From NCBI RefSeq assembly GCF_003002895.1, contig NZ_PVTI01000012.1, positions 33,418-97,417 of the forward strand: DNA of 64,000 bases, in the 5' to 3' direction. Under the pieces are notes generated by a model. That model was not told the origin of the DNA. It saw only the letters and a program-made list of their open reading frames with translations, and searched no databases. Shown one piece after another: positions 1 through 64,000 of the stretch. Origin of the DNA: Knoellia remsis. Its GTDB lineage: Bacteria; Actinomycetota; Actinomycetes; Actinomycetales; Dermatophilaceae. Position 1 is the stretch's first letter. Each line of letters begins with the position of its first letter. The position numbers were made by a program, and so were the translations under genes.

Positions 1-72
1 CATGCGGGCCAGTTCGGCGCGGGCGGTCTCGAGGTGGTGTCGTTCTTCCGTGAGCTCCTCGTTCATGGGCAT
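1..72 (-). CDS. N-terminus of an unidentified protein, cut by the window edge
   Basis: A reverse-strand reading frame starts with ATG at 72 and runs off the window after 24 codons; it reads MPMNEELTEERHHLETARAE and onward. A GGAGAGG ribosome binding site lies just upstream on the minus strand. A second ATG two codons in is an alternative start. The charged, helix-forming N-terminus with a Glu/Arg-rich heptad-like pattern resembles the leading coiled coil of HelD-type helicases, but 24 residues are too few to name it. It is divergent from the Asp23 gene cluster, so positions 73-250 probably hold two promoters. Confidence 0.4.
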   Translation of the reverse strand, partial: MPMNEELTEERHHLETARAELARM

Positions 73-250
73 GACGAAGTGCCTCTCCTGAGCTCAGGGA
101 TGGGGTGGGGGGAAGGAACAGCCTAGGTGAGGCGAGACGTGTGACGCGGATCACACGGCATACGGCATGAGGAAGGATCGGCTGGCGACGTCTTCCTCGT
201 GTCCTGATCGTTCGGCCCGGATGACGCCGGGCCTGTCCCCAAGGAGCATC

Positions 251-802
251 ATGTCGAACACCTCGATCCCGCAGACCGGCCAGGAGAAGGAGCGCGCGCA
301 GGACCGCGAGCGCGCCCAGCAGGAGAAGGCCCAGGAGAAGGCGCAGGAGCGCCAGGCAGAGCAGCAGGCGGCGAACAGCCCGCTCAAGACCGACCGCGGC
401 ACGACCACCCTCGACGACACCGTCGTCGCGAAGATCGCCGGCATGGCGGCGCGTGAGGTCCCCGGCGTCTACGACATGGGCAATGCCGTCCGTCGCGCCT
501 TCTCGGCCATCTCGGAGCGCATCCCGAACGCCCAGACCAACGTCACCGGCGGCATCACCGTCGAGAAGGGCGAGACCCAGACCGCCATCGACGTGACCGT
601 CGTCGTCGAGTACGGCGCGTCGATCCTCGAGGTCGGCGAGGCCATCCGCCGCAACGTCATCGAGCAGGTCGAGGGCACGACGGGCCTCGAGGTCGTCGAG
701 GTCAACGTCAACGTCGTCGACGTGCACCTGCCGCAGGACGACCAGGGCGGCTCGTCCTCGAACACCGGCAGCACCAACCCCACCAAGACCGAGCTTCAGT
801 GA
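251..802 (+). CDS. Asp23/Gls24 family envelope stress protein (first copy)
   Basis: This 183-residue protein has a charged, Gln/Glu/Ala-rich N-terminal helix (about residues 10-45) followed by an Asp23/Gls24 domain beginning DTVVAKIAGMAAREVPGVYD and ending in the typical VEVNVNVVDVHL strand. In Gram-positive bacteria Asp23 is an abundant membrane-associated protein induced by alkaline or envelope stress and anchored through AmaP. The ATG at 251 was chosen because AAGGAG lies at 241-246; a longer upstream frame exists but lacks a binding site. It is the first gene of a collinear stress module extending to 4246. Confidence 0.88.
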   Translation: MSNTSIPQTGQEKERAQDRERAQQEKAQEKAQERQAEQQAANSPLKTDRGTTTLDDTVVAKIAGMAAREVPGVYDMGNAVRRAFSAISERIPNAQTNVTGGITVEKGETQTAIDVTVVVEYGASILEVGEAIRRNVIEQVEGTTGLEVVEVNVNVVDVHLPQDDQGGSSSNTGSTNPTKTELQ

Positions 803-869
803 CCGTCACGGTGGGGCCCGGCTCGTCCCTCCCCGACGGGCCGGCTCCCACCGGGAACAAGGAGTACCC

Positions 870-1046
870 ATGAAGACCACCCACCTCGCCCTGTTCATCG
901 GCCTCTTCCTCGGGGCCGCGCTGGCTTTTGGCAGCTTCACGCAGTTCTTCCTCGTCGTCGTCTGCGGCGCCATCGGGCTCGTCGTCGGCCTCTTCCTCGA
1001 AGGCCGCGTCTCCGTCCAGGGCCTCACCGACCGCCGGGGGCCGTGA
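870..1046 (+). CDS. Small two-helix membrane protein, DUF2273-like
   Basis: This 58-residue protein starts at ATG 870, preceded by AAGGAG at 859-864. It is almost entirely hydrophobic: two short membrane segments (about residues 5-20 and 25-43) are separated by a Gly/Ser/Phe turn and followed by a basic tail. Small DUF2273-type membrane proteins regularly accompany Asp23 and AmaP genes, and this position between two Asp23 genes fits that pattern. Its stop TGA overlaps a GTG start of the next gene. Family assignment is by size, topology and neighbourhood; there is no catalytic motif. Confidence 0.7.
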   Translation: MKTTHLALFIGLFLGAALAFGSFTQFFLVVVCGAIGLVVGLFLEGRVSVQGLTDRRGP

Positions 1047-1048
1047 CG

Positions 1049-1504
1049 ATGGCCGCCACGACGACTGACGTCCGCGGCGGACCCGAGGTGACGACCCGTC
1101 ACTCGGCCAGCGGCCGGGCGACCACCGGCCGCACGGCCACGGGCGAGGAGCCCACGAGCCGCGGCACGACGACCATCCCCTCGGACGTCGTCGCGAAGAT
1201 CGCCGCCCAGGTCGCGTCCGAGTGCCCGCACATCGGAGCGGCCGCCGGTGGCGTCCTCGGTGTCGGCGCACGTCGGGACTTCGGTTCGCGCCCCACGGCC
1301 ACCTGCGACCTCTACGGTCGCAAGGCGGTCCTGCGCCTCGACGTCGGCGTGGACTTCCCCACCCCGCTGCGTTCGACGGTGCAGACCCTGCGCGAGCAGG
1401 TCACCAGCCGCGTCGAGCACCTCACCGGTCTCGAGGTCTCTCGGGTGGACGTCGACATCTCCTGGTTGAACCCCGCGAACGAAGGACGGAGGCAGCTGCG
1501 ATGA
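1049..1504 (+). CDS. Asp23/Gls24 family protein (second copy)
   Basis: This 151-residue protein has a low-complexity Thr/Gly/Arg N-terminus (about 1-40) and an Asp23/Gls24 domain beginning IPSDVVAKIAAQVASECPHI and closing with GLEVSRVDVDISWL. I chose ATG 1049; a GTG two codons upstream (1043) overlapping the previous stop is equally possible. The domain is more divergent than the first Asp23 copy, with an insertion around RRDFGSRPTATCDLYGRKA. It ends in an ATGA overlap with the next gene, so the two are translationally coupled. It probably pairs with the other Asp23 proteins at the membrane. Confidence 0.8.
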   Translation: MAATTTDVRGGPEVTTRHSASGRATTGRTATGEEPTSRGTTTIPSDVVAKIAAQVASECPHIGAAAGGVLGVGARRDFGSRPTATCDLYGRKAVLRLDVGVDFPTPLRSTVQTLREQVTSRVEHLTGLEVSRVDVDISWLNPANEGRRQLR

Positions 1505-2049
1505 GCTCCGAACCCCGTGGCCTGGCCCGCCGGCCGGCCCGCGCGATCCCCACGACGATCCTCGCCCTGGCGCTCCTCGCGCTCGGCGGGCTCGCCGCCT
1601 GGCTCATCGGAGCCCGGCTCGTCGACGGCGAGTGGCCACCCCAGGCCCAGGACGTCATCGACGAGGTCGCGACGACTCGACTCGACTCCACGCCGGCTCT
1701 CCTGCTGGCGATCGCGCTCGCCGTCATCGGCCTCGTGCTCCTGCTCGCCGCGTTCAAACCGGGCAAGCCGTCTCGCAGCGAGGTCCGCAGCGACGGCGTG
1801 CCCGGCGAGACCGTGGTGCCCAACCGCGACCTCGCTCGCCTCGTCCGCAGCCGGACCCGGCACGTCGAGGGCCTGCAGGACACCACGGTTCGCGTCACCT
1901 CGCGCCGCATCGACGTCGTCGCCACGGCACTCGGTGACGACACCGACCGCGTCCGCGACGACGTGTCCACGGCGGCCGAGAAGGCCGTCGCCGACCTCCA
2001 GCCGGACCGACCGCTGCCCGCTCGCGTGCGGGTGCGGCAGACCACCTGA
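1501..2049 (+). CDS. Membrane protein, DUF6286-like, of the alkaline-shock module
   Basis: This 182-residue protein has two membrane helices (about residues 18-38 and 60-80) flanked by an Arg-rich N-terminus. A soluble C-terminal domain follows (about 95-182) with the alternating pattern DTTVRVTSRRIDVVATALGD that is typical of DUF6286 proteins. It starts at ATG 1501 inside an ATGA overlap with the second Asp23 gene, which fixes the start. The family is found almost exclusively in actinobacterial Asp23/AmaP clusters. Its probable role is membrane anchoring or assembly of Asp23; no enzymatic motif is visible. Confidence 0.7.
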   Translation: MSSEPRGLARRPARAIPTTILALALLALGGLAAWLIGARLVDGEWPPQAQDVIDEVATTRLDSTPALLLAIALAVIGLVLLLAAFKPGKPSRSEVRSDGVPGETVVPNRDLARLVRSRTRHVEGLQDTTVRVTSRRIDVVATALGDDTDRVRDDVSTAAEKAVADLQPDRPLPARVRVRQTT

Positions 2050-2066
2050 ACGAAGGGAGTCTCCTC

Positions 2067-2681
2067 ATGCGCTCCATCTCCGGAAGCGGCAACCGGTTCG
2101 CGCTGGCCGTCTTCGGCCTGCTCAGCCTCGTGGCTGCGGCGTGGCTCGCGGCTCCGCGCTTCGACCTCGCGTCCCGATGGCCGGCGGGCGAGCCCGTCCT
2201 CGCCCACGGCGACACGACCCCGCAGTCGCTCGTCGACTGGCACGGCCCCTGGCTGGTCCCGGTGGCGTGTGCCGTCGTGATCGCCGCCCTCCTCGTCGGC
2301 ATCACCCTGCTCCTGCGGCAGGTCCCCCGGCAGCCCGCGGCGCCGACGCTGCGCCTCACCGGCGACGACGGTGCGCTCCTCGCGAGCCTCGAGCCGTCCG
2401 TGCTCGAGCGGGCACTCGAAGAGCGCGCGAAGGGTGTCACCGGCGTCCTCGACGCCGACGTCCGCGTCGGCGGCACGTCCAGGGCCCCGTGGGTCCAGGC
2501 GTCCGCCACCCTCGACGAGGACAGTGAGACCGGCTGGGTCATCGACGAGGTGCGTCAGCGGATCGCCGACGACCTCGCGCAGACGCTCGGCGCCGACCCG
2601 AGCCGGGTCGACCTGCTCGTCCACCTGCGCTCGCGCAAGAGCTCGGGCCGGGCGCAGCTCGAGGCGGCCCCGCGCGCATGA
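2067..2681 (+). CDS. AmaP-like membrane anchor of the alkaline-shock module
   Basis: This 204-residue protein has an N-terminal membrane helix (about 12-28), a short extracytoplasmic loop with DTTPQSLVDWHGPW, a second helix (about 68-86) and a C-terminal soluble domain with a beta-alpha-beta pattern (about 100-195). The two-helix hairpin plus Asp23-like soluble domain is the layout of the alkaline shock response membrane anchor AmaP. A GAAGGGAG ribosome binding site precedes ATG 2067. The gene overlaps the sigma-factor start by four bases (2678-2681), which places the regulator in the same transcript. Confidence 0.65.
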   Translation: MRSISGSGNRFALAVFGLLSLVAAAWLAAPRFDLASRWPAGEPVLAHGDTTPQSLVDWHGPWLVPVACAVVIAALLVGITLLLRQVPRQPAAPTLRLTGDDGALLASLEPSVLERALEERAKGVTGVLDADVRVGGTSRAPWVQASATLDEDSETGWVIDEVRQRIADDLAQTLGADPSRVDLLVHLRSRKSSGRAQLEAAPRA

Positions 2682-3301
2682 ACCCGGTCGCCGCGGCGGA
2701 GCTGCGCACTCTCGTGCTGCGTGCCCAGGACGGTGAGGTCGAGGCGTTCGAACGCCTCGTGGACCTCACCCAGGGCCGCCTGTTCCGCACGGCGTTCATG
2801 CTCCTCGGCGACCGGCAGGACGCCGAGGACACGGTCCAGGAGTCGCTGCTGCTGGCGTGGCGGAGGCTGCACATGCTGGAGAAGCCCGACGCGTTCGGCG
2901 GCTGGCTCACCCGGATCTGCGTCCGGCGCGCGACCGACCTCGGTCGCCAGCGTGCCCGGCGCGCGACCGACGTCACCGCCACCGAGGACCTCGAGAAGCT
3001 GCCGTATGCCGCGGGCGCCGCGCCCGCGGCATACGGCACCGCCGCGTCAGGCACCACGGGCGCAACGGCATACGGCACCTCCCCCGAGCACACCGCCATC
3101 GTCGATGCGCAGCTGGGCGCCCTCACCCGCGTGCTCGGGTCGATCGACCCAGACCTGCGCGCCTGCTGGGTGCTGCGGGAGATCGACGGCCTGACCTACG
3201 ACGAGATCGCCCGAACCCTGGCGATCACCGAGCCGACCGTCCGCGGCCGGCTCGCGCGAGCACGCTCGCTCATCATCCGACGCATGGACGAATGGAGGTG
3301 A
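2678..3301 (+). CDS. ECF-type RNA polymerase sigma factor
   Basis: This 207-residue sigma-70 family protein has region 2 at about residues 10-90 (FERLVDLTQGRLFRTAFMLL, then DAEDTVQESLLLAW). Region 4 is at about 140-200, with the helix-turn-helix LTYDEIARTLAITEPTVRGR. The linker between them (about 108-135) is an Ala/Gly/Tyr-rich stretch encoded by copies of the CGGCATAC repeat, including a perfect 39-base palindrome. The first gene overlap (2678) and the following genes make this an operon with Asp23 proteins, so it probably controls that module in response to envelope stress. No typical anti-sigma factor is adjacent; the next small protein might act as one. Confidence 0.88.
   Translation: MNPVAAAELRTLVLRAQDGEVEAFERLVDLTQGRLFRTAFMLLGDRQDAEDTVQESLLLAWRRLHMLEKPDAFGGWLTRICVRRATDLGRQRARRATDVTATEDLEKLPYAAGAAPAAYGTAASGTTGATAYGTSPEHTAIVDAQLGALTRVLGSIDPDLRACWVLREIDGLTYDEIARTLAITEPTVRGRLARARSLIIRRMDEWR
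3000..3038. repeat. Perfect 39-base palindrome built on GTATGCCG, inside the sigma-factor gene
   Basis: The left arm TGCCGTATGCCGCGGGCGC (3000-3018) is the exact reverse complement of the right arm at 3020-3038, around a single central base. It contains GTATGCCG at 3004 and CGGCATAC at 3027. A third copy follows at 3066-3073. The insert is in frame and encodes an Ala/Gly/Tyr linker between sigma regions 2 and 4. Confidence 0.9.
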
Positions 3302-3306
3302 GCCCC

Positions 3307-3816
3307 ATGCCGATCGACCCCGACACCGACGCCGAGATCACGGACGAGGCCACCGAGAAGCGTTACCGAGAGCTGGTGGACACCGTGGTCCGTCAGTGGA
3401 ACGACCTCGAGGCCGCCGGCGACCGGTCGGTCCAGCTGAGCGCCGAGGTGCTCACCGGGCTCAAGGACGCCGTGCGCGCCGACGCCCGCCACGGCCCGCA
3501 GGTGGAGATGCCGCCGACGGACGCCGGGCCGTGGACGACGTCGGAGCTCGCGCTGCGCACCCTCGTCCGTCACGCCGTCGACGCGGTTCCCGACGCGCTG
3601 TCGCTGCGGACGAGCTTCGACTACGCGGACGGCGAGGGCCGCACCCGCGGACGCCCGGACCGCATCACCTGCCGGATCTCCGCGAGCACCCGGACCCCGA
3701 ACCTGCCCGCGCTGGGCGAGGCCGTGCGCACCGCCGTGGCGACGGCGTGCCAGGACGAGCTCGCCCTCGCGGCCCCGGCCATCGACGTGCACATCGAGGA
3801 CCTCCATGAGCGCTGA
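3307..3816 (+). CDS. Uncharacterised Asp23-module protein
   Basis: This 169-residue soluble protein has an acidic N-terminus (DPDTDAEITDEATEKRYREL), a helical segment to about residue 60 and a C-terminal half with strand-helix pattern. The C-terminus ends AAPAIDVHIEDLHER, reminiscent of the terminal strand of Asp23 domains. The ATG at 3307 is chosen for the strong GGAGGTGAG site at 3295-3303. It directly follows the ECF sigma gene and overlaps the next gene by 11 bases. I do not recognise a characterised family; it could be a partner or a regulator of the sigma factor. Confidence 0.55.
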   Translation: MPIDPDTDAEITDEATEKRYRELVDTVVRQWNDLEAAGDRSVQLSAEVLTGLKDAVRADARHGPQVEMPPTDAGPWTTSELALRTLVRHAVDAVPDALSLRTSFDYADGEGRTRGRPDRITCRISASTRTPNLPALGEAVRTAVATACQDELALAAPAIDVHIEDLHER

Positions 3817-4246
3817 CGAGACGGCCGACCAGACCACCGACCGGACGGCCGCCGGGACGCCCGACACCTCGGCCGAGGTGCCCTCGCAGGTCCCCGCCGA
3901 GCCCACCCTGCAGCCGACGACGAGCGACCGTCTCGTCGGCGTCGTCACGGCCGTCCCCGGCGTCAGCGGGATCGAGCCCGGCATCGCCACGACGGTCGGC
4001 GCCATCGACGCCCGGCTGCGTCGTTCGCCGGACCGGTATGCGCGCTACGGACTCGTCGTCGACGCGGACACGGGCACGGCCACGGTCGAGGTCGCGCTCG
4101 ACGGGACCCGACCGGTGCGCGAGGTGGTCGCGGACGTCCAGCGCGCCGTCGCCGCGGCGGTCGCCGAGGTGGGGGTGCTCGATGAGCCACTGCGGGTGCA
4201 CGTGCGCGTGCAGTCGGTCACGACGCCGGGGATCACCCACGGCTGA
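3806..4246 (+). CDS. Short divergent Asp23/Gls24-like protein
   Basis: This 146-residue protein has a Thr/Asp/Pro-rich disordered N-terminus (about 1-45). A compact domain follows, containing LVGVVTAVPGVSGIEPG, the alternation YGLVVDADTGTATVEVALDG and a final LRVHVRVQSV strand. This strand order matches a shortened Asp23/Gls24 domain. It overlaps the preceding gene by 11 bases and ends the collinear module; the next gene is on the other strand. It is likely a third Asp23-like component, with moderate confidence because the sequence is divergent. Confidence 0.55.
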   Translation: MSADETADQTTDRTAAGTPDTSAEVPSQVPAEPTLQPTTSDRLVGVVTAVPGVSGIEPGIATTVGAIDARLRRSPDRYARYGLVVDADTGTATVEVALDGTRPVREVVADVQRAVAAAVAEVGVLDEPLRVHVRVQSVTTPGITHG

Positions 4247-4269
4247 CCCCCGCGTGGCGCGCCCCTGCG

Positions 4270-4920
4270 TCACACCCCTTGGTCGAAGACGTGCCGCCGG
4301 ACCCAGGCATGCATGGCGATGGCCGCGGCCGCACCGGCGTTGATCGACCGGGTCGACCCGAACTGCTCGATGTGCAGGACCACCTCGCACTCGGCGCGCA
4401 TCGCCTCCGACAGTCCCGGCCCCTCCTGCCCGAACACGAGCATTGCGTCGCGCGGCAGGTCATAGGTCTCGAGCGGCCGGCTGCCGGGGAGGTTGTCGAT
4501 CCCGATGAGCCGTATGCCGCGTGCGCGCGCCCACGTCGCGAGGTCGCCTGCCGTGGGGTGGTTGTGCTCGTGCTGGTAGCGGTCGGTGACCATCGCACCA
4601 CGGCGGTTCCAGCGGCGACGGCCGACGATGTGGAACGCGGCGGCGCCCATGGCGTTGGCGGTCCGCACGACGGAGCCGATGTTGAAGTCGTGCTCCCAGT
4701 TCTCGATGGCGACGTGGAACGCGTGCCGGCGCGTGTCGAGGTCGGCGACGATCGCGTCGTGCCGCCAGTAGCGGTAGCGGTCGACGACGTTGCGCCGGTC
4801 GCCTTCACGGAGCAGGTCGGGTTCAAGCCGCTCGTCATCCGGCCACGCCCCCTCCCACGGCCCGACACCGACGACGCCGTCCCCCGCACCAGTCGCGTGT
4901 CCGCCCGAGCCCTGAGTCAC
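4270..4920 (-). CDS. TrmH/SpoU-family RNA 2'-O-methyltransferase
   Basis: This 216-residue protein of the SPOUT superfamily shows all three SpoU motifs: motif 1 NIGSVVRTANAMGA (residues 80-93, with the conserved Asn80 and Arg86), motif 2 LVFGQEGPGLS (161-171) and motif 3 IEQFGSTRSINAGAAAAIAM (185-204). These form the knotted S-adenosylmethionine site. It transfers methyl to a ribose 2'-OH of tRNA or rRNA; the exact target cannot be read from sequence. The first 45 residues are a Gly/Asp-rich extension. A CGGCATAC motif at 4512 on the coding strand supplies a rare ATA codon in the GIRL stretch. Confidence 0.88.
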   Translation of the reverse strand: MTQGSGGHATGAGDGVVGVGPWEGAWPDDERLEPDLLREGDRRNVVDRYRYWRHDAIVADLDTRRHAFHVAIENWEHDFNIGSVVRTANAMGAAAFHIVGRRRWNRRGAMVTDRYQHEHNHPTAGDLATWARARGIRLIGIDNLPGSRPLETYDLPRDAMLVFGQEGPGLSEAMRAECEVVLHIEQFGSTRSINAGAAAAIAMHAWVRRHVFDQGV

Positions 4921-4937
4921 GGACCCAACCTACGTGT

Positions 4938-5031
4938 GCGAACTGTGCGCAATCAGTCGTCTTTTCGAACCACTGATTGCGCACAGTTCGCATGCTCGCT
5001 GGCGCTCGCACGCGAACTGTGCGCAATCAGT
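4938..5031. repeat. Three intergenic copies of the 20-bp hairpin-arm repeat
   Basis: Copies of GCGAACTGTGCGCAATCAGT lie at 4938-4957 and 5012-5031, with the reverse complement ACTGATTGCGCACAGTTCGC at 4972-4991. The middle copy can pair with either neighbour to form a 20-bp stem. The cluster lies downstream of the Rho_N gene stop (5048) and upstream of the methyltransferase start, so it could act as a terminator for the minus-strand gene. No T-run follows. Confidence 0.9.
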
Positions 5032-5047
5032 GGGGGGAGATGTGTGC

Positions 5048-5332
5048 CTAGTGGTTGCGGAGGGCGTCGATGAGCTCGTCCTTGGACATGGACGAGTGGC
5101 CCTCGATGCCGAGCTTCTTGGCCCGGTCGCGCAGCTCGTCGACAGTGCGGTCCTCGTAGTTCTCGGCCTCACCGCCGCGTTCGCCGACCTTCGACCGACC
5201 GGATTTCGCTGCCGCGTTGGCGATGCGGGCAGCCTTCTCCTTGCTCGCACCGTCCTCGCGCAGCTCCTCGTAGAGCTCGGGATCCTTGACGCTCGGTCCG
5301 GGCCCGTCCTGGCCCGTCGTGTCCTTGGGCAT
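5048..5332 (-). CDS. Small Rho_N/SAP-type protein (DUF7218-like)
   Basis: This 94-residue protein starts at the ATG whose complement is 5330-5332, with GGAGG seven bases upstream on the minus strand. The N-terminal half contains [20 protein letters not shown] then [12 protein letters not shown], the hallmark of DUF7218 small proteins. The C-terminal half, [20 protein letters not shown] then [13 protein letters not shown], is a Rho N-terminal/SAP-like helix-extended-loop-helix that can bind nucleic acid. A longer upstream frame was rejected because it lacks a binding site and crosses the DedA promoter. Function is unknown, perhaps a nucleoid or stress accessory protein. Confidence 0.75.
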
Positions 5333-5462
5333 GACGCCTCCTGCAGGGGTGGAGTGCTTTGCCCTTCCACCGTGCGCCCGGCCCTTCCCGACCGCAAGGC
5401 CCCACCGCACGAAGGCGAGCCTGGGCCGCGCACCGCGCGGGACGGCATACGCTCTCTCCGTG

Positions 5463-6149
5463 ATGATGCCGATGCTCGGACCGGACTGGATGGACCCCCA
5501 GTGGCTCTTCGACCAGTACGGCAACGCGTTCTTCTGGATCTCGCTCGCGATCGTCTTCGTCGAGTGCGGCCTCTTCTTCCCGATCCTGCCGGGTGACTCG
5601 CTGCTCTTCGCGGTCGGCATCTTCATTGCCGGGGGCGAGCTCAAGGTCAACCTCGTCGTGGCGCTGCTCGCGCTGACCGCGGCCGCATTCCTCGGCAACG
5701 TCGTCGGCTACGAGCTGGGTCGGCTGCTCGGTGCACCGCTCTATGAGCGCGACGGGCGGATCATCAAGAAGAAGTACTTCGACCAGACCCACGAGTTCTT
5801 CGAGAAGCACGGTGCGAAGGCGCTGGTGCTCGGGCGGTTCGTGCCCATCGTGCGGACGTACATCACCGTCGTCGCGGGAGTGAGCCGTATGGAGCGGCGG
5901 CACTTCTTCGTGTGGTCCGGGGTCGGGGCGGTGCTCTGGGTGGCGCTGCTGACGCTCGCCGGCTACTTCCTCGGCAACATCACGGTCATCAAGGACAACC
6001 TCGAGGCCGCGATCCTGCTCATCGTCGCGCTGTCGGTGCTGCCGATGGTCGTCGAGGTCATCCGGGCCAAGCGCGGGCACACGGCGGCTGAGACGGTGCT
6101 CGAGGAGACCGCCGAGGTCGCCCGCGACCTGCGCGACGACCGCCTCTGA
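5463..6149 (+). CDS. DedA/SNARE-associated family membrane protein
   Basis: This is a 228-residue integral membrane protein of the DedA family, which acts in undecaprenyl-phosphate or phospholipid translocation and envelope homeostasis. Visible hallmarks are the re-entrant [15 protein letters not shown] (about 38-52), the [16 protein letters not shown] motif (about 122-138) with the conserved Arg residues, and three further hydrophobic segments. The start is ATG 5463 or the GTG at 5460. No Shine-Dalgarno site is present, but TACGCT at 5448-5453 lies six bases before that GTG, so the mRNA is probably leaderless. This -10 is formed by a CGGCATAC repeat. Confidence 0.85.
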
Positions 6150-6168
6150 GGGCCTGGAGTACGCGCAG

Positions 6169-6549
6169 TCAGTCCTTCGGCCGGGTGAGCAGGCCGATGA
6201 CGACCGCCAGCCCGACACCGGCTCCGAAGATCGCGCCGAGACCGCTGAGGAAGACCGCGGGGTCGAGGAGCTCGTCGGTGTCGCCGGACGCCAGCCGGGG
6301 GACGGTGCCGATGGCGAGTCCCAGTCCCCACCCCACCGCGAGGCCGGTGAGGATGACCCAGAGACCGCGGGTCGTCTGTGCCATGGGGGTGCGGCCGCGC
6401 AGCCGGAAGGCGAGCCCGACACCTGCGGCGAGGAGCACCAGCCCGAACACGAGCAGCGCCTGACCGGCGACGCCCTCACCGCGGAGGAACGCGCCGAGGA
6501 CCGTGCCGGTCGCACCTGATGCGAGGAGCAGCCATGGCATGCCGGTCAT
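6169..6549 (-). CDS. Small hydrophobic membrane protein, unknown
   Basis: This 126-residue protein has three to four predicted membrane helices: residues about 3-20, 30-48, 62-80 and 98-118 are Gly/Leu/Ala-rich, separated by short charged loops such as FRLRGRTPMAQTTR. No recognised family motif is present. The start could be the ATG complement at 6547-6549 or the one at 6538-6540. Its start region overlaps the 3' end of the MFS gene by 74 bases on the same strand, so the two may be co-transcribed. It converges on DedA with a 19-base gap. Confidence 0.5.
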   Translation of the reverse strand: MTGMPWLLLASGATGTVLGAFLRGEGVAGQALLVFGLVLLAAGVGLAFRLRGRTPMAQTTRGLWVILTGLAVGWGLGLAIGTVPRLASGDTDELLDPAVFLSGLGAIFGAGVGLAVVIGLLTRPKD

Positions 6550-7849
6550 CGTGGCACGCTGACACGTTCTCAGTGTCGAGTTGTGGCTGCATCCCCCGGG
6601 CCCGAGTCAGCCACAATCCGACATGAGTGGAGGCAGCGGGCGTGAAGGCGCCGGCGCGGTGCAGGGCGAGGCCGGCCCACACCGCGACGAGGCACCCGAG
6701 CCCCCCGGCGACGACGAACGACACTCGCGGCCCCAGCGTCGACGCCGCCAGTCCGCCGAGTGCGAGGGCGGCCATGGTGCACGTCCGGGCCATGCCGTTG
6801 ATGAAGGCCAAGGCCTTGCCCCGCTCGTGACCCGGGACGGCGCGGACGATGACGGCGAAGAGACACGCGTTGCTGACGGCGTTGGCCAGGCCGAGGGTCG
6901 CACCCCAGCCATAGAGCCACGTCACGCTGGGCGCGAGGCCCTGACCGACCTGGGCCAGCGACATGACGGCGAGACAGGTGACGATCGCGCGCAGCCGCAG
7001 GTCGTCACGGCGCATCCAGCCCGCTGCCACCGCACCGACGAAGGCACCCGCCCCGGTCGCCGTCTGCCAGAACCCGAACTCCGACTGCGTCGCACCGACG
7101 GCGTCGCGGGCGAGGAAGACCTCGACGGCGTTCATGCTCTCGAGCGTCACGACGAAGGGCAGCAGCGCGAGGACGAGGACCCAGACGACCCGGTGTGAGC
7201 GCACGACGGTGAGGCCCGCGCGCGGGACGAGGCTGAGCCAGCGCCTGGACCCGGCCTGTTCCGGAGTGCTCGGATGGGGCGCCGGCCGACTGTGCACGAG
7301 CACGCCGGCCGTGAGAAGCGCGAAGGTCGTCGCGGCGTCGACGAGGAACACGACCCGGTCGCCGTGCAGCTCCACGAGGACACCACCGACGCCGGCGCCG
7401 ACGGGGGACGCCACGGCGGCGAGGGCCTGCTGGATCGACACGAGCCGACCGACGTGGTCGTCGCCGACCGCCCGGCTCAGCACCGAGCTCCACAGCGGGT
7501 TGGTGAACGCGAAGCCGGTCTGCAGCACCAGGACGAGCAGGAAGGTCTCGGCCAGCCCGTCGACGAGCGCGAGGCCCACGAGCGCCGTCACCTGAGCGCC
7601 GTGGCCGAGGCCGAAGACGAGCCGAGGGTCCCCCCGGTCGGCCACCTCCCCCGCGAGCCCCATCGTGACCACGACGGGCAGCGAGAAGCACACGAGCAGG
7701 AGCGTCACGGCATACGGCCCGGCGCCGGAGTCGTGGACCCGCAGCAACAGCGCGACCATCGCCATCGCGTCGCCCGCGATGGAGAGCCCAGCCGCGGGCA
7801 CGGCGAGGCGGACGTCTCGCACACGCCATACGTGAAGCACTTCCTTCAT
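6476..7849 (-). CDS. MFS transporter (drug/metabolite exporter type)
   Basis: This 457-residue major facilitator protein has about twelve hydrophobic segments between residues 12 and 395. Its motif-A region, LAGEVADRGDPRLVFGLG (about 63-80), is typical of MFS-3 (enterobactin/macrolide exporter-like) proteins. The last ~60 residues (from about HRAGAF) form an unusual Arg/His-rich tail overlapping the next gene; true termination may have been lost. The start codon complement (7847-7849) sits inside a 16-bp inverted repeat shared with the divergent ArsR-type gene. That regulator therefore probably represses it. The substrate is unknown. Confidence 0.78.
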   Translation of the reverse strand: MKEVLHVWRVRDVRLAVPAAGLSIAGDAMAMVALLLRVHDSGAGPYAVTLLLVCFSLPVVVTMGLAGEVADRGDPRLVFGLGHGAQVTALVGLALVDGLAETFLLVLVLQTGFAFTNPLWSSVLSRAVGDDHVGRLVSIQQALAAVASPVGAGVGGVLVELHGDRVVFLVDAATTFALLTAGVLVHSRPAPHPSTPEQAGSRRWLSLVPRAGLTVVRSHRVVWVLVLALLPFVVTLESMNAVEVFLARDAVGATQSEFGFWQTATGAGAFVGAVAAGWMRRDDLRLRAIVTCLAVMSLAQVGQGLAPSVTWLYGWGATLGLANAVSNACLFAVIVRAVPGHERGKALAFINGMARTCTMAALALGGLAASTLGPRVSFVVAGGLGCLVAVWAGLALHRAGAFTPAASTHVGLWLTRARGMQPQLDTENVSACHDDRHAMAAPRIRCDRHGPRRVPPR

Positions 7850-7870
7850 AGTTGTGAAGGTAGTGCTTCA
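7833..7870. promoter_or_regulatory. Operator between the MFS and ArsR-type genes
   Basis: A 16-bp inverted repeat, TGAAGCACTTCCTTCA (7833-7848) and TGAAGGTAGTGCTTCA (7855-7870), is separated by six bases and has one mismatch. It covers the MFS start codon on one side and the expected -35 area of the ArsR gene on the other. The size and symmetry suit a winged-helix dimer, or two dimers. Confidence 0.75.
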
Positions 7871-7899
7871 GTTCTCCCTCGGTCAACTACCCTGTCCGT

Positions 7900-8478
7900 A
7901 TGCCGCGCAGTCGCCGACGTTCGACCCTCACCATCGATGACCCGAAGGCCCTGCGCGCCCTCGCCCATCCCGCCCGGCAGCGCGTCATCAACGAGCTCTA
8001 CAACGGAGAGGTGCTCACGGCGACCGAGGCCGCGCGGCTGTGCGACCTCACCCCCTCGGCGATGAGTTACCACCTGAGAGCACTGGAGAAGTGGGGCATC
8101 GTCGAGCGCGACGAGGACAGTGGCGACGGTCGCGAGCGGCCATGGCGGGCCGTCGCCGACAACATCACCGTCTCGGGCACCGCGCACGCCGCGGCCGGCG
8201 TCGCGGCGAGCAGCACCTTCCTCGTGCCGTGGGCGGACGAGGTCCGCCAGGGCCTCGAGCGGGCCGCCCGGACACTGGCCCACGACATTCCCGACAAGCG
8301 CACGCAGATGAGCCGCGGCCGCCTCTGGCTCACCGCCGAGGAGGCGAAGGAGCTCGACAAAGAGCTGCGTGCCGTCCTCCAGCCCTACAAGAAGCGCACC
8401 CTCAAGAACCACCCCGAGGGAGCCGTTCCCCGCGACGGCTACTGGATGCTGCTGCCACCGCCGGGCAGCGACGTGTGA
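7900..8478 (+). CDS. ArsR-family winged-helix transcriptional regulator
   Basis: This 192-residue protein has an N-terminal winged helix-turn-helix at about residues 10-75 (DPKALRALAHPARQRVINEL, then the recognition region LTATEAARLCDLTPSAMSYHLRAL interrupted by Asn-Gly). A helical C-terminal part ends in LLPPPGSDV. No Cys-rich metal site is visible, so the ligand is probably organic. The ATG at 7900 lies six bases after TACCCT (7888-7893), consistent with a leaderless transcript. It is divergent from the MFS gene and shares its operator, so it likely represses that exporter and itself. Confidence 0.82.
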   Translation: MPRSRRRSTLTIDDPKALRALAHPARQRVINELYNGEVLTATEAARLCDLTPSAMSYHLRALEKWGIVERDEDSGDGRERPWRAVADNITVSGTAHAAAGVAASSTFLVPWADEVRQGLERAARTLAHDIPDKRTQMSRGRLWLTAEEAKELDKELRAVLQPYKKRTLKNHPEGAVPRDGYWMLLPPPGSDV

Positions 8479-8497
8479 CCGGGCCCCGCTGGTCACC

Positions 8498-9142
8498 TCA
8501 GAGGTTGAGGATCCCTGCCTTGTAGGCCGCGGTCACGGCGCCCGTGCGGTCGGTCACCTCGAGCTTGGCGAAGATCCGCAGCAGGTGCGTCTTGACCGTG
8601 GCCTCGCCGATGAAGAGCTCACGCCCGACCTCCGCGTTCGACAGCCCGCGCGCCACCGCCTGCAGCACGTCGAGCTCACGCGGGGTCAGCTCGACCGGCG
8701 CCGGCGCCCGCAGCCGTTCGGCCAGCTTCGCCGCGACCGGTGGGGCGAGCACTGTCTCGCCCGCGGCCGCCCGCCGGATCGCCTCGGCGAGGGCGGTCGG
8801 CGCGGTGTCCTTGAGCAGGTAGCCCCGCGCCCCGGCCTCGACGGCCCGGACGATGTCGGCGTCGGTGTCGTAGGTCGTGAGGACGAGCACCTGTGGCGCA
8901 CCCGGCTGGTCCCGCAGCCGCGCCGTCGCCTCGGCACCGTCCATGACGGGCATCCGCAGGTCCATGAGGACGATGTCCGGGTCGAGCCGGGGCGCGAGCG
9001 CGAGCGCCTCCGCACCGTTGCCGGCCTCCCCCACCACGTCGAAGCCGTCGACCTCACCGAGCAGCGCGACCATCCCGGCCCGTACGACAGGGTGGTCGTC
9101 GACGACGAGGATCCGGATGCGGTCGGGCGCAGTGGCGGTCAT
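8498..9142 (-). CDS. NarL/FixJ-type response regulator
   Basis: This 214-residue protein has a receiver domain (residues 9-125) with the acidic pair DD at 15-16, phospho-acceptor Asp61 (LMDLRMPVMDG) and the conserved Lys in GYLLKD. It has a LuxR-type DNA-binding domain (about 150-210) with ELTPRELDVLQAVARGLSNA and ATVKTHLLRIFAKL. The ATG complement at 9140-9142 overlaps the kinase stop by four bases, so kinase and regulator are translationally coupled. It probably controls the adjacent ABC-2 exporter, as such pairs commonly do. Confidence 0.92.
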   Translation of the reverse strand: MTATAPDRIRILVVDDHPVVRAGMVALLGEVDGFDVVGEAGNGAEALALAPRLDPDIVLMDLRMPVMDGAEATARLRDQPGAPQVLVLTTYDTDADIVRAVEAGARGYLLKDTAPTALAEAIRRAAAGETVLAPPVAAKLAERLRAPAPVELTPRELDVLQAVARGLSNAEVGRELFIGEATVKTHLLRIFAKLEVTDRTGAVTAAYKAGILNL

Positions 9143-10353
9143 CGGGACAGCTCCAGCTCGAGTCGGGTGCCGCAGGGTTCTCCGGGAGTGACCGACACGG
9201 TTCCGCCGACCTCGCCTGCACGTGCCCGCAGGCCGTGGAGCCCGAATCCCGTTGTCGCAGTAGTGGGGTCGAACCCGCCACCATCGTCGGTGACGCACAG
9301 CGTGACCGACTGGGCGGCATACGAGAGAACGATCCGCGCGGTGCGAGCACCGGAGTGCCGTCGCACGTTCGACAGCGCCTCCTGCGCCGCCCGGAGGACG
9401 ACGACCTCGGCGTTGCCGCCGAGCGGCACCGGCTCTCCGGCGACCTCCGCGTCGACGCGTATGCCGGTTTCGCGCGTCACGGTCTCGGCCAACCGGGTGA
9501 GCGCCTCACCGAGGGTGCGCGACTGCAGGTGACCCGGGGTGAGCTCGGCGACGATGACCCGGGCCTCGGCGAGGTTGTCGGTGGCGGTGCGCTCGATCAT
9601 GGCCAGGCGCTCGCGGACGGCGGCGGCGTCGTCGCGGTCAAGGGCAGCGGTCGCGGCGCGGGACAGGGCGATGACGGAGGTGAAGCCCTGCGCGAGGGTG
9701 TCGTGGATCTCGCGGGAGAGGCGGCTGCGCTCCTCCTCGACCCCCTGGGCGCGTTCGACGGCGGCCAGCTTGGCCTGGGTCGCATGGAGCTCGTCGATCG
9801 TCTGGGCGCGGCTGTCGGCCTCGCGCACGACGCGGTCGATGAAGAGGCCGAGAGTCACCGACAGCACGAGCATGATGATCGTGCTGATGGCGATGCCGAC
9901 GAGCTCGTCCTCGGTGCGCGGCGCCTGCCACACCCGCGCGATCGCCAGGGCGATGATCGCGACGACGACGGTGACGGCGGCACGGTTGCGGGGCAGGCTC
10001 GCCCACGTCTGCGGGAAGAGGCCGAAGGTGAGCACCCAGGCCGAGCCCGGCCCGTCGAGAGCGGTGAGCACGACCATGAGCGACCAGGCGACGACGGCGT
10101 AGGTCATTGCTGCGCGGCGGTTCTCGTCTCCCAGGCCGCGCCACCCCCAGATGCCATAGGCGGCAGCGATGCCGACGACACACACGACCTGCCAGAGCAG
10201 ATGCTCGCCGGCCTCGAACGCGACGACGACGAGGGTCGCGACGAGCAGCACCCCGAAGAGCAGGTGCCACCACACGACCTGGCGCCGCCACATCTCGTCG
10301 AGCTCGACCGAGGACTGGCCGATGCGCGGTGTGCAGGCCTCCTCGTCGCTCAT
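9139..10353 (-). CDS. Sensor histidine kinase, HisKA_3 (NarX/DesK-like)
   Basis: This 404-residue membrane kinase has about six hydrophobic segments between residues 28 and 175. A dimerisation helix with the phospho-acceptor follows (SREIHDTLAQGF, His217), then a C-terminal HATPase_c domain (N-box AAQEALSNVRRHSGAR, G-box DDGGGFD and GFGLHGLRARAGEVGG). The start may be the ATG at 10353 or a GTG at 10359; the permease stop lies just upstream at 10361. Together with the overlapping response regulator it forms a two-component system in a four-gene unit with the ABC exporter. Confidence 0.9.
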   Translation of the reverse strand: MSDEEACTPRIGQSSVELDEMWRRQVVWWHLLFGVLLVATLVVVAFEAGEHLLWQVVCVVGIAAAYGIWGWRGLGDENRRAAMTYAVVAWSLMVVLTALDGPGSAWVLTFGLFPQTWASLPRNRAAVTVVVAIIALAIARVWQAPRTEDELVGIAISTIIMLVLSVTLGLFIDRVVREADSRAQTIDELHATQAKLAAVERAQGVEEERSRLSREIHDTLAQGFTSVIALSRAATAALDRDDAAAVRERLAMIERTATDNLAEARVIVAELTPGHLQSRTLGEALTRLAETVTRETGIRVDAEVAGEPVPLGGNAEVVVLRAAQEALSNVRRHSGARTARIVLSYAAQSVTLCVTDDGGGFDPTTATTGFGLHGLRARAGEVGGTVSVTPGEPCGTRLELELSR

Positions 10354-10360
10354 GGACACA

Positions 10361-11170
10361 TCATGTCGTGCCGCGCTTGGTCCAGCGGAAGGTTCGCGCG
10401 CACAGGAGCAGCCCGAGGACGAGCCAGGCGACGAGCACGAGCGCCGTCCGACCGTGCTCCCACGAGCCCGCCATCTCGGCGCGCTGCCACTGCTCGGGGA
10501 AGAACACCGACCGCATGCCCTGCGCGATCCACTTCAGCGGGAAGACCGACGCGACCTGCTTGAGCCAGTCGGGCAGGTCGGCGAACGCGAAGTAGACGCC
10601 GGAGATGAACTGCAGCACGAGCGTCGGCGCGATGACGAGCGCACCGATGGCGCGAGCCGAGCTCGCCATGGACGAGTACGCGATGCCGAGCACCGTCCCA
10701 CCCGCGACACCGAGCACGAACACCCACGCGAAGGTGAGCCAGCGGCCGGGGTCCGTCGGCAGCTCGACGCCGAAGGCGAGACGCGCCACGAGGAGCAGCA
10801 GGGCGAACTGCGCAAGCGACGTGACCACCACGAGCCCCACCTTGCCGAGGAAATAGGACATGGGCGGCATCGGCGTCGCCCGTAGCCGCTTGAGCGTCCC
10901 GTCGTCGCGCTCGGTCGCGACCGACATCGCCATCGTCTGGAAGCTCGTGAGCATCACTCCGGCAGCCGCCATGCCCGGGAGGAAGAACCGCGCCGCCGTC
11001 ACTCCGTCCTCGGCGGCGTTCCCCTCGGTGAAACCGTCGCCGAAGATCATGGAGAAGAGCGCGAGCATGAGGACGGGGAAGAGGAACCCGAAGAAGACGG
11101 CCTCCTTCTCACGGCTGTACATCTTGAGCTCGACCAGGGTGCGGTCGAGGCCGATCGCCAGCGCGTTCAT
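10361..11170 (-). CDS. ABC-2 type transporter permease
   Basis: This 269-residue membrane protein has six hydrophobic segments and the ABC-2 signature region GAVIAPTLVLQFISGVYFAF-like (here IGALVIAPTLVLQFISGVYF, about 190-209). It has the extracytoplasmic loop and PMPPMSYFLGK stretch common to drug/lipid exporters of the DrrB/NodJ kind. It overlaps the ATPase gene by four bases and precedes the sensor kinase, giving an exporter-plus-two-component operon. The substrate cannot be inferred; antimicrobial or lipid export is typical. Confidence 0.85.
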   Translation of the reverse strand: MNALAIGLDRTLVELKMYSREKEAVFFGFLFPVLMLALFSMIFGDGFTEGNAAEDGVTAARFFLPGMAAAGVMLTSFQTMAMSVATERDDGTLKRLRATPMPPMSYFLGKVGLVVVTSLAQFALLLLVARLAFGVELPTDPGRWLTFAWVFVLGVAGGTVLGIAYSSMASSARAIGALVIAPTLVLQFISGVYFAFADLPDWLKQVASVFPLKWIAQGMRSVFFPEQWQRAEMAGSWEHGRTALVLVAWLVLGLLLCARTFRWTKRGTT

Positions 11171-12048
11171 GCCGGCACCTCCTCGGCGATCGGCTCACTG
11201 CCCTGTCCGACGTGTGGGGCGATGAGGCGCAGGTAGGTGTCCTCGAGCGTGGGCCGGCTCACGACGAGCTCCGGCACCTCGCCGTGGTACTGCTCGGCCA
11301 GTCTGGTGACGAGTTCCGTTGGGGTGCTTGTCTTTTCGGTATGCCGTCCGCTCGCCTCGTCGAGCCACGTCACCGTGGCCTCCTCGCTCGCCCGTCCGCC
11401 GAGGTTGGCCGGGGTGTCGAGGGCGAGGAGCCTGCCTGCGGCGATGACGCCGACCCGGTCGGCGAGCTGCTCGGCCTCGTCGAGGTAGTGGGTCGTCAGC
11501 AGGATCGTCGTGCCCTCGGCGGCGAGGCCGCGGATGAGCCCCCAGAAGTCACGGCGAGCCTGCGGGTCGAAGCCGGTCGTCGGTTCGTCGAGGAAGACCA
11601 GCTCGGGCCGGCCGATGATGCCCAGCCCGACGTCGAGGCGACGGCGCTGCCCACCGGACAGCCCGGCGATGCGCGAGTCCGCCTTCTCCTCGAGGCCCAC
11701 GGCGGCGACGACATCGTCGACGGCGCGCGGGGCGGCATACGTCTTCGCGGTTGAGGTGAGGATCTCGCGCGGGGTGAGCAGGTCCAGGCCCGACGAGGAC
11801 TGCAGGACGATGCCGATCCGGTTGCGCCACAGGCGATCCGCGCGCGCGGGGTCCGCGCCGAGGACGCTCACCTCCCCGGCGTCCCGGTCGCGGAAACCCT
11901 CGAGGATCTCGACCGTTGTCGACTTGCCGGCGCCGTTGGGCCCGAGGAGGGCGAAGACCTCGCCGGTCTCGATGTCGAGGTCGAGCCCGTCGACGGCCCG
12001 CGTGGCACCGTAGGTCTTGACCAGTCCCCTGATGCTGATCGCTGTCAT
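11167..12048 (-). CDS. ABC transporter ATP-binding protein (DrrA-like)
   Basis: This 293-residue ATPase shows Walker A GPNGAGKST (about 35-43), the signature LSGGQRRRLDVGLG (about 133-146), Walker B ELVFLDEPTTGFDP and the switch His in LLTTHYLDEAEQLADR. A DrrA-type C-terminal extension follows. The ATG at complement 12046-12048 was chosen because the conserved fold starts at ISIRGLVKTYG; an upstream frame extension is Arg-rich and unsupported. It couples by ATGA overlap to the permease and energises it. Confidence 0.92.
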   Translation of the reverse strand: MTAISIRGLVKTYGATRAVDGLDLDIETGEVFALLGPNGAGKSTTVEILEGFRDRDAGEVSVLGADPARADRLWRNRIGIVLQSSSGLDLLTPREILTSTAKTYAAPRAVDDVVAAVGLEEKADSRIAGLSGGQRRRLDVGLGIIGRPELVFLDEPTTGFDPQARRDFWGLIRGLAAEGTTILLTTHYLDEAEQLADRVGVIAAGRLLALDTPANLGGRASEEATVTWLDEASGRHTEKTSTPTELVTRLAEQYHGEVPELVVSRPTLEDTYLRLIAPHVGQGSEPIAEEVPA

Positions 12049-12097
12049 GCGGCCAGCGTGCCGCCGCAGGCGAGTCGCGCGCCCCGACCGACGGACG

Positions 12098-12131
12098 GAC
12101 CCCGGGTCCACCGATCAGTGGGCCCGGGGTC
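12098..12131. terminator. GC-rich hairpin downstream of the phosphatase gene
   Basis: GACCCCGGGTCCAC (12098-12111) and GTGGGCCCGGGGTC (12118-12131) pair with one G-U wobble around a six-base loop. The hairpin lies just beyond the phosphatase stop (12156, minus strand) and before the ATPase start, so it probably ends the phosphatase transcript. There is no clear T-tract. Confidence 0.6.
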
Positions 12132-12155
12132 TGTCCGCCCAGGTGTCGCTTGGGC

Positions 12156-13232
12156 TCAGCCGGCGGGGAAGACGGTGAGGTCCTGCGCCGTGTCGAACTG
12201 GCTGCCCGGGACGCTCGGCAGGTCTAGCAGGTCGGCCGTGAGGTTCGCGAGGTCGCCGTTGCGTACCGGCTGGGTGCCGGAGTAGCTCGTCTTCGCCGTG
12301 CCGGGGTTGGCGCGGCTGGTCCCGTTGAGCGCGTAGAGGTCCGCGCCTGCCGCCACGCCGGATCCCCACACCATGAAGGGGATCGTGTAGTTCTCGCGCG
12401 TCGTCGTCGTGCTGTGGCTCGTGCCCGAGCCGCCGTGGTCGGCAGTGAGGACGACAGCGGTGTCGGCCTTGCGCGCGGCGTTGCCGTCGATGGTCTTGAG
12501 CACCTGGCCGAGGAGCGCGTCGCTCTGCTCTACGGCGGTGAGGTAGCGCGACGACATCCAGCCGTAGGAGTGGCCGGCACTGTCCGGCAGGGCGATGTGC
12601 AGGAAGGAGAACGTGTCGGGCGAGGTCGAGCCGAGCGTGGTGGTGAGCGCCGTCGTCGCGCCCTGGCTGTCCGTGAGCCGGTAGGTGTCGATCTTGTCGC
12701 GGCCCTCGTCGGTGCCGGTCGTGTCGGGTGCGCCGTTCGTGGCATTCCAGCTGCGGTCGAGGACGTTGAACTTGTCCTTGGCGACATAGAGGCCGGTCCG
12801 GCCGCCGCGGTCGTGGACGACGTCGAAGATGCTGCTGACGTAGCGGCCCGCTGACGCTTGGACGGTCGTGCCGGTGTCGGAGTTCACCGTGACCCCGTGT
12901 CCGCCGGCCGTCTTGTCGATGCGCGTGCCGGTGACCATCGACGTGTGGTTGGGGAGGGTGACCGTCTGCTCGACCATGGTGCGAGCGTTGAGGGTCGTGG
13001 CACCCTCGTTGATCATCCGGTAGAGGTTCGGAACCTTGCTCGCGCCGAGCGAGGTGATGGCGTCCGGCCGCAGTCCGTCGATGGAGATGGCCACGACACG
13101 GTCGATGGCCGGGTTGGCGGCGACGGTCGCGGTCTGCGAGGCAGTCGCGGTGGGGGAGGCGGCGAGTGCGGCTGCGACGGCGCCTGCGGCGAGGCCGGCG
13201 AGCAGGGTCGTGCGTCGGGTCGGGTGGGACAT
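12156..13232 (-). CDS. Secreted alkaline phosphatase-superfamily (phosphodiesterase/NPP-like) protein
   Basis: This 358-residue protein has a Tat/Sec-type signal peptide (RRTTLLAGLAAGAVAAALAA, about 6-25). Its type I phosphodiesterase/nucleotide pyrophosphatase fold shows metal ligand Asp52 in AISIDGLRPDAI, the nucleophile region VTLPNHTSMVTG (Thr92), the GHSYGW His/Asp cluster and TADHGGSGTSH near residue 270. It would hydrolyse phosphate esters or diesters outside the membrane. The ATG at complement 13230-13232 has GAGGAG upstream. It is likely monocistronic, with a terminator hairpin downstream. Confidence 0.85.
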   Translation of the reverse strand: MSHPTRRTTLLAGLAAGAVAAALAASPTATASQTATVAANPAIDRVVAISIDGLRPDAITSLGASKVPNLYRMINEGATTLNARTMVEQTVTLPNHTSMVTGTRIDKTAGGHGVTVNSDTGTTVQASAGRYVSSIFDVVHDRGGRTGLYVAKDKFNVLDRSWNATNGAPDTTGTDEGRDKIDTYRLTDSQGATTALTTTLGSTSPDTFSFLHIALPDSAGHSYGWMSSRYLTAVEQSDALLGQVLKTIDGNAARKADTAVVLTADHGGSGTSHSTTTTRENYTIPFMVWGSGVAAGADLYALNGTSRANPGTAKTSYSGTQPVRNGDLANLTADLLDLPSVPGSQFDTAQDLTVFPAG

Positions 13233-13365
13233 GCGAGAACTCCTCAACGATGGCGGCAGGAACGCCACCGACGCTAGGCAGCCCCATCGACCGGTTCCCG
13301 ATGGAGCGGTGACCGGCGGGTGGACCGTCGGTCAAGACATCGTCAGCAAACCTCGTGATACGGGC

Positions 13366-13791
13366 TCAGGAGTGGGCGCCGCGGCGGAGCACGATCCGGG
13401 TCCACGACCCGAGATAGAGCACGCCGCCGGTGTCGATCGGATGGCCCGCGACGATGGGGTCGTCCGGAATGTCGCCGATCGCCGAGCTGACATAGGTGCC
13501 GTTGGCCGAGCCGAGGTCCTCGACGACCCAGCCCAGGCCGTGCCGGGTCAGCTGCGCATGCCGGCGCGACACTCCCGCGTCGTCACCGCAGTCGATGTGC
13601 GGCGTGACGGCCTTGGCCTCGCTGTGCCGGCCGATGAGCACCTGGCTCCCACGCAGCTCGACGACCGTCGGTCGGGTGGGCGCCGGCAGCCGGTCGGGGC
13701 TGCTCTGGCACTCGTACCACTGGGGGTCGACCCAGACCTCGGCGACCCACGGCGCGGAGACGGCGGACCGGGCGCCGGCGAGCAACGGCAT
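13366..13791 (-). CDS. FHA-domain protein
   Basis: This is a 141-residue protein. The second half is a forkhead-associated phosphothreonine-binding domain with VLIGRHSEAK, the GVSRRHAQL core and EDLGSANGTYV (conserved Gly-Arg, Ser-x-x-His and Asn-Gly pairs). The N-terminal half is Pro/Trp-rich without a recognised fold. It lies 11 bases downstream of the LemA gene in the same orientation, so the two are probably co-transcribed. It may recruit a Ser/Thr-kinase substrate at the envelope. Confidence 0.82.
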   Translation of the reverse strand: MPLLAGARSAVSAPWVAEVWVDPQWYECQSSPDRLPAPTRPTVVELRGSQVLIGRHSEAKAVTPHIDCGDDAGVSRRHAQLTRHGLGWVVEDLGSANGTYVSSAIGDIPDDPIVAGHPIDTGGVLYLGSWTRIVLRRGAHS

Positions 13792-13802
13792 ACGGACCCA
13801 GC

Positions 13803-14624
13803 TCAGGCGCGCGGCGCCGGAGGTGCCGGCGGAGCGGGAGGCACGTCGCCCGGCGGGACGTCACCGGGCGCGGTCGGGTCGTTCGGGGTGTTCGGCGGCA
13901 TCTGTGGCGCGGCCTCCGGGGGCATGCCACCGGGCGCGGTCGGAGCCGTTTCGGGTGCTGCCGGAGTCGTCGCCGGCGACTGAGTGCCGGGCGGCGTCTG
14001 CGGCGTCTGCGGCGTCGAGTAGCCGCTCGGCGGCGGGATCGTCGCGTCGCGCTGGCCGAAGTCGACCTTGGGCGCCTCGCGCTGCTCCCCGACGGCCTCG
14101 AAGTACTCCGCCTGCTTGATGCCGAAGATGCCCGCGACGAAGTTCGTCGGCACGGTCTCGACCTTGGTGTTGAGGTCGCGCACGGTCGCGTTGTAGTAGC
14201 GGCGGGCCGACGCGATGCGGTCCTCGGTCGAGGTCAGCTCGGCCTGCAGCGCCATGAAGTTCTGGTTCGCCTTGAGATCGGGGTATGCCTCGGCCACCGC
14301 GAGCAGCCGGCCCATCGCCTGGCTGAGGATGTTCTCGCTCTCGGCCTGCTGCGCGGGCGACTGGTTCGGCGCCATCGCGGCCGAGCGGGCCTTCATGACG
14401 TCCTCGAGGGTGCCTCGCTCGTGGGCCGCGTAGCCCTTGACCGTCTCGACGAGGTTGCCGATGAGGTCGTGCCGGCGGGTCAGCTCGACGTCGATCTGTC
14501 GCCACGACTCCTGCACGATGTTGCGCAGCTTGATGAGGCCGTTGTACATCCCGACGACGACGCCCACGAGCGCGAGCAGGACGACGACGACGATGACGAC
14601 GATCAGGATGCTGCCGGTGATCAT
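13803..14624 (-). CDS. LemA family membrane protein with a Pro-rich tail
   Basis: This 273-residue protein has an N-terminal membrane helix (residues 4-25) and a LemA coiled-coil bundle (about 26-185) with YNGLIKLRNIVQESWRQIDV, LTRRHDLIGNLVETVKGYA and the late NFVAGIFGIKQAEYFEA motif. A long disordered Pro/Ala/Gly/Thr tail follows (about 200-273, with repeats of APGDVPPGDVPPAPPAPPAP type). The LemA part is of normal length; the tail is an actinobacterial-style extension. Such proteins are thought to act in envelope stress or protease systems. It is followed by the FHA gene. Confidence 0.88.
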   Translation of the reverse strand: MITGSILIVVIVVVVLLALVGVVVGMYNGLIKLRNIVQESWRQIDVELTRRHDLIGNLVETVKGYAAHERGTLEDVMKARSAAMAPNQSPAQQAESENILSQAMGRLLAVAEAYPDLKANQNFMALQAELTSTEDRIASARRYYNATVRDLNTKVETVPTNFVAGIFGIKQAEYFEAVGEQREAPKVDFGQRDATIPPPSGYSTPQTPQTPPGTQSPATTPAAPETAPTAPGGMPPEAAPQMPPNTPNDPTAPGDVPPGDVPPAPPAPPAPRA

Positions 14625-14865
14625 GAGGACTCCCCTGTCGGTGACGGCTCGTCCGCGATCCTAGGCCCTGTATGCCGTCCGCTCGCGGATGCGCGCACCC
14701 TCACCTTGCGCGTGCGTGGACCCGGTCGGCCCTGCCCCCTGCGCCACTCGCGCACTTCTGCGCCGGTCGCGCGAGGGGCGCAGACCCGGGCGAGAGGCGC
14801 TTCCATGGGTGCGCCCCGGGCCACGACCTGCGCCGCGGAAGGCGCGCCCGGGCATGGACCTCGAC

Positions 14866-15420
14866 TCAGGCGAGGCCGAGCTCCTCGAGGCCGAAGACGT
14901 AGCGGTACTCGAGGCCGGCGTCGGCGAAGACCTGCGCGGCGCCGGTGGAACGGTCGGCGATCGTCGCGACGGCGACGACCGTCGCACCGGCCTCCTGCGC
15001 GGCCTTCGCGGCCTCGAGTGGGGAGGCGCCGGTCGTGGAGGTGTCCTCGACGACGAGGACGCGGCGGCCCTCGATCGACGGGCCCTCGATGCGCTGCTGG
15101 AGTCCGTGCGCCTTGCCGGCCTTGCGGACGACGAACGCGTCGAGCCGCTCGCCGTCGGCCGCGGCGGCGTGCAGCATCGACGTCGCGACCGGGTCGGCAC
15201 CGAGCGTGAGACCGCCGACGGCGTCGAAGTCGAGATCCTGGGCGAGGTCGCGCATGACGCGCCCGACGAGCGGGCTGGCCTCGCCGTCGAGGGTGATGCG
15301 GCGCAGGTCGACGTAGTAGTCGGCCTCCTTGCCGGAGGAGAGGGTGACGCGGCCGTGGACGATGGCCTTGTCCTTGACGATCTCGAGCAGGCGGGCGCGG
15401 TCGGCGGCGATGTCAGTCAC
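14866..15420 (-). CDS. pyrE: Orotate phosphoribosyltransferase
   Basis: This 184-residue enzyme joins orotate to PRPP to give orotidine-5'-phosphate in pyrimidine synthesis. The PRPP motif [14 protein letters not shown] (about 120-133) and the [13 protein letters not shown] and [11 protein letters not shown] segments identify it, and the length matches the short actinobacterial PyrE. It stands alone, separated by 240 bases from LemA (positions 14625-14865 hold a GTATGCCGTCCGCTC repeat at 14670 and nothing else I recognise). It is divergent from the cupin gene. Confidence 0.92.
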
Positions 15421-15460
15421 GCCCGTGAATCTACCGACCCCTCCGACCTACGCTGGACGC

Positions 15461-15826
15461 ATGCCCGTCGTCGACATCGCTGACAAGCTCGCGCTGTTCT
15501 CCGACCACTGGTCGCCGAAGGTGGTGGCCCGGCTCAACGACTACGAGATCAAGCTCGTCAAGCTCAAGGGCGAGTTCGTGTGGCACACCCACGAGGACAC
15601 CGACGAGCTCTTCCTCGTCATCGATGGGCGGCTCACGATCCAGCTCCGCGACGGCGACGTCACGCTCGGACCGGGTCAGCTCTTCGTCGTCCCGAGGGGT
15701 GTGGAGCACTGCCCCATCGCCGACGGCGACGTCAGTGCGATGCTCATCGAGCCGGCAGGAGTGGTGAACACCGGCGACGCAGGTGGCGAGCTCACCGCGG
15801 CCAGGGACACCTCACTGCTCGACTGA
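15461..15826 (+). CDS. Small cupin-domain protein
   Basis: This 121-residue single-domain cupin has a metal site that is visible as His42, His44 and Glu49 ([18 protein letters not shown]) with His83 (VPRGVEHCP). Function beyond a cupin fold, for example mannose-6-phosphate isomerase-like or dioxygenase-like activity, cannot be given. ATG 15461 lies six bases after TACGCT (15449-15454), so the transcript is probably leaderless. Its end overlaps the eda gene on the opposite strand by 15 bases. Confidence 0.82.
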
Positions 15827-16489
15827 CGCCGGTGACGCGAGGGCCGACCCGAGGGTCGTGGTCGCGTGCTGCGCTCGTCGGGTGATCCCGGCCCAGTCGC
15901 CGGTCCGGACCAGCTCGGCCGGCGTGAGCCACGACCCGCCGACACACGGCACCCGCTCGATCTCCAGGTATGCCGCGGCGCGGGCAGCCGTGATGCCTCC
16001 CGTCGGGCAGACGCGCACCTCGCGCAACGGGGCGAGCACCGAACGCACGAACGCGGGTCCGCCGAGGGGCTCGGCCGGGAAGACCTTGACCTCGTCGAAG
16101 CCGGCGTCCCGTAGCGCCATGACCTCGGAGACGGTCGCTGCGCCCGGCAGCGCCGGGACGGGCAGGTCCGTGAGTGCCTGCCGCAGGGCGGCGGTCGTGC
16201 CGGGGGTGACGACGAACTGCGCACCGGCCTCCACCGCCGCCTCGAGCTGGCCCACGTCGAGGACGGTGCCGGCGCCGACGAGGACGTCGGGCACGAGCTC
16301 GCGCACCGCCGTCACCGCCGCGAGCGCGCCCTCACTGCGCAGAGTGATCTCGATGACCGGGATCCCTCCCGCGAGAAGGGCTGTGGCGACCTCGCGGCCT
16401 GCCTGTGCAGGCTCGACGTCCTCCGGGAGCTGCACCACGGGGATGACCGGGGCCCGGTCGAGCGGGGACCCCCCGCCGGGCGCGGTCAC
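15812..16489 (-). CDS. eda: KDPG/KHG aldolase
   Basis: This 225-residue class I aldolase splits 2-keto-3-deoxy-6-phosphogluconate to pyruvate and glyceraldehyde-3-phosphate. Catalytic residues are visible: Glu47 in [11 protein letters not shown], the phosphate/substrate loop VVTPGTT (93-99) and the Schiff-base Lys135 in [10 protein letters not shown]. The GTG start (complement 16487-16489) lies in a GTGA overlap with the iclR stop; a much longer open frame upstream was rejected. It is the last gene of kduI-kduD-iclR-eda and completes the uronate pathway. Confidence 0.9.
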
Positions 16490-17271
16490 CCGGCGTCCTC
16501 GGCCGCGCGGCCGGGGGGCAGGGCACTGTCCGGACCACCGATGGCCGTCGAGATCGCGGCCGCGGTACGAGCGACCATGGAGCCGAGCTCCTCGACCTCG
16601 GCCCCGGTGACGTCGAAGGCGAGGGACGAGACCGAGACACCGCCGATCGGCTCCCCGCGGTGGTTGACGACAGCCGCTCCGACGCAGCGGGTGTGTGGCT
16701 CGTTCTCCTCGTCGTCGACAGCGAAGGACCGGGTGCGCACCTTCGCGAGGTGACGCAACAGGACCGTGGCGTCGGTCATCGTGCGCGGGGTCAGCGGGGG
16801 CAGGCCGGCCCGGCGGGCGACCTGACGGACCTCGGCGTCGGGCAGCTGGGCGAGGACCGCCTTGCCGATGGCGGTGCAGTGCAACGGCAGGGTCATACCG
16901 ATCCGCGAGCGCATGGCGTAGGCACGGGTTCCCTCGAGCTTGTCGACGTAGACGAGCTGGTCGCCGTCGAGCATCGCGAAGTGCACCGTGCGGCCGCTCT
17001 CCTCGCAGAGCCGACGCAGTTGCGGCCGCGCGAGGCGGGCGAGGTCCTCCGACCCGGTGGTCCGCGACGGCAGCGACAGCAGCCGTGCCCCGAGCACGTA
17101 GGTCCGACCCTCCTCCTCTCGCGCCCAGCCCGCGGTGACGAGCTCCTGCAGGATGCGGTGCACCGTCGAGACGGGCAGCCCGGTGTGACGGGCGATGTCG
17201 CTGAGCCGGCGCTCGTGGGCGAGCGCCTCGGTGACGGCGATCGCCTTCTGCAGAGCGGTCATTCGCGTCAT
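16486..17271 (-). CDS. IclR-family regulator of the uronate locus (KdgR-like)
   Basis: This 261-residue protein has an N-terminal winged helix (RRLSDIARHTGLPVSTVHRI, about 25-45) and an IclR effector domain (about 75-250) with RSRIGMTLPLHCTAIGKAVL and the Cys in EPHTRCVGAAVVN. The start chosen makes an ATGA overlap with the kduD stop; later ATGs exist three codons in. Family members of this kind (KdgR, TM0065) respond to KDG. It is embedded between kduD and eda, so it most likely represses both divergent arms until KDG accumulates. Confidence 0.87.
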   Translation of the reverse strand: MTRMTALQKAIAVTEALAHERRLSDIARHTGLPVSTVHRILQELVTAGWAREEEGRTYVLGARLLSLPSRTTGSEDLARLARPQLRRLCEESGRTVHFAMLDGDQLVYVDKLEGTRAYAMRSRIGMTLPLHCTAIGKAVLAQLPDAEVRQVARRAGLPPLTPRTMTDATVLLRHLAKVRTRSFAVDDEENEPHTRCVGAAVVNHRGEPIGGVSVSSLAFDVTGAEVEELGSMVARTAAAISTAIGGPDSALPPGRAAEDAG

Positions 17272-18047
17272 CGAGCCATCCATCCGCCGTCGACGGTGAG
17301 CACGTGCCCGTTGACGTATGCCGCGCCGGGGCTCGCGAGGTAGACCACCGCTGGCGCGATGTCCTCGGGCTTGGCCCACCGCCCGGCGGGGATGCGTCCC
17401 GAGATCGCCTCGAAGCGTTCCTCGTCCGCCCGCAGCGCCTCGGTGTTGTTGGTCTCGACGTAGCCCGGCGCCACCGCGTTGACCCGGACCCCCGAGGCGG
17501 CCCATTCGTTCGCGAGGGCCTTGGTGAGACCGGCGACGGCGTGCTTGGTCGCGGCATACCCGGGAACGGTGACCCCACCCTGGAAGGAGAGGAGCGAGGC
17601 GATGGTGACCACCGCACCGTCACCGCGCTCGACCATGCGCGCGCCGAGGACCTGGCTGAGGAGCCAGACGGAGTCGAGGTTCACGGCCCGCACGAGGTCC
17701 CAGTCCTCCATGGACATCTCGGCCGCGGGGCTGCGGCGGATGGTTCCGCCGTTGTTGACGAGGACGTCGATCCGGTGCTCGTCGGCGACTTGCGTCGCGA
17801 GCTCACGCACCGCGTCGCGATCGGCGAGATCGGCGGCGACGCCAAAAGCCTTGCGCCCCAACGCTTCCACCTCAGCGGCCACCTCGTCCACGTCGCCGGC
17901 CTCGCGCCCCCAGAGGACGACGTCCGCGCCTGCCGCGGCGAGCGCGACGGCGCAGGCCCGACCGATGCCGGTGCGCGCCCCGGTGACCAGGGCGGTGCGG
18001 CCGGCGAGTCCGAACTGCGCCTCGAGCCAGGCGGGGTCGGTCGTCAT
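17268..18047 (-). CDS. kduD: 2-dehydro-3-deoxy-D-gluconate 5-dehydrogenase
   Basis: This 259-residue classical SDR has the NAD-binding VTGARTGIG (21-29), NNGG at 98-101 and a catalytic triad Ser151, Tyr164, Lys168 (PGYAATKHA). KduD reduces 2,5-diketo-3-deoxygluconate to 2-keto-3-deoxygluconate (KDG). Specific assignment rests on the KduD-like C-terminus PAVVYLASPGAAYVNGHVLT plus DGGW and on overlap with kduI (ATGA at 18044-18047). Confidence 0.9.
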   Translation of the reverse strand: MTTDPAWLEAQFGLAGRTALVTGARTGIGRACAVALAAAGADVVLWGREAGDVDEVAAEVEALGRKAFGVAADLADRDAVRELATQVADEHRIDVLVNNGGTIRRSPAAEMSMEDWDLVRAVNLDSVWLLSQVLGARMVERGDGAVVTIASLLSFQGGVTVPGYAATKHAVAGLTKALANEWAASGVRVNAVAPGYVETNNTEALRADEERFEAISGRIPAGRWAKPEDIAPAVVYLASPGAAYVNGHVLTVDGGWMAR

Positions 18048-18871
18048 CGCAGGTCCGTCGTCGCGACCGCGTCCATGTCGTCGTAGGCGAGGTTCTCGCC
18101 GGCGGTCGACCAGACGAACTTGTAGGAGGCGGTGCCGGCACCGAAGTGGACCGACCACGGCGGCGAGATGATGGCCTGGCGGTCGGCCACGATCATGCTC
18201 TTGGTCCGGCCCGGCTGTCCGGCGATGTGGACGACCCGCTCGCCTTCGGGGAGGTCGAAGTAGAGGTAGCACTCGGTGCGTCGGTCGTGGGTGTGGCACG
18301 GCATGGTGTTCCAGACGTTGCCGGGCTCGATCGTCGTGATGCCGAGGGCGAGCTCACACGAGGCGACGCCCTGGTCGTGGACGTACTTGCGCAGGGTGCG
18401 CCGGCTCGCCTTCTCCTCCTCGCCGATCTCGACGGCCTGCGCGTCGGCCTTGCGGATCAGGGTGGTGGGGTGGGCGAGGTGCGCGGGTGCGCTCACGAGG
18501 TAGAACGCGGCGTCCCCGGACAGCGTGACCCGACCACTGCCCTGGCCGACATAGACGATGTCCTCGGCGTCCACGGCATACGACTCGCCGCCGTCGACGG
18601 CGACGGTCCCCGACCCGGAGAGGCAGACGACCCCGAGCTCCCGCCTGTCCGTCAGGGTCCCCTTGGCGCGGATCTCCGGTGGGGCCTCGAGGTCGAGCGA
18701 CCCTCCCGCGGGCAGCGCGCCGCCGAGCAGGATCCGGTCGCTCTGGCTGAGCATCCAGCGCACCTCGCCCTCGGCGAAGAGCTCCTCGACGAGGAACCGC
18801 TCGCGCAGCTGGTCGGGGGTGAGCGCGGCGAACTCGTGGGGGTGCGTGGCGATGCGGACGTCGGTGGACAT
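18044..18871 (-). CDS. kduI: 5-keto-4-deoxyuronate isomerase
   Basis: This 275-residue bicupin isomerase converts the 4-deoxy-5-keto uronate derived from unsaturated uronates to 2,5-diketo-3-deoxygluconate. Zinc ligands are visible: His193, His195 and Glu200 in MPCHTHDRRTECYLYF, and His242 in PPWSVHFGAG. The length equals the E. coli type. The ATG at complement 18869-18871 has GAGGAG upstream. It is the first gene of the minus-strand arm and faces the transporter operon across a 180-base divergent promoter. Confidence 0.94.
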   Translation of the reverse strand: MSTDVRIATHPHEFAALTPDQLRERFLVEELFAEGEVRWMLSQSDRILLGGALPAGGSLDLEAPPEIRAKGTLTDRRELGVVCLSGSGTVAVDGGESYAVDAEDIVYVGQGSGRVTLSGDAAFYLVSAPAHLAHPTTLIRKADAQAVEIGEEEKASRRTLRKYVHDQGVASCELALGITTIEPGNVWNTMPCHTHDRRTECYLYFDLPEGERVVHIAGQPGRTKSMIVADRQAIISPPWSVHFGAGTASYKFVWSTAGENLAYDDMDAVATTDLR

Positions 18872-19051
18872 GCGGCGCGGCTCCTCGGTGTCGGTGGCTC
18901 GTGCGACGGGCGGACGTCTAGCGCTGAGGCGCCTTCCCGTCCAGCGGAAATGACTTCCCTTGCGGCTGAAACGCTGACCACTATGCCTCAACGGCACCGT
19001 TGCCGCCAGAGCCCTTCCGGTCGGCGGCCCACACCCTCAGGAGTGACCCCG
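18872..19051. promoter_or_regulatory. Divergent promoter region of the uronate locus
   Basis: This 180-base region separates kduI from the substrate-binding lipoprotein gene. The A/T-richer part (18940-18985) holds an imperfect inverted repeat, CAGCGGAA (18951-18958) facing TTGCGGCTG (18960-18968), followed by TGAAACGCTGACC. This is the best candidate operator for the IclR-type regulator; the exact boundaries are inference. Confidence 0.45.
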
Positions 19052-20356
19052 ATGCGTTCCACCCTCATCAGCGGCCTGGCCGCCGTGAGCCTCGCGACGA
19101 CCCTCGCCGCCTGCGCCCCCGGCACGAGCGAGTCGGGCTCCGGCGCCGACGCGCCCGCGCCCTCCGGCTCGGTCGACCTCAGCTCCTTCAAGGGCAAGAA
19201 GATCACCTACCTCTACTTCACCGACGGACCGGACGAGGCCGCCACCCGCTCCCTGCTCAAGGAGTTCGAGAGCAAGACCGGCGGCACGGTCGACCTCCAG
19301 ATCGTGCCGTTCGCCGACCTCCAGCAGTCGCTGCAGGCGCGGCTCTCCGGAGGGAACGCCCCGGACGTCGCGCGCCTCGCGGACCTCGCGCCGTTCAAGG
19401 ACGAGCTCATGGACCTCTCCGGCGTCGTCGGCGCGGACTACGCCGACCAGTTCCTCGCCGGCCCGGCGACGGCGATGAAGGACGGCGACAAGATCATCGC
19501 CGTCCCCAACGACCTCACGATGAACGGGCCGTTCGTCAACACCGACCTCTTCGAGAAGGCCGGGGTCCCGGTGCCGACGAAGTGGACCTGGGACGAGATG
19601 GTGGCCGCGGCCAAGAAGGTGCAGGCCGCGAACAAGACGGAGGCGGGCATCGCCATCGACAAGTCAGGCCACCGGCTCTCGACGATCCTCAGCCAGTTCG
19701 GCACGACGATGGTCGGCAAGGACCTCACGAACACCCTCGACGAGGCCAAGGCCACCAAGGCGATCGACAGTCTCGTCACGCTCATCGAGGACGGCACCAT
19801 CCCCAAGGACTTCTGGATCGAGTCCGGCAGCAAGTACAAGGGCGCCAACGAGATCTTCCTCGCCCAGCAGGCGCCGATCTACATCTCCGGCAACTGGCAA
19901 GTGGCACAGTTCGCGGATGCGGCGAAGTTCGGCTGGAAGGCCGTCCCGAACGCCTGCGCGGAGCGCTGCGGTGGCTTCCCCGGCGGCAAGTACACCGTCG
20001 CCCTGAGCCAGTCCAAGGAACCCGAGATGGCTGCGGCCCTGGTCCAGTTCCTCAACTCCAAGGAGTCCCAGGCCACGATGGACGCCGCGTCGATGTGGCT
20101 GCCCACCCGTAACGACCTCATCGAGGGCAAGGGCGTGACCTACCCCGACCGGCAGGCCGACATGGAGGTCTTCACCGCCGACGTGGGAGAGACCCCGGAG
20201 GACACCTACGACGCGGTCGCCTCGCCCGCGTTCGGCGCCTCGGCGACGGTCCTCGTCGAGGAGTTCGCCAAGGCCGTCGCGGGACAGCAGGACGCGGCGA
20301 CGACGGCGAAGAACCTCAAGGCCGGCATCGACCAGGCCATCGCCGACAGCAAGTGA
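19052..20356 (+). CDS. Oligosaccharide ABC transporter substrate-binding lipoprotein
   Basis: This 434-residue protein has a lipoprotein signal ending in TTLAAC (lipid-modified Cys21), then a family-1 extracellular solute-binding fold (YLYFTDGPDEAATRSLLKEF, then GGNAPDVARLADLAPF). It would capture oligosaccharides, here presumably unsaturated uronide oligomers, outside the membrane. ATG 19052 has CAGGAG upstream; the longer frame through kduI is a shadow. It overlaps the first permease by a GTGA (20353-20356). No ATPase is encoded in the operon. Confidence 0.9.
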   Translation: MRSTLISGLAAVSLATTLAACAPGTSESGSGADAPAPSGSVDLSSFKGKKITYLYFTDGPDEAATRSLLKEFESKTGGTVDLQIVPFADLQQSLQARLSGGNAPDVARLADLAPFKDELMDLSGVVGADYADQFLAGPATAMKDGDKIIAVPNDLTMNGPFVNTDLFEKAGVPVPTKWTWDEMVAAAKKVQAANKTEAGIAIDKSGHRLSTILSQFGTTMVGKDLTNTLDEAKATKAIDSLVTLIEDGTIPKDFWIESGSKYKGANEIFLAQQAPIYISGNWQVAQFADAAKFGWKAVPNACAERCGGFPGGKYTVALSQSKEPEMAAALVQFLNSKESQATMDAASMWLPTRNDLIEGKGVTYPDRQADMEVFTADVGETPEDTYDAVASPAFGASATVLVEEFAKAVAGQQDAATTAKNLKAGIDQAIADSK

Positions 20357-21300
20357 GCACCACGACCGCGGTCGCGGGCGCCCCCGAGACGGGGCGCCCG
20401 CCCACCGGACCGCCGCCCCGAGCCACTGCCGCCCGGTCCCGCAACCGTTGGGCCCCATGGCTGTTCGTCGCGCCGAACATGCTGGTCTTCCTCGTGTTCA
20501 CGATCTGGCCGGCGATCAACGGCTTCAACATCTCGTTCTACGACAGCCGCAACGGTCGCACCTTCACCCCCGTGGGCACGGGCAACTACACCCGGATCCT
20601 CGGCGACGACGAGTTCTGGGGGGTCGTCCGGCACACCGTCGTCTTCGTCGTCGCCTTCGTCGTCGTGACGATGGTCCTGGCCACGGCGCTCGCCCTCCTG
20701 CTCAACGCACAGCAGCGCGGCCGTGGCGTCCTGCGAGCGGCCTACTTCCTGCCCGTCCTCCTCTCCCCCGTCGTCGTCGGCCTCATCTGGGGTTGGGCGC
20801 TCGAGCGCCGGGTGGGGCTCGTCAACACCATCACGGAGGCGATCGGCCTGGGGCAGCCCGGCTGGCTCATCGACCCGACGCTGGCGATGACCTGCACCGT
20901 CCTCGTCGGCGTGTGGACCCACCTCGGCTTCTACGCGCTCATCCTGCTGTCCGGCCTCCAGGGCATCGACGGCAACGTCTACGAGGCGGCCCGCCTCGAC
21001 GGCTCGAGCACGTGGCAGACGATCCGGCTCATCACCCTGCCCCTGCTGCGACCCACGATGCTCGTCGTGCTCATCCTCTCGACGATCACCGGGTTCCAGG
21101 CCTTCGACTTCATCTACACCCTCACCGGTGGTGGGCCCACCGGCTCGACGACGCTCATCGTCCAGTACATCTACGAGCAGGCCTTCGAGTCGCCGATCCG
21201 CTACGGCCTCGCGAGCGCGGCCGGGGTCATCCTCTTCGTGACGATCTTCGGCATCACGCTGCTCAACTACCTGCTCGGACGACGCCAGGAGGCCGTGTGA
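20353..21300 (+). CDS. Sugar ABC transporter permease, MalF/UgpA type
   Basis: This 315-residue permease starts with GTG in a four-base overlap. It has six hydrophobic segments and the binding-protein-dependent EAA loop, YEAARLDGSSTWQTIRLITL (about 213-232), which docks the ATPase. An Ala/Pro/Arg-rich N-terminus precedes the first helix (WAPWLFVAPNMLVFLVF). It pairs with the downstream MalG-type permease to form the channel. Confidence 0.9.
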   Translation: MSTTTAVAGAPETGRPPTGPPPRATAARSRNRWAPWLFVAPNMLVFLVFTIWPAINGFNISFYDSRNGRTFTPVGTGNYTRILGDDEFWGVVRHTVVFVVAFVVVTMVLATALALLLNAQQRGRGVLRAAYFLPVLLSPVVVGLIWGWALERRVGLVNTITEAIGLGQPGWLIDPTLAMTCTVLVGVWTHLGFYALILLSGLQGIDGNVYEAARLDGSSTWQTIRLITLPLLRPTMLVVLILSTITGFQAFDFIYTLTGGGPTGSTTLIVQYIYEQAFESPIRYGLASAAGVILFVTIFGITLLNYLLGRRQEAV

Positions 21301-22175
21301 CCACCGCGACCCCGACCGCACCCTCGACCGCGTCCCCGGATAACTCGGGGGTCCGCACGCCGCCGAGCACCGGCAGCATCATCCGCGCCACACTCCTCGT
21401 GGCCGGCGCGATCGTCATGCTCATCCCCGTCGTGTGGGCCGTGCTCTCGTCCTTCAAGGACACCTCCGAGCTGGCCCAGCGGCCGCCGACGATCCTGCCG
21501 CAGGACCCGACGTTCTCGAACTACACCGAGGCGCTCACGAGCTTCAGCTTCCTCACGTACTTCAAGAACAGCGTCGTCGTCACGGTCGCCGCCACGGCCC
21601 TGACGCTGCTCATCAACTCGATGGCGGCGTTCGCCCTGGCGAAGTACAACTTCCGGGGCCGCAACGCGCTCTTCCTGCTGACGCTCGCGACGATCATGAT
21701 CCCGCTGCAGGTCATCCTCATCCCCGTCTACCAGGTCGTCGCGAACCTCGGGCTCGTCAACTCGCTGTGGGGCCTCATCATCCCGCCGGCCGCGACCCCG
21801 ACGGGCGTGTTCCTCCTGCGCCAGTACATGCTGACCATCCCCGACGACCTCATCGAGGCCGCCCGGATCGACGGCGCCTCGGAGTGGCGGATCTTCTGGC
21901 GGATCATCATGCCGCTGTGTCGCCCCGCCCTCGCCGTGGTCGCGATCTTCTCGATCATCTGGCGCTGGAACGACTTCCTCTGGCCGCTCATCGTCGCCCA
22001 GGACGAGAGCGTCTACACGCTGCCCGTGGCCCTGGCCCGCTTCAACGGGCAGCAGGTCGTGCCGTTCAACCTCGTGCTCGCGATGTCCGTGCTGACGATC
22101 CTGCCCGTCGTCATCATCTTCCTCGTGCTGCAGCGCCACATCCTCACCGGCATCGCCCAGACGGGGCTGAAGTGA
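21297..22175 (+). CDS. Sugar ABC transporter permease, MalG/UgpE type
   Basis: This 292-residue permease has its GTG start at 21297 in a GTGA overlap, with CAGGAGG just before it. It has six membrane segments and the EAA motif IEAARIDGASEWRIFWRIIM (about 184-203). The terminal helix VIIFLVLQRHILTGIAQTGLK is characteristic of MalG-like permeases. It forms the importer with the preceding two genes; because an ATPase is absent, a shared MsiK-type ATPase elsewhere in the genome is the likely energiser. Confidence 0.9.
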   Translation: MTTATPTAPSTASPDNSGVRTPPSTGSIIRATLLVAGAIVMLIPVVWAVLSSFKDTSELAQRPPTILPQDPTFSNYTEALTSFSFLTYFKNSVVVTVAATALTLLINSMAAFALAKYNFRGRNALFLLTLATIMIPLQVILIPVYQVVANLGLVNSLWGLIIPPAATPTGVFLLRQYMLTIPDDLIEAARIDGASEWRIFWRIIMPLCRPALAVVAIFSIIWRWNDFLWPLIVAQDESVYTLPVALARFNGQQVVPFNLVLAMSVLTILPVVIIFLVLQRHILTGIAQTGLK

Positions 22176-24934
22176 CAGGAGACCGCACCACCGTGAGCGG
22201 CAACCGCACCGTCCACCGACTCGGCCGCGACGGCGCGGTCCTCGACTGGCTCGTCGGGCCGGTGTGGGAGGCGCCCTGCCTCGACCTCGGATCCGTCGTG
22301 CCCGCGGACGGCTCACCCTGGGACGATGGTGGCCGGCTGGGCCGGTGGCGGCTCACTAACGGTCCCGATGTCGCACCGGTCAAGGACGCCCTGTATGCCG
22401 TTGTCGGGCCTTCGCTGCCGGTCGCACCGTGGTCGCCGCCCGAGTTCTCGGAGGATGGCGACTTCCGTTGGCCCACACCGTTCCCCGCGTCATCGTCACC
22501 CGCGGGCGGGCCCGAGCGCGAGCTGCAGGGAACCTGGGAACGGCACCGGACGGCATACGACGGTGTCGTGGAGCGGTCGACGTTCTGCTACACGCCGACG
22601 TACCGCGCGTTCGTCGCGGCGACGCGGCTCGAGGTGGACCAGCCGGAGGTGCGCCGCCTCGTGGTCCGCAGCACCGGTCCGCTGCGGGTGTGGCTGCGCG
22701 GGGAGCTGGTGCTGGAACACCCGGAGTTCGGCTACATGCAACCGTGGACGCAGGTCGTCGAGACCCTGCTGCCCTCGGGGACGAGCGATCTCGTCGTGGC
22801 CTCGTGGAACGTCGCCCTGCGCGAGGTGCGCCAGACCGTGTCGGTCCACGTCGAGGGCCTGCCGGTGCGCGTCGTCATCCCGTCGGCGGGCGCCGACGAG
22901 TCACGGGACGCCGTCGCCGAAGGACTCCTCGACGCGGTGACGGTGCGCCAGTGGGAGGCGACCGACGGGTCGGCGACGCTGCACGGTCCGCCGGGGCTGC
23001 GCGTCCGGGTCCACGCCGGCCGCCACGAGGTCGGGGCACACACCTTCGACGACGCCGGTGTCGCCACGGTCCCGCTCGTCGCCGGCGACGCCGACAGCGA
23101 GCAGGCCTCGATGCTCGGCACCGGCGAGATCAGCCTCACCGTCCGCGTCGACGACCCGGCGTGCCGCTCACGCCGCGACCTGCTCGTCGGTCACCTCCCC
23201 TGGCGGCAGCGCCACTCGCCCGAGGCCGGTCCGGACACGTGGCGGACCGAGCTGCTCACGCACGCAGCCGGCCGCGGCGGGTCGGCGCGGGCACTCGCCG
23301 AGCACGCCCTCGACCCATCGGCCAGCGGGGTCGTGGTCACCGCCGACGCCCTCGCCCCGGCCCTGGGGTTCATCACGAGCCGCTCCGACTGTGCCGACTT
23401 CGAGGCGGTCGGGCTCATGCTGCTGTGGCACCGGGTCCCCGCGGAGCGCTGGGCACCGGGGACGCGCGACTCCGTGCGCGAGGCCCTGCTCGACTTCAAG
23501 TACTGGATCGACCAGCCCGGCACCGACGCCATGTGCTACTTCACCGAGAACCACCAGATGGTGTGGCACACCGCGGAAACCCTTGTGGGAGAGACGTTCT
23601 CGCGCGACAAGTTCACCAACACCGGATGGACCGGGGCCGAGCACGCCGACCACGGACGTGACCTCGCCAAGGCCTGGGTCGACCGCAAGCTGACGTCCGG
23701 CTTCAGCGAGTTCGATTCCAACGCCTACCTGGCGATCGACGCGCTCGCCCTCGTCGCCCTCGTCGACCACGCCGCGGACGGCGACCTGCGACGACGGGCC
23801 GAGGCGCTGCTCGACAAGATCCTGCTCACGCTCGCGTCGAACTCGTGGCGCGGCACGCACGGGTCGGCCCACGGACGCAGCTACACCCCGACCCTCAGGG
23901 CGTCCTGTCTCGAGGAGACGGCCGGCATCATGTGGGCCCTCTGGGGCATGGGCGCCCTCAACGAGGCCACGCTGCCGGCCACCGCGCTGGCGACCAGCAC
24001 GGCATACGCGCTCCCCGAGGTGATCCGCGCGATCGCCTCCGAGCCGGACGCCGACTGGACCGGCACGCAGTCCTACCGCGGTGAGTACGCAATGGAACGT
24101 GACCTGCTCACGCGCGGCTACTCGTCGCGCGTCGTCGTCCGGCGCGGGCGCGGCGGCATGGTCTCGTCGGTGCAGGACTATCGCGTCGGCCTGCCGGGCC
24201 TCCAGGAACACGTCTGGGGCGTCACCCTGCCGGGCGCGGTGCAGGTGTGGGCGACGAATCCCGCTGCGGTGAACCACGGTTCGCACACTCGCCCCAGCGG
24301 ATGGGTCGGCCACCGTGTCCTGCCGCGAGTCCGTCAGCACGACCGCACCGTCATCGCCCTGCACCGCGGCGACACCCTCGCCGAACACGTGCACCTGTGG
24401 TTCCCCGCCGCTCGTCTCGACGAGTGGCGCGTCGACGGCGACTGGCTCGTCGGTCGCAAGGGCGAGGGCTTCGTGGCGGTCGCGACCCCCGGCGGGTTCG
24501 AGCCCGTGCGCGCGGGTGACGAGGCCTGGCAGAGCTGGCTTCCGCGGCAGGCGCCCCTGCTCGTCGCGGTGCACGCCGACGACGCGATGGTGGACGGGCT
24601 CGACGCGTTCGTCGCCGGGCTCCCCGAGCTGGAGTGGCGGCCCGGCGACACCGCGGTCCGGGTCGGGCCGAGCGCGTCGAGCGCTGACGCCCCGGTCGAG
24701 CTCGCCTGGGACGGACCGTTCCTCGTGAACGACCGGCCCGTGGATGTCGCGGACGGCGTCCCCGTGACGCCACCGCACCTCGACAACCGCGCGACCCGGG
24801 TGGCGGCGGCCGACGACCTCGTCTCGGTGACGTGGGGCGGACACCTGCTCGAGATCGACCCCGTGGCGGGCCGACGACGAACGCCCGCGAGCGGCATACG
24901 CGACGAAGGGGTGGACGGCACCGATGGCGGCTGA
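22172..24934 (+). CDS. Large unclassified protein of the uronate locus, probable polysaccharide-degrading enzyme
   Basis: This protein is about 920 residues long; the GTG at 22172 overlaps the permease stop, and a GTG at 22193 with AGGAG at 22177-22181 is an alternative start. I do not recognise a named family. The N-terminal third (to about 300) is beta-rich. A middle part (about 370-650) is helical with the striking motifs CYFTENHQMVWHTAETLVGE and GFSEFDSNAYLAIDALALVA, which look like one active-site cleft of an (alpha/alpha) toroid; a beta-rich C-terminal region follows. There is no signal peptide, so it acts in the cytoplasm. Flanking GH105 and KDG genes suggest a lyase or hydrolase for uronide oligomers. 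Confidence 0.6.
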   Translation: MTGDRTTVSGNRTVHRLGRDGAVLDWLVGPVWEAPCLDLGSVVPADGSPWDDGGRLGRWRLTNGPDVAPVKDALYAVVGPSLPVAPWSPPEFSEDGDFRWPTPFPASSSPAGGPERELQGTWERHRTAYDGVVERSTFCYTPTYRAFVAATRLEVDQPEVRRLVVRSTGPLRVWLRGELVLEHPEFGYMQPWTQVVETLLPSGTSDLVVASWNVALREVRQTVSVHVEGLPVRVVIPSAGADESRDAVAEGLLDAVTVRQWEATDGSATLHGPPGLRVRVHAGRHEVGAHTFDDAGVATVPLVAGDADSEQASMLGTGEISLTVRVDDPACRSRRDLLVGHLPWRQRHSPEAGPDTWRTELLTHAAGRGGSARALAEHALDPSASGVVVTADALAPALGFITSRSDCADFEAVGLMLLWHRVPAERWAPGTRDSVREALLDFKYWIDQPGTDAMCYFTENHQMVWHTAETLVGETFSRDKFTNTGWTGAEHADHGRDLAKAWVDRKLTSGFSEFDSNAYLAIDALALVALVDHAADGDLRRRAEALLDKILLTLASNSWRGTHGSAHGRSYTPTLRASCLEETAGIMWALWGMGALNEATLPATALATSTAYALPEVIRAIASEPDADWTGTQSYRGEYAMERDLLTRGYSSRVVVRRGRGGMVSSVQDYRVGLPGLQEHVWGVTLPGAVQVWATNPAAVNHGSHTRPSGWVGHRVLPRVRQHDRTVIALHRGDTLAEHVHLWFPAARLDEWRVDGDWLVGRKGEGFVAVATPGGFEPVRAGDEAWQSWLPRQAPLLVAVHADDAMVDGLDAFVAGLPELEWRPGDTAVRVGPSASSADAPVELAWDGPFLVNDRPVDVADGVPVTPPHLDNRATRVAAADDLVSVTWGGHLLEIDPVAGRRRTPASGIRDEGVDGTDGG

Positions 24935-26027
24935 GGACACCGACAACGCGCGGCTCTCCGTGCCGCCGCGAGCGCCGTGGACGGTCGCGGCGACGACTCC
25001 CGAGGCGCTGCACCGCGTGGCGGACGAGACCGCGCTCGCGACGTGGCGCCTCGGCCTGCGGCGGTGGTTCTGGGGCGAGGGCGTGTGCCTCCTCGGACTC
25101 GTGCGCTCGGCGCGCGCGTGGGGCGAGCCGGTGCCCGCGGCCGTCGTCGACTGGTACGACGCCCGCCTCGCCGACCCGGCAGCCGACCCGACCGCCCTCC
25201 TCGACCACGTCAACGAGGTCGCGCCGGGGGCGGCGGCGAGCCTGCTCGTCGCGGACGCCGACCGCGCGGCCTACCTCCCCGCCCTCGACCGGCTCCGGAG
25301 CTGGACGCTGCGACCCGAGGTGACCCGCGACCCGAACGGCGCCATCGAGCACTGGCCGGGCGGGGTCTGGGCCGACACGATGGTCATGGTGGGGGTCTTC
25401 CTCATGCGTCTCGGGGAGCTCCGCCGTGACCGGGAGCTGGTCGCCGAGGGCGTCGACCAGGTCCTCGCCCACGCCGCCCTCCTCCAGGACGCGACGGGTC
25501 TCTTCGTGCACGGCACGCACCGCGGTGAGGCGATCCCGTGCCACTGGGGTCGGGCCAACGCCTGGGCCGCCCTCGCGCTCGTCGAGGCGCTCGAGGTGGA
25601 CGCCGGCCTCGTCGACGCCGGCGCTCGCGAGGAGGTGACGCAGCGGCTCGAGGCGCAGCTCGTCGCCCTCACGAGGACCCAGCCCGCGCACGGGATCTGG
25701 GACGTGCTCGTCGACGGCCACCCCGAGACGGCCGGCATCGCCGAGTCGTCCGCGGCGGCCGGGGTCGCGGCGGCGATGCTCCGCGCGGGGCCGCCACTGG
25801 GGACGGACCGCTTCACGGAGCCGGGGTGGCGCGCCCTGCGTGGCGTGCTCGGTCAGGTCGACGACGGGGTTCTCACCCGGGTCAGCGCGGGCACGGTCCT
25901 GCAGCTGATCCCCTTCGGCTACAGCGTGATTCGCGACGATCGGGCACAACCGTGGGGCCAGGGCCTGCTGCTCCAGGCCCTGGCCGCTGCCGGTGACGCG
26001 ATCCGTCGTGGAGAGCCGGCGCGATGA
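24924..26027 (+). CDS. GH88/GH105-type unsaturated uronyl hydrolase
   Basis: This 367-residue (alpha/alpha)6-barrel protein carries GH105-like motifs: HWPGGVWADTMVMVGVFL (Asp151 matches the catalytic acid) and the CHWGRANAWAALALVEAL helix, then IAESSAAAGVA and FGYSVI. It hydrolyses the unsaturated uronic acid from the non-reducing end of lyase products, without a signal peptide, hence in the cytosol. It overlaps the preceding gene by 11 bases and the kinase by four. It would supply the substrate that opens to the KduI substrate. Confidence 0.82.
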   Translation: MAAEDTDNARLSVPPRAPWTVAATTPEALHRVADETALATWRLGLRRWFWGEGVCLLGLVRSARAWGEPVPAAVVDWYDARLADPAADPTALLDHVNEVAPGAAASLLVADADRAAYLPALDRLRSWTLRPEVTRDPNGAIEHWPGGVWADTMVMVGVFLMRLGELRRDRELVAEGVDQVLAHAALLQDATGLFVHGTHRGEAIPCHWGRANAWAALALVEALEVDAGLVDAGAREEVTQRLEAQLVALTRTQPAHGIWDVLVDGHPETAGIAESSAAAGVAAAMLRAGPPLGTDRFTEPGWRALRGVLGQVDDGVLTRVSAGTVLQLIPFGYSVIRDDRAQPWGQGLLLQALAAAGDAIRRGEPAR

Positions 26028-26962
26028 CCGCGCCTCGCGTCCTGTGCTGCGGCGAACCCCTCGTCGTGCTCTCGACCCACCCGGGTGACGACCTCGAGAC
26101 GGCGGCCGAGCTGCACGTCGGCGTGGCCGGGGCCGAGCTCAACGTGGCGCTGCACCTGGCCCGGCTCGGGATGGACGTGCGCTTCGCGGGTGCGGTGGGG
26201 GACGACCCGTTCGGGGACCGCGTCCGGGCCGCCCTCGTGCGCGAGGGGGTCGACGACAGCGGCCTGCACGAGGTGCCGGGCCACCCCACCGGCGTCTACT
26301 TCAAGCAGCGGGTCGGTGGCGCCGGCAACGGCAGCGCCGTCCACTACTACCGGGCGGGCTCCGCCGCCACGAGCAGCTGGCCGCTCACCGACGACGACCT
26401 CCACGGCGTCGGCCACGTCCACGTGAGCGGCGTGTCCGCGGCGGTGTCGCCGTCGTTCCTCGCCCGGCTCGAGCAGTTGACCGCTCCCGAGCGCTCGTGG
26501 ACCGTGTCCTTCGACCTCAACCATCGTCCCGCGCTCTGGCCCGCGGACGACGCGGGGCGGGTGCTCCGAGCCCTCGCCCGACGGTGCGACATCGTCCTCG
26601 TCGGGCTCGACGAGGCGGCCGAGGTGTGGGGGGCCCAGACCCGCGAGGAGGTCCGCGAGCACCTGCCGGAGGTGCCCGAGATCGTCGTCAAGGACGGTCC
26701 CGACCCGGCGTCGGTCTGGGCCGACGGTGCCTGGACCACGAGCGAACCGGTGCCCGTCGTCGTCGTCGAGCTCGTGGGGGCGGGCGACGCGTTCGCGGCG
26801 GCCTACCTCGCATCGAGACTGTCCGGTCACGGTCCCGGGGCGGCCATGCAGTCCGGGCACGTGCTCGCGGCGCACGTCATCGCGGAGACCGGCGACCAGG
26901 GCTCGCCCGATGCCGAGGCCTACACCCAGATCCGCGAGACCCTGCCCGGCCGCACCACCTGA
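26024..26962 (+). CDS. kdgK: PfkB-family kinase, likely 2-keto-3-deoxygluconate kinase
   Basis: This 312-residue ribokinase-fold protein has the N-terminal substrate motif GVAGAELNVALHLARLG (about 33-49) and the C-terminal PfkB signature VELVGAGDAFAAAYLAS with catalytic Asp255. KDG kinase produces KDPG, the Eda substrate; this identity rests on the locus, as PfkB motifs alone do not fix the sugar. It is the last gene of the seven-kilobase plus-strand operon, with an ATGA overlap at its start. Confidence 0.85.
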   Translation: MTAPRVLCCGEPLVVLSTHPGDDLETAAELHVGVAGAELNVALHLARLGMDVRFAGAVGDDPFGDRVRAALVREGVDDSGLHEVPGHPTGVYFKQRVGGAGNGSAVHYYRAGSAATSSWPLTDDDLHGVGHVHVSGVSAAVSPSFLARLEQLTAPERSWTVSFDLNHRPALWPADDAGRVLRALARRCDIVLVGLDEAAEVWGAQTREEVREHLPEVPEIVVKDGPDPASVWADGAWTTSEPVPVVVVELVGAGDAFAAAYLASRLSGHGPGAAMQSGHVLAAHVIAETGDQGSPDAEAYTQIRETLPGRTT

Positions 26963-26985
26963 GCGCCGTCGACGGCGGGCCCCAG

Positions 26986-27753
26986 TCAGTCGCTCGGGCG
27001 GTGCGCCGAGCGCGACTGCCGACGCACGAGCGGCCGCGGCAGGACCCGCAGCGCACCCACGATCGCCTTGTACTGCATACCCGGCACCGAGACGACCTTG
27101 CCCTTGTCGGCGTCCGCGAGCGCATCACGGACGAGCCGCGGGGCATCGAGCCACATGAACTCCGGCATGCGCGTCATGTCGAGGTCGGCCCGCTCGTGGA
27201 ACTCGGTGTGGGTGAAGCCGGGGCACAGCGCGGTCACGCCGACCCCGGTCCCGGTGAGCTCGGACGCCAGCCCCTCGCTGAAGACCGTCACCCACGACTT
27301 CGACGCGCTGTAGGTGCCCGAGGCGATGAACGACGCCACCGAGGACACGTTGATGATCTGCCCCCGTCCGCGCTCCCGCATCGCCCGCCCGGCCGTATGC
27401 GAGAGGACCAGCACAGCCCGGGTAAGCACGTCGAAGACGGCTTCCTCGGCGGCGACGTCGTTGTCGAGGAAGCGCTGCTTGAGGGAGTAGCCCGCGTTGT
27501 TGACGAGGACGTCGACGGGGTCGTCGGCCGAAGCCACGCGCTCCGCGACCCGAGTCAGCGCCGCGCGGTCGGTGAGGTCGGCGGTCAGCACCTCGACGTC
27601 GATCCCGTGCTCGGACCCGAGCAGGTCGGCGAGCTCGTCGAGGCGGGCGGTGTCGCGCGCGACGAGGACGAGGTCGTGCCCGCGCGCCGCGAGCTGGACG
27701 GCGAACTCCCGGCCGATCCCGGCCGTCGCCCCGGTCACCAGTGCAGTGCTCAT
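26986..27753 (-). CDS. SDR-family oxidoreductase
   Basis: This 255-residue classical short-chain dehydrogenase has cofactor motif ALVTGATAGIGREFAVQLA (about 4-22), NNAG at about 87-90, catalytic Ser in INVSSVASF and the Tyr-x-x-x-Lys in GTYSASKSWV. It is closest in style to the DltE/YqjQ-like acyl-group SDRs; the substrate is unknown. It converges on the kdgK gene with 23 bases between stops. Its start is immediately beside the seven-unit tandem array at 27772-27889. Confidence 0.85.
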   Translation of the reverse strand: MSTALVTGATAGIGREFAVQLAARGHDLVLVARDTARLDELADLLGSEHGIDVEVLTADLTDRAALTRVAERVASADDPVDVLVNNAGYSLKQRFLDNDVAAEEAVFDVLTRAVLVLSHTAGRAMRERGRGQIINVSSVASFIASGTYSASKSWVTVFSEGLASELTGTGVGVTALCPGFTHTEFHERADLDMTRMPEFMWLDAPRLVRDALADADKGKVVSVPGMQYKAIVGALRVLPRPLVRRQSRSAHRPSD

Positions 27754-27771
27754 ATCGCCATCCAACACGAC

Positions 27772-27889
27772 CTTCCCGCATACCGTCCTTCCCGTATGCC
27801 GGCTCGTCCCGTATACCGTCCCGTCCCGTATGCCGTCCCGTCCCGTATGCCGGCCTTCCCGTATGACGTCCTTCCCGTATGCCGGCCCA
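27772..27889. repeat. Seven-unit degenerate tandem array of the GTATGCCG motif
   Basis: Units of 16-19 bases with consensus TTCCCGTATGCCGTCC follow one another, starting near 27772, 27788, 27807, 27824, 27841, 27857 and 27873. Four contain an exact GTATGCCG (27794, 27828, 27845, 27877); the others differ by one or two bases. The array occupies the divergent region between the SDR and serine-hydrolase genes. The rest of this 370-base gap holds one hairpin repeat (27936-27984) and otherwise nothing I recognise. Confidence 0.9.
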
Positions 27890-27935
27890 CGCGGACCGTG
27901 GGACCCGCGCCCACCCACGTGCCCCCCGGTGCACG

Positions 27936-27984
27936 ACTGATTGCGCACAGTTCGCATCACCCGTGCAAACTGTGCGCAATCAGT
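27936..27984. repeat. Hairpin repeat, one unit
   Basis: ACTGATTGCGCACAGTTCGC (27936-27955) and GCAAACTGTGCGCAATCAGT (27965-27984) form a 20-bp stem with one mismatch and a nine-base loop. This copy lies between divergent genes, so here it cannot be a simple terminator for either neighbour. Confidence 0.9.
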
Positions 27985-28123
27985 CAGCCGGTCTGGAGTG
28001 GCGGCGGCTCCGTCGGGAGGCGGGCGCACGGTTCCGTCGCGCGAGGGAGGTGCTGCCGGCGCGACGTCGCCAGAGTGGAGACACCAGCGCACGACCTTCG
28101 CCGACTCACCCAGGGGAGCATCC

Positions 28124-29419
28124 ATGACTGCACGCCGCCAGCGACCTGCCCGCCGAGCCCTCGCCACCGTCGCCGTCCTCGCGTCGGGACTGACGACGAT
28201 GACGGTCGCGAGCGTCATACCGACGTCTGCGGCCGCGGCCGACCCGCGTCCGGACGCGAAAGCCTTCCTGCGGCAGGCCACCCAGCCGGCACCGCTCGCC
28301 TCAGCGGGGCGCCCCGAGGCACTGCGGGGCGGCCAGCGCAGTGACCTCGCGGCGGCGGTCCGCGGTGTCGTCGCCGACGGTGCGGTCGCAATGACGGTGC
28401 GTGCCGAACGCGACCGGTTCGCCCTCGGCGCGGCCGACGGGCTCCGGCAGTGGGGCGAGAGGCCGCCGGCCGGCAGGAACAGCCCGTTCCGCGTCGCGAG
28501 CAACACCAAGATGATGGTGGCGACCCTCGCGATGCAGCTCGTCGAGGACGGCACCTGGTCCCTCGACACGACCGTCGAGGACGTCTGGCCCGGGCTCATC
28601 CCCGGCCGGGGCGACGAGGTGACCATCGAAAACCTGCTCCAGCACTCGTCGGGCATCCCCGACGGCGTCTTCCCCGTGGTGACCGCCAACACGGACGGGC
28701 CGACGATGGCGGATGCGGTCGAGGCTCTCGAAGCCGACTACGAGCCGGAGCAGGTCCTCGAGGCCGCGCTCGCCCAGCCGTGGACGTTCGAGCCGGGCAC
28801 GCAGGCCGTCTACTCCAACACCGGCTACATCGTGCTCGGCATGCTCCTCGAGCGCGCCACCGGTGCCCCGCTCGCACACCTGTTGCGCGACAACGTCTTC
28901 TGGCCCGCGGGGATGACCGGCACGGCATACCTCACCGAGACGGGGCTGCCCAAGCCCGCGCTCGTCGACACGATCACGGCCGACGGGCAGACCTACGACC
29001 TCGACGGGTTCGACCCCGAACTCTTCGCCGCCGCGGGCGCGGTGGTGTCGACGACGAAGGACCTCAATGCCTTCACCGAGGCGCTCGCCACCGGCCGGCT
29101 CGTGAAGCCGGCGACGTTCGAGCGGATGCGCCGGACCCGGCCGGTGCAGGTCACCGTCGACCCACAGGGCTCGCCGGTGCGCGTCGACTACGGGCTCGGC
29201 GTCTACCGGATGCCCGACCCCTGCGAGCCGGGGCAGTTCCTCTGGGGCCACGACGGCGCGACGTTCGGGACGTTGAGCTACGCGGTGACCTCGCTCGACG
29301 GCACCCGGCAGGTGAGCGCCGGGTGGACGGGGCGTGAGTACAACACCGACGGCAGCGTCTCCTACAACCCGATGGAGGCGATCGACGCCGCGCTGTCGGC
29401 GACCTGCGGGCGAGGCTGA
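28124..29419 (+). CDS. Secreted serine hydrolase, class C beta-lactamase/DD-peptidase fold
   Basis: This 431-residue protein has a signal peptide (about 1-38, ALATVAVLASGLTTMTVASV then an Ala-rich cleavage region). The catalytic motifs are Ser126-x-x-Lys129 in RVASNTKMM, Tyr230-x-Asn232 in VYSNTGYIVLG and HDG near residue 380 in WGHDGATFG. It resembles D-alanyl-D-alanine carboxypeptidases and esterases of the beta-lactamase/transpeptidase-like family; resistance to antibiotics is not implied. ATG 28124 follows AGGGGAG, which fixes the start within a longer open frame. Confidence 0.88.
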   Translation: MTARRQRPARRALATVAVLASGLTTMTVASVIPTSAAAADPRPDAKAFLRQATQPAPLASAGRPEALRGGQRSDLAAAVRGVVADGAVAMTVRAERDRFALGAADGLRQWGERPPAGRNSPFRVASNTKMMVATLAMQLVEDGTWSLDTTVEDVWPGLIPGRGDEVTIENLLQHSSGIPDGVFPVVTANTDGPTMADAVEALEADYEPEQVLEAALAQPWTFEPGTQAVYSNTGYIVLGMLLERATGAPLAHLLRDNVFWPAGMTGTAYLTETGLPKPALVDTITADGQTYDLDGFDPELFAAAGAVVSTTKDLNAFTEALATGRLVKPATFERMRRTRPVQVTVDPQGSPVRVDYGLGVYRMPDPCEPGQFLWGHDGATFGTLSYAVTSLDGTRQVSAGWTGREYNTDGSVSYNPMEAIDAALSATCGRG

Positions 29420-29514
29420 GGCTGACGCGACCCATCGCCGGGCGAGCACCGGCCCAGCGTGATCTGGCCGACGGACCCGTGAAGTTACCCGGGGTCGTCA
29501 CCTAGGCTGGGCCG

Positions 29515-30300
29515 GTGCGGATCGCCACGTGGAACGTCAACTCCATCCGGTCACGGATCGACCGGGTCGAGGCGTGGCTGCAGCGCAGCGACGTCGACGT
29601 CCTCGCCATCCAGGAGACGAAGTCGCGCGAGGACCAGTTCCCGCACGACCGCTTCGAGGCGATGGGGTATGCCGTGGCGCACCACGGCCTGAACCAGTGG
29701 AACGGCGTCGCGATCGCCTCCCGCGTCGGGCTCGAGGACGTCAGCCGCGGCTTCCCCGACCTGCCGCAGTGGGGTGAGCCGCCGGCCGCGGAGGCGAGGG
29801 TCATCGGCGCGACCGCGGGCGGCATACGGCTCTGGTCGGTCTACGTCCCCAACGGGCGGCACCTCGACGACCCGCACATGCAGTACAAGCTCGCGTGGCT
29901 CGAGCAGCTGCGCGCCCAGACCGCCGCGTGGGCCGCCGAGGGCGGGCCGTTCGCGCTCATGGGCGACTGGAACATCGCGCCGCGCGACGAGGACGTGTGG
30001 TCGATGGAGTACTACCTCGACAAGTCGCACGTGAGCCCGCCCGAGCGCGCCGCCTTCCAGGCCGTGCTCGATGCGGGCGTCGAGGACGTCGTCCGCCCGC
30101 ACACGTCGGAGCCGGGCACGTACACCTACTGGGACTACCAGCGGCTGGCGTTCCAGAAGCGCCGCGGCATGCGGATCGACTTCATCCTCGCGTCGCCGCC
30201 GCTCGCCGCCCGCGTCGTCGGCGCGGCCATCGACCGCGAGGAACGCAAGGGCAAGGGCGCGAGCGACCACGCTCCCGTCGTCATCGAAGTGGAGGACTGA
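29515..30300 (+). CDS. xthA: Exodeoxyribonuclease III (AP endonuclease family)
   Basis: This 261-residue Mg-dependent nuclease shows ATWNVNSIRSR, catalytic Glu34 in LAIQETKSRED, GDWNIAPRDEDVW (Asp/Asn pair near 151-153) and the C-terminal RIDFILAS and SDHAPVV. It acts on abasic sites and 3' ends in base excision repair. GTG 29515 lies six bases after TAGGCT (29503-29508), suggesting a leaderless transcript. The stop overlaps the start of the hydrolase gene (TGATG). Confidence 0.92.
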   Translation: MRIATWNVNSIRSRIDRVEAWLQRSDVDVLAIQETKSREDQFPHDRFEAMGYAVAHHGLNQWNGVAIASRVGLEDVSRGFPDLPQWGEPPAAEARVIGATAGGIRLWSVYVPNGRHLDDPHMQYKLAWLEQLRAQTAAWAAEGGPFALMGDWNIAPRDEDVWSMEYYLDKSHVSPPERAAFQAVLDAGVEDVVRPHTSEPGTYTYWDYQRLAFQKRRGMRIDFILASPPLAARVVGAAIDREERKGKGASDHAPVVIEVED

Positions 30301-31178
30301 TGAGCACGACGAGCAGCACCGGATGGAGCCGCGTCCTGTCGATCCCGGCAGCGGGCGGCGCGACGATCTCGGCGACGGAGTATGCCGCGCCGGGCACCCC
30401 TGCGGACGACACGCCGACCGTCGTCCTCGCGCACGGATGGACGTTGAGCCGCAAGAGTTGGGAGCCGGTCATCCGTGCGCTCCAGGCCGAGCGCAACGTG
30501 CGCGTCGTCGCGTACGACCAGCGCGGGCACGGCCGTTCGACGTGGGGATCGGTCAAGGCCCAGCCGATCCGCGAGCTCGGCAACGACCTCGCCACCGTCA
30601 TCGCGGCCGTGGCGCCGGAGGGGCCGCTCGTGCTCGGCGGCCACTCCATGGGCGGGATGACGATCATGGCGTATGCCGGTCAGCACCCGAGCGCGTACGC
30701 GGACCGGGTGCGTGGCACGGTGCTCGTCGCGACGTCGGCGGCGATGGACGGGCGCAAGCCGGTGCCGGGCGAGAAGTTCTTCATGGGCATCGCGTCCAAG
30801 GCGCCGGTGGCGTTCCCGGGCCTGCCCCTGCCGAAGGCCATGCACCGACGAATGATCTTCGGGGAGAACCCTCCTCGCGACGGCGTGCGCGAGGCGACGC
30901 GCCAGATCACCCGCACGAAGATGGCGACGACGGGCCGCTACTTCCACTCGCTCGCGGCGCACGACGAGCTGGCATCGCTCGAGGCCGTCGGGGCTCGGCC
31001 GACCCGCGTCATCGTCGGCACGAAGGACTCGCTCACGCCGGTGCGCTGGTCGCGCACGCTCAACGAGCGCATCCCCGGCTCGGAGCTGACGGTGCTGCCG
31101 GGCAAGGGACACATGCTCACCTATGAGGCGACCGACGTCGTCGTCGACGCCCTCGTCGAGGCCATCGACCGCACGTGA
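30300..31178 (+). CDS. Alpha/beta hydrolase
   Basis: This 292-residue protein has the oxyanion HGWTLSRKSW, nucleophile elbow GGHSMGGMT (Ser116), acid Asp in VGTKDSLTP and His in GKGHMLTYE, making a complete Ser-Asp-His triad. The substrate is unknown. ATG 30300 shares one base with the xthA stop, so the two genes are translationally coupled, although their functions are unrelated. Confidence 0.87.
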   Translation: MSTTSSTGWSRVLSIPAAGGATISATEYAAPGTPADDTPTVVLAHGWTLSRKSWEPVIRALQAERNVRVVAYDQRGHGRSTWGSVKAQPIRELGNDLATVIAAVAPEGPLVLGGHSMGGMTIMAYAGQHPSAYADRVRGTVLVATSAAMDGRKPVPGEKFFMGIASKAPVAFPGLPLPKAMHRRMIFGENPPRDGVREATRQITRTKMATTGRYFHSLAAHDELASLEAVGARPTRVIVGTKDSLTPVRWSRTLNERIPGSELTVLPGKGHMLTYEATDVVVDALVEAIDRT

Positions 31179-31312
31179 CCATGTGGACCGGACCGACCGA
31201 CATGCAGTACGTGTGCTGAGCCGGGCACGCGGCGTTGTGCCACGCACGACCACGGCCCGCGTCGCCCTCTTTGCACGTCCGTCGGTCCACCCACCTGTCG
31301 TCGCAGCTCACC

Positions 31313-31361
31313 ACTGATTGCGCAGACGTCGCACCACCGACGCGAACTGTGCGCAATGGGT
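31313..31361. repeat. Hairpin repeat between convergent genes
   Basis: ACTGATTGCGCAGACGTCGC (31313-31332) and GCGAACTGTGCGCAATGGGT (31342-31361) form a degenerate copy of the 20-bp stem. It lies exactly between the end of the alpha/beta hydrolase region and the MFS stop codon (31361-31363), where it could terminate both. Confidence 0.85.
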
Positions 31362-32998
31362 CAGCGTGAGTGGGAGGTGCGGCGGAGGCCGAGGGCGAGG
31401 CTGGCGAGCGCACCGGCCAGGGCAGCGACGGCGGCGCCCCGGAAGACCCACTCGACCTGGACGACGGCCGCGTCGAGCAGCGCCTGCCCGTCGGTCTGGT
31501 CGGGCAGCGCGGCGATGGCGGCGTAGTACTGGTGCAGCCCGATCGCGGTGAGCAACGCGAGCCCGACGACCATGCCGATCATCCGGGCGACGACGACGAG
31601 CGCGCTCGCCGTGCCGTGGGCGTCGGCGGGTGAGTCGGCGAGGGCGGCGTTGTTGACCGGTGCCAGCGCGAGACCGATGCCGAACCCCACGAGGGCGAGC
31701 ACGACCGTCGACGACCAGTGGTCGAGCGACCCACGCCCCCACGTCGACATGGCGACGAGCCCGACGGCCGCCAGCGCCAGCCCGACCCCACTGACGAGGC
31801 CGTCGCCCAGCCACCGCAGCGACCACCCGCCGAGCAGGGCCCCCACCGGCACCGCGACGAGGAACCGCACGAGCACGAACGCCGCAACCGTCTCGCTCTC
31901 GGTGTGCACGAGCCGGGCCAAGAGCGGCACGTCGACGATGACGGCGACGAGCGCGACGCCGACGCAGAGCGAGACGAGCAGCGCCCACCGGGTGCGCCCG
32001 ACGACGACACCGCGCGGCACGAGCGGATCGCGGGCCCGCCGGTGGTGCAGCAGGTAGAGCACGGCGAGCACGACCGCGACCGGCAGCAAGGCGAACCCGA
32101 GTGGCCCGACGACCTCCTTCTCGGGGTCCGACGCGGCGAACGTCAGGACGATGCACCCCAGCGCACCACCGAGGAGGAGCGCGCCGAGCAGGTCCGCGCG
32201 CCGCAGCACCTCACGACCCGACCACAGCCACGCTCCGACGGCCGCGACCGCCAGCACCACCGCCACCACCCCGATCGGCGTCGCCAGTCGCGACGTCGAC
32301 CCACCGAACGGCACGAACGGCACACCCCAGGTCACCGACGTCGCCAGCACCGCGGGGGCCGCGAGCGCGAGCCACCCCGCGCCGACGGCCAGGAGCGCAA
32401 GGAGCGCGGGCAGCGCACGCGGCCGGGACGGCATACCGCCACCGACGACCACCACGGCGGCAGCGAGCGCCACCCCGAGAACCGCATTGAGCCAGAAGAT
32501 CGCCCGCCAGTCCGCCACGGCGAGGACCGCGGCACCCAGCACGGGACCGAGCACCGAGCCGAGCTCCTGCACTGCACCGACGACACCCAGCGGAGTCCCC
32601 CGCCGGTCCCGTGACCACAGCTGCGCGACGATCGCGAGCGTCGCCGGCACGAGCCCACCACCGCCGACGCCCTGGATCACTCGCCCGGCGACGAGGACCG
32701 GTAGCTCGACGGCCAGCGCGGTGATCGCCGACCCGATGACGAAGACGGCGAGGCACCCGAGCAGAACCCTTTGGCGCGCCACGAGATCCGCGAGCCGGCC
32801 GATGAGCGGCAGCACCGCGATGTAGCCGAGGAGGAAGCCCGAGACGATCGGTGTGGCCCGCTGGAGCGAGTCGATCCCGAGACCGACGCCGGCCATCATG
32901 TCGGTGAGGGCGAGGACGACGACGTAGGTGTCGGCGGCCGCGAGCGCGACGGCGACCGAGGCGGTCGCCAGCAGTGCCCTAGGGGCGGGTGATCTCAA
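31361..32998 (-). CDS. DHA2-type MFS exporter, P55-like
   Basis: This 545-residue, 14-helix major facilitator protein of the EmrB/QacA class has motif A-like GRLADLVARQRVLLG and the antiporter motif RVIQGVGGGGLVPATLAIVA (motif C-like) near residue 110. Its start appears to be TTG at 32998, overlapping the lipoprotein gene by 20 bases. In mycobacteria the LprG lipoprotein and the P55 exporter form a two-gene operon that moves triacylglycerides and lipoglycans to the surface. This pair has the same gene order and types. Confidence 0.85.
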   Translation of the reverse strand: MRSPAPRALLATASVAVALAAADTYVVVLALTDMMAGVGLGIDSLQRATPIVSGFLLGYIAVLPLIGRLADLVARQRVLLGCLAVFVIGSAITALAVELPVLVAGRVIQGVGGGGLVPATLAIVAQLWSRDRRGTPLGVVGAVQELGSVLGPVLGAAVLAVADWRAIFWLNAVLGVALAAAVVVVGGGMPSRPRALPALLALLAVGAGWLALAAPAVLATSVTWGVPFVPFGGSTSRLATPIGVVAVVLAVAAVGAWLWSGREVLRRADLLGALLLGGALGCIVLTFAASDPEKEVVGPLGFALLPVAVVLAVLYLLHHRRARDPLVPRGVVVGRTRWALLVSLCVGVALVAVIVDVPLLARLVHTESETVAAFVLVRFLVAVPVGALLGGWSLRWLGDGLVSGVGLALAAVGLVAMSTWGRGSLDHWSSTVVLALVGFGIGLALAPVNNAALADSPADAHGTASALVVVARMIGMVVGLALLTAIGLHQYYAAIAALPDQTDGQALLDAAVVQVEWVFRGAAVAALAGALASLALGLRRTSHSR

Positions 32999-33674
32999 CC
33001 GGCGTCCCGTAGTCCTTGAGGCGCAGCGTGTAGGTGGACGTCGCGCCGGTGAAGAACGGCCCGGTCAGCTCGGCCCTCTGGACCGTGTCGTCCTGCCCGA
33101 TCCCCCACGTCACCCGGAACTCGCCGGTGCCGTCGCCGAGGCTGAACAGCTCCTTGATGCGAGCGCCCGGGAGGGTGCCGGAGTACTGCTGCACGACGAC
33201 CGCTCCGTCGCGGATCTTGTCTCCCGCCGTGGGGTTCGCGGTCTCCACGAGCAGCTGCGAGACGCCGGTCCCCGGGTCGAAGAACTTCGACGGGTTGGGT
33301 GCCCCGAGGGTCGAGAGGTCGATGGGGTTGTAGTCCGGCGTGAAGAACTTCATCCACGCGTCGTCGCCGATGGTGATGACCTCGGCCGACCCGCCGACGC
33401 CCTTGATCGTCGCGGTGACGGTGCCCTTGAACTTCGGCTCGGTCGGGTTGATCTCGCCGACGCCCTGGGCTCCGGTGACGCCGTTCTCCGCCTGCGGCAC
33501 ACCGCTGCTCGTGAGGGTGAGGTTGACGAACTTCGCCCCGTCGAAGGCCGTCTTCGCCGCCGCGAGGGCGGCCTTGGGGTCGGCCTGGGCGTCGTCCGCT
33601 CCCCCTCCCCCGGAACAGCCGGAGACGAGGAGGGCGGCGACCGTCACACCGGCCAGCAGAGCGCGTCGTCGCAT
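32979..33674 (-). CDS. LppX/LprAFG-family lipoprotein, LprG-like
   Basis: This 231-residue protein has a lipobox at LLVSGC (Cys20) and a Gly-rich linker. The LppX_LprAFG domain has NLTLTSSGVPQAENGVTGAQG near 50-70 and a long beta-sheet pattern ending TLRLKDYGTPVEI. The family folds into a hydrophobic cavity that carries acyl lipids. It is coupled to the downstream MFS exporter, supporting a lipid-export role. Confidence 0.87.
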   Translation of the reverse strand: MRRRALLAGVTVAALLVSGCSGGGGADDAQADPKAALAAAKTAFDGAKFVNLTLTSSGVPQAENGVTGAQGVGEINPTEPKFKGTVTATIKGVGGSAEVITIGDDAWMKFFTPDYNPIDLSTLGAPNPSKFFDPGTGVSQLLVETANPTAGDKIRDGAVVVQQYSGTLPGARIKELFSLGDGTGEFRVTWGIGQDDTVQRAELTGPFFTGATSTYTLRLKDYGTPVEITRP

Positions 33675-33744
33675 GCGGCCACCCTACTGGCCGGTCAGCG
33701 CGGTCCCGGCGCACCTCGTCCGAGACCCGGCTCACGACGCAGCG

Positions 33745-33782
33745 GAGCCGGTATGCCGTGGCGCGCCACGGCATACCGGCTC
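33745..33782. terminator. Perfect 38-base palindrome of the GTATGCCG family beyond clpB
   Basis: GAGCCGGTATGCCGTGGCG (33745-33763) is the exact complement of the arm at 33764-33782. GTATGCCG lies at 33751 and CGGCATAC at 33769. It is 53 bases downstream of the clpB stop, so it is in terminator position, but there is no T-run and it also belongs to the dispersed repeat family. Confidence 0.75.
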
Positions 33783-33834
33783 TGCGTGCGCGTCGCGCAC
33801 CGCGAGGGGCGAGGTGGGAGACGCGAGGTGCGGA

Positions 33835-36426
33835 TCAGCGGACGGTGAGGCCGTCCCCCGACTCGTCGACGTCGACAGTGACGGCCTGCCCGTCGCGCAC
33901 CTCACCGGAGAGGATGGCGCGGGCCAGCCGGTCGCCGATCTCCTTCTGGACGAGGCGGCGCAGCGGACGGGCGCCGTATGCCGGGTCGTAGCCCTTGTCG
34001 GCCAGCCACTTGCGCGCGGCGTCGGTGACGTCAAGCGTGATGCGGCGGTCGGCCAGGCGCGACTCGAGCGCGCGGACCTGGAGGTCGACGATGTGCGCGA
34101 GCTCCTCCTGCGACAGCGGCTGGAAGATGATGACCTCGTCGAGCCGGTTGAGGAACTCCGGCTTGAAGGCCGAACGCACCGCCGCCATGACCGCGTCCTC
34201 CTTGGCGTCCGGCTCCATCGTCGGGTCGATGAGGAACTGGCTGCCGAGGTTGCTCGTCATGACGAGGATCGTGTTGCGGAAGTCGACCGTGCGGCCCTGT
34301 CCGTCGGTGAGGCGGCCGTCGTCGAGCACCTGCAGCAGGATGTCGAACGTGTCCGGGTGGGCCTTCTCGATCTCGTCGAAGAGGACGACCGAGTAGGGCC
34401 GGCGGCGGACCGCCTCGGTGAGCTGGCCGCCCTCGTCGTGTCCGACGTAGCCGGGAGGGGCACCGATGAGCCGGGCGACGGCGTGCCGCTCGGAGTACTC
34501 CGACATGTCGATGCGGACCATCGAGCGTTCGTCGTCGAAGAGGAACTCCGCGAGCGACTTGGCCAGCTCGGTCTTGCCGACACCGGTCGGGCCGAGGAAG
34601 AGGAAGCTGCCGGTCGGCCGGTTCGGGTCGGCGATGCCGGCCCGGTTGCGGCGCACGGCGTCGGCGACGGCATTGATCGCCTTCTCCTGGCCGATGAGGC
34701 GGGCACCGATGATCGACTCCATCGCCATGAGCTTGGCCGTCTCGCCCTGGAGCAGGCGACCGGCGGGGATGCCGGTCCACGCGGAGATGACCTCGGCGAT
34801 GTCGTCGGGTCCGACACGGTCCTTGACCATCGGCCCCTCGGAGTCGTCGCCGTCCCCACTGCCGGAGCCGCTGGACTTCTCGGCTTCGCTGGCGGCGGCG
34901 AGAGTCTTCTCGAGCTCGGGGATCTCACCGAACTCGATCCGGCTCGCGGACTCGAAGTCGTACTCGCGGCGGGCCTTCTCGAGACGGGTGCGGGCCTCGT
35001 CGATCTGGGCCTTGATGTCGCCGACCCGGTTGAGCCCGGACTTCTCCGCCTCCCAGCGGGCGGTGAGCGAGGCGAGCTCCTCGTTCTTGTCGGCGAGGTC
35101 GGCGCGCAGCTTCGCGAGCCGCTCGACCGAGGCGTCGTCGGACTCGCGCTCGAGGTGCAGCTCCTCCATCTTGAGCCGGTCGACGGCGCGGCGGAGCTGG
35201 TCGATCTCGACGGGGCTGGAGTCGATCTCCATGCGCAGTCGCGAGGCCGCCTCGTCGATGAGGTCGATGGCCTTGTCCGGCAGCTGGCGGCCGCTGATGT
35301 AGCGGTCGGACAGGCTTGCCGCGGCGACGAGCGCGGAGTCCTCGACCTCGACCTTGTGGTGCGCCTCGTAGCGCTCCTTGAGGCCGCGCAGGATCGCGAT
35401 GGTGTCCTCGACCGACGGCTCGGGGACGAGCACCTGCTGGAAGCGCCGCTCGAGCGCGGGGTCCTTCTCGATGTGCTCCCGGAACTCGTCGAGGGTGGTC
35501 GCGCCGACGAGCCGCAGCTCGCCGCGGGCGAGCATCGGCTTGAGCATGTTGCCGGCGTCCATGGCGCCCTCGCCGGACGCACCGGCGCCGACGACGGTGT
35601 GCAGCTCGTCGATGAACGTGACGATCTGGCCGTCGCTGGCCTTGATCTCCTCGAGGACCTCCTTGAGGCGCTCCTCGAACTCGCCGCGGTACTTCGCACC
35701 GGCGACCATGGCGCCGAGGTCGAGGCTGATGAGCCGCTTGTCGCGCAGGGACTCGGGCACGTCGCCGTCGACGATGCGCTGGGCGAGGCCCTCGACGACG
35801 GCGGTCTTGCCGACGCCGGGCTCGCCGATGAGGACGGGGTTGTTCTTCGTGCGACGCGACAGGACCTGGACGACGCGGCGAATCTCCGAGTCGCGGCCGA
35901 TGACGGGGTCGAGCTTGCCCTCGCGGGCGGCGTCGGTGAGGTCGGTGCCGTACTTCTCGAGGCCCTCACCGCCCTCGGCGGGGGTCTCGCTCTCGACCTT
36001 GCGACCACCGCGAGCCGCGTTGATCGCGGCCTCCATGTCGGCGGCGCCGCGCTTCTCGACGGCGGCGAGGTTGCCGGTCTCGGCGAGCGCGAGCAGCAGC
36101 AGGTCGACGGCGAGGAAGGAGTCGCCGCGAGCGCGCATCAGGGTGTCCGCCTGCTGCAGCACGGCGAGAGCCGCACGGCCGAAGGTCGGCGCCTGGGCGG
36201 CACCGGAGGTCGCGGGCAGGGTTCGGATGCGCGCATCGGCCTGGGACAGCACATGCTGGGCACCGGTGCCGGCGGCCTGCAGCAAGGCATCGGCCTGCGG
36301 GGTGTCGAGCCGGATGAGCGAGCTCGTGATGTGGTCGGGGGTGATCTCGGGGTTGCCGTTCTGCTGCGCCTCGCGCTGCGCGAGCGCGAGCGCCTCGGCG
36401 ACCTTGGCGGTCGGCTTCAGCTCCAT
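33835..36426 (-). CDS. clpB: ATP-dependent disaggregase ClpB
   Basis: This 863-residue Hsp100 has an N-terminal Clp repeat domain (about 1-145), AAA-1 with Walker A GEPGVGKT (about 204-211) and [11 protein letters not shown], a coiled-coil middle domain (about 405-530) and AAA-2 with [20 protein letters not shown] and the sensor-2 [13 protein letters not shown]. It rescues aggregated proteins together with DnaK-DnaJ-GrpE. A HAIR operator lies 55 bases upstream, so it is HspR-regulated. The conserved AYG in the sensor motif is written with the CGGCATAC repeat (33976). Confidence 0.97.
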
Positions 36427-36480
36427 ACGGTTGATGTTCTCCTGTCGTGGACGATTGGTCTACTGGAGACAACAACGCCA

Positions 36481-36505
36481 AAGTTGAGCGCATTCCGCTC
36501 AACTT
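36481..36505. promoter_or_regulatory. HAIR operator (HspR site) of clpB
   Basis: AAGTTGAGC-N7-GCTCAACTT is a perfect nine-base inverted repeat with the seven-base spacer typical of HspR sites (consensus CTTGAGT-N7-ACTCAAG). It lies 55 bases before the clpB start. A tandem duplication of TTTTGTTGGC follows at 36521-36540. Confidence 0.85.
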
Positions 36506-36620
36506 CGAGTCGTGGACTACTTTTGTTGGCTTTTGTTGGCCGTATGCCGGCCACGCAGAGCGCGGGACCCGCGCTTCTTGAGCCGTATGCCGGCCCGCGC
36601 GGCGCGTGGGACCGCGCGCC

Positions 36621-38120
36621 TCAGCAGGTGGCGGCGAGGTCCTGGACCTCGTCCGTGGGCGCGGTCGGCGTCGGGCTCGACGGCTCGTCCGTCGGCTCCT
36701 CGGTGGGCTCCTCCGACGGGTATTCCGTGCTCTCCGAGGGGCTGGGCGACGCCGGCGTGGTCGGCTGCGGGTCGATGGCCGACTGGACGAGCTCGCGGAT
36801 CTCGTCGAAGTCGGGATCGGTGACGTCGACGACCTTGTTCGTGATCGGCAGGCTGCGGATCGTGCCCTTTTCCTGGATCGTGCCGACGAGATCAGCCCAG
36901 GCAGGCAGCTCCGAGGTCGGGATGTCGACGGTGACGTTGTTCTTGACCACCTCCGCCAGGGCTGGGTAGTTCTTCAACAGCTCGGCCGGGTTCGCCTGCG
37001 AGAGAATGGCGCCCGTGACGCACCGTTGCCGGCGCATCCGGCTGAAGTCGTCGCTGCCGGCGCGCGAGCGGGCATACCAGAGCGCCTTCTTGCCGTCGAG
37101 GCGCTGGCGACCCGGCTCGATCCACTTCTCCTCGTCGTTGGAAAAGATGATCCGCCCGTTCCTGAGCTGACAGTCCATGCACACGCGCTCCTGGACGTTG
37201 ACCTCGACCCCCCCCATGGCGTTGACGAGCGCCTCGAACCCCTTGAGGTCGACGACGAGGGTCCGGTCGATGTCGAGCCCGAGGATCTCGCCGATGACGT
37301 CGCGCGTCGAGCGCAGGCCGGGGTTGTCCTCACCGGGGAAGAGGTCCGGGTTGTCCGTGGCCAGCGTCCAGATCCCGTTGAGGAGGCACTCGTCACCGCA
37401 GTCGTAGCCGTTGGGCCACAGCTGCGAGAGCGGGTTGCTCGCCGGGATGGGCACGCGCTCGAGGTTGCGCGGAAGCCCGAAGAGCACGGTGTCCCCGGTC
37501 GTGGTGTCGATGCTCGCGACCATCATCGAGTCGGTGCGGACCCCGATGCGGTCGGAGCCGGCATCGGACCCGAGCAGCAGGACGTTCACCCGCGGTTGCC
37601 CGGCCCACTCGTTGGCGTCGGACTCGTCGGCGTCACCGGTGAGCACGCTCACCACGTCGCGCTGGATCGTGAGGTATTGCACGGCCTTGGCCGCCGGGGC
37701 CAGCACGACCAGGCAGCAGGCGATGGCGAACAGGCTGCGCCAGCGACCACCCGGTCCCTCGTGGTCGGTCTCGCGCGCGGTGAGCAGGATGCCGAGGCAC
37801 CACAGGATCGCTCCGACGACGACGATGACGAGGAGGGCGATGAGCAGGGTCGGGCGCACGGCGAGGTCGAGGGCTGCACCGAGGAGGCCCTTGCGCCACG
37901 CATAGAACAGCGCCAGCAGCACGACGAGCGCCGACGACAGGAGCAGGAGCACACCGAAGGGCCGCCGCCGGGTCGGGATCAGGCCGGCGCCGGGCAGCAG
38001 CGTGCTCAGAGCCGTCAGGCCATAGAACCGGCCATTGCGCGGGTCGGCCGACCGGCGTCGCACGGGCTCGGGACGCCGACTCTCAGGTGTGGGCACCGGC
38101 TCATCATGCCGCCTGACCAT
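36621..38120 (-). CDS. LytR-CpsA-Psr (LCP) family cell-wall ligase
   Basis: This 499-residue protein has a basic N-terminus, three to four membrane segments (about 30-140) and an extracellular LCP domain (about 170-420). The domain has NVLLLGSDAGSDRIGVRTDS, the Arg-containing LFGLPRNLERVPI and the pyrophosphate-binding YARSRAGSDDFSRMRRQ. The tail is rich in Pro/Glu/Ser/Thr. LCP enzymes transfer undecaprenyl-linked glycopolymers onto peptidoglycan. A paired Cys cluster (CGDEC, CMDC) is an extra feature. It is adjacent to an SGNH hydrolase gene with 6 bases between them. Confidence 0.88.
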   Translation of the reverse strand: MVRRHDEPVPTPESRRPEPVRRRSADPRNGRFYGLTALSTLLPGAGLIPTRRRPFGVLLLLSSALVVLLALFYAWRKGLLGAALDLAVRPTLLIALLVIVVVGAILWCLGILLTARETDHEGPGGRWRSLFAIACCLVVLAPAAKAVQYLTIQRDVVSVLTGDADESDANEWAGQPRVNVLLLGSDAGSDRIGVRTDSMMVASIDTTTGDTVLFGLPRNLERVPIPASNPLSQLWPNGYDCGDECLLNGIWTLATDNPDLFPGEDNPGLRSTRDVIGEILGLDIDRTLVVDLKGFEALVNAMGGVEVNVQERVCMDCQLRNGRIIFSNDEEKWIEPGRQRLDGKKALWYARSRAGSDDFSRMRRQRCVTGAILSQANPAELLKNYPALAEVVKNNVTVDIPTSELPAWADLVGTIQEKGTIRSLPITNKVVDVTDPDFDEIRELVQSAIDPQPTTPASPSPSESTEYPSEEPTEEPTDEPSSPTPTAPTDEVQDLAATC

Positions 38121-38126
38121 GAGAGT

Positions 38127-38939
38127 TCAGCGTGGGTTCGCTGAACACGCCGGTGACACGTGATCTGACCCGGTCCACGGCAGCGACTCGGCGGGGCGGA
38201 CCGGCACCGCCCACTTCGGCGCGACGTGCTCACGGCGGGACGCGCGAGTCGCCCAGCGAGCGATGTGCGGGGCGGCGTGCACCCGCCACCACTCGACCTC
38301 GTCCGCGAGCAACCGCGCCGGCCGACGACGCGGCACCGGGTCCAGGGGCGGGGGCTCGGACGATGCAGCGAGGCCGAGGAGCTGGGAGACCTCCGACGCG
38401 AGGCGCAGGTGACCGAGGGCCGAGGGGTGCACGCGGTCGGCCGCCCACAGCCGGGTGTCCTGCCAGGTCTGGCGGCCGGACACGTCCGCGACGACCGCAC
38501 CGTGGTGCGCCGCCATCTCGCGCAGCCCGGCGTTGAGCGCTCGCACCCGGGCCCGCACCGGCCGCAGGACGGGCGACCCACTCACCTCGAACCCGGTGAA
38601 GACCACGACCGTCGCGACCGCCGCGAGATGCGCCAGCACCTCGTCGAGCGGGGCGAGCACGTCGTCGAGGCGCATCACCGGTCGCAGGATGTCGTTCCCG
38701 CCGGCCCACACGGTGACGACGTCCGGCCGCAGCTCCAGGGCCGTCGGCAGCTGCTCAGCCGCGACGTCGCGGGCCGTCTTGCCGCGCAGTGCGAGGTTGG
38801 CGTAGTCCGACGTCGCGTCGAGTGCCGCGAGGCGGGCCGCGACGAGGTCGGCCCAGCCGCGCAGCCCGTTGGGCCACGCCGGGTGGGGGTCACCGACTCC
38901 TTCGGTGAGCGAGTCGCCGAGGGCGACGAACCGGGCCAC
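38127..38939 (-). CDS. SGNH/GDSL hydrolase (first of a divergent pair)
   Basis: This 270-residue esterase-fold protein shows block I FVALGDSLTEGVGDP (catalytic Ser), block II Gly in LRGKTARD, block III GGNDI and block V DRVHPSALGHLRLA (Asp-x-x-His). The GTG at complement 38937-38939 is chosen: it has no binding site but TACGGT ends six bases before it, so it is probably leaderless. The long upstream open frame is a shadow. Its 270-residue length equals the divergent neighbour, which is a clear paralogue. Confidence 0.85.
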   Translation of the reverse strand: MARFVALGDSLTEGVGDPHPAWPNGLRGWADLVAARLAALDATSDYANLALRGKTARDVAAEQLPTALELRPDVVTVWAGGNDILRPVMRLDDVLAPLDEVLAHLAAVATVVVFTGFEVSGSPVLRPVRARVRALNAGLREMAAHHGAVVADVSGRQTWQDTRLWAADRVHPSALGHLRLASEVSQLLGLAASSEPPPLDPVPRRRPARLLADEVEWWRVHAAPHIARWATRASRREHVAPKWAVPVRPAESLPWTGSDHVSPACSANPR

Positions 38940-39071
38940 GACCGGACCGTATGCCGTCCGCTCCCGTCCGCAGTAACGGTGCGTTGACGTGTTCGGGACG
39001 ACTGGGCGAACTCCCGGCGACGGGGCGCACCCGGCGTTGAGCCGCACAGGAGTCGTGACCACCATGTGCTC

Positions 39072-39884
39072 ATGCAGCCCGGACGCTTCGTCGCCGTCGG
39101 CGACTCCTTCACCGAAGGGGTCGGCGACCCGAACCTGCACTACCCCAACGGGTTCCGCGGGTGGGCGGACCGCATGGCCCGACAGCTCGGCCGGGCCGAT
39201 CCCGCGTGGGAGTACGCGAACTTCGCGATCCGCTCCAAGGTGCTCGACCAGGTGGTCGACGAGCAGCTCGACGACGCGCTGGCGCTCACGCCCACCCACA
39301 TCTCGTTCTACGCCGGCGGCAACGACATCCTCTCGTTGCGCTCGGACATCGGAGCCCTCATGAGTCGCTACGAGCTCGCGCTGAAGCGACTCGTCGACAG
39401 TGGCGCCCACGTGCTCGTGTTCACGGCCTTCGACACCCGGACGACGGCCCTCCTCGAGCCGCTGCGCCGTCGGGTGCTCACCTTCAACGACGCCGTTCGC
39501 GACCTCGCCGCGACGCACGGCGCGACCCTGCTCGACCACACCCTCATGCGCGAGTACGACGACCGCCGGCTCTGGGCGCCCGACAAGATCCACATGAACC
39601 GGCATGGGCACAAGCGGATGGCCGCGTTCGTGCTGCGCGAGCTCGGCATCCCGCACACCCTCAAGGTGCGCGAGCTCGACGAGTGGCAGCCGCGTGGGTG
39701 GCGGCGCGCGGTCCAGGAGGAGACGTTCTTCCTGCGCACCGAGGTCGCACCGCTCGTGCGGCGCCGGCTCACCGGTCGCTCGGAGGGCGACCTCGCCCAG
39801 CCGAAGTGGCCCGAGCCGATCCGCCCGGCCGACGGCATGAAGCGCCTCGCCCGCCGTCAGGCCCGCGCCCGCCAACCCCACTGA
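39072..39884 (+). CDS. SGNH/GDSL hydrolase (second of a divergent pair)
   Basis: This 270-residue paralogue of the divergent gene has FVAVGDSFTEGVGDPNLHYP (block I Ser), FAIRSKVLDQV (block II position), GGNDILSLRSD (block III) and DKIHMNRHGHKRMA (Asp-x-x-His). Both copies share the C-terminal REL.EWQPRGWRRAV-like extension and PVRPAD-like end. The start is ATG 39072. Its stop TGA lies inside the first unit of a four-copy hairpin repeat array. The substrate is unknown; lipid or cell-wall ester hydrolysis is likely. Confidence 0.85.
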   Translation: MQPGRFVAVGDSFTEGVGDPNLHYPNGFRGWADRMARQLGRADPAWEYANFAIRSKVLDQVVDEQLDDALALTPTHISFYAGGNDILSLRSDIGALMSRYELALKRLVDSGAHVLVFTAFDTRTTALLEPLRRRVLTFNDAVRDLAATHGATLLDHTLMREYDDRRLWAPDKIHMNRHGHKRMAAFVLRELGIPHTLKVRELDEWQPRGWRRAVQEETFFLRTEVAPLVRRRLTGRSEGDLAQPKWPEPIRPADGMKRLARRQARARQPH

Positions 39885-40088
39885 TTGCGCACAGTTCGCA
39901 CCACCCACGCGAACCCTGCGCAAGAAGTCACCACTGATTGCGCACAGTTCGCACCCCCGACGCGAACCCTGCGCAAGAAGACACCACTGATTGCGCACAG
40001 ATCGCACCACCCACGCGAACCCTGCGCAATAAGTCGCACTGATTGCGCACAGATCGCATCACCCACGCGAACCCTGCGCAATAAGTCG
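39880..40088. repeat. Four-copy tandem array of the hairpin repeat
   Basis: Units of 52-53 bases start at 39880, 39933, 39986 and 40038. Each has the arm ACTGATTGCGCACAGTTCGC (or AGATCGC), a short A/C-rich loop and the opposing arm GCGAACCCTGCGCAAGAAGT or its AATAAGT variant. The array lies between convergent SGNH and GDPD genes and provides the SGNH stop codon. There are no unique spacers, so it is not a CRISPR array. Confidence 0.92.
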
Positions 40089-40110
40089 CCAGTGTCAGCG
40101 GGCGCCAGTG

Positions 40111-41196
40111 TCAGCGGGCGGGGTAGGGCTTGGGGAGGCGCATGCCACGCTCGGCCATGATCGCCCGCAGCCGGTCCGGGTAGTTCGTGATGAGCCCGTC
40201 GACCCCCGCGTCGAGCAGCGCCTCCACCGTCGCCGGGTCGTCGACGGTCCACGGCACGACCTTGAGCCCTCGCGCGTGGGCGGCGTCGACCATCTCGGCC
40301 GTGGCATAGAACCGGAACCCGGGCTGACCGACCGTGCCGTTCTGCGGGAACCCGTAGTTCGGCGACAGCGTCGTGACGCCCTCGATCGAGTCGGCAGCCG
40401 CCACGAAGTCGCCACCGAAGTCGTCGGCATCGATGCCGCCGAGCCACGGCGACGCGCCCGGCTTGCCGACCTGGAGGAAGTCGTAGTTCGTCAGCGCGAC
40501 GAGCGGCCACGACGGTGCAAGCCGGTGCATCTGCATGAGCGCACCCCAGTCGAAGGACTGGATCGTCACCTGCTTCTCGAGCCCGCTGGCCCGGATCTCC
40601 TCGAAGACGCGCCGCACGAAAAGCGTTCTGGGAGCGGTCTGTTCGGGCGCACCCGCCTCGACCTTGGTCTCGATGTTGAGCATGACCTGCCGCGCCTTGC
40701 GCTCCGCGACGAGCGCCAGCACGTCACGCAGCTCGGGCATCCGCGCCCCCTCGACGACCTCCTGCTCCGGGAACCCCGCAAGCTGCTGGTAGCCGCAGTT
40801 GAGCGTCTTCACCTGGGCCAGCGTGAGGTTGGTGATGTAGTCCCCGACATACGGGAACTCGGGGTCGCCCGCGAACGCCGGCGCCGTGTCGACGCACTTC
40901 TGGGCGCTCACCTGACGGTCGTGCGTCACGATCACCTTCTCGTCCTCGGTCACCTGCGTGTCGAGCTCGAGGGTGCTCACCCCGAGGTCGAGCGCCGTCG
41001 CGAAGGCCTCGAGCGTGCTCTCCGTCGTGAGCCCGATGCCGCCACGGTGGGCCTGCAGGTCGAACTGGGTCTTCTGCGGCAGCACCTTCGGGCCGGTCGG
41101 CTCGGGCGGGGCCGCGGCGGCAGGGCCCGCGACCGCGAGCGCCGGAGCGACGACGGCAGCAGTGAGACAGGTGGCGAGGACTCGACGTGTGGTCAT
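40111..41196 (-). CDS. Secreted glycerophosphodiester phosphodiesterase
   Basis: This 361-residue protein has a signal peptide (about 1-28, Ala-rich), then the GDPD TIM barrel. Its features are QAHRGGIGLTTESTLEAF (catalytic His and Glu), STLELDTQVTEDEKVIVTHD (metal-binding Glu/Asp and second His) and the late WTVDDPATVEALLDAGVDGLI. It splits glycerophosphodiesters into glycerol-3-phosphate and alcohol outside the membrane, for phosphate or glycerol salvage. Its 3' end borders two 18-base near-tandem copies of CAGTGTCAGCGGGCG and the hairpin array. Confidence 0.9.
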   Translation of the reverse strand: MTTRRVLATCLTAAVVAPALAVAGPAAAAPPEPTGPKVLPQKTQFDLQAHRGGIGLTTESTLEAFATALDLGVSTLELDTQVTEDEKVIVTHDRQVSAQKCVDTAPAFAGDPEFPYVGDYITNLTLAQVKTLNCGYQQLAGFPEQEVVEGARMPELRDVLALVAERKARQVMLNIETKVEAGAPEQTAPRTLFVRRVFEEIRASGLEKQVTIQSFDWGALMQMHRLAPSWPLVALTNYDFLQVGKPGASPWLGGIDADDFGGDFVAAADSIEGVTTLSPNYGFPQNGTVGQPGFRFYATAEMVDAAHARGLKVVPWTVDDPATVEALLDAGVDGLITNYPDRLRAIMAERGMRLPKPYPAR

Positions 41197-41283
41197 GCCT
41201 CGACGCTGCCACGCGCGACCCGCCCCCGCTCGGTCAGCGAGGTGACCACCCGGCGAACTCTGCGTGACCCCGGTGGCGAGCGG

Positions 41284-41319
41284 CCGGCATACCGATGAAG
41301 AACCGCGACCGTATGCCGG
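41284..41319. repeat. Inverted pair of the GTATGCCG motif
   Basis: CCGGCATAC (41284-41292) and GTATGCCGG (41311-41319) pair around an 18-base loop. The pair sits nine bases beyond the gluconokinase stop on the minus strand, in terminator position. Confidence 0.65.
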
Positions 41320-41328
41320 TCGCGCGCC

Positions 41329-41838
41329 TCACAGCGCGAGGCGCCGGACCGCTTCGCTCACCAGCTCCTCGGGGGACTTGCGCACGTCGAGGACGACCCC
41401 CGACTCGTCCGGACCGAGCGGCTCGAGGGTGTCGATCTGCGACTGGAGCAGTTCGGGCGGCATGAAGTGCCCCTTGCGACCACTCATGCGTTCGCGGATG
41501 ACCTCGGCCGGACCGTCGAGGTGGACGAAGTCGAGGGACGGCGGCCCCTCGCGCAGCAGGTCGCGATAGGTCCGCTTCAGCGCCGAGCAGGTGATGATCG
41601 TCGACTCCCCCGCAGCGGCCCGCTCGACCATCCAGTCGCGCAGCGCCCGTAGCCACGGCCAGCGGTCCTCGTCGGTGAGCGGCACTCCGGACTCCATCTT
41701 CTCGATGTTGGCCTTGGGATGGAACTCGTCGGCCTCGGCGAAGGTCAGCCGCAGGCTCGACGCGTCGGCGATGCCGCGGGCGATGGTCGTCTTGCCGCTA
41801 CCGGAGACGCCCATGACGACGATGTGCCTGGTGCTCAT
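41329..41838 (-). CDS. gntK: Gluconokinase (thermoresistant GntK type)
   Basis: This 169-residue P-loop kinase has Walker A GVSGSGKT (10-17), the substrate segment EADEFHPKANIEKMESGVPL and DEDRWPWL, and ITCSALKRTYRDLLR. It phosphorylates gluconate to 6-phosphogluconate. Length and motifs match GntK. It is divergent from a sugar ABC importer with 96 bases between starts; functional linkage to that importer is possible but unproven. Confidence 0.92.
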   Translation of the reverse strand: MSTRHIVVMGVSGSGKTTIARGIADASSLRLTFAEADEFHPKANIEKMESGVPLTDEDRWPWLRALRDWMVERAAAGESTIITCSALKRTYRDLLREGPPSLDFVHLDGPAEVIRERMSGRKGHFMPPELLQSQIDTLEPLGPDESGVVLDVRKSPEELVSEAVRRLAL

Positions 41839-41934
41839 CGGGCGAGCCTACCCAGCGAGCGACTTCACGCACTGGGGGGTTGCGGAGAAGCGGTTCTCGG
41901 CGGATGGTGTCCCAGCACAGGGAGGAGGATCGGC

Positions 41935-43356
41935 ATGTCCGCAGGTCAGCGCCACACATCACACCGCAGCAGTACCCGGTCGAGGTCCAGGATCGCCGCC
42001 ACGATCGGGGCCGCCGTCGTCGCGGGAGCCCTGCTCGGGGCATGCTCGCAGGGACCGGCCAACGACCCCGACACGGTCACCGTCTGGAACCTCGACAGCC
42101 AGCCCGACCGGATCGCCGCGGCCGAGAAGATCGCGGCCCGCTGGACCGAGCAGACCGGCACGAAGGTCGAGCAGGTCGCCGTCCAGGAGAACCAGGTCCC
42201 GTCGCTCCTCGCGTCGGCCGCCGTCTCGGGCACGCTCCCGGACGTCATCGCCGGGGCGCCGCTCGCGCTCGTCCGCCAGCTCCAGGGACTCGAGCTCCTC
42301 GACACGGCCGCGCCCGGTCGTGTCGTCGACGCGCTTGGGACGGAGACGTTCGCGGACAACGCCCTCGAGCTCACCCGGGACGGCGACACCCAGCTCGCTG
42401 TCCCGTCGGACGCATGGGTGCAGGTCCTCGTCTACCGCAAGGACCTCGTCGACGCCGCCGGGCTCGAGGCGCCCACGACCTACGACACGATTCGCCGCGC
42501 AGCGCAGGAGCTCACGACGAAGAACGTCTTCGGCATCACCCTCGCCACCGACCCGGGCGACCCCTTCACCCAGCAGACCTTCGAGGCCCTCGCCCTCGGC
42601 AACGGGTGCCAGCTCGTCGGGGACGACGGGCAGGTGACGCTGGACTCGCAACCGTGCGCAGCGGCATACGACCTCTATGGCGAGCTGGCGACGCAGCGCT
42701 CCCCCGACGGCACCCAGAGCGTCGACTCGACGCGCGCGACGTACTTCGCCGGGCAGTCGGCGATGCTCATCTGGTCGACGTTCGTCCTCGACGAGATGGC
42801 CGGGCTGCGCAATGACGCGCTGCCGACGTGCCAGCAGTGCCAGGGCGACAAGACCTGGCTCGCCAAGAACTCCGGCATCGTGTCGGCGTTCACCGGGCCG
42901 GACTCGAGCGAGCCGACCGGCTACGGCGAGATCGCGTCGTGGGCCGTCCTCACCGGGTCCGACCGCGCCACCGGCGACTACGTGCAGTTCATGATGTCGG
43001 ACGGGTATGCCGACGCCCTCGCCATCGCACCCGAGGGCAAGTACCCCGTGCGCACCGGTGACGAGTCCGACCCGCAGAAGTTCACCGACCTGTGGCCGAC
43101 CCTGCCCGCCGGCGTCGACGAGAAGAAGCCGCTCAACGAGGTCTATCCCGCGCAGACGCTGCAACAGATCGCGGACGCCACCACCCGCATCCAGCGCTGG
43201 GCCATCCCCCAGGGGCAGGGCCAGCTCCTCGGTCCCGTCGTCGCCGAGCTGGTCGTCCCCAAGGGGCTCGCCGCGCTCGCCACCGGCGAGACCCCCCGCG
43301 CCACCGCGGCCTCCACCCAGGACGCCGTCGTCGAGATCCAGAGGTCGCTGCGATGA
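41935..43356 (+). CDS. Sugar ABC transporter substrate-binding lipoprotein
   Basis: This 473-residue family-1 solute-binding protein has a long basic N-terminus, lipobox ALLGAC (Cys37) and the fold marked by VTVWNLDSQPDRIAAAEKIA and the usual DVIAGAPLAL-type loop. The strong GGAGGAGG before ATG 41935 sets the start. Extra Cys pairs (CQQCQ) in the C-terminal lobe are unusual and may form a disulphide. It starts a three-gene importer with four-base overlaps. Confidence 0.88.
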   Translation: MSAGQRHTSHRSSTRSRSRIAATIGAAVVAGALLGACSQGPANDPDTVTVWNLDSQPDRIAAAEKIAARWTEQTGTKVEQVAVQENQVPSLLASAAVSGTLPDVIAGAPLALVRQLQGLELLDTAAPGRVVDALGTETFADNALELTRDGDTQLAVPSDAWVQVLVYRKDLVDAAGLEAPTTYDTIRRAAQELTTKNVFGITLATDPGDPFTQQTFEALALGNGCQLVGDDGQVTLDSQPCAAAYDLYGELATQRSPDGTQSVDSTRATYFAGQSAMLIWSTFVLDEMAGLRNDALPTCQQCQGDKTWLAKNSGIVSAFTGPDSSEPTGYGEIASWAVLTGSDRATGDYVQFMMSDGYADALAIAPEGKYPVRTGDESDPQKFTDLWPTLPAGVDEKKPLNEVYPAQTLQQIADATTRIQRWAIPQGQGQLLGPVVAELVVPKGLAALATGETPRATAASTQDAVVEIQRSLR

Positions 43357-44294
43357 CCGCCACCACCCCCGTCACGGCGACCGACACCGGCGCCACCCCG
43401 AACCCGCGCACCCGCACCAAGCGCGACAACCGTGACGGGATCGCGATGGTGCTGCCGACCGTCGTCATCGTCGTCGCGGTCATCGTCATCCCGGTGCTGT
43501 GGAACCTCGTCCTCGCCTTCCAGGACCTGCGGCTCATCGACCTGCGCGACGCCGGGCCGTTCGACAACCTCACCCTCGAGAACTTCCGCCGCGTCTTCAC
43601 CGGTCCCGGCTTCTGGCAGGCGCTGTGGAACACCGTCGTCTACTCCGTGCTCTCGACGGCCGGCTCGATCCTCGTCGGGCTCGGGGCGGCACTCGCGCTG
43701 CGGCGGCCGTTCCCGGGTCGCGGGGTGCTGCGGGCGCTCATGCTGCTCCCCTATGTCGCGCCCGTCGTCGCGGTTGCGTTCACGTGGGAGATGATGCTCA
43801 ACCCGCAGTTCGGCATCGTCAACGTCTGGGGTCAGCGGCTCGGCATGGACCGGCCGATCGACTTCCTTGGGCAGGCGCCGTGGGCGATGGCGACCGTCAT
43901 CGCGTTCGAGATCTGGCGCTACTTCCCGTTCGCGTTCCTCTTCCTCACCGCGCGGCTGCTCACCGTGTCGCACGACACCGAGGAGGCCGCGGTCATGGAC
44001 GGCGCGTCGACGTGGCAGCGCTACCGCTACATCGTCCTGCCGCAGCTGCTGCCCGTCATCGCGCTGCTCTGCGTGCTGCGACTCATCATGACGTTCAACA
44101 AGTTCGACGACGTCTACCTCCTCACCGGCGGAGGCGCCGGTACCGAGGTCGTCGCGGTCCGCGTCTACGACACCCTCACCGGCCGGTTCGATGTCGGCGG
44201 CGCCGCCGCGCAGGCAATCATGCTCGCGCTCTTCCTCGCCGTCGCGCTCGGGCTCTACCACCGGATCCTCCGTCGACAGGAGCAGCGGTCATGA
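43353..44294 (+). CDS. Sugar ABC transporter permease, MalF type
   Basis: This 313-residue permease has six membrane segments. Its EAA loop is EEAAVMDGASTWQRYRYIVL (about 210-229), and its terminal GLYHRILRRQEQRS is cytoplasmic. The start ATG 43353 overlaps the lipoprotein stop. It works with the following permease; again there is no ATPase in the operon. Confidence 0.9.
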   Translation: MTATTPVTATDTGATPNPRTRTKRDNRDGIAMVLPTVVIVVAVIVIPVLWNLVLAFQDLRLIDLRDAGPFDNLTLENFRRVFTGPGFWQALWNTVVYSVLSTAGSILVGLGAALALRRPFPGRGVLRALMLLPYVAPVVAVAFTWEMMLNPQFGIVNVWGQRLGMDRPIDFLGQAPWAMATVIAFEIWRYFPFAFLFLTARLLTVSHDTEEAAVMDGASTWQRYRYIVLPQLLPVIALLCVLRLIMTFNKFDDVYLLTGGGAGTEVVAVRVYDTLTGRFDVGGAAAQAIMLALFLAVALGLYHRILRRQEQRS

Positions 44295-45163
44295 CCACGA
44301 CACATGCCTCGTCCGACCGTCGTGCCTGGTCACTGGTGCGCTGGGTCGTCCTCGCCGTCCTCACGGTCGCGGCCGTCTTCCCCTTCTACTACATGCTCAT
44401 GCTGAGCTTCGTGCCCATCGAGTCGCTCCTGCTCGACCCGGGCCGTATCTGGGTCGCGGGGCAGCAGCTCACGACCGAGACCTACCGCACCGTCCTCGCG
44501 TCGACCGAGAACGAGGGGCAGGGCTTCGGCCTCTTCCTGCGCAACTCCGCGATCGTCGCCACCGCGTGCATGGTCATCACCCTGCTCATCTCGATCCCGG
44601 GTGCGTATGCCGTCGCGCGGCTGCCGTTCATGGGCCGGCGCACCGTGAGTGCGCTCTTCCTGTCGGTCTACCTCTTCCCGACGATCGTCCTCGCGGTGCC
44701 GCTGTTCATCGCGTTCGCGAAGGTCGGGCTGCAGTCCTCGCTCGTCGGGCTCATGCTCGTCTACGTCGTGCAGACGATCCCCGTCTCGATCTACATGCTG
44801 CGCACCTACTTCGAGACGATCCCGGAGACCGTCGAGGAGGCCGCGGAGATCGACGGCGCAGGCCGGTTCGCCACGATGCGGCACATCACCCTGCCGCTCG
44901 CGATGCCGTCGATCCTCTCCACCGGGCTCTACGTCTTCATGATCGCGTGGAACGAGTTCCTCTTCGCGCTGCTCTTCCTCGCCGCGCAGCCGGAGCGCTG
45001 GACCGTCTCGCTCGGCCTCGCCCAGCTCTCCAACGGCATCGAGGTCCCCAAGACGGTCCTCATGGCCGGCTCGGTCATCCTCACCGTGCCGATCATCGTG
45101 CTCTACTCGATCGCCGAGCGCGCCCTCACCGAGGGCCTCACCGCCGGGGCCGACAAGGGCTGA
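44291..45163 (+). CDS. Sugar ABC transporter permease, MalG type
   Basis: This 290-residue permease has the EAA motif VEEAAEIDGAGRFATMRHIT (about 178-197) and six membrane segments; the N-terminal hydrophobic stretch is VLAVLTVAAVFPFYYMLMLS. It is the last gene of the importer. The 183-base gap to the next gene holds four GTATGCCG copies (45196-45275) and a strong hairpin terminator. Confidence 0.9.
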   Translation: MTTTHASSDRRAWSLVRWVVLAVLTVAAVFPFYYMLMLSFVPIESLLLDPGRIWVAGQQLTTETYRTVLASTENEGQGFGLFLRNSAIVATACMVITLLISIPGAYAVARLPFMGRRTVSALFLSVYLFPTIVLAVPLFIAFAKVGLQSSLVGLMLVYVVQTIPVSIYMLRTYFETIPETVEEAAEIDGAGRFATMRHITLPLAMPSILSTGLYVFMIAWNEFLFALLFLAAQPERWTVSLGLAQLSNGIEVPKTVLMAGSVILTVPIIVLYSIAERALTEGLTAGADKG

Positions 45164-45195
45164 CCCGGGCTGACCCGGGGCTGGCGATTGAGTCG

Positions 45196-45275
45196 GTATG
45201 CCGCCCGCTCACCGCGCGCGGCCGGCATACGGAACGCGCGCGGAACGGCATACGGAACGCTGCGAAACGGCATAC
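45196..45275. repeat. Cluster of four GTATGCCG/CGGCATAC copies
   Basis: GTATGCCG at 45196 faces CGGCATAC at 45223, giving an eight-base stem. Two further CGGCATACGG copies follow at 45246 and 45268, each preceded by GGAACG- or GAAACG-like bases. The cluster is intergenic between convergent genes. Confidence 0.85.
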
Positions 45276-45290
45276 GGCACAACGCAGTTC

Positions 45291-45320
45291 GGCCCCGTCA
45301 CCGCGAACGGTGACGGGGCC
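45291..45320. terminator. Bidirectional hairpin terminator between convergent importers
   Basis: GGCCCCGTCACC (45291-45302) and GGTGACGGGGCC (45309-45320) form a perfect 12-bp stem with a six-base loop. It lies between the ends of the permease (45163) and the ChvE-like gene (45347), so it can serve both strands. Confidence 0.8.
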
Positions 45321-45346
45321 GAGACCGGTCCGACGGGGTCGTCAGC

Positions 45347-46447
45347 TCACTGGGTGAGCTTGGACAGGGTCGGGTCGTTGGCGTAGGCCTCCTTGGCGTT
45401 CTCCTTGGTCACGATGACCGGCTCGAGGAGGTTGGCCGGGACGACCTTGACGCCGTTGTCGTACTGCTCGGTGTCGTTGACGGTCGGCTTCTCACCCTTT
45501 TGCAGCGCCTTGACCATGTCGATGGTGGCCTTGACGAGGTTGCGGGTGTCCTTGTTGATCGTCGAGTACTGCTCACCGGCCATGATCGACTTGACCGACT
45601 CGACCTCGGAGTCCTGGCCGGTGACGACGGGGAGCGGCTTGCCGGCGGCCTTGACCGACGTCATGATCGCGCGGGCGAGGGTGTCGTTCGGCGAGAGGAC
45701 GCCGTCGATCGGGGTCGAGGAGTACGAGCCCGACATGAGGGTGTCCATGCGCTTCTGCGCGTTCTCGGCCTTCCAGCCCTGGGTCACGGCCTGGGTGAAC
45801 TGCGTCTGGCCGGAGACGACCTTGAGGGTGCCGTCGTCGATCTTCGGCTGGAGCACCTTCATGGCGCCGTCGAAGAAGACCTTCGCGTTGGCGTCGTCGG
45901 GCGAGCCGGCGAAGAGCTCGATGTTGTAGGGGCCGTTGGGCTTCTTGGCCTTCATGCCGTCGAGGAGGGCCTGACCCTGGAGCTCGCCGACCTTGAAGTT
46001 GTCGTAGGCGACGTAGTAGTCGACCGCGTCGGTGTTGAGGAGCAGGCGGTCGTAGGCGATGACCGTCGCGCCGGAGTCCTTGGCGGCCTTGAGCTGGGTG
46101 CCGAGCTGGCTGCCGTCGATGGCGCCGACGACGACGACCTTGGCGCCCTTGGTCACCATGGACTGGAGCTGGTTCTGCTGTTCACCGACACCGCCGTTGG
46201 CGAACTGGACGTCGGCCTTGAAGCCGGCCTCGCTGAGCCCGTCCTTGAAGAGCTGCTCGGCGAGAACCCAGTTCTCGGAGGTCTTCTGCGGGAGGGAGAC
46301 CCCGATCGTGGAGTCCGCGGGGAAGCCGGCGGCCGCGGACTCGCCGCCGGAGCCGGTGTCGGTGCTGCCCTCGTCGGCCCGGCCGCAGCCGGTCAGCGCG
46401 AGAGCCGTGACGGCGGAGACGGCCATCATCTTGGTGAGGGTGCGCAT
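45347..46447 (-). CDS. chvE: Multiple monosaccharide ABC transporter substrate-binding protein
   Basis: This 366-residue lipoprotein (lipobox ALTGC, Cys21) has a periplasmic-binding-protein-1 fold like ChvE/XylF. Its segments are TIGVSLPQKTSENWVLAEQL, the hinge VVVGAIDGSQLGTQLKAAKD, VIAYDRLLLNTDAVDYYVAY and ELFAGSPDDANAKVFF. The Asp-Arg-Leu and Asp-Asn pairs match ChvE sugar contacts. It is the last gene of an mmsA-mmsB-chvE order and has a hairpin terminator downstream. Confidence 0.88.
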   Translation of the reverse strand: MRTLTKMMAVSAVTALALTGCGRADEGSTDTGSGGESAAAGFPADSTIGVSLPQKTSENWVLAEQLFKDGLSEAGFKADVQFANGGVGEQQNQLQSMVTKGAKVVVVGAIDGSQLGTQLKAAKDSGATVIAYDRLLLNTDAVDYYVAYDNFKVGELQGQALLDGMKAKKPNGPYNIELFAGSPDDANAKVFFDGAMKVLQPKIDDGTLKVVSGQTQFTQAVTQGWKAENAQKRMDTLMSGSYSSTPIDGVLSPNDTLARAIMTSVKAAGKPLPVVTGQDSEVESVKSIMAGEQYSTINKDTRNLVKATIDMVKALQKGEKPTVNDTEQYDNGVKVVPANLLEPVIVTKENAKEAYANDPTLSKLTQ

Positions 46448-46536
46448 GTGACTCTTTTCCTTCGTATGCCGTGACTCACCCGGGCGGGCGGGTCACCTGT
46501 GGTGGCGGGCTGGCGTGGTCGATGACGGGCGGGCCG

Positions 46537-47787
46537 TCAGGACTCCTGGCCCACCTTCTCGGTCGTCTCCTCCGTGGAGCGGCGGCCGAAGTTCTGCATG
46601 AGGAGGCCGGTGATGGACCGGCGCCCCTGGCTCTTGTTGTAGACGTCGAAGGCGACGGCGGCGAGCAGGACGAGACCCTTGATGATCTGCGTCCAGTCGG
46701 CGCCGACACCGAGGAGCTGCAGTCCGTTGTTGAGGACGGCCATGACGAGGCCACCGATGACGGCCCCGACGACGGTGCCGACGCCACCGGTGACGGCGGC
46801 GCCACCGATGAAGACGGCCGCGATGGCGTCGAGCTCCCAGCCGACCCCGTCGAACGGCCCGGAGGCGTTGGACCGGGCGACGAACATCATCCCGGCGAGG
46901 GCCGCGAGCACCGACATGTTCATCATGACGAGGAAGTTGACCCGCTTGGAGCGGACACCGGAGAGCTCGGCGGCGTGCCGGTTGCCACCGACGGCGTAGA
47001 TGTGCCGGCCGATGATCGTGCGCGTCGAGAGGAACCCGTAGAGCAGGACGAGCGCACCGAGGATGAGCGCCGAGATCGGCAGCGACGTGCCACGGCGGCC
47101 CGAGGCCATCGTGAGGATCACCGCGAGGATCGCGGCGCAGATGAGCGCGAGCCGGATGCCGAGGACGGTGCCGCTCTCGACGTCCGCGCCGATCTTGCGC
47201 TGGTTGCGGCGGTTGCGGAGGGCGCCGAAGACGATGGCGGCACAGAGGGCGATGCCGATGAGCAGCGTGAGGTTGTTGTAGCCCGTGCGTGGCCCGACCT
47301 CGGGCAGGTATCCGGCGCCGATCATCTGGAACTGCTCGGGCACGGGGATGGTGAGCGACTTGCCGACGTACTGGTTCGCGCCGCGGAAGATGAGCATTCC
47401 CGCGAGGGTGACGATGAAGGCGGGGATGCCGACGACGGCGACCCAGAAGCCCTGCCAGGCGCCGACGAGGGCGCCGATGACGAGGCCGAGCAGGATGCCC
47501 GCCCACCACGGGATGCCCCAGTCCCGCATGGCGATGGCGACGACGATGCCGGCGAAGGCCGCGACCGAACCGACCGAGAGGTCGATGTGGCCGGCGATGA
47601 TGACGAGCACCATCCCGATCGCCATGACGAGGATGTAGCTGTTGCCTTGGAAGATGTTGATGACGTTGCCGGGGTCGAGCACCAGGCCGCCCGTCGCCAC
47701 CTCGAAGAAGACCAGCAGGAAGACGAGGGCGAAGATCATCCCGAACTGGCGGATGTCTCCCCCGAAGATCTCCTTGAGCTTGTTCAT
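46537..47787 (-). CDS. mmsB: Multiple monosaccharide ABC transporter permease
   Basis: This 416-residue permease of the RbsC/XylH class has about ten to eleven membrane segments. The characteristic stretches are [40 protein letters not shown] and the EAA-equivalent [17 protein letters not shown]. The ATG at complement 47785-47787 overlaps the ATPase stop, confirming the start inside a longer frame. It makes a channel for xylose/glucose/arabinose-type sugars with the ATPase and ChvE-like protein. Confidence 0.9.
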
Positions 47788-49367
47788 GCGACGTCCTCCG
47801 GGGTCGGGGCAGGGATCGAGCCGCTGGAGCTCGTCTGGGTCATGAGCCGCATGAGCGACTCCTGGTCGGCTTCGTTCTTGTCGAGGACGCCGGTGATGCG
47901 GCCCTCGCTGATCGTGTAGATGCGGTCGCTGAGCCCGAGCAGCTCGGGCAGCTCGGAGCTGACGACGATGACGCCCTTCCCCTGGTTCGCGAGGCGCTGG
48001 ATGATCCCGTAGATCTCGTACTTCGCGCCGACGTCGATGCCGCGCGTGGGCTCGTCGAGGATGAGCAGGTCGGGGTCGGTGAAGAGCCACTTGGCCAGGA
48101 CGACCTTCTGCTGGTTGCCGCCCGAGAGCTTCGCGACGCCGTAGTCGACGCTCGGTGTCTTGGTGCGCAGGGCCTGCCGGTAGTCCTCGGCCGCCGTGTG
48201 CTCGGCGCGCCGGTCGATGACGAGGTTGCGGGCGATCTTCTTGAGCTTGGCCGAGACCGTCGTCGTCTTGACGTCGTCGAGGAGGTTGAGGCCGAGCACC
48301 TTGCGGTCCTCGGTGACGTAGCCGATGCCGGCGTCGATGGCCGCGGGCACGGAGCGCAGGTCGACGCGCTTGCCGTTGAGCGTCATCGTGCCGCCGAGCC
48401 AGGTGCCGTAGGAGTGCCCGAAGATCGAGCGCATCAGCTCGGTGCGGCCCGAACCCATGAGGCCGGCGAACCCGACGATCTCGCCGCGGCGGACGAAGAA
48501 CTCGGACTGCTTCGCGACGAGCCGCTCGGGGACCTGCGGGTGGGCGACGGTCCAGCCCGAGATCTCGAACATCGTCTCGCCAATGTCCGGGGTGTGGTCG
48601 GGGAAGCGCGACTCGAGCGAGCGGCCGACCATGCCGCGGATGATGCGGTCCTCGTCGACGGCGCCCTCACGGATGTCGAGGGTCTCGACGGTCCGGCCGT
48701 CGCGGATGATCGTGATCGCGTCGGCGATTGCCTCGATCTCGTTCAGCTTGTGGCTGATCATGATGCTCGTGATGCCGCGCTCGCGCAGGCCGCGGATGAG
48801 GTCGAGCAGGTGCTGGGAGTCCTCTTCGTTGAGCGCGGCGGTCGGCTCGTCGAGGATGAGCAGCTGGACGTCCTTGGACAACGCCTTGGCGATCTCGACG
48901 AGCTGCTGCTTGCCGACGCCGATGTTCTTGATCGGGGTCTCGGGGTCCTCGCGCAGGCCGACCCGGGCGAGCAGCTCGCGGGCCTTGTTGTTGGTCTTGA
49001 CCCAGTCGATGGCTCCGCGCCGGGTCTCCTCGTTGCCGAGGAAGATGTTCTCGGCGATGGACAGCTCGGGGATGAGTGCGAGCTCCTGGTGGATGATGAC
49101 GATGCCCGCGTGCTCGGAGTCGCGGATGCTGCCGAAGGCGACGTCCTGGCCGTTGTAGCGAATCGTGCCGTCGTAGGACCCGTGCGGGTGGACGCCGGAG
49201 AGGACCTTCATCAGCGTCGACTTGCCGGCGCCGTTCTCACCGACGATGGCGTGCACGTCACCGCGGCGGACGGTGAGGGTCACGTCGGACAGCGCCTTGA
49301 CGCCGGGGAACGTCTTGGTGATCCCGACCATCTCGAGGATGGGTGCGCGGGGCGTCGCGTCGACCAC
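47784..49367 (-). CDS. mmsA: Multiple monosaccharide ABC transporter ATPase, double NBD
   Basis: This 527-residue protein has two fused nucleotide-binding domains. NBD1 has [16 protein letters not shown] and the degenerate signature [16 protein letters not shown]2 has a degenerate Walker [17 protein letters not shown] and the canonical [16 protein letters not shown], as is usual in XylG/RbsA/GguA proteins. Unlike the two oligosaccharide importers in the window, this system carries its own ATPase. It is the first gene of its operon; 216 bases upstream (49368-49583) hold no gene and only an unremarkable promoter region. Confidence 0.92.
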
Positions 49368-49583
49368 ATCGTCTCCTTGTCACGTTCTGCTCCCGGGGAC
49401 CACGGCGGCCCCGGTGCGCCCGATGCTAGACCCAGAAGCGGGGTGCGCGAGAACGGTCCCGCAGAGTCCTGTCCCCCTTGTCCGGTGGACAGAGTCGACT
49501 GGACATTTCTGCGGCGTCACCGCATGACAACGCGGGTGGGCCGTGTCACGAACCGGTCACGGACGGCAACCTCGCGGGAGTGC

Positions 49584-49847
49584 TCAGTCGCTGCGCGGGT
49601 CGTACCAGCCGTCGTGCTCCTCGGCGAGCGCCTGGAAGCGGTCGCGCAGCCCGGAGGCGACGGGGCCGGTCGGGTCGGCGACGTTGTCCTCGATGACGTG
49701 CACGCCCCACTCGGCGTCCTCGGCGTCGTCTTCACCCGCGTTGGCGACGCGGACGACCCGGACCTCGGTGAAGCCCTCGTCGGCGAGCTCGTCGCCGATG
49801 CGCTCGGCGACCTCACGGTCGGGGAAGAGAAGCAGGTGCTCGGTCAC
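49584..49847 (-). CDS. RraB-like small protein
   Basis: This 87-residue acidic protein begins TEHLLLFPDREVAERIGDEL and ends ALAEEHDGWYDPRSD, the outline of the RraB (regulator of ribonuclease E) fold, including the terminal DGWYDP. The GTG at complement 49845-49847 has no binding site; CATACT, from a GTATGCCG copy at 49857, lies eight bases upstream and may be its -10. Whether it regulates RNase E in this organism is inference from the family. Confidence 0.7.
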   Translation of the reverse strand: MTEHLLLFPDREVAERIGDELADEGFTEVRVVRVANAGEDDAEDAEWGVHVIEDNVADPTGPVASGLRDRFQALAEEHDGWYDPRSD

Positions 49848-49965
49848 GGTTCGCCAGTATGCCGTCCGCTCACCACGCGCTCCCACCCCACCACGCGCTC
49901 CCACCGCACCCGCCCCGCGCGTCCCGCCCCTCCGACTGGTTGCCCAGCCCCGGCGCCCCTACCCG

Positions 49966-50013
49966 ACTTATTGCGCACAGTTCGCATCCGTCGGCGAACT
50001 GTGCGCAATAAGT
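49966..50013. repeat. Hairpin repeat downstream of hspR
   Basis: ACTTATTGCGCACAGTTCGC (49966-49985) and GCGAACTGTGCGCAATAAGT (49994-50013) form a perfect 20-bp stem with an eight-base loop. It lies about 85 bases beyond the hspR stop and so could end the dnaK operon transcript. Confidence 0.92.
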
Positions 50014-50093
50014 CGGCACTGACTGCCGAATCCGTTCGCCCCCATCCGCACCGAACCAGCAACACGTCGGCACTGATTGCCGATTCCGTTCAC
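50014..50093. repeat. Two direct repeats beside the hspR stop
   Basis: The 26-base units at 50014-50039 and 50068-50093 differ at three positions. Each contains the inverted pair CGGCA and TGCCG around a five-base loop, so each can form a tiny hairpin. They fill the space between the 20-bp-stem hairpin and the hspR stop. Confidence 0.75.
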
Positions 50094-50096
50094 CTC

Positions 50097-50576
50097 TCAG
50101 GGGCGCCAGAGGACGAGGGCCTGCGAGGCGGAGCCACCCGGCATACGGCGACGGGGCCGCTCACCGAGGCGACCGACCCGGATCTCGCCACCGGGCCCCG
50201 CGGAGAAGATCCGCGAGCCGCCGGCCACCGCCCCGTCGAGCCGACCCACCTCCGCGGTGAGCTCGGCGACGCGGCTGCGCAAAGCACTCACCTGGTTCTC
50301 GAGCTCGAGGATGCGGGCGATCCCGGCGAGGGAGACGCCCTCCTCCTGGGAGAGGCGTTGCACCTCGCGGAGCCGCTCGACGTCACGGGCCGAGTAGCGG
50401 CGCCCGCCACCGCGGGTCCGCGACGGCGTGACGAGCCCGAGCCGGTCGTACTGCCGCAACGTCTGCGCGTGCATCCCGGCGAGCTCGGCCGCGACCGAGA
50501 TGACGAAGACGGGAGCCTCATCATCCGGCCGCGGCGCGTTCTCGCTCGTGCTGCGTCGACCGTCGCGGACGGCCAT
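50097..50576 (-). CDS. hspR: Heat-shock repressor HspR (MerR family)
   Basis: This 159-residue protein has a MerR-type helix-turn-helix with VISVAAELAGMHAQTLRQYD, RLGLVTPSRTRGGGRRYSAR and DVERLREVQRLSQEEGVSLA (about 20-95). A coiled coil and a Gly/Arg-rich tail follow. HspR binds HAIR operators with DnaK as co-repressor. Its target sites are visible upstream of dnaK (two) and clpB (one) in this window. The ATG at complement 50574-50576 lies one base from the dnaJ stop. Confidence 0.93.
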   Translation of the reverse strand: MAVRDGRRSTSENAPRPDDEAPVFVISVAAELAGMHAQTLRQYDRLGLVTPSRTRGGGRRYSARDVERLREVQRLSQEEGVSLAGIARILELENQVSALRSRVAELTAEVGRLDGAVAGGSRIFSAGPGGEIRVGRLGERPRRRMPGGSASQALVLWRP

Positions 50577-50577
50577 G

Positions 50578-51630
50578 TCAGGCCTTGGCCTTCTCCGCCA
50601 GCTCCGCCCTGGGGTCGGCGTCGCCGGCCTCGGTGCGCAGCGTCTCGACGGCCTCACGAGCCTTGTCGGACAACGTCTCCGGGACGACGACGTGCACCTT
50701 GGCCAGCAGGTTGCCGGTGCTCTTCTTGCCCTTGACGCCACGCCCCTTGACCCGCAGGACTCGCCCGCTGGGCGTGCCGGGAGCGATGCGGACCTTGACC
50801 GAGCCACCGTCGAGGGTCGGCACGGGAACGGTCGCCCCGAGCGTCGCCTCGGCGAAGGTCACCGGCAGCTCGACCGTGAGGTCGTTGCCCTCCCGCCCGA
50901 AGACGGGGTGCGGCAGCACCGACACGGTGAGGAGCAGATCGCCGGCAGCGGCTCCCGGCTCACCCGGCTGGCCCTTGCCGCGCAGCCGGATCTTCTGGCC
51001 GTCCTTGACTCCGGCGGGGATCCGCGCGTTGATCGTGCGACCCTCCGCCGTGCGCAGCGACACCGTCGAACCCTCGACCGCGTCGCGGAACGGCAGGCTC
51101 GTCGCGGCCTCGACGTCGGCACCCTTGCGCGGTCCGCGCGGGGCGCCGTAGCCGGCATACCCACGTTGTCCGCCACCGGCATACGCACCGCCGCCCGCAG
51201 AGCCACCGAACATCTGCGACAGGATGTCGTTGATGTCGGCGTCCTCGCCGTAGCCGCCGTAGGGCGACCCGCCGCCGGTGTCGAACCGGACGCGCGACCC
51301 GCCACCACCGCCGCCGAACGCGCTGAAGATGTCCTCGAAGCCGCCCGCGCCGCCGCCGGGACCGCCGGCACCCGCGGTGAAGCGGGCACCGCCACGGGCC
51401 ATCTGGCGCATGGCGTCGTACTCCTCGCGCTGGGCGGGGTCGGACAGGACGGCGTTGGCCTCACCGATGTCCTTGAACTTCTGCTCGGCGGCGGCATCCC
51501 CCGGGTTCTTGTCCGGGTGGTGCTTGCGCGCGAGCTTGCGGTAGGCCTTCTTGATCTGGTCCGCGTCGGCGTCCTGAGGGACGCCGAGGGTCGCGTAGAA
51601 GTCCTTCTCGAACCAGTCCTGGCTCGCCAT
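50578..51630 (-). CDS. dnaJ: DnaJ co-chaperone without zinc-finger domain
   Basis: This 350-residue protein has a J domain (about 5-75) with His38-Pro39-Asp40 and a long Gly/Phe/Tyr-rich linker (about 80-165). The C-terminal substrate-binding beta domains (about 168-330) contain LPFRDAVEGSTVSLRT and VRIAPGTPSGRVLRVKGRG. The four CxxCxGxG zinc repeats of classical DnaJ are absent, so the layout is that of CbpA/DnaJ class B. The Gly linker contains two CGGCATAC copies (51153, 51177). It stimulates DnaK ATPase and delivers clients. Confidence 0.93.
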   Translation of the reverse strand: MASQDWFEKDFYATLGVPQDADADQIKKAYRKLARKHHPDKNPGDAAAEQKFKDIGEANAVLSDPAQREEYDAMRQMARGGARFTAGAGGPGGGAGGFEDIFSAFGGGGGGSRVRFDTGGGSPYGGYGEDADINDILSQMFGGSAGGGAYAGGGQRGYAGYGAPRGPRKGADVEAATSLPFRDAVEGSTVSLRTAEGRTINARIPAGVKDGQKIRLRGKGQPGEPGAAAGDLLLTVSVLPHPVFGREGNDLTVELPVTFAEATLGATVPVPTLDGGSVKVRIAPGTPSGRVLRVKGRGVKGKKSTGNLLAKVHVVVPETLSDKAREAVETLRTEAGDADPRAELAEKAKA

Positions 51631-51730
51631 CAGCGCCTCCTCTCGTCGGATGTGTTCTGCGTATGCCGCTGCGCTGGCGCGTCATACGGGTTCCGTTGCG
51701 GTGCAACGGGTTTCGTGATGCTGGCCCGGG

Positions 51731-52413
51731 TCACTCGGGGTCCGCAACGGCGACGCGCGCGGGGCGCATCACCTGCTCACCCGTGCGGTAGCCGGGCTGG
51801 AGCACCTGGACGACCGTCGTCGTGGTCGCGTCACTGGGCAGCGCCGGGTTGGACGCGTCCCACGCGGCGTGCATGAGCGCCTCGTGCTGCATCGGGTCGA
51901 ACGGCTCCCCGACCTCACCGAATCGGGTGAGGCCGAAGCGGTTGAGGCTCGTCTCGAGCTTGTCGGCGATGGCCGCGAACGGTCCACCCGCGAGGTCTCC
52001 GTGCTGGCGAGCGGCGTGGATGTCATCGAGCACCGGCAGCAGCGTCTCGAGGACGTCGCGCACGGCCCGCTCCTGCACGGCCGCCCGATCACGGTCGACG
52101 CGGCGCTTGTAGTTGACGTACTCCGCGTTGAGCCGCTGGAGGTCGTCGAGCCGCTGGGCCGCGAGCGCCGTGTCCGGGTGCTCGCCGCCGGCCGCGGTGC
52201 CGCCACTGGTCGCTGCGCCGGAGCCACCCGAGGTGGCGCCGGCCGCCGCGCCGGCGGCGGGGGCGGTGGCCCCGGAACCCTTGCCCGGGGCCACCTCCTC
52301 ACCGTCGTTGACCGACTCGGTGTTGATCGCGTTCACCGCGTCGTCGGCGGACTCGCCGTCCTCGACCACCTCGGCGTCGACGATCTCGTCGTCACCAGGG
52401 ATACGGGGGTCGG

Positions 52414-52417
<4 letters not shown>
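51731..52417 (-). CDS. grpE: Nucleotide exchange factor GrpE
   Basis: This 228-residue protein has an acidic, Ala/Gly/Thr-rich disordered N-terminus (about 1-85), then a long coiled coil ([20 protein letters not shown]). The GrpE beta domain has [29 protein letters not shown] and a final PARVAV. It releases ADP from DnaK. It overlaps the dnaK stop by four bases and lies 100 bases before dnaJ. Confidence 0.95.
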
Positions 52418-54318
<1,901 letters not shown>

Positions 54319-54342
54319 GTGTGTCTCCTTGATTGGGGTTGG

Positions 54343-54363
54343 ATTGAGTTCCTGACACTCAAG
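54343..54363. promoter_or_regulatory. HAIR operator proximal to dnaK
   Basis: ATTGAGT-N7-ACTCAAG matches the HspR consensus CTTGAGT-N7-ACTCAAG at 13 of 14 defined bases. It lies 25 bases upstream of the dnaK start codon. Confidence 0.9.
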
Positions 54364-54433
54364 TTAGGACCGTCGGCCCAGCCCGGCAACCTCACCGAGA
54401 GAGGTATGCCGCGTGCGCGCCGCACGCTCCAAA

Positions 54434-54454
54434 CTTGCGTTCACTTGACTCAAC
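54434..54454. promoter_or_regulatory. Second HAIR operator upstream of dnaK
   Basis: CTTGCGT-N7-ACTCAAC matches the HspR consensus at 12 of 14 defined bases. It lies 116 bases upstream of dnaK and only about 55 bases from the presumed transposon end. Confidence 0.75.
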
Positions 54455-54527
54455 TCTGGGAACGGCCGAGTTGTTCCGGGTCGGCCCAACTTTTCCAACG
54501 AACCGGGTTGTAGGTTCTCGATCTACT

Positions 54528-54587
54528 TGTCGTTGTCTCACTTTCTTGTCGCAGGCGTGTCGTTGTCTCGCTAACTTGTCGCGCGGG
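54528..54587. repeat. Two 30-base direct repeats at the transposon left end
   Basis: The units at 54528-54557 and 54558-54587 share TGTCGTTGTCTC and then CTTGTCGC after six variable bases. Tandem TGTCG-type repeats are the usual TnsB-binding sites in Tn7/Tn5053-like ends. They reach the tnsA start, so TnsB binding could also repress the operon. Confidence 0.8.
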
Positions 54588-55366
54588 TGGACGCTGGTCT
54601 GGTGGCCACGCAGCCGCGCGAGCGGATGGTCGAGTTCCGGTACACGTCCTTCATGGGCCAGGACGTGATCACGACGCTGAACTTGGCTCCGTCGGCGGAG
54701 GTGGCCCGGGGACTACCGGTTCGGTCCTTCCCCTCCTATGCGGGGATGGGGCACTACCCAGGTTGGTGGTGGTCCGCCACAGTGGGAGACCACGTGGGCT
54801 ACGAGAGCCTGCTGGAGCGCGACCGGCTGATGCTTGCCGACTTCGACCGTGACGTGGTGGCCATCGCGAGCCAGCCATTCGGCATCTCCGGTCGCGACGG
54901 CGATGCGCTACGTCGACACGTGCCGGACTACCTGCTGCTTCATCGCAACGGAACTGTGGAGGTCGTCGACGTCAAGCCTGCCGACATGTTGGACAAGCCC
55001 GATGTCGCGGTGGTTCTCGACTGGACTGGACGATTGCTGGCCGTACGCGGCTGGAGGTACTCGATCTGGTCGGGCGCGGATCCGATCGAACTGACGAACG
55101 TCCGCTTCCTCGCCCAGGGACGTCGCGCCCGGTTCGTCGATTCCGACGCGATGGCCACGCTGGCCCGTGCAGGTCGTCCTGGACGCACTCTCGGTGCAGC
55201 CCTGGCCGAGGCATCTCGGTCACCCCACTCCAGTGCCACCCTGCGGGCGGCGCTCATCGCGCTGCTCTGGAAGCAGACGTGGCAGGTCGCGCTCGATCAG
55301 CCGATCGATATGAGCACCGAGATCCGGACGATTCGAGAGGTCCATGACGAACAACGCTGTTCTTGA
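54587..55366 (+). CDS. tnsA: TnsA-like transposase endonuclease subunit
   Basis: This protein is up to 259 residues long; the GTG at 54587 is the first start, and GTG 54602 or ATG 54626 are alternatives. The TnsA restriction-endonuclease fold is seen as YESLLERDRLMLADFD (Glu73), HVPDYLLL (Asp114) and VEVVDVKP (Lys130), giving the Glu-Asp-x-Lys nuclease core. A helical C-terminal part would contact TnsC. TnsA cuts the 5' ends so that transposition is cut-and-paste. It overlaps tnsB by 23 bases. Confidence 0.85.
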   Translation: MDAGLVATQPRERMVEFRYTSFMGQDVITTLNLAPSAEVARGLPVRSFPSYAGMGHYPGWWWSATVGDHVGYESLLERDRLMLADFDRDVVAIASQPFGISGRDGDALRRHVPDYLLLHRNGTVEVVDVKPADMLDKPDVAVVLDWTGRLLAVRGWRYSIWSGADPIELTNVRFLAQGRRARFVDSDAMATLARAGRPGRTLGAALAEASRSPHSSATLRAALIALLWKQTWQVALDQPIDMSTEIRTIREVHDEQRCS

Positions 55367-57344
55367 GGTCCGCGTCGGCAGCCGGCTCTGGTTCGACGGG
55401 GAGGCGTGGTCGGTGTGCGAGGTCGACGCGACCACGGTGAGGCTGAACGCCGGCGACGGACGGTATCGCACGGTGACCGTGGCAGAGCTGATCGACACTG
55501 CAAGTCCCGCCGAGTCCGGGCACCAACCGGACCCCGACGGGCTGCCCCTCCCGCGCAACGTCGCCTGGGCAAGTCTGTCGAGCAAGAAGAGGTCCAGCCT
55601 CGAGCGGGAGGTGACCGTCTTCAGCGTCCTGTTGGAGTCCGCGTTGGATGAGCAAGCAATTGCCATCCGGCGGGCGGCCGATGATCTCGGCGTTTCCATC
55701 CGTACCGTCCAGCGCAGGCTGCGCCGTTTCCAGCACCTCGGTCCGGAGGGTTTGATCGACGAACGTGTTCTCCAAGAGACCCGGCGTAGCGTGGATCCGC
55801 GCTGGGACGAGGCGTGCGTCGCGATCCTGCACGAATACGTCAACCGGTCGACACCGTCGAAGCAGACGGTCATCAGCCGGGCAACGAAGGCGTTCCTGCG
55901 CGAGGTGCCCGACGGAAAGCCACCGACCCGGGCAGTGGCGTATCGGCGAGTCGTCGAGCTCGACGCGGGCAAGTACACGTTCAGCGACGCACCCCGGCGT
56001 CGATCCGTCGCGAAGCGGCCCCAGGGAGTCCTCGGTCAGCTTCGCCCGACCCGGCCAGGCGAATACGTCCTGATGGATGGATACAAGCTCGACGTCTTCG
56101 CGATGGAGCCGGTGACCATGCGCTGGGTCAACACCGAGCTGACGGTGGCGATGGACCTCTTTGACCGCTCGATCAAGGGAATCCGCCTGCGGCCGGTGGC
56201 AGCGAAGTCCGCGGATGTGGCCAGTGTCCTCCTCCAGTGCCTGACTCCGCAGCAGTGGGGCCGGGAGCCCAGCGCGCCAACTGGCCCCTACGCCGGTGTT
56301 CCCGAGAACGTGGTCCTCGGGTCGATCGGGGTCCTTCCCGACACCATCGTCATCGACCACGGCAACGTCTATATGTCCGAGCACACGCTCGGTTCCTGCC
56401 GTCGACTCGGAATCTCAGTCCAGCCCGCGATCCCCGACAAACCGACAGACAAGCCCGTCCTCGAGCGGTTCTTCCGGACGCTACGCCAATCACTGCTGGA
56501 CAAGCTCAGCGGATACAAGGGGCCGAACATCGCTTCCCGCGGCAAGGACGTGGAGAAGGGCGCGTTCTACTTCGTCACCGAGCTTGAGCAGCTGATCAGG
56601 GAGTGGGTCGGCGACGTCTACCACGTCAAGGCACACAAGGGATTGCGGGACCCACGCCTACCCGGCGTGGACCTCTCGCCCCAGGAGATGTTCAACCGCG
56701 GCATCGAGGTCTCCGGCCTGCTGCGACTCCCAACGCGCGAAGACCTGCGCTACGAGCTCATGGAGGTCCAGTGGCGCAAGATCAACCACTACGGCGTGGA
56801 CATCGACACCCGTCGCTACGACGGGCCCGCCCTCAACCCGTACCGAGGACACCGCTCGAACTACGGGGGAACTCACCCAGGGAAGTGGCCGATCCTGGTC
56901 GACGTCGACGACATCCGGACCGTCTACTTCCGGGACCCGGCCAACGACGCTTGGCATCCCTTGGAATGGCGTCTCGCCGTGGGAATCAACGCCCCATTCA
57001 GCAAGGACGCCGCCGACTACACGCGGCGACTGACCATCCGAGAAAACCGGCACGTCGACCCGCAGCAAGCCGTCGAGGATCTGCTCGCCCGATGGACACG
57101 TGAGGAAGTGATGGGCCGTCGGGAACGCAACCTAGCGATCCGCATCGCCAGCATGCCCAGCTCGTTCGAGCCCGATTCCGACGTCAAACCCGAGGAACGG
57201 GCCTCGTTGCCTGGAGTGATCGACCTGCTGAGCCGACGCCAGGAACACCGCCCTCAAGAACATCCCGACGACCTGGATGAGGTGTTCGAGCGCTACTACG
57301 CCGCCCAGCCCGACGCCGGCGGCTTCGACCTACTCGACGACTGA
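55344..57344 (+). CDS. tnsB: TnsB-like DDE transposase (Mu C-terminal domain)
   Basis: This 666-residue protein has N-terminal DNA-binding helix-turn-helix domains (AIRRAADDLGVSIRTVQRRL near 107-126). Its RNase H-like core has catalytic Asp245 (VLMDGYKLDVF), Asp338 (IVIDHGNVYM) and Glu374 (KPVLERFF), a DD-36-E spacing. The beta-barrel Mu C domain follows (about 485-560). It cuts and joins the 3' ends after binding the terminal repeats. The Glu-rich C-terminus (DDLDEVFERYY) probably binds TnsC. Confidence 0.92.
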   Translation: MTNNAVLEVRVGSRLWFDGEAWSVCEVDATTVRLNAGDGRYRTVTVAELIDTASPAESGHQPDPDGLPLPRNVAWASLSSKKRSSLEREVTVFSVLLESALDEQAIAIRRAADDLGVSIRTVQRRLRRFQHLGPEGLIDERVLQETRRSVDPRWDEACVAILHEYVNRSTPSKQTVISRATKAFLREVPDGKPPTRAVAYRRVVELDAGKYTFSDAPRRRSVAKRPQGVLGQLRPTRPGEYVLMDGYKLDVFAMEPVTMRWVNTELTVAMDLFDRSIKGIRLRPVAAKSADVASVLLQCLTPQQWGREPSAPTGPYAGVPENVVLGSIGVLPDTIVIDHGNVYMSEHTLGSCRRLGISVQPAIPDKPTDKPVLERFFRTLRQSLLDKLSGYKGPNIASRGKDVEKGAFYFVTELEQLIREWVGDVYHVKAHKGLRDPRLPGVDLSPQEMFNRGIEVSGLLRLPTREDLRYELMEVQWRKINHYGVDIDTRRYDGPALNPYRGHRSNYGGTHPGKWPILVDVDDIRTVYFRDPANDAWHPLEWRLAVGINAPFSKDAADYTRRLTIRENRHVDPQQAVEDLLARWTREEVMGRRERNLAIRIASMPSSFEPDSDVKPEERASLPGVIDLLSRRQEHRPQEHPDDLDEVFERYYAAQPDAGGFDLLDD

Positions 57345-57355
57345 CCGGGGGAGCA

Positions 57356-58432
57356 GTGACCAATCCGTGGGCCGCCTGGCTTCGCACCAACGATCGCCAG
57401 TCCTACGTGCTGGCCGACAAGGTCGGCTGGGACGCCTTCGTCAACTCTGGCCCGCGCGACCCCCTGCCGTCCCTGTCGCGAGATGAAATGGGCGCGCTGT
57501 CGGACGACGCTTTGGAGGACTACAACGCAGCGCGTGCGGTGTGGCACGCCAACCCCGCCGCCGTCCGCACCACTCAGGTCGCGGCGGCCTACTCCGTCAT
57601 CGACCAGGTCATGGCTGGCAACCATCGCGACGGCGACCGACTCCGCGGAGCCGTGGTCATCGACTCTGAACCGGCACTGGGCAAGACCACCATCGCCACC
57701 CGCTACGGCAGGGACTTCCACCGGCGTATCTACCGGCGGTATGGGCCGACGACCGATACCGGATCCCAACGGTTGCCGGTCGTCTACGTGCCGCTCCGGA
57801 GCGCAACCACGCTCAAGGACCTGAACAAGCAGATCCTCAAGTTCTACCGGCACCCAGCCGGCTCCCGAGACACCAAGGCCGATCTGGTCGCCCTGGTCGT
57901 CGACGCCGTCACCACTGGCGAGACCCGTCTGATCATCATCGACGACCTTCACTTCGTTGACTACAGCCACCGTGACGGCAAGGCGGTCGCCAACCACCTG
58001 AAGGGGTTGGCCAACGCTCTACCGGTGACGTTCATGTACACGGGGGTGGGCCTGCTGGGGCGGCGCTTCTTCACCGAAGGCACGCAAGGGAATCCCAAGT
58101 CCGTTGAGGTGGCCCAGATGGGTCGTCGGACCACACGCTGCGCTGTGGCCCCGTTCACGCTCTCGACCGACGCCGGATTCCGGGCCTGGGTCGACCTGCT
58201 TGCTGCCCTGCAGTCACAGCTCCTGCTGGCCGACGCCCCGCCCGATGTCCTCACCCGGCACGCCCGGGAGCTGTTCCGCCGCACACAGGGTCGCATCGGC
58301 TCACTGACCGGTCTGCTCGAGCACGCGTGCCACGTCGCTGTCGCCACCGGGATCGAGGACATCACGGCCGACGTCCTGTCCATGTCTGTCGCCGACAATG
58401 CCTCCGAGACCAGTGCTGCAGCCGTGGGCTGA
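57356..58432 (+). CDS. tnsC: TnsC/TniB-like AAA+ target regulator
   Basis: This 358-residue AAA+ ATPase has a somewhat degenerate Walker A, IDSEPALGKTTIA (about 102-114, Glu/Pro replacing the first Gly region), Walker B LIIIDDLHFV (192-201) and sensor TFMYTGVGLLG. TniB/TnsC filaments pass target information from TniQ to the transposase. The gene follows tnsB by 11 bases and overlaps tniQ by 35. The start GTG 57356 has GGGGGAG before it. Confidence 0.88.
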   Translation: MTNPWAAWLRTNDRQSYVLADKVGWDAFVNSGPRDPLPSLSRDEMGALSDDALEDYNAARAVWHANPAAVRTTQVAAAYSVIDQVMAGNHRDGDRLRGAVVIDSEPALGKTTIATRYGRDFHRRIYRRYGPTTDTGSQRLPVVYVPLRSATTLKDLNKQILKFYRHPAGSRDTKADLVALVVDAVTTGETRLIIIDDLHFVDYSHRDGKAVANHLKGLANALPVTFMYTGVGLLGRRFFTEGTQGNPKSVEVAQMGRRTTRCAVAPFTLSTDAGFRAWVDLLAALQSQLLLADAPPDVLTRHARELFRRTQGRIGSLTGLLEHACHVAVATGIEDITADVLSMSVADNASETSAAAVG

Positions 58433-60125
58433 CCCCGTCCGGCCATCGGCGGTGGCTGGACCGCGAGCACTGCGGACGATCGTCGGTGGGTATGACATCT
58501 ACCGCTGGCCCATCTACGTCCCCCGAGGAGACGATGAGTCGCTCGCCGGATGGCTGCGGCGGCTTGCTCATCGCTACGGCATCACGGTCACCGGCGTCCT
58601 GGCCGAACTCGGCATCGACCACCGCAGCCAGGCACAGCCTGACCTGCCGGCCATGGTCGAGGCAGACCCGACTGGCTTCGCCCGGGCCGGGCTCGACCCG
58701 CCTCAGCAAGCCGCCCGCTGCTCCGTCATCGGGGCCTCGCTCGACCGGCTCGACGCGCACTACTGGTCCGACATTCGGTGCCGCCGCAGCCAACGCTGGA
58801 CCCGATCCAGCCGCTTCTGCCCCCGCTGCCTCGCCGAAACCGGACAATGGGCCGAGACATGGCAGCACCCCTACCACCTCGCCTGCCTCAACCACGGCGT
58901 TCTGCTGGAGTGGCGATGCCCCTACTGCCACGCCGCGCCCTTCGCCAAACCCACCTGGCTCGCCCACGACGGCAGCCCGACCGCCTGCCACGACTTCATC
59001 GACACCTCCACCGGCAAGCGATACCGCGCACGGTGCGGCACCCAGCTGAGCGAGACCCCGACCGTGGAGGCGCACCCCGACCTACTGGGCGCTCAGGAGT
59101 GGCTTTGGACGCTCATCGCCGCTGCCTCGCGCGAGGAGCAGGTAGTCGTCGCCGGCTTCCATGTCCCTGCCGCGACGGCATACGAGGCAGCAGCGGAGAT
59201 CATCACCGAGAACACCCTCGACCCGAAGATCTCCGACATCCGTTTCGCGGAGGAGCATGGCCTACAGGTCGCGCACCTCCTGCTCACCCAGCCCTCGCTG
59301 CGCGACGCCGCCTCCGTCGCCGCGGAAGTGCGCGGCTTCAACGCCCAAGAAGGCGTTGCTCCCATTGGCCCGCTGTTCCACGTGCAACAGCGGCCACGCA
59401 ACGGCTTGCTGACCGCAATCTCGCTCCAGCAGCATCAAGGTCAGCTCACCGTGGGCGCCGAACTGAAGTTCCGCATCGGAACGCCAGCCCCCTGCTACCC
59501 CCAAGCCTGGCGAGCCACGACGACGCCGCTCACGCCAGCGGCGTGCCTCCCGGATCTGCCGATGTCGTCAATCCCCAGCACCCTCTGGCCCGGATCCATC
59601 ACGCTCGGCTCAGCGGAACTCGACGACCGCCACGGCGTCGACACCCCGCTCGGACGCGCCTTCGCCGCGATCGCGCTGGCCCGCTTCGCCAGCGACCGCG
59701 GTTGGCGACTCATCGCCGTCAACCTCGGCATGCCCGCCCACTGCGCCAGCACCGGCGCCCGGCACTGGCACGCCATCGACAAGGCCGGGCACTGGCCCAC
59801 CTACGTCCAAGCGATCAGCCGCCTCTTCGAGCTGCTCCACGCCGATTCGCCTCCAATCGACTACGAACGCCGACGCATCACCGCCCAACCCGCGGCAATA
59901 CAAGCCCAAGGCCGGCGGCTCTTGCCCGACGCGACACGAGAAGACCGTCGCGGGTTCGGCGCGAGGCTCTGGACGCTCTATACCGGCAGCGAGATCCAGT
60001 TCGCCCCAGCACCCCTGTCCGAGGGGCGACAGCCAGGCGGGCCCGCACCCGACGAGATGATCGCGGCTGCGGCGGCAGCACTGGGGAAACCACCCGACGA
60101 GCCGCTCGTCTGGCATCCGCCTTGA
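58398..60125 (+). CDS. tniQ: TniQ/TnsD-family target-selection protein
   Basis: This 575-residue protein has an N-terminal TniQ domain (about 35-215): YRWPIYVPRGDDESLAGWLR followed by zinc ligands Cys141, Cys144, His160, Cys163, His166, Cys174, Cys177. The remaining 350 residues are helical with Trp-rich segments. This is longer than the short TniQ proteins of CRISPR-associated transposons and similar in size to TnsD, which binds a fixed attachment site by sequence. No cas genes are present, so direct recognition of a site near dnaK is the simplest idea. Confidence 0.88.
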   Translation: MPPRPVLQPWADPVRPSAVAGPRALRTIVGGYDIYRWPIYVPRGDDESLAGWLRRLAHRYGITVTGVLAELGIDHRSQAQPDLPAMVEADPTGFARAGLDPPQQAARCSVIGASLDRLDAHYWSDIRCRRSQRWTRSSRFCPRCLAETGQWAETWQHPYHLACLNHGVLLEWRCPYCHAAPFAKPTWLAHDGSPTACHDFIDTSTGKRYRARCGTQLSETPTVEAHPDLLGAQEWLWTLIAAASREEQVVVAGFHVPAATAYEAAAEIITENTLDPKISDIRFAEEHGLQVAHLLLTQPSLRDAASVAAEVRGFNAQEGVAPIGPLFHVQQRPRNGLLTAISLQQHQGQLTVGAELKFRIGTPAPCYPQAWRATTTPLTPAACLPDLPMSSIPSTLWPGSITLGSAELDDRHGVDTPLGRAFAAIALARFASDRGWRLIAVNLGMPAHCASTGARHWHAIDKAGHWPTYVQAISRLFELLHADSPPIDYERRRITAQPAAIQAQGRRLLPDATREDRRGFGARLWTLYTGSEIQFAPAPLSEGRQPGGPAPDEMIAAAAAALGKPPDEPLVWHPP

Positions 60126-60143
60126 AGGGCAGCGAGACCGGGC

Positions 60144-60593
60144 GTGAGGCGCATCGAAACGCGCCCAGCGTGGGCCCTCGGAGATGAGCCGACCTACCCG
60201 ACGCGCGATCTCAACGTCCTGGCCGCCACGCTCGCCGCCGGCGAGATCGGCAGCGAACACACCCATCGCGCCGGCTGGCTCGCCAGCTATGCACCCGACG
60301 TCGAGATCGTCGGATACCTAGACCACGTCATCCCCGGGCCCACCTCGATCATGGACCTGCGCGGCAGTCTCGGCCGTTGCCTCCAGCACACGCTCCTGCG
60401 CTACGAAGACGGCCATCAGTGGCCCCATCTCGAGAAGTGGGAACTCGACTGGGCCGTCGCCGACCCGATCGGCTACCAGGACCGTCGCGTCCCGACTTGG
60501 CTCCGGGATGATCTCAGCCCGACCGAGCCACTCCAGGATCTCGACCTGCGGAGCGGGAGGACCACCGTCATCGGGGCAGGGGTACGTAATTGA
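60144..60593 (+). CDS. Unknown protein downstream of tniQ
   Basis: This 149-residue protein starts at GTG 60144, 18 bases after the tniQ stop. It has Trp-rich segments (GWLASYAPDVEIVGYLDHVI, LEKWELDWAVADPIGYQDRR) and no membrane helix or known motif. Its position directly behind the transposition genes suggests an accessory transposition protein or the first cargo gene. I do not recognise it. Confidence 0.55.
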   Translation: MRRIETRPAWALGDEPTYPTRDLNVLAATLAAGEIGSEHTHRAGWLASYAPDVEIVGYLDHVIPGPTSIMDLRGSLGRCLQHTLLRYEDGHQWPHLEKWELDWAVADPIGYQDRRVPTWLRDDLSPTEPLQDLDLRSGRTTVIGAGVRN

Positions 60594-60699
60594 GGGTTTG
60601 CGCCCTACTCAGGTTCGATCGACATCGCGACCAGCAGCCACACGTTCAGCCCGACGCGGCGCGCCCACTTGCCAATGTGACGAAGAGGAGAATATCCTC

Positions 60700-61302
60700 A
60701 TGCGTATGTCACATCTCTCGCCCGAAGAAGTCGGTCGACTTCAGTTGGTCGCTTTCTGGATTCGCGAGGTGTTCGACGAGCGGGGCCACCACATCGGCGA
60801 TGCCCTCGAGCACGATCCCAGCTTCAAGGATGGGCAACGCCCCCGGTCTGGATTAGCCCGAGCACTCATGCGCCAAGCCGTGACCATCGCGGCCAGCCAT
60901 GTGGGCCTCGACGTCGTGCCCGGCGAAGGGGGCAGTTACTCCCTCGAGAGTCTTGACCGGACATACCACCGCTGCTACCGAGTGCGCACGGCGGAAGTCA
61001 GTGAGGGCGGGTTCCGGATCCTCTCGAGCAGCGACAGCATCATGAAGACGGACACAGACTCCCTGTTCACAGAGGAGCCGTGGGTCCTCGGCTACACGCT
61101 CAACCTGGACAATCAGATCGAGCACCTCTTCGCGGCGGAGGTTCGCGACTATGTCGACGGCAGCCCAGGCGAACTAATCCTGGGGCACGCGTACATGCTG
61201 CCTGGGGCTCCTCCCACCGAACCCGGTGCCTTCGGCGGCACCAACGAGGGCCTGCCTTGGGACGACGACTCCCTCGGCGAAGAAGAGTCTGGCACGGCTT
61301 GA
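60700..61302 (+). CDS. Unknown protein paired with the XRE-ImmA/IrrE gene
   Basis: This 200-residue protein starts at ATG 60700 behind an AGAGGAG site. It has a helical N-terminal half (LSPEEVGRLQLVAFWIREVF) and a beta-rich C-terminal half with YHRCYRVRTAEVSEGGFRIL and EPWVLGYTLNLDNQIEHLFA. It ends in an acidic Asp/Glu-rich tail. No family is recognised. It is followed with almost no gap by an HTH-ImmA/IrrE gene, the layout of a two-gene regulatory, toxin-antitoxin or defence pair carried as transposon cargo. The 106 bases before it contain no other feature. Confidence 0.6.
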   Translation: MRMSHLSPEEVGRLQLVAFWIREVFDERGHHIGDALEHDPSFKDGQRPRSGLARALMRQAVTIAASHVGLDVVPGEGGSYSLESLDRTYHRCYRVRTAEVSEGGFRILSSSDSIMKTDTDSLFTEEPWVLGYTLNLDNQIEHLFAAEVRDYVDGSPGELILGHAYMLPGAPPTEPGAFGGTNEGLPWDDDSLGEEESGTA

Positions 61303-61352
61303 AGACCAAACAGTTCTCACGTCCGAAATCACCCGACACAGAGAAGGGCACC

Positions 61353-62525
61353 GTGTTCAGCGATCCCGCGGACACCGGCCAGCGCATTCAGCGACTGCGC
61401 CTCGTCAACTCGTGGAGCCAGGCACAACTCTCGGAGACGGCAGCGGTTGCGACCGGGCTGGTGTCCATGATCGAGCACGGCCGCCACGGACTCGACAGCG
61501 ACAGCCTCCAACGAGTGGCAGATTCGCTGGGGTGCGCACCTGAATACCTCGTCCGTCCTAGTCGTCAACCAATCACAACCCGGCCATGGCTACGGGCGTA
61601 TGCCGACGCTTCAAAGAAGGCCGTCGACCGATACGTCGCCGACACCGAAGTGGCCGTCGAGGCCATCGAATCACTACGGCTCAAACGGCTCCCCGAGCTC
61701 CTACCCACGTTTGACGACGACCTCAACGACGACCACGCCATCGAGGAGTTCGCGAGAGACGTACGGTCAGCAGCCGGCCTCCAGTCCGATGACGTTGTCG
61801 GCAACTGCATCCGACGGGCCGAACGCCTAGGTGTCGTCGTGCTTCCCATGGATGACGAGTTGGGTCGCCACCTAGGTTTGTCCATGCGAGTTGATGGGAT
61901 ACCCGTTATCCGTGCAAGCCGTCCGCGACTTGACCAGAGTGGGCTCGTTAGCCCATCCGGCGATCGCCAGCGGTTCACCGTCGCCCATGAGCTCGGACAC
62001 TTGGCGTTGCATGCAACGACCCCACCCCCGTCAACAGCGCCTCAGGCGCGCCTCGTGGAACAGCAAGCCCATCGGTTCGCTGGCGCTTTTCTCGCGCCCG
62101 CAGAGCCGTTACTTAGCGACTTGGACAGGCTCGGCGGTCGAGTGACCCTCAGCACCCTCACCAGGCTGAAGGAGATTTGGGGAGTAGCGATCAAGATGCT
62201 CGTCGTACGACTGCGACAGTTAGGGCTCATCGACGATCAGCACGCACGAAGTTTGTACAAGCAGATCAGCGCAAGGAAGTGGAACACGAGCGAGCCAGTC
62301 GCTGTAAGCCACGAACAGGCCGTCTGGTTAGAACAGGCACTTTCTCGCGCCGACCTTGGTGCTCACAGCGCGGCGGACGCTCTCGGCCTCGACGTTCGAT
62401 ACGTGCGGACCTGGCTGAACTGGGACCTCGACACCTCCATCAACGAAGACCTCCCCGAAGGCGTCCTGCCTATACGACGACCGGCGAGCAAGCACGCTTC
62501 CACGCACCAACTGATCCGACGATGA
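61353..62525 (+). CDS. XRE helix-turn-helix protein fused to an ImmA/IrrE metallopeptidase
   Basis: This 390-residue protein has an XRE DNA-binding domain at about 8-68 (TGQRIQRLRLVNSWSQAQLS, then GLVSMIEHGRHG). A zinc peptidase domain of the ImmA/IrrE type has His212-Glu213-x-x-His216 in RFTVAHELGHLALH and EQQAHRFAGAFLAP as the third-ligand helix. An additional C-terminal helix-turn-helix-like segment lies at about 320-365. GTG 61353 is chosen for AGAAGGG; a TTG at 61299 overlapping the upstream stop is an alternative. Such fusions cleave repressors or sense phage. Confidence 0.85.
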   Translation: MFSDPADTGQRIQRLRLVNSWSQAQLSETAAVATGLVSMIEHGRHGLDSDSLQRVADSLGCAPEYLVRPSRQPITTRPWLRAYADASKKAVDRYVADTEVAVEAIESLRLKRLPELLPTFDDDLNDDHAIEEFARDVRSAAGLQSDDVVGNCIRRAERLGVVVLPMDDELGRHLGLSMRVDGIPVIRASRPRLDQSGLVSPSGDRQRFTVAHELGHLALHATTPPPSTAPQARLVEQQAHRFAGAFLAPAEPLLSDLDRLGGRVTLSTLTRLKEIWGVAIKMLVVRLRQLGLIDDQHARSLYKQISARKWNTSEPVAVSHEQAVWLEQALSRADLGAHSAADALGLDVRYVRTWLNWDLDTSINEDLPEGVLPIRRPASKHASTHQLIRR

Positions 62526-62537
62526 GCATCGAAGGAG

Positions 62538-62636
62538 GTGAGAAGCCTGCCTGACTACAGCGTCTACAAAGACGGAGAGGACTGGGTGACCAAGCGCGAC
62601 GACGGTGACCGCGCGTCGTCTCGGAGGTCCACTCAA
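62538..62636 (+). pseudogene. DUF2188-type gene fragment cut by an IS21 end
   Basis: From GTG 62538 (AAGGAG just before it) the frame reads SLPDYSVYKDGEDWVTKRDD and GDRASSRRSTQ, the first half of a DUF2188 domain. It then changes at 62637, exactly where a TGT-beginning IS end appears. The frame runs on to a stop at 62667-62669 with unrelated residues. The missing part would be the second helix of the roughly 70-residue family. Confidence 0.6.
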
Positions 62637-62710
62637 TGTCTATGTCAACCCGGGCCGGCCCCAGGGTGACGGCTTGATTCGGCCCCACCCCGCGGAAAGT
62701 CGAGAGCCGG

Positions 62711-63094
62711 CTATCGCGGCTTGCGCTGCTTGGCAGCGAGACCCATGTAGTGGCCTGGTGACTCGTGGATTCCGTAGCGTTGCCAGGCGTCGCCACGGCG
62801 GTCGTCGGCGACCCACACGACTTGATAGTTGGCGCTTCGGTCCTCGTCGGTGAAGGTGCCTGCCAAGAGCTCGGGCACGAGCGCGTAGGGCGGGTAGTCC
62901 TCTTCGATCTCGATCGATCCGTCGGCCCATGTGAACAGGAGCCAGCAGCCCAGCTGCTTGCTGAGGAACAGGTTGCGGAAGTGTTCGGTCTGAATGGCCA
63001 CCCAGCCCGCGATAATGCCCTGGTCGAGCAGTTCGGCGACAGCGCCGTCGAGCGCGGCGACCTGCGCCTCGGTCGGGCCAGCTCGTTCGGTCAT
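62711..63094 (-). CDS. Unknown protein between istB and the IS end
   Basis: This 127-residue protein starts at the ATG complement 63092-63094. It contains a compact alpha-beta pattern (LDQGIIAGWVAIQTEHFRNL, CWLLFTWADGSIEIEEDYPP, VVWVADDRRGDAWQRYGI) and ends in a basic GLAAKQRKPR tail. No family is recognised. It lies 26 bases downstream of istB in the same direction, so it may be a passenger gene of the IS, or host cargo if the boundary proposed here is wrong. Confidence 0.5.
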   Translation of the reverse strand: MTERAGPTEAQVAALDGAVAELLDQGIIAGWVAIQTEHFRNLFLSKQLGCWLLFTWADGSIEIEEDYPPYALVPELLAGTFTDEDRSANYQVVWVADDRRGDAWQRYGIHESPGHYMGLAAKQRKPR

Positions 63095-63120
63095 GCCCAG
63101 ATAATGACCGATCCTTGAGG

Positions 63121-63921
63121 TCAGCGAGCAGCGCGCGTGTGGTTGAGGCGGTAGCTGCTGGTGCCGGTTTCGATGATGGTGCCGCCGTAGGTGAGGCGGT
63201 CGACGATCGCGGCGCACAGGCGGGGGTCGGTGAAGGTCTTGGTCCACCCGGCGAACGACTCGTTGGAGGCGATCGCGATGCTGTTCTTCTCTTCGCGTTC
63301 AGTCAGGACCTGGAAGAGGAGCTCGGCGCCGCGGGTGTCCAGGCTCATGTAGCCGAGTTCGTCGATGATGAGCAGGTCGACCCGGCCGTACCGGTTGATC
63401 GTCTTGGTGAGGGTCTTGTCGTCGGCGGCTTCGACGAGCTCGTTCACCAGCCTCGTGGCGAGGGTGTACTTGACCCGGTATCCCTTCATCGCCGCGGCGG
63501 TCCCGAGCGCGATGAGCAGGTGGCTCTTGCCGGTACCGGAGTCCCCGATCAGGCAGAGGGGCTCACCGCGGCGGATCCAGTCCCCGGCAGCGAGGGTGTG
63601 CACGAGGGCGGGGTTGATGTTGGGGTTGGCGTCGTGGTCGAAGTCCTCGAGGTACTTCTCGCGAGGGAACCCGGCGATCTTGACGCGGCGGGCGGTGGAG
63701 CGGCGGTCGCGGTCGTCGACCTCGGCCAACAGGAGTTCGGCGAGGAATCCGGAGTAGGTGAGCTGGTCCTTGGTCGCGGCCGCGACGGCCTCCTCGACCA
63801 CCGCGCGGATTGTCGGTAGCCGAAGGCGTCGGCAGGCGGTGTCGACGGCGGCAGTGGCGGCTTCCTCGGTCAGGCCACGGCGTCGGCGCAGCGTGGTCGT
63901 CGTGGATACGGAAGCGGTCAT
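63121..63921 (-). CDS. istB: IstB-like helper ATPase of an IS21-family element
   Basis: This 266-residue DnaC/IstB-type AAA+ protein has Walker A IGDSGTGKSHLLIALG (Gly126 to Lys132), Walker B RVDLLIIDELGYMSLD and the arginine-containing LTEREEKNSIAIASNESFAG. IstB helps the IstA transposase to choose and hold target DNA. The ATG overlaps the istA stop (ATGA at 63918-63921), the normal IS21 arrangement. Confidence 0.93.
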   Translation of the reverse strand: MTASVSTTTTLRRRRGLTEEAATAAVDTACRRLRLPTIRAVVEEAVAAATKDQLTYSGFLAELLLAEVDDRDRRSTARRVKIAGFPREKYLEDFDHDANPNINPALVHTLAAGDWIRRGEPLCLIGDSGTGKSHLLIALGTAAAMKGYRVKYTLATRLVNELVEAADDKTLTKTINRYGRVDLLIIDELGYMSLDTRGAELLFQVLTEREEKNSIAIASNESFAGWTKTFTDPRLCAAIVDRLTYGGTIIETGTSSYRLNHTRAAR

Positions 63922-64000
63922 GGTTGTCCTCCGGGATCGGGTGCGGGGATCGGGTGGTCGGTGCCGGTCGCCCGGCCAAGGAGCTGCCGGTCATAGATGG
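63918..64000 (-). CDS. istA: C-terminal end of the IS21 transposase IstA
   Basis: The minus-strand frame reads IYDRQLLGRATGTDHPIPAP then DPGGQP and stops at 63918-63920, overlapping the istB start codon. The Tyr-Asp-x-x-Leu end and the coupling to istB identify it as the IstA C-terminus; the rest, with the DDE core, lies beyond the window edge. Confidence 0.75.
   Translation of the reverse strand, partial: IYDRQLLGRATGTDHPIPAPDPGGQP

What the first reader, a model, noticed from the sequence alone, without database searches (positions are those of the whole stretch)
156..61605. A dispersed 8-mer, GTATGCCG/CGGCATAC, is massively over-represented across the host DNA
Reading both strands by eye I counted about 57 exact copies. 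At an assumed 70% GC a random 64-kb sequence would have about two. Copies occur in coding sequence in different reading frames (CGG-CAT-AC as Gly-Ile-Arg with the rare ATA codon at 4512, 9459 and 29820; as Ala-Tyr at 22551 and 24000; as Tyr-Ala at 22393 and 29667), so selection or insertion acts on DNA and not on protein. This recalls HIP1 or uptake-sequence type motifs, or a methylase or nucleoid-protein site, but I know of no description for this octamer.
Basis: partly seen in the sequence, partly recalled or inferred. Interest (0 to 1): 0.78.

Follow-up and report, generated by a model that had tools for sequence, protein, structure and literature searches.

The report
Actinobacterial DNA self-recognition octamer with dialects
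The eight-base word GTATGCCG occurs about 3,300 times in this actinobacterial genome and hundreds to thousands of times in most examined genomes of its family, with one-letter "dialects" in some genera, and it is likely an address label by which naturally transforming cells would prefer DNA of their own kind, a habit so far reported from only two Gram-negative families.

Summary
In detail: 30 + 27 = 57 exact GTATGCCG/CGGCATAC in the window, 3,277 in the genome (inferred to be a Knoellia, family Intrasporangiaceae). In 496 kb, window included, there are 457 copies against 4.5 expected. Codon use does not explain it, strands are balanced (so not KOPS), Knoellia lacks RecC (so not RecBCD-Chi), and copies are scarce in the two mobile stretches and one phage examined. 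By my thresholds 114 of 186 family genomes (33 of 53 genera) carry the word or a dialect (GGATGCCG; smaller samples show GAATGCCG and GTATG[A/G]CG); one genome from each of 14 other families shows nothing. Two genomes carry two dialects; single species lack it within carrier genera. This resembles the uptake sequences (DUS/USS) of Neisseriaceae and Pasteurellaceae, stated in print to be the only families with them. The likely reader is a Tad/Flp competence apparatus like that of Micrococcus luteus. That step is inferred and weakly supported: tad-1 goes only loosely with the word, several carriers (this strain among them) have lost or broken tad-1, many tad-1 genomes lack the word, and no receptor was found. 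A HIP1-like word of unknown function is the main rival. Uptake is untested.

The parts
156..163 (-). octamer copy
3004..3011 (+). octamer copy, left arm of a hairpin pair with 3027
3027..3034 (-). octamer copy, right arm of the hairpin pair
3066..3073 (-). octamer copy
4512..4519 (+). octamer copy
5443..5450 (-). octamer copy
7708..7715 (-). octamer copy
7898..7905 (+). octamer copy
9315..9322 (-). octamer copy
9459..9466 (+). octamer copy
11339..11346 (+). octamer copy
11733..11740 (-). octamer copy
13786..13793 (-). octamer copy
14670..14677 (+). octamer copy with intergenic extension GTATGCCGTCCG
15968..15975 (+). octamer copy
17316..17323 (+). octamer copy
17552..17559 (-). octamer copy
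18574..18581 (-). octamer copy
24892..24899 (-). octamer copy
27794..27801 (+). octamer copy in 17-bp tandem array 27771-27884
27828..27835 (+). octamer copy in tandem array
27845..27852 (+). octamer copy in tandem array
27877..27884 (+). octamer copy in tandem array
28923..28930 (-). octamer copy
29820..29827 (-). octamer copy; GGATGCCG in 5 of 7 alignable congeners, kept in none
30380..30387 (+). octamer copy; kept in 1 of 7 alignable congeners
30671..30678 (+). octamer copy; kept in 6 of 7 alignable congeners
32429..32436 (-). octamer copy; kept in 7 of 8 congeners
33751..33758 (+). octamer copy, left arm of a hairpin pair with 33769
33769..33776 (-). octamer copy, right arm of the hairpin pair
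33976..33983 (+). octamer copy; kept in 8 of 8 congeners
36542..36549 (+). octamer copy
36585..36592 (+). octamer copy
38949..38956 (+). octamer copy with extension TCCG; kept in 5 of 5 alignable congeners
41285..41292 (-). octamer copy, divergent pair with 41311
41311..41318 (+). octamer copy
42662..42669 (-). octamer copy
43005..43012 (+). octamer copy
44605..44612 (+). octamer copy
45196..45203 (+). octamer copy, left arm of a hairpin pair with 45223
45223..45230 (-). octamer copy, right arm; also in tandem array 45213-45277
45246..45253 (-). octamer copy in tandem array
45268..45275 (-). octamer copy in tandem array
46464..46471 (+). octamer copy; kept in 6 of 6 alignable congeners
49857..49864 (+). 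octamer copy with extension TCCG
50139..50146 (-). octamer copy
51153..51160 (-). octamer copy
51177..51184 (-). octamer copy
51661..51668 (+). octamer copy
52557..52564 (-). octamer copy, inside an HSP70 gene
54404..54411 (+). octamer copy
59176..59183 (-). octamer copy, inside the TniQ gene of the transposon stretch
61598..61605 (+). octamer copy, inside the motif-poor right end
55344..63921 (.). motif-poor right end with mobile genes: transposase-like (Mu C-terminus), TniB, TniQ, IrrE-type peptidase, IS21 IstB
   Evidence: Pfam; 2 copies from 55344 on against 55 in the rest

Best explanation
GTATGCCG is likely a DNA uptake sequence: a short, oriented self-label, spread over the chromosome, that a surface DNA receptor of naturally competent Intrasporangiaceae is predicted to bind, so that DNA of the own kind would be taken up and recombined in preference to foreign DNA. 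Shown: enrichment, sharpness, codon-level maintenance, strand balance, scarcity in the mobile DNA examined, one-letter dialects, absence from single species of carrier genera, and ComEC and Tad genes in the family. Inferred: each transformed copy would carry the preferred word back into the genome, so that uptake bias keeps and spreads the copies (the route proposed for DUS and USS, recalled), and a dialect arises when the receptor changes its preference by one base. Inferred and only weakly supported: the receptor is part of a Tad/Flp competence pilus built by two clusters like M. luteus tad-1 and tad-2, which hands the DNA to ComEC.
For: (1) 3,277 copies, one per 1.09 kb; 457 against 4.5 expected, while all one-mismatch words together are 359 against 259. 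(2) 292 coding copies, kept by rare synonymous codons, 153 with and 139 against the gene. (3) Strand chi-square 8.0 over 23 stretches; 20-kb counts vary less than chance (mean 18.9, variance 10.8, n = 20). (4) Denser between genes, 2.27 against 0.68 per kb. (5) Two mobile stretches: 2 copies in 15.4 kb against 14.3 expected, P = 7e-5; Tetrasphaera jenkinsii phage TJE1 2 in 49 kb, a 20.9-kb piece of its host 16. (6) 114 of 186 family genomes carry it or GGATGCCG; 14 genomes of 14 other families have 2 to 102 copies, 0.6 to 3.6 times their controls. (7) Dialects: GGATGCCG 3,619 to 4,480 copies in 5 genomes of 3 genera, both words in G070 and G071; GAATGCCG 32 against 1.7 in 36.5 kb of G020, GTATG[A/G]CG besides GTATGCCG in 20 kb each of G011 and G012 and in Flexivirga. 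(8) ComEC and two Tad clusters are in the family; in M. [quoted passage not shown] (9) 38 of 60 aligned cells keep the octamer in congeners against 30% for octamers of equal GC (12 of 22 sites alignable, background not matched for frame).
Against: No uptake experiment is known to me for any carrier. tad-1 is neither sufficient nor strictly necessary: 50 of 61 non-carriers have its TadA; 3 of 114 carriers lack a strong match (G119, G135, G141); 7 of 114 carriers lack a good TadF match (G003, G008, G069, G139, G141, G190, G194; three of these under 90% complete). This strain's own tad-1 tadA is split by a 6.7-kb insertion. The Fisher test (P = 7e-4) ignores phylogeny. No residue of the four tad-1 pilins tracks the GG dialect and the pilins are not notably basic. 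G046 and G131 keep tad-1 and lack the word. Close convergent pairs (11) hardly exceed divergent ones (8) and are fewer than tandem ones (20). The median gap is near random (770 against 725) and the longest (10.5 kb) exceeds expectation, so evenness holds for 20-kb and 5-kb counts only. In G023 the word sits in a longer, near-fixed repeat, so not every carrier need be the same case.
Confidence: 0.6

Rival explanations
1. A HIP1-like word: a site for an orphan methylase, nucleoid or repair protein, kept by selection on DNA for a reason other than uptake.
For: HIP1 is also an enriched octamer, has lineage variants and differs between relatives (PMC4390886, passages). The tad-1 link of the present word is weak, and this strain keeps the word although its tad-1 tadA is split.
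Against: HIP1 and its named variants are palindromic; this word is not. Scarcity in a transposon stretch, an insertion and a phage is not expected of a site that selection installs in any resident DNA, although young elements would also lack it.
Confidence: 0.27
2. A Chi site that steers a recombination nuclease.
For: Eight bases, asymmetric, frequent; Chi is one of three named classes of enriched oligomers (PMC4390886, passages).
Against: RecC (PF04257) has no match in 9 of 9 Knoellia genomes, all carriers; strands are balanced, where Chi is expected to be biased (recalled).
Confidence: 0.03
3. FtsK/SpoIIIE orienting sequence (KOPS/SRS/AIMS).
For: The capped listing looked one-sided beyond 115 kb of contig 1.
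Against: Fetched stretches there show both strands (e.g. L024 10/8, L025 12/9); chi-square 8.0 over 23 stretches.
Confidence: 0.01
4. A short mobile or REP-like repeat, or terminator hairpins, copied about the genome.
For: 45 of 163 copies not wholly inside genes read GTATGCCGTCCG; tandem arrays at 27771 and 45213; G023 copies lie in a longer near-fixed repeat; a 38-bp palindrome with two octamers recurs.
Against: 292 of 457 sampled copies lie in coding sequence, mostly through rare synonymous codons; the flanks of the window's copies vary.
Confidence: 0.06
5. Codon or dipeptide usage, composition, or sequencing-adapter carry-over (an Illumina adapter holds CGGCATAC).
For: The adapter string is printed in an abstract listed; Tyr-Ala and Ala-Tyr are mildly frequent (1.16 and 1.25 of expectation).
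Against: Synonymous test; both strands and six phases; none of the 57 contexts continues as the adapter.
Confidence: 0.01

Closest known systems
DNA uptake sequence (DUS) of Neisseriaceae, read by minor pilin ComP
   Same: Hundreds to thousands of copies, non-palindromic, in genes and between them, dialects differing by one or few bases, two dialects in one genome (PMC3630211 passages; PMC12616744 introduction).
   Different: Gram-positive, high-GC host; 8-base core against about 9-12; inverted pairs not clearly favoured here; no known receptor; likely Tad/Flp instead of a type IVa pilus; uptake untested. That both words hold ATGCCG is probably coincidence (recalled).
Uptake signal sequence (USS) of Pasteurellaceae
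   Same: About one per kb (recalled for H. influenzae); a weaker downstream extension; two dialects; receptor long unknown (PMC12616744 introduction).
   Different: Extension here is GC-rich (TCCGC), not AT-rich; other phylum.
HIP1 of cyanobacteria
   Same: Enriched octamer with lineage variants.
   Different: HIP1 is palindromic and linked to methylases of GATC and CGATCG (PMC4390886, abstract start, passages); this word is oriented.
Flp-pilus-dependent natural transformation of Micrococcus luteus (tad-1, tad-2, comEA/EC)
   Same: Two tad clusters of like gene order plus ComEC in the family (correspondence inferred from order and pilin type, not compared with M. luteus sequences).
   Different: tadB and tadC are separate in the tad-2-like cluster here and a small Flp-like gene sits in the tad-1-like one. 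The phrase 'uptake sequence' does not occur in PMC4322843 or PMC8467076.

Membership tests
DUS/USS uptake sequence | Short word far above expectation, hundreds to thousands of copies | tested here: met
DUS/USS uptake sequence | Non-palindromic, both strands alike | tested here: met
DUS/USS uptake sequence | Inverted pairs forming hairpins between genes | tested here: inconclusive
   11 convergent pairs under 40 bp among 434 neighbour pairs, against 8 divergent and 20 tandem: present, not clearly favoured
DUS/USS uptake sequence | Dialects among related genera | tested here: met
DUS/USS uptake sequence | Scarce in foreign DNA | tested here: met
   two mobile stretches and one phage only
DUS/USS uptake sequence | Competence machinery in carriers | tested here: inconclusive
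   ComEC in 25 of 25 family genomes examined, own included; tad-1 in most, not all, carriers
DUS/USS uptake sequence | A receptor that binds the word | tested here: inconclusive
   no tad-1 pilin residue follows the GG dialect; binding itself not testable
DUS/USS uptake sequence | The word raises DNA uptake or transformation | not testable with these tools
   bench test needed
HIP1 | Palindromic core | tested here: not met
   sequence itself; dialects also oriented
HIP1 | Cognate methylase | not tested
   no methylome looked at
Chi (RecBCD) | RecBCD present | tested here: not met
   RecC in 0 of 9 Knoellia
KOPS/SRS | Strand skew along the replichore | tested here: not met

The most novel reading that the evidence does not exclude
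A third, independent invention of self-DNA recognition in natural transformation, and the first in Gram-positive bacteria: Intrasporangiaceae mark their chromosomes with GTATGCCG, a Tad/Flp competence pilus reads the mark, and one-letter dialects act as mating barriers between genera.
Probability: 0.45. Interest if true: 0.93.

Novelty: new variant of a known kind. Interest (0 to 1): 0.85.

Why it matters
[quoted passage not shown] A third case in a distant phylum, with dialects and apparent recent losses, would show the trait is not a Gram-negative oddity. It would give many natural replicates for how such words spread and switch, point to possibly transformable strains among Terrabacter, Tetrasphaera/Nostocoides, Phycicoccus and kin, and give a cheap design rule for their genetics: put the octamer in the DNA.

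Tried and rejected
KOPS: suggested by the capped listing, refuted. RecBCD-Chi: refuted. Codon usage and dipeptides: (Tyr-Ala and Ala-Tyr 1.16 and 1.25 of expectation in own genome, but 1.00 and 1.03 in other Knoellia). Loss of the tad-1 pilins as the cause of loss of the word in G105: searches found none next to tadABC, but one search found TadF about 40 kb away, so the locus is split, not deleted; and carrier G194 has no TadF match. Dialect-tracking residues in tad-1 pilins: none for GG. Papers on the octamer itself: searches listed 20 of 643 and 20 of 2,606 papers that hold the strings; none of the listed titles or abstract starts concerns such a motif. Viral contigs with hairpin pairs (71 loci, chosen for holding a pair): counted only; among the 12 densest, which one search printed, no piece of 5 kb or more exceeds 0.64 per kb. 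Plasmid search with a window gene: 1,604 distant matches, no use.
Full report
WHAT IS THERE. The genome holds 3,277. In the window plus 22 sampled stretches (495,785 bases) there are 457 against 4.5 expected by a third-order Markov model with the copies masked; all 24 one-mismatch words together number 359 against 259 expected. So the whole octamer is kept, not a loose composition. None of the 57 contexts continues as the Illumina adapter that happens to hold the same string.

WHERE. With a simple codon-based gene caller (mine, unvalidated) 292 of 457 copies lie inside genes, 154 between genes and 11 across a border; density 0.68 against 2.27 per kb. Orientation in genes is 153 to 139. In the two commonest frames the word uses rare codons: xxG-TAT-GCC-G occurs 128 times and its synonym with TAC 17 times, though TAT is 13.7% of Tyr codons; xCG-GCA-TAC 109 times and with GCC 47 times, though GCA is 5.8% of Ala codons. 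Strands are balanced (chi-square 8.0 over 23 stretches). Counts are more even than Poisson in 20-kb bins (mean 18.9, variance 10.8, n = 20) and 5-kb bins (4.64 and 3.51, n = 98), but the median gap is near random (770 against 725) and the longest, 10.5 kb, is longer than expected. Of 163 copies not wholly inside genes 45 continue as TCCG, and T follows the word in 54% of intergenic and 43% of coding copies, so a weaker downstream extension probably exists. Eleven close convergent pairs could form GC-rich hairpins; close divergent (8) and tandem (20) pairs occur too.

FOREIGN DNA. The right end of the window carries transposon genes (transposase-like, TniB, TniQ, IstB) and 2 copies; a 6.7-kb insertion with two tyrosine recombinases in the strain's tad-1 locus has none; together 2 against 14.3 expected (P = 7e-5). 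I met these two elements by chance and examined no others, so this is not a survey. Phage TJE1 of the carrier Tetrasphaera jenkinsii, 57.7% GC, has 2 copies in 49 kb (0.6 expected), a 20.9-kb piece of its host 16.

RELATIVES. The best hits of the strain's TadB are Knoellia species, and equal contig length ties G006 to 'Janibacter' HTCC2649: the genome is a Knoellia (inferred). NCBI puts Knoellia in Intrasporangiaceae. I call a genome a carrier at 90 copies per Mb or more of GTATGCCG, or 500 or more of GGATGCCG, and intermediate at 33 to 90. Of 186 genomes of the family (53 genera; completeness 58 to 100%), 107 then carry GTATGCCG, 5 GGATGCCG, 2 both, 11 are intermediate and 61 have neither; 33 genera have carriers, 15 none, 5 only intermediates. 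One genome from each of 14 other families has 2 to 102 copies, 0.6 to 3.6 times its control. In named pieces of at most 21 kb the word is dense in Knoellia, Terrabacter, Humibacillus xanthopallidus, Pedococcus, Tetrasphaera/Nostocoides, Arsenicicoccus, Flexivirga, some Intrasporangium and some Phycicoccus; pieces of Janibacter, other Phycicoccus, Intrasporangium flavum and the outgroup Arthrobacter hold 0 or 1, Ornithinimicrobium 2. 'Janibacter' HTCC2649, a carrier, is the exception in name, and Nostocoides sp. Soil756 (L184) has none.

DIALECTS. G024 and G068 use GGATGCCG (67 against 10.4 in 80 kb; 27 against 2.4 in 20 kb). G020 uses GAATGCCG (32 against 1.7 in 36.5 kb; not counted family-wide). 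In 20-kb pieces G011 and G012 also show GTATGACG and GTATGGCG above expectation, and Flexivirga pieces hold many. Family-wide, GGATGCCG reaches 3,619 to 4,480 copies in five genomes of three genera, and G070 and G071, of one of these genera, have both words (2,195 and 1,217; 2,099 and 1,189). Single species lack the word inside carrier genera: G046 (89% complete), G105, G131. In G023 the word is part of a longer near-fixed repeat (24 copies), a caution about counting every carrier alike.

COMPETENCE GENES. ComEC is in 25 of 25 family genomes examined, own included. Two Tad clusters occur: one ordered tadA-B-C, small Flp-like, TadE, TadF, TadG and often followed by prfB, and one with tadA, tadB, tadC, Flp-like and TadE-like genes (the second read from ORFs only). 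I match them to M. luteus tad-1 and tad-2 by order (inferred); in M. luteus both are required for transformation (PMC4322843, passages). TadA of the tad-1 type has a strong match (E at most 1e-70) in 111 of 114 carriers and 50 of 61 non-carriers (Fisher P = 7e-4 without phylogeny). Twelve family genomes of at least 89% completeness lack it and do not carry the word (G022 and G057 fall in my intermediate class with counts equal to control); but carriers G135 and G141 (100% complete) lack it too. TadF lacks a good match in 7 of 114 carriers and 11 of 61 non-carriers. The strain's own tad-1 tadA is interrupted: its two parts match one gene in relatives. Thus the word can outlive tad-1, and tad-1 can exist without the word. 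That fits slow decay after loss, and unselective uptake elsewhere, but it also fits independence. No pilin residue follows the GG dialect.

READING. A paper on HIP1 names three classes of enriched oligomers: Chi, uptake sequences and HIP1 (PMC4390886, passages). Chi of RecBCD is out, since 0 of 9 Knoellia have RecC; KOPS is out by strand; HIP1 is palindromic. The uptake class matches on count, orientation, strand balance, scarcity in foreign DNA, dialects and two-dialect genomes (PMC3630211, passages). I therefore take a DNA uptake sequence as most likely (0.6), with the Tad/Flp link as an unproven second step. Natural transformation is reported for M. luteus (PMC4322843) and for Rhodoluna and Aurantimicrobium of Microbacteriaceae (PMC11577799, passages), actinobacteria of what I recall as the same order; in the listings (12 of 13 papers shown; 15 of 130; 10 of 906) I saw no report for Intrasporangiaceae.

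NOVELTY. [quoted passage not shown] My searches of the held library (several listings capped) showed no description of this octamer.

Noticed in passing
L130 (G000:C3:40001-60000), 10168-16899: The strain's tad-1 tadA is split by a 6.7-kb insertion with at least two tyrosine recombinases; no octamer inside.
   Followed up: partly
window 55344-63921: Transposon genes (transposase-like, TniB, TniQ; Tn7/Tn5053-like by recall) followed by an IrrE-type peptidase and an IS21 IstB.
   Followed up: partly
window 39878-40091: 53-bp tandem array (4.1 copies) holding CACTGATTGCGCACAG; CAATCAGT is strongly enriched in the genome sample.
   Followed up: no
window 33745-33782: A 38-bp palindrome holding two octamers recurs exactly at G000:C7:17167-17204 and in like form in congeners.
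   Followed up: no
G000 stretches L017-L036: Palindrome CCAATTGG 40 copies against 1.1 expected in 397 kb.
   Followed up: no
G018 (L050-L053): Palindrome GGACGTCC 42 against 6.8 in 80 kb, in a genome without the octamer: possibly HIP1-like.
   Followed up: no
G105 (L154-L158): GTACGGCG 57 against 14.4 and GTACGCCG 32 against 11.7 in 100 kb; tad-1 split by about 38 kb between tadC and TadF.
   Followed up: no
   Followed up: no
L248: A contig labelled Vibrio cholerae strain 35D encodes a tad-1-type locus scoring like the Arthrobacter ones: probably contamination of that assembly.
   Followed up: no
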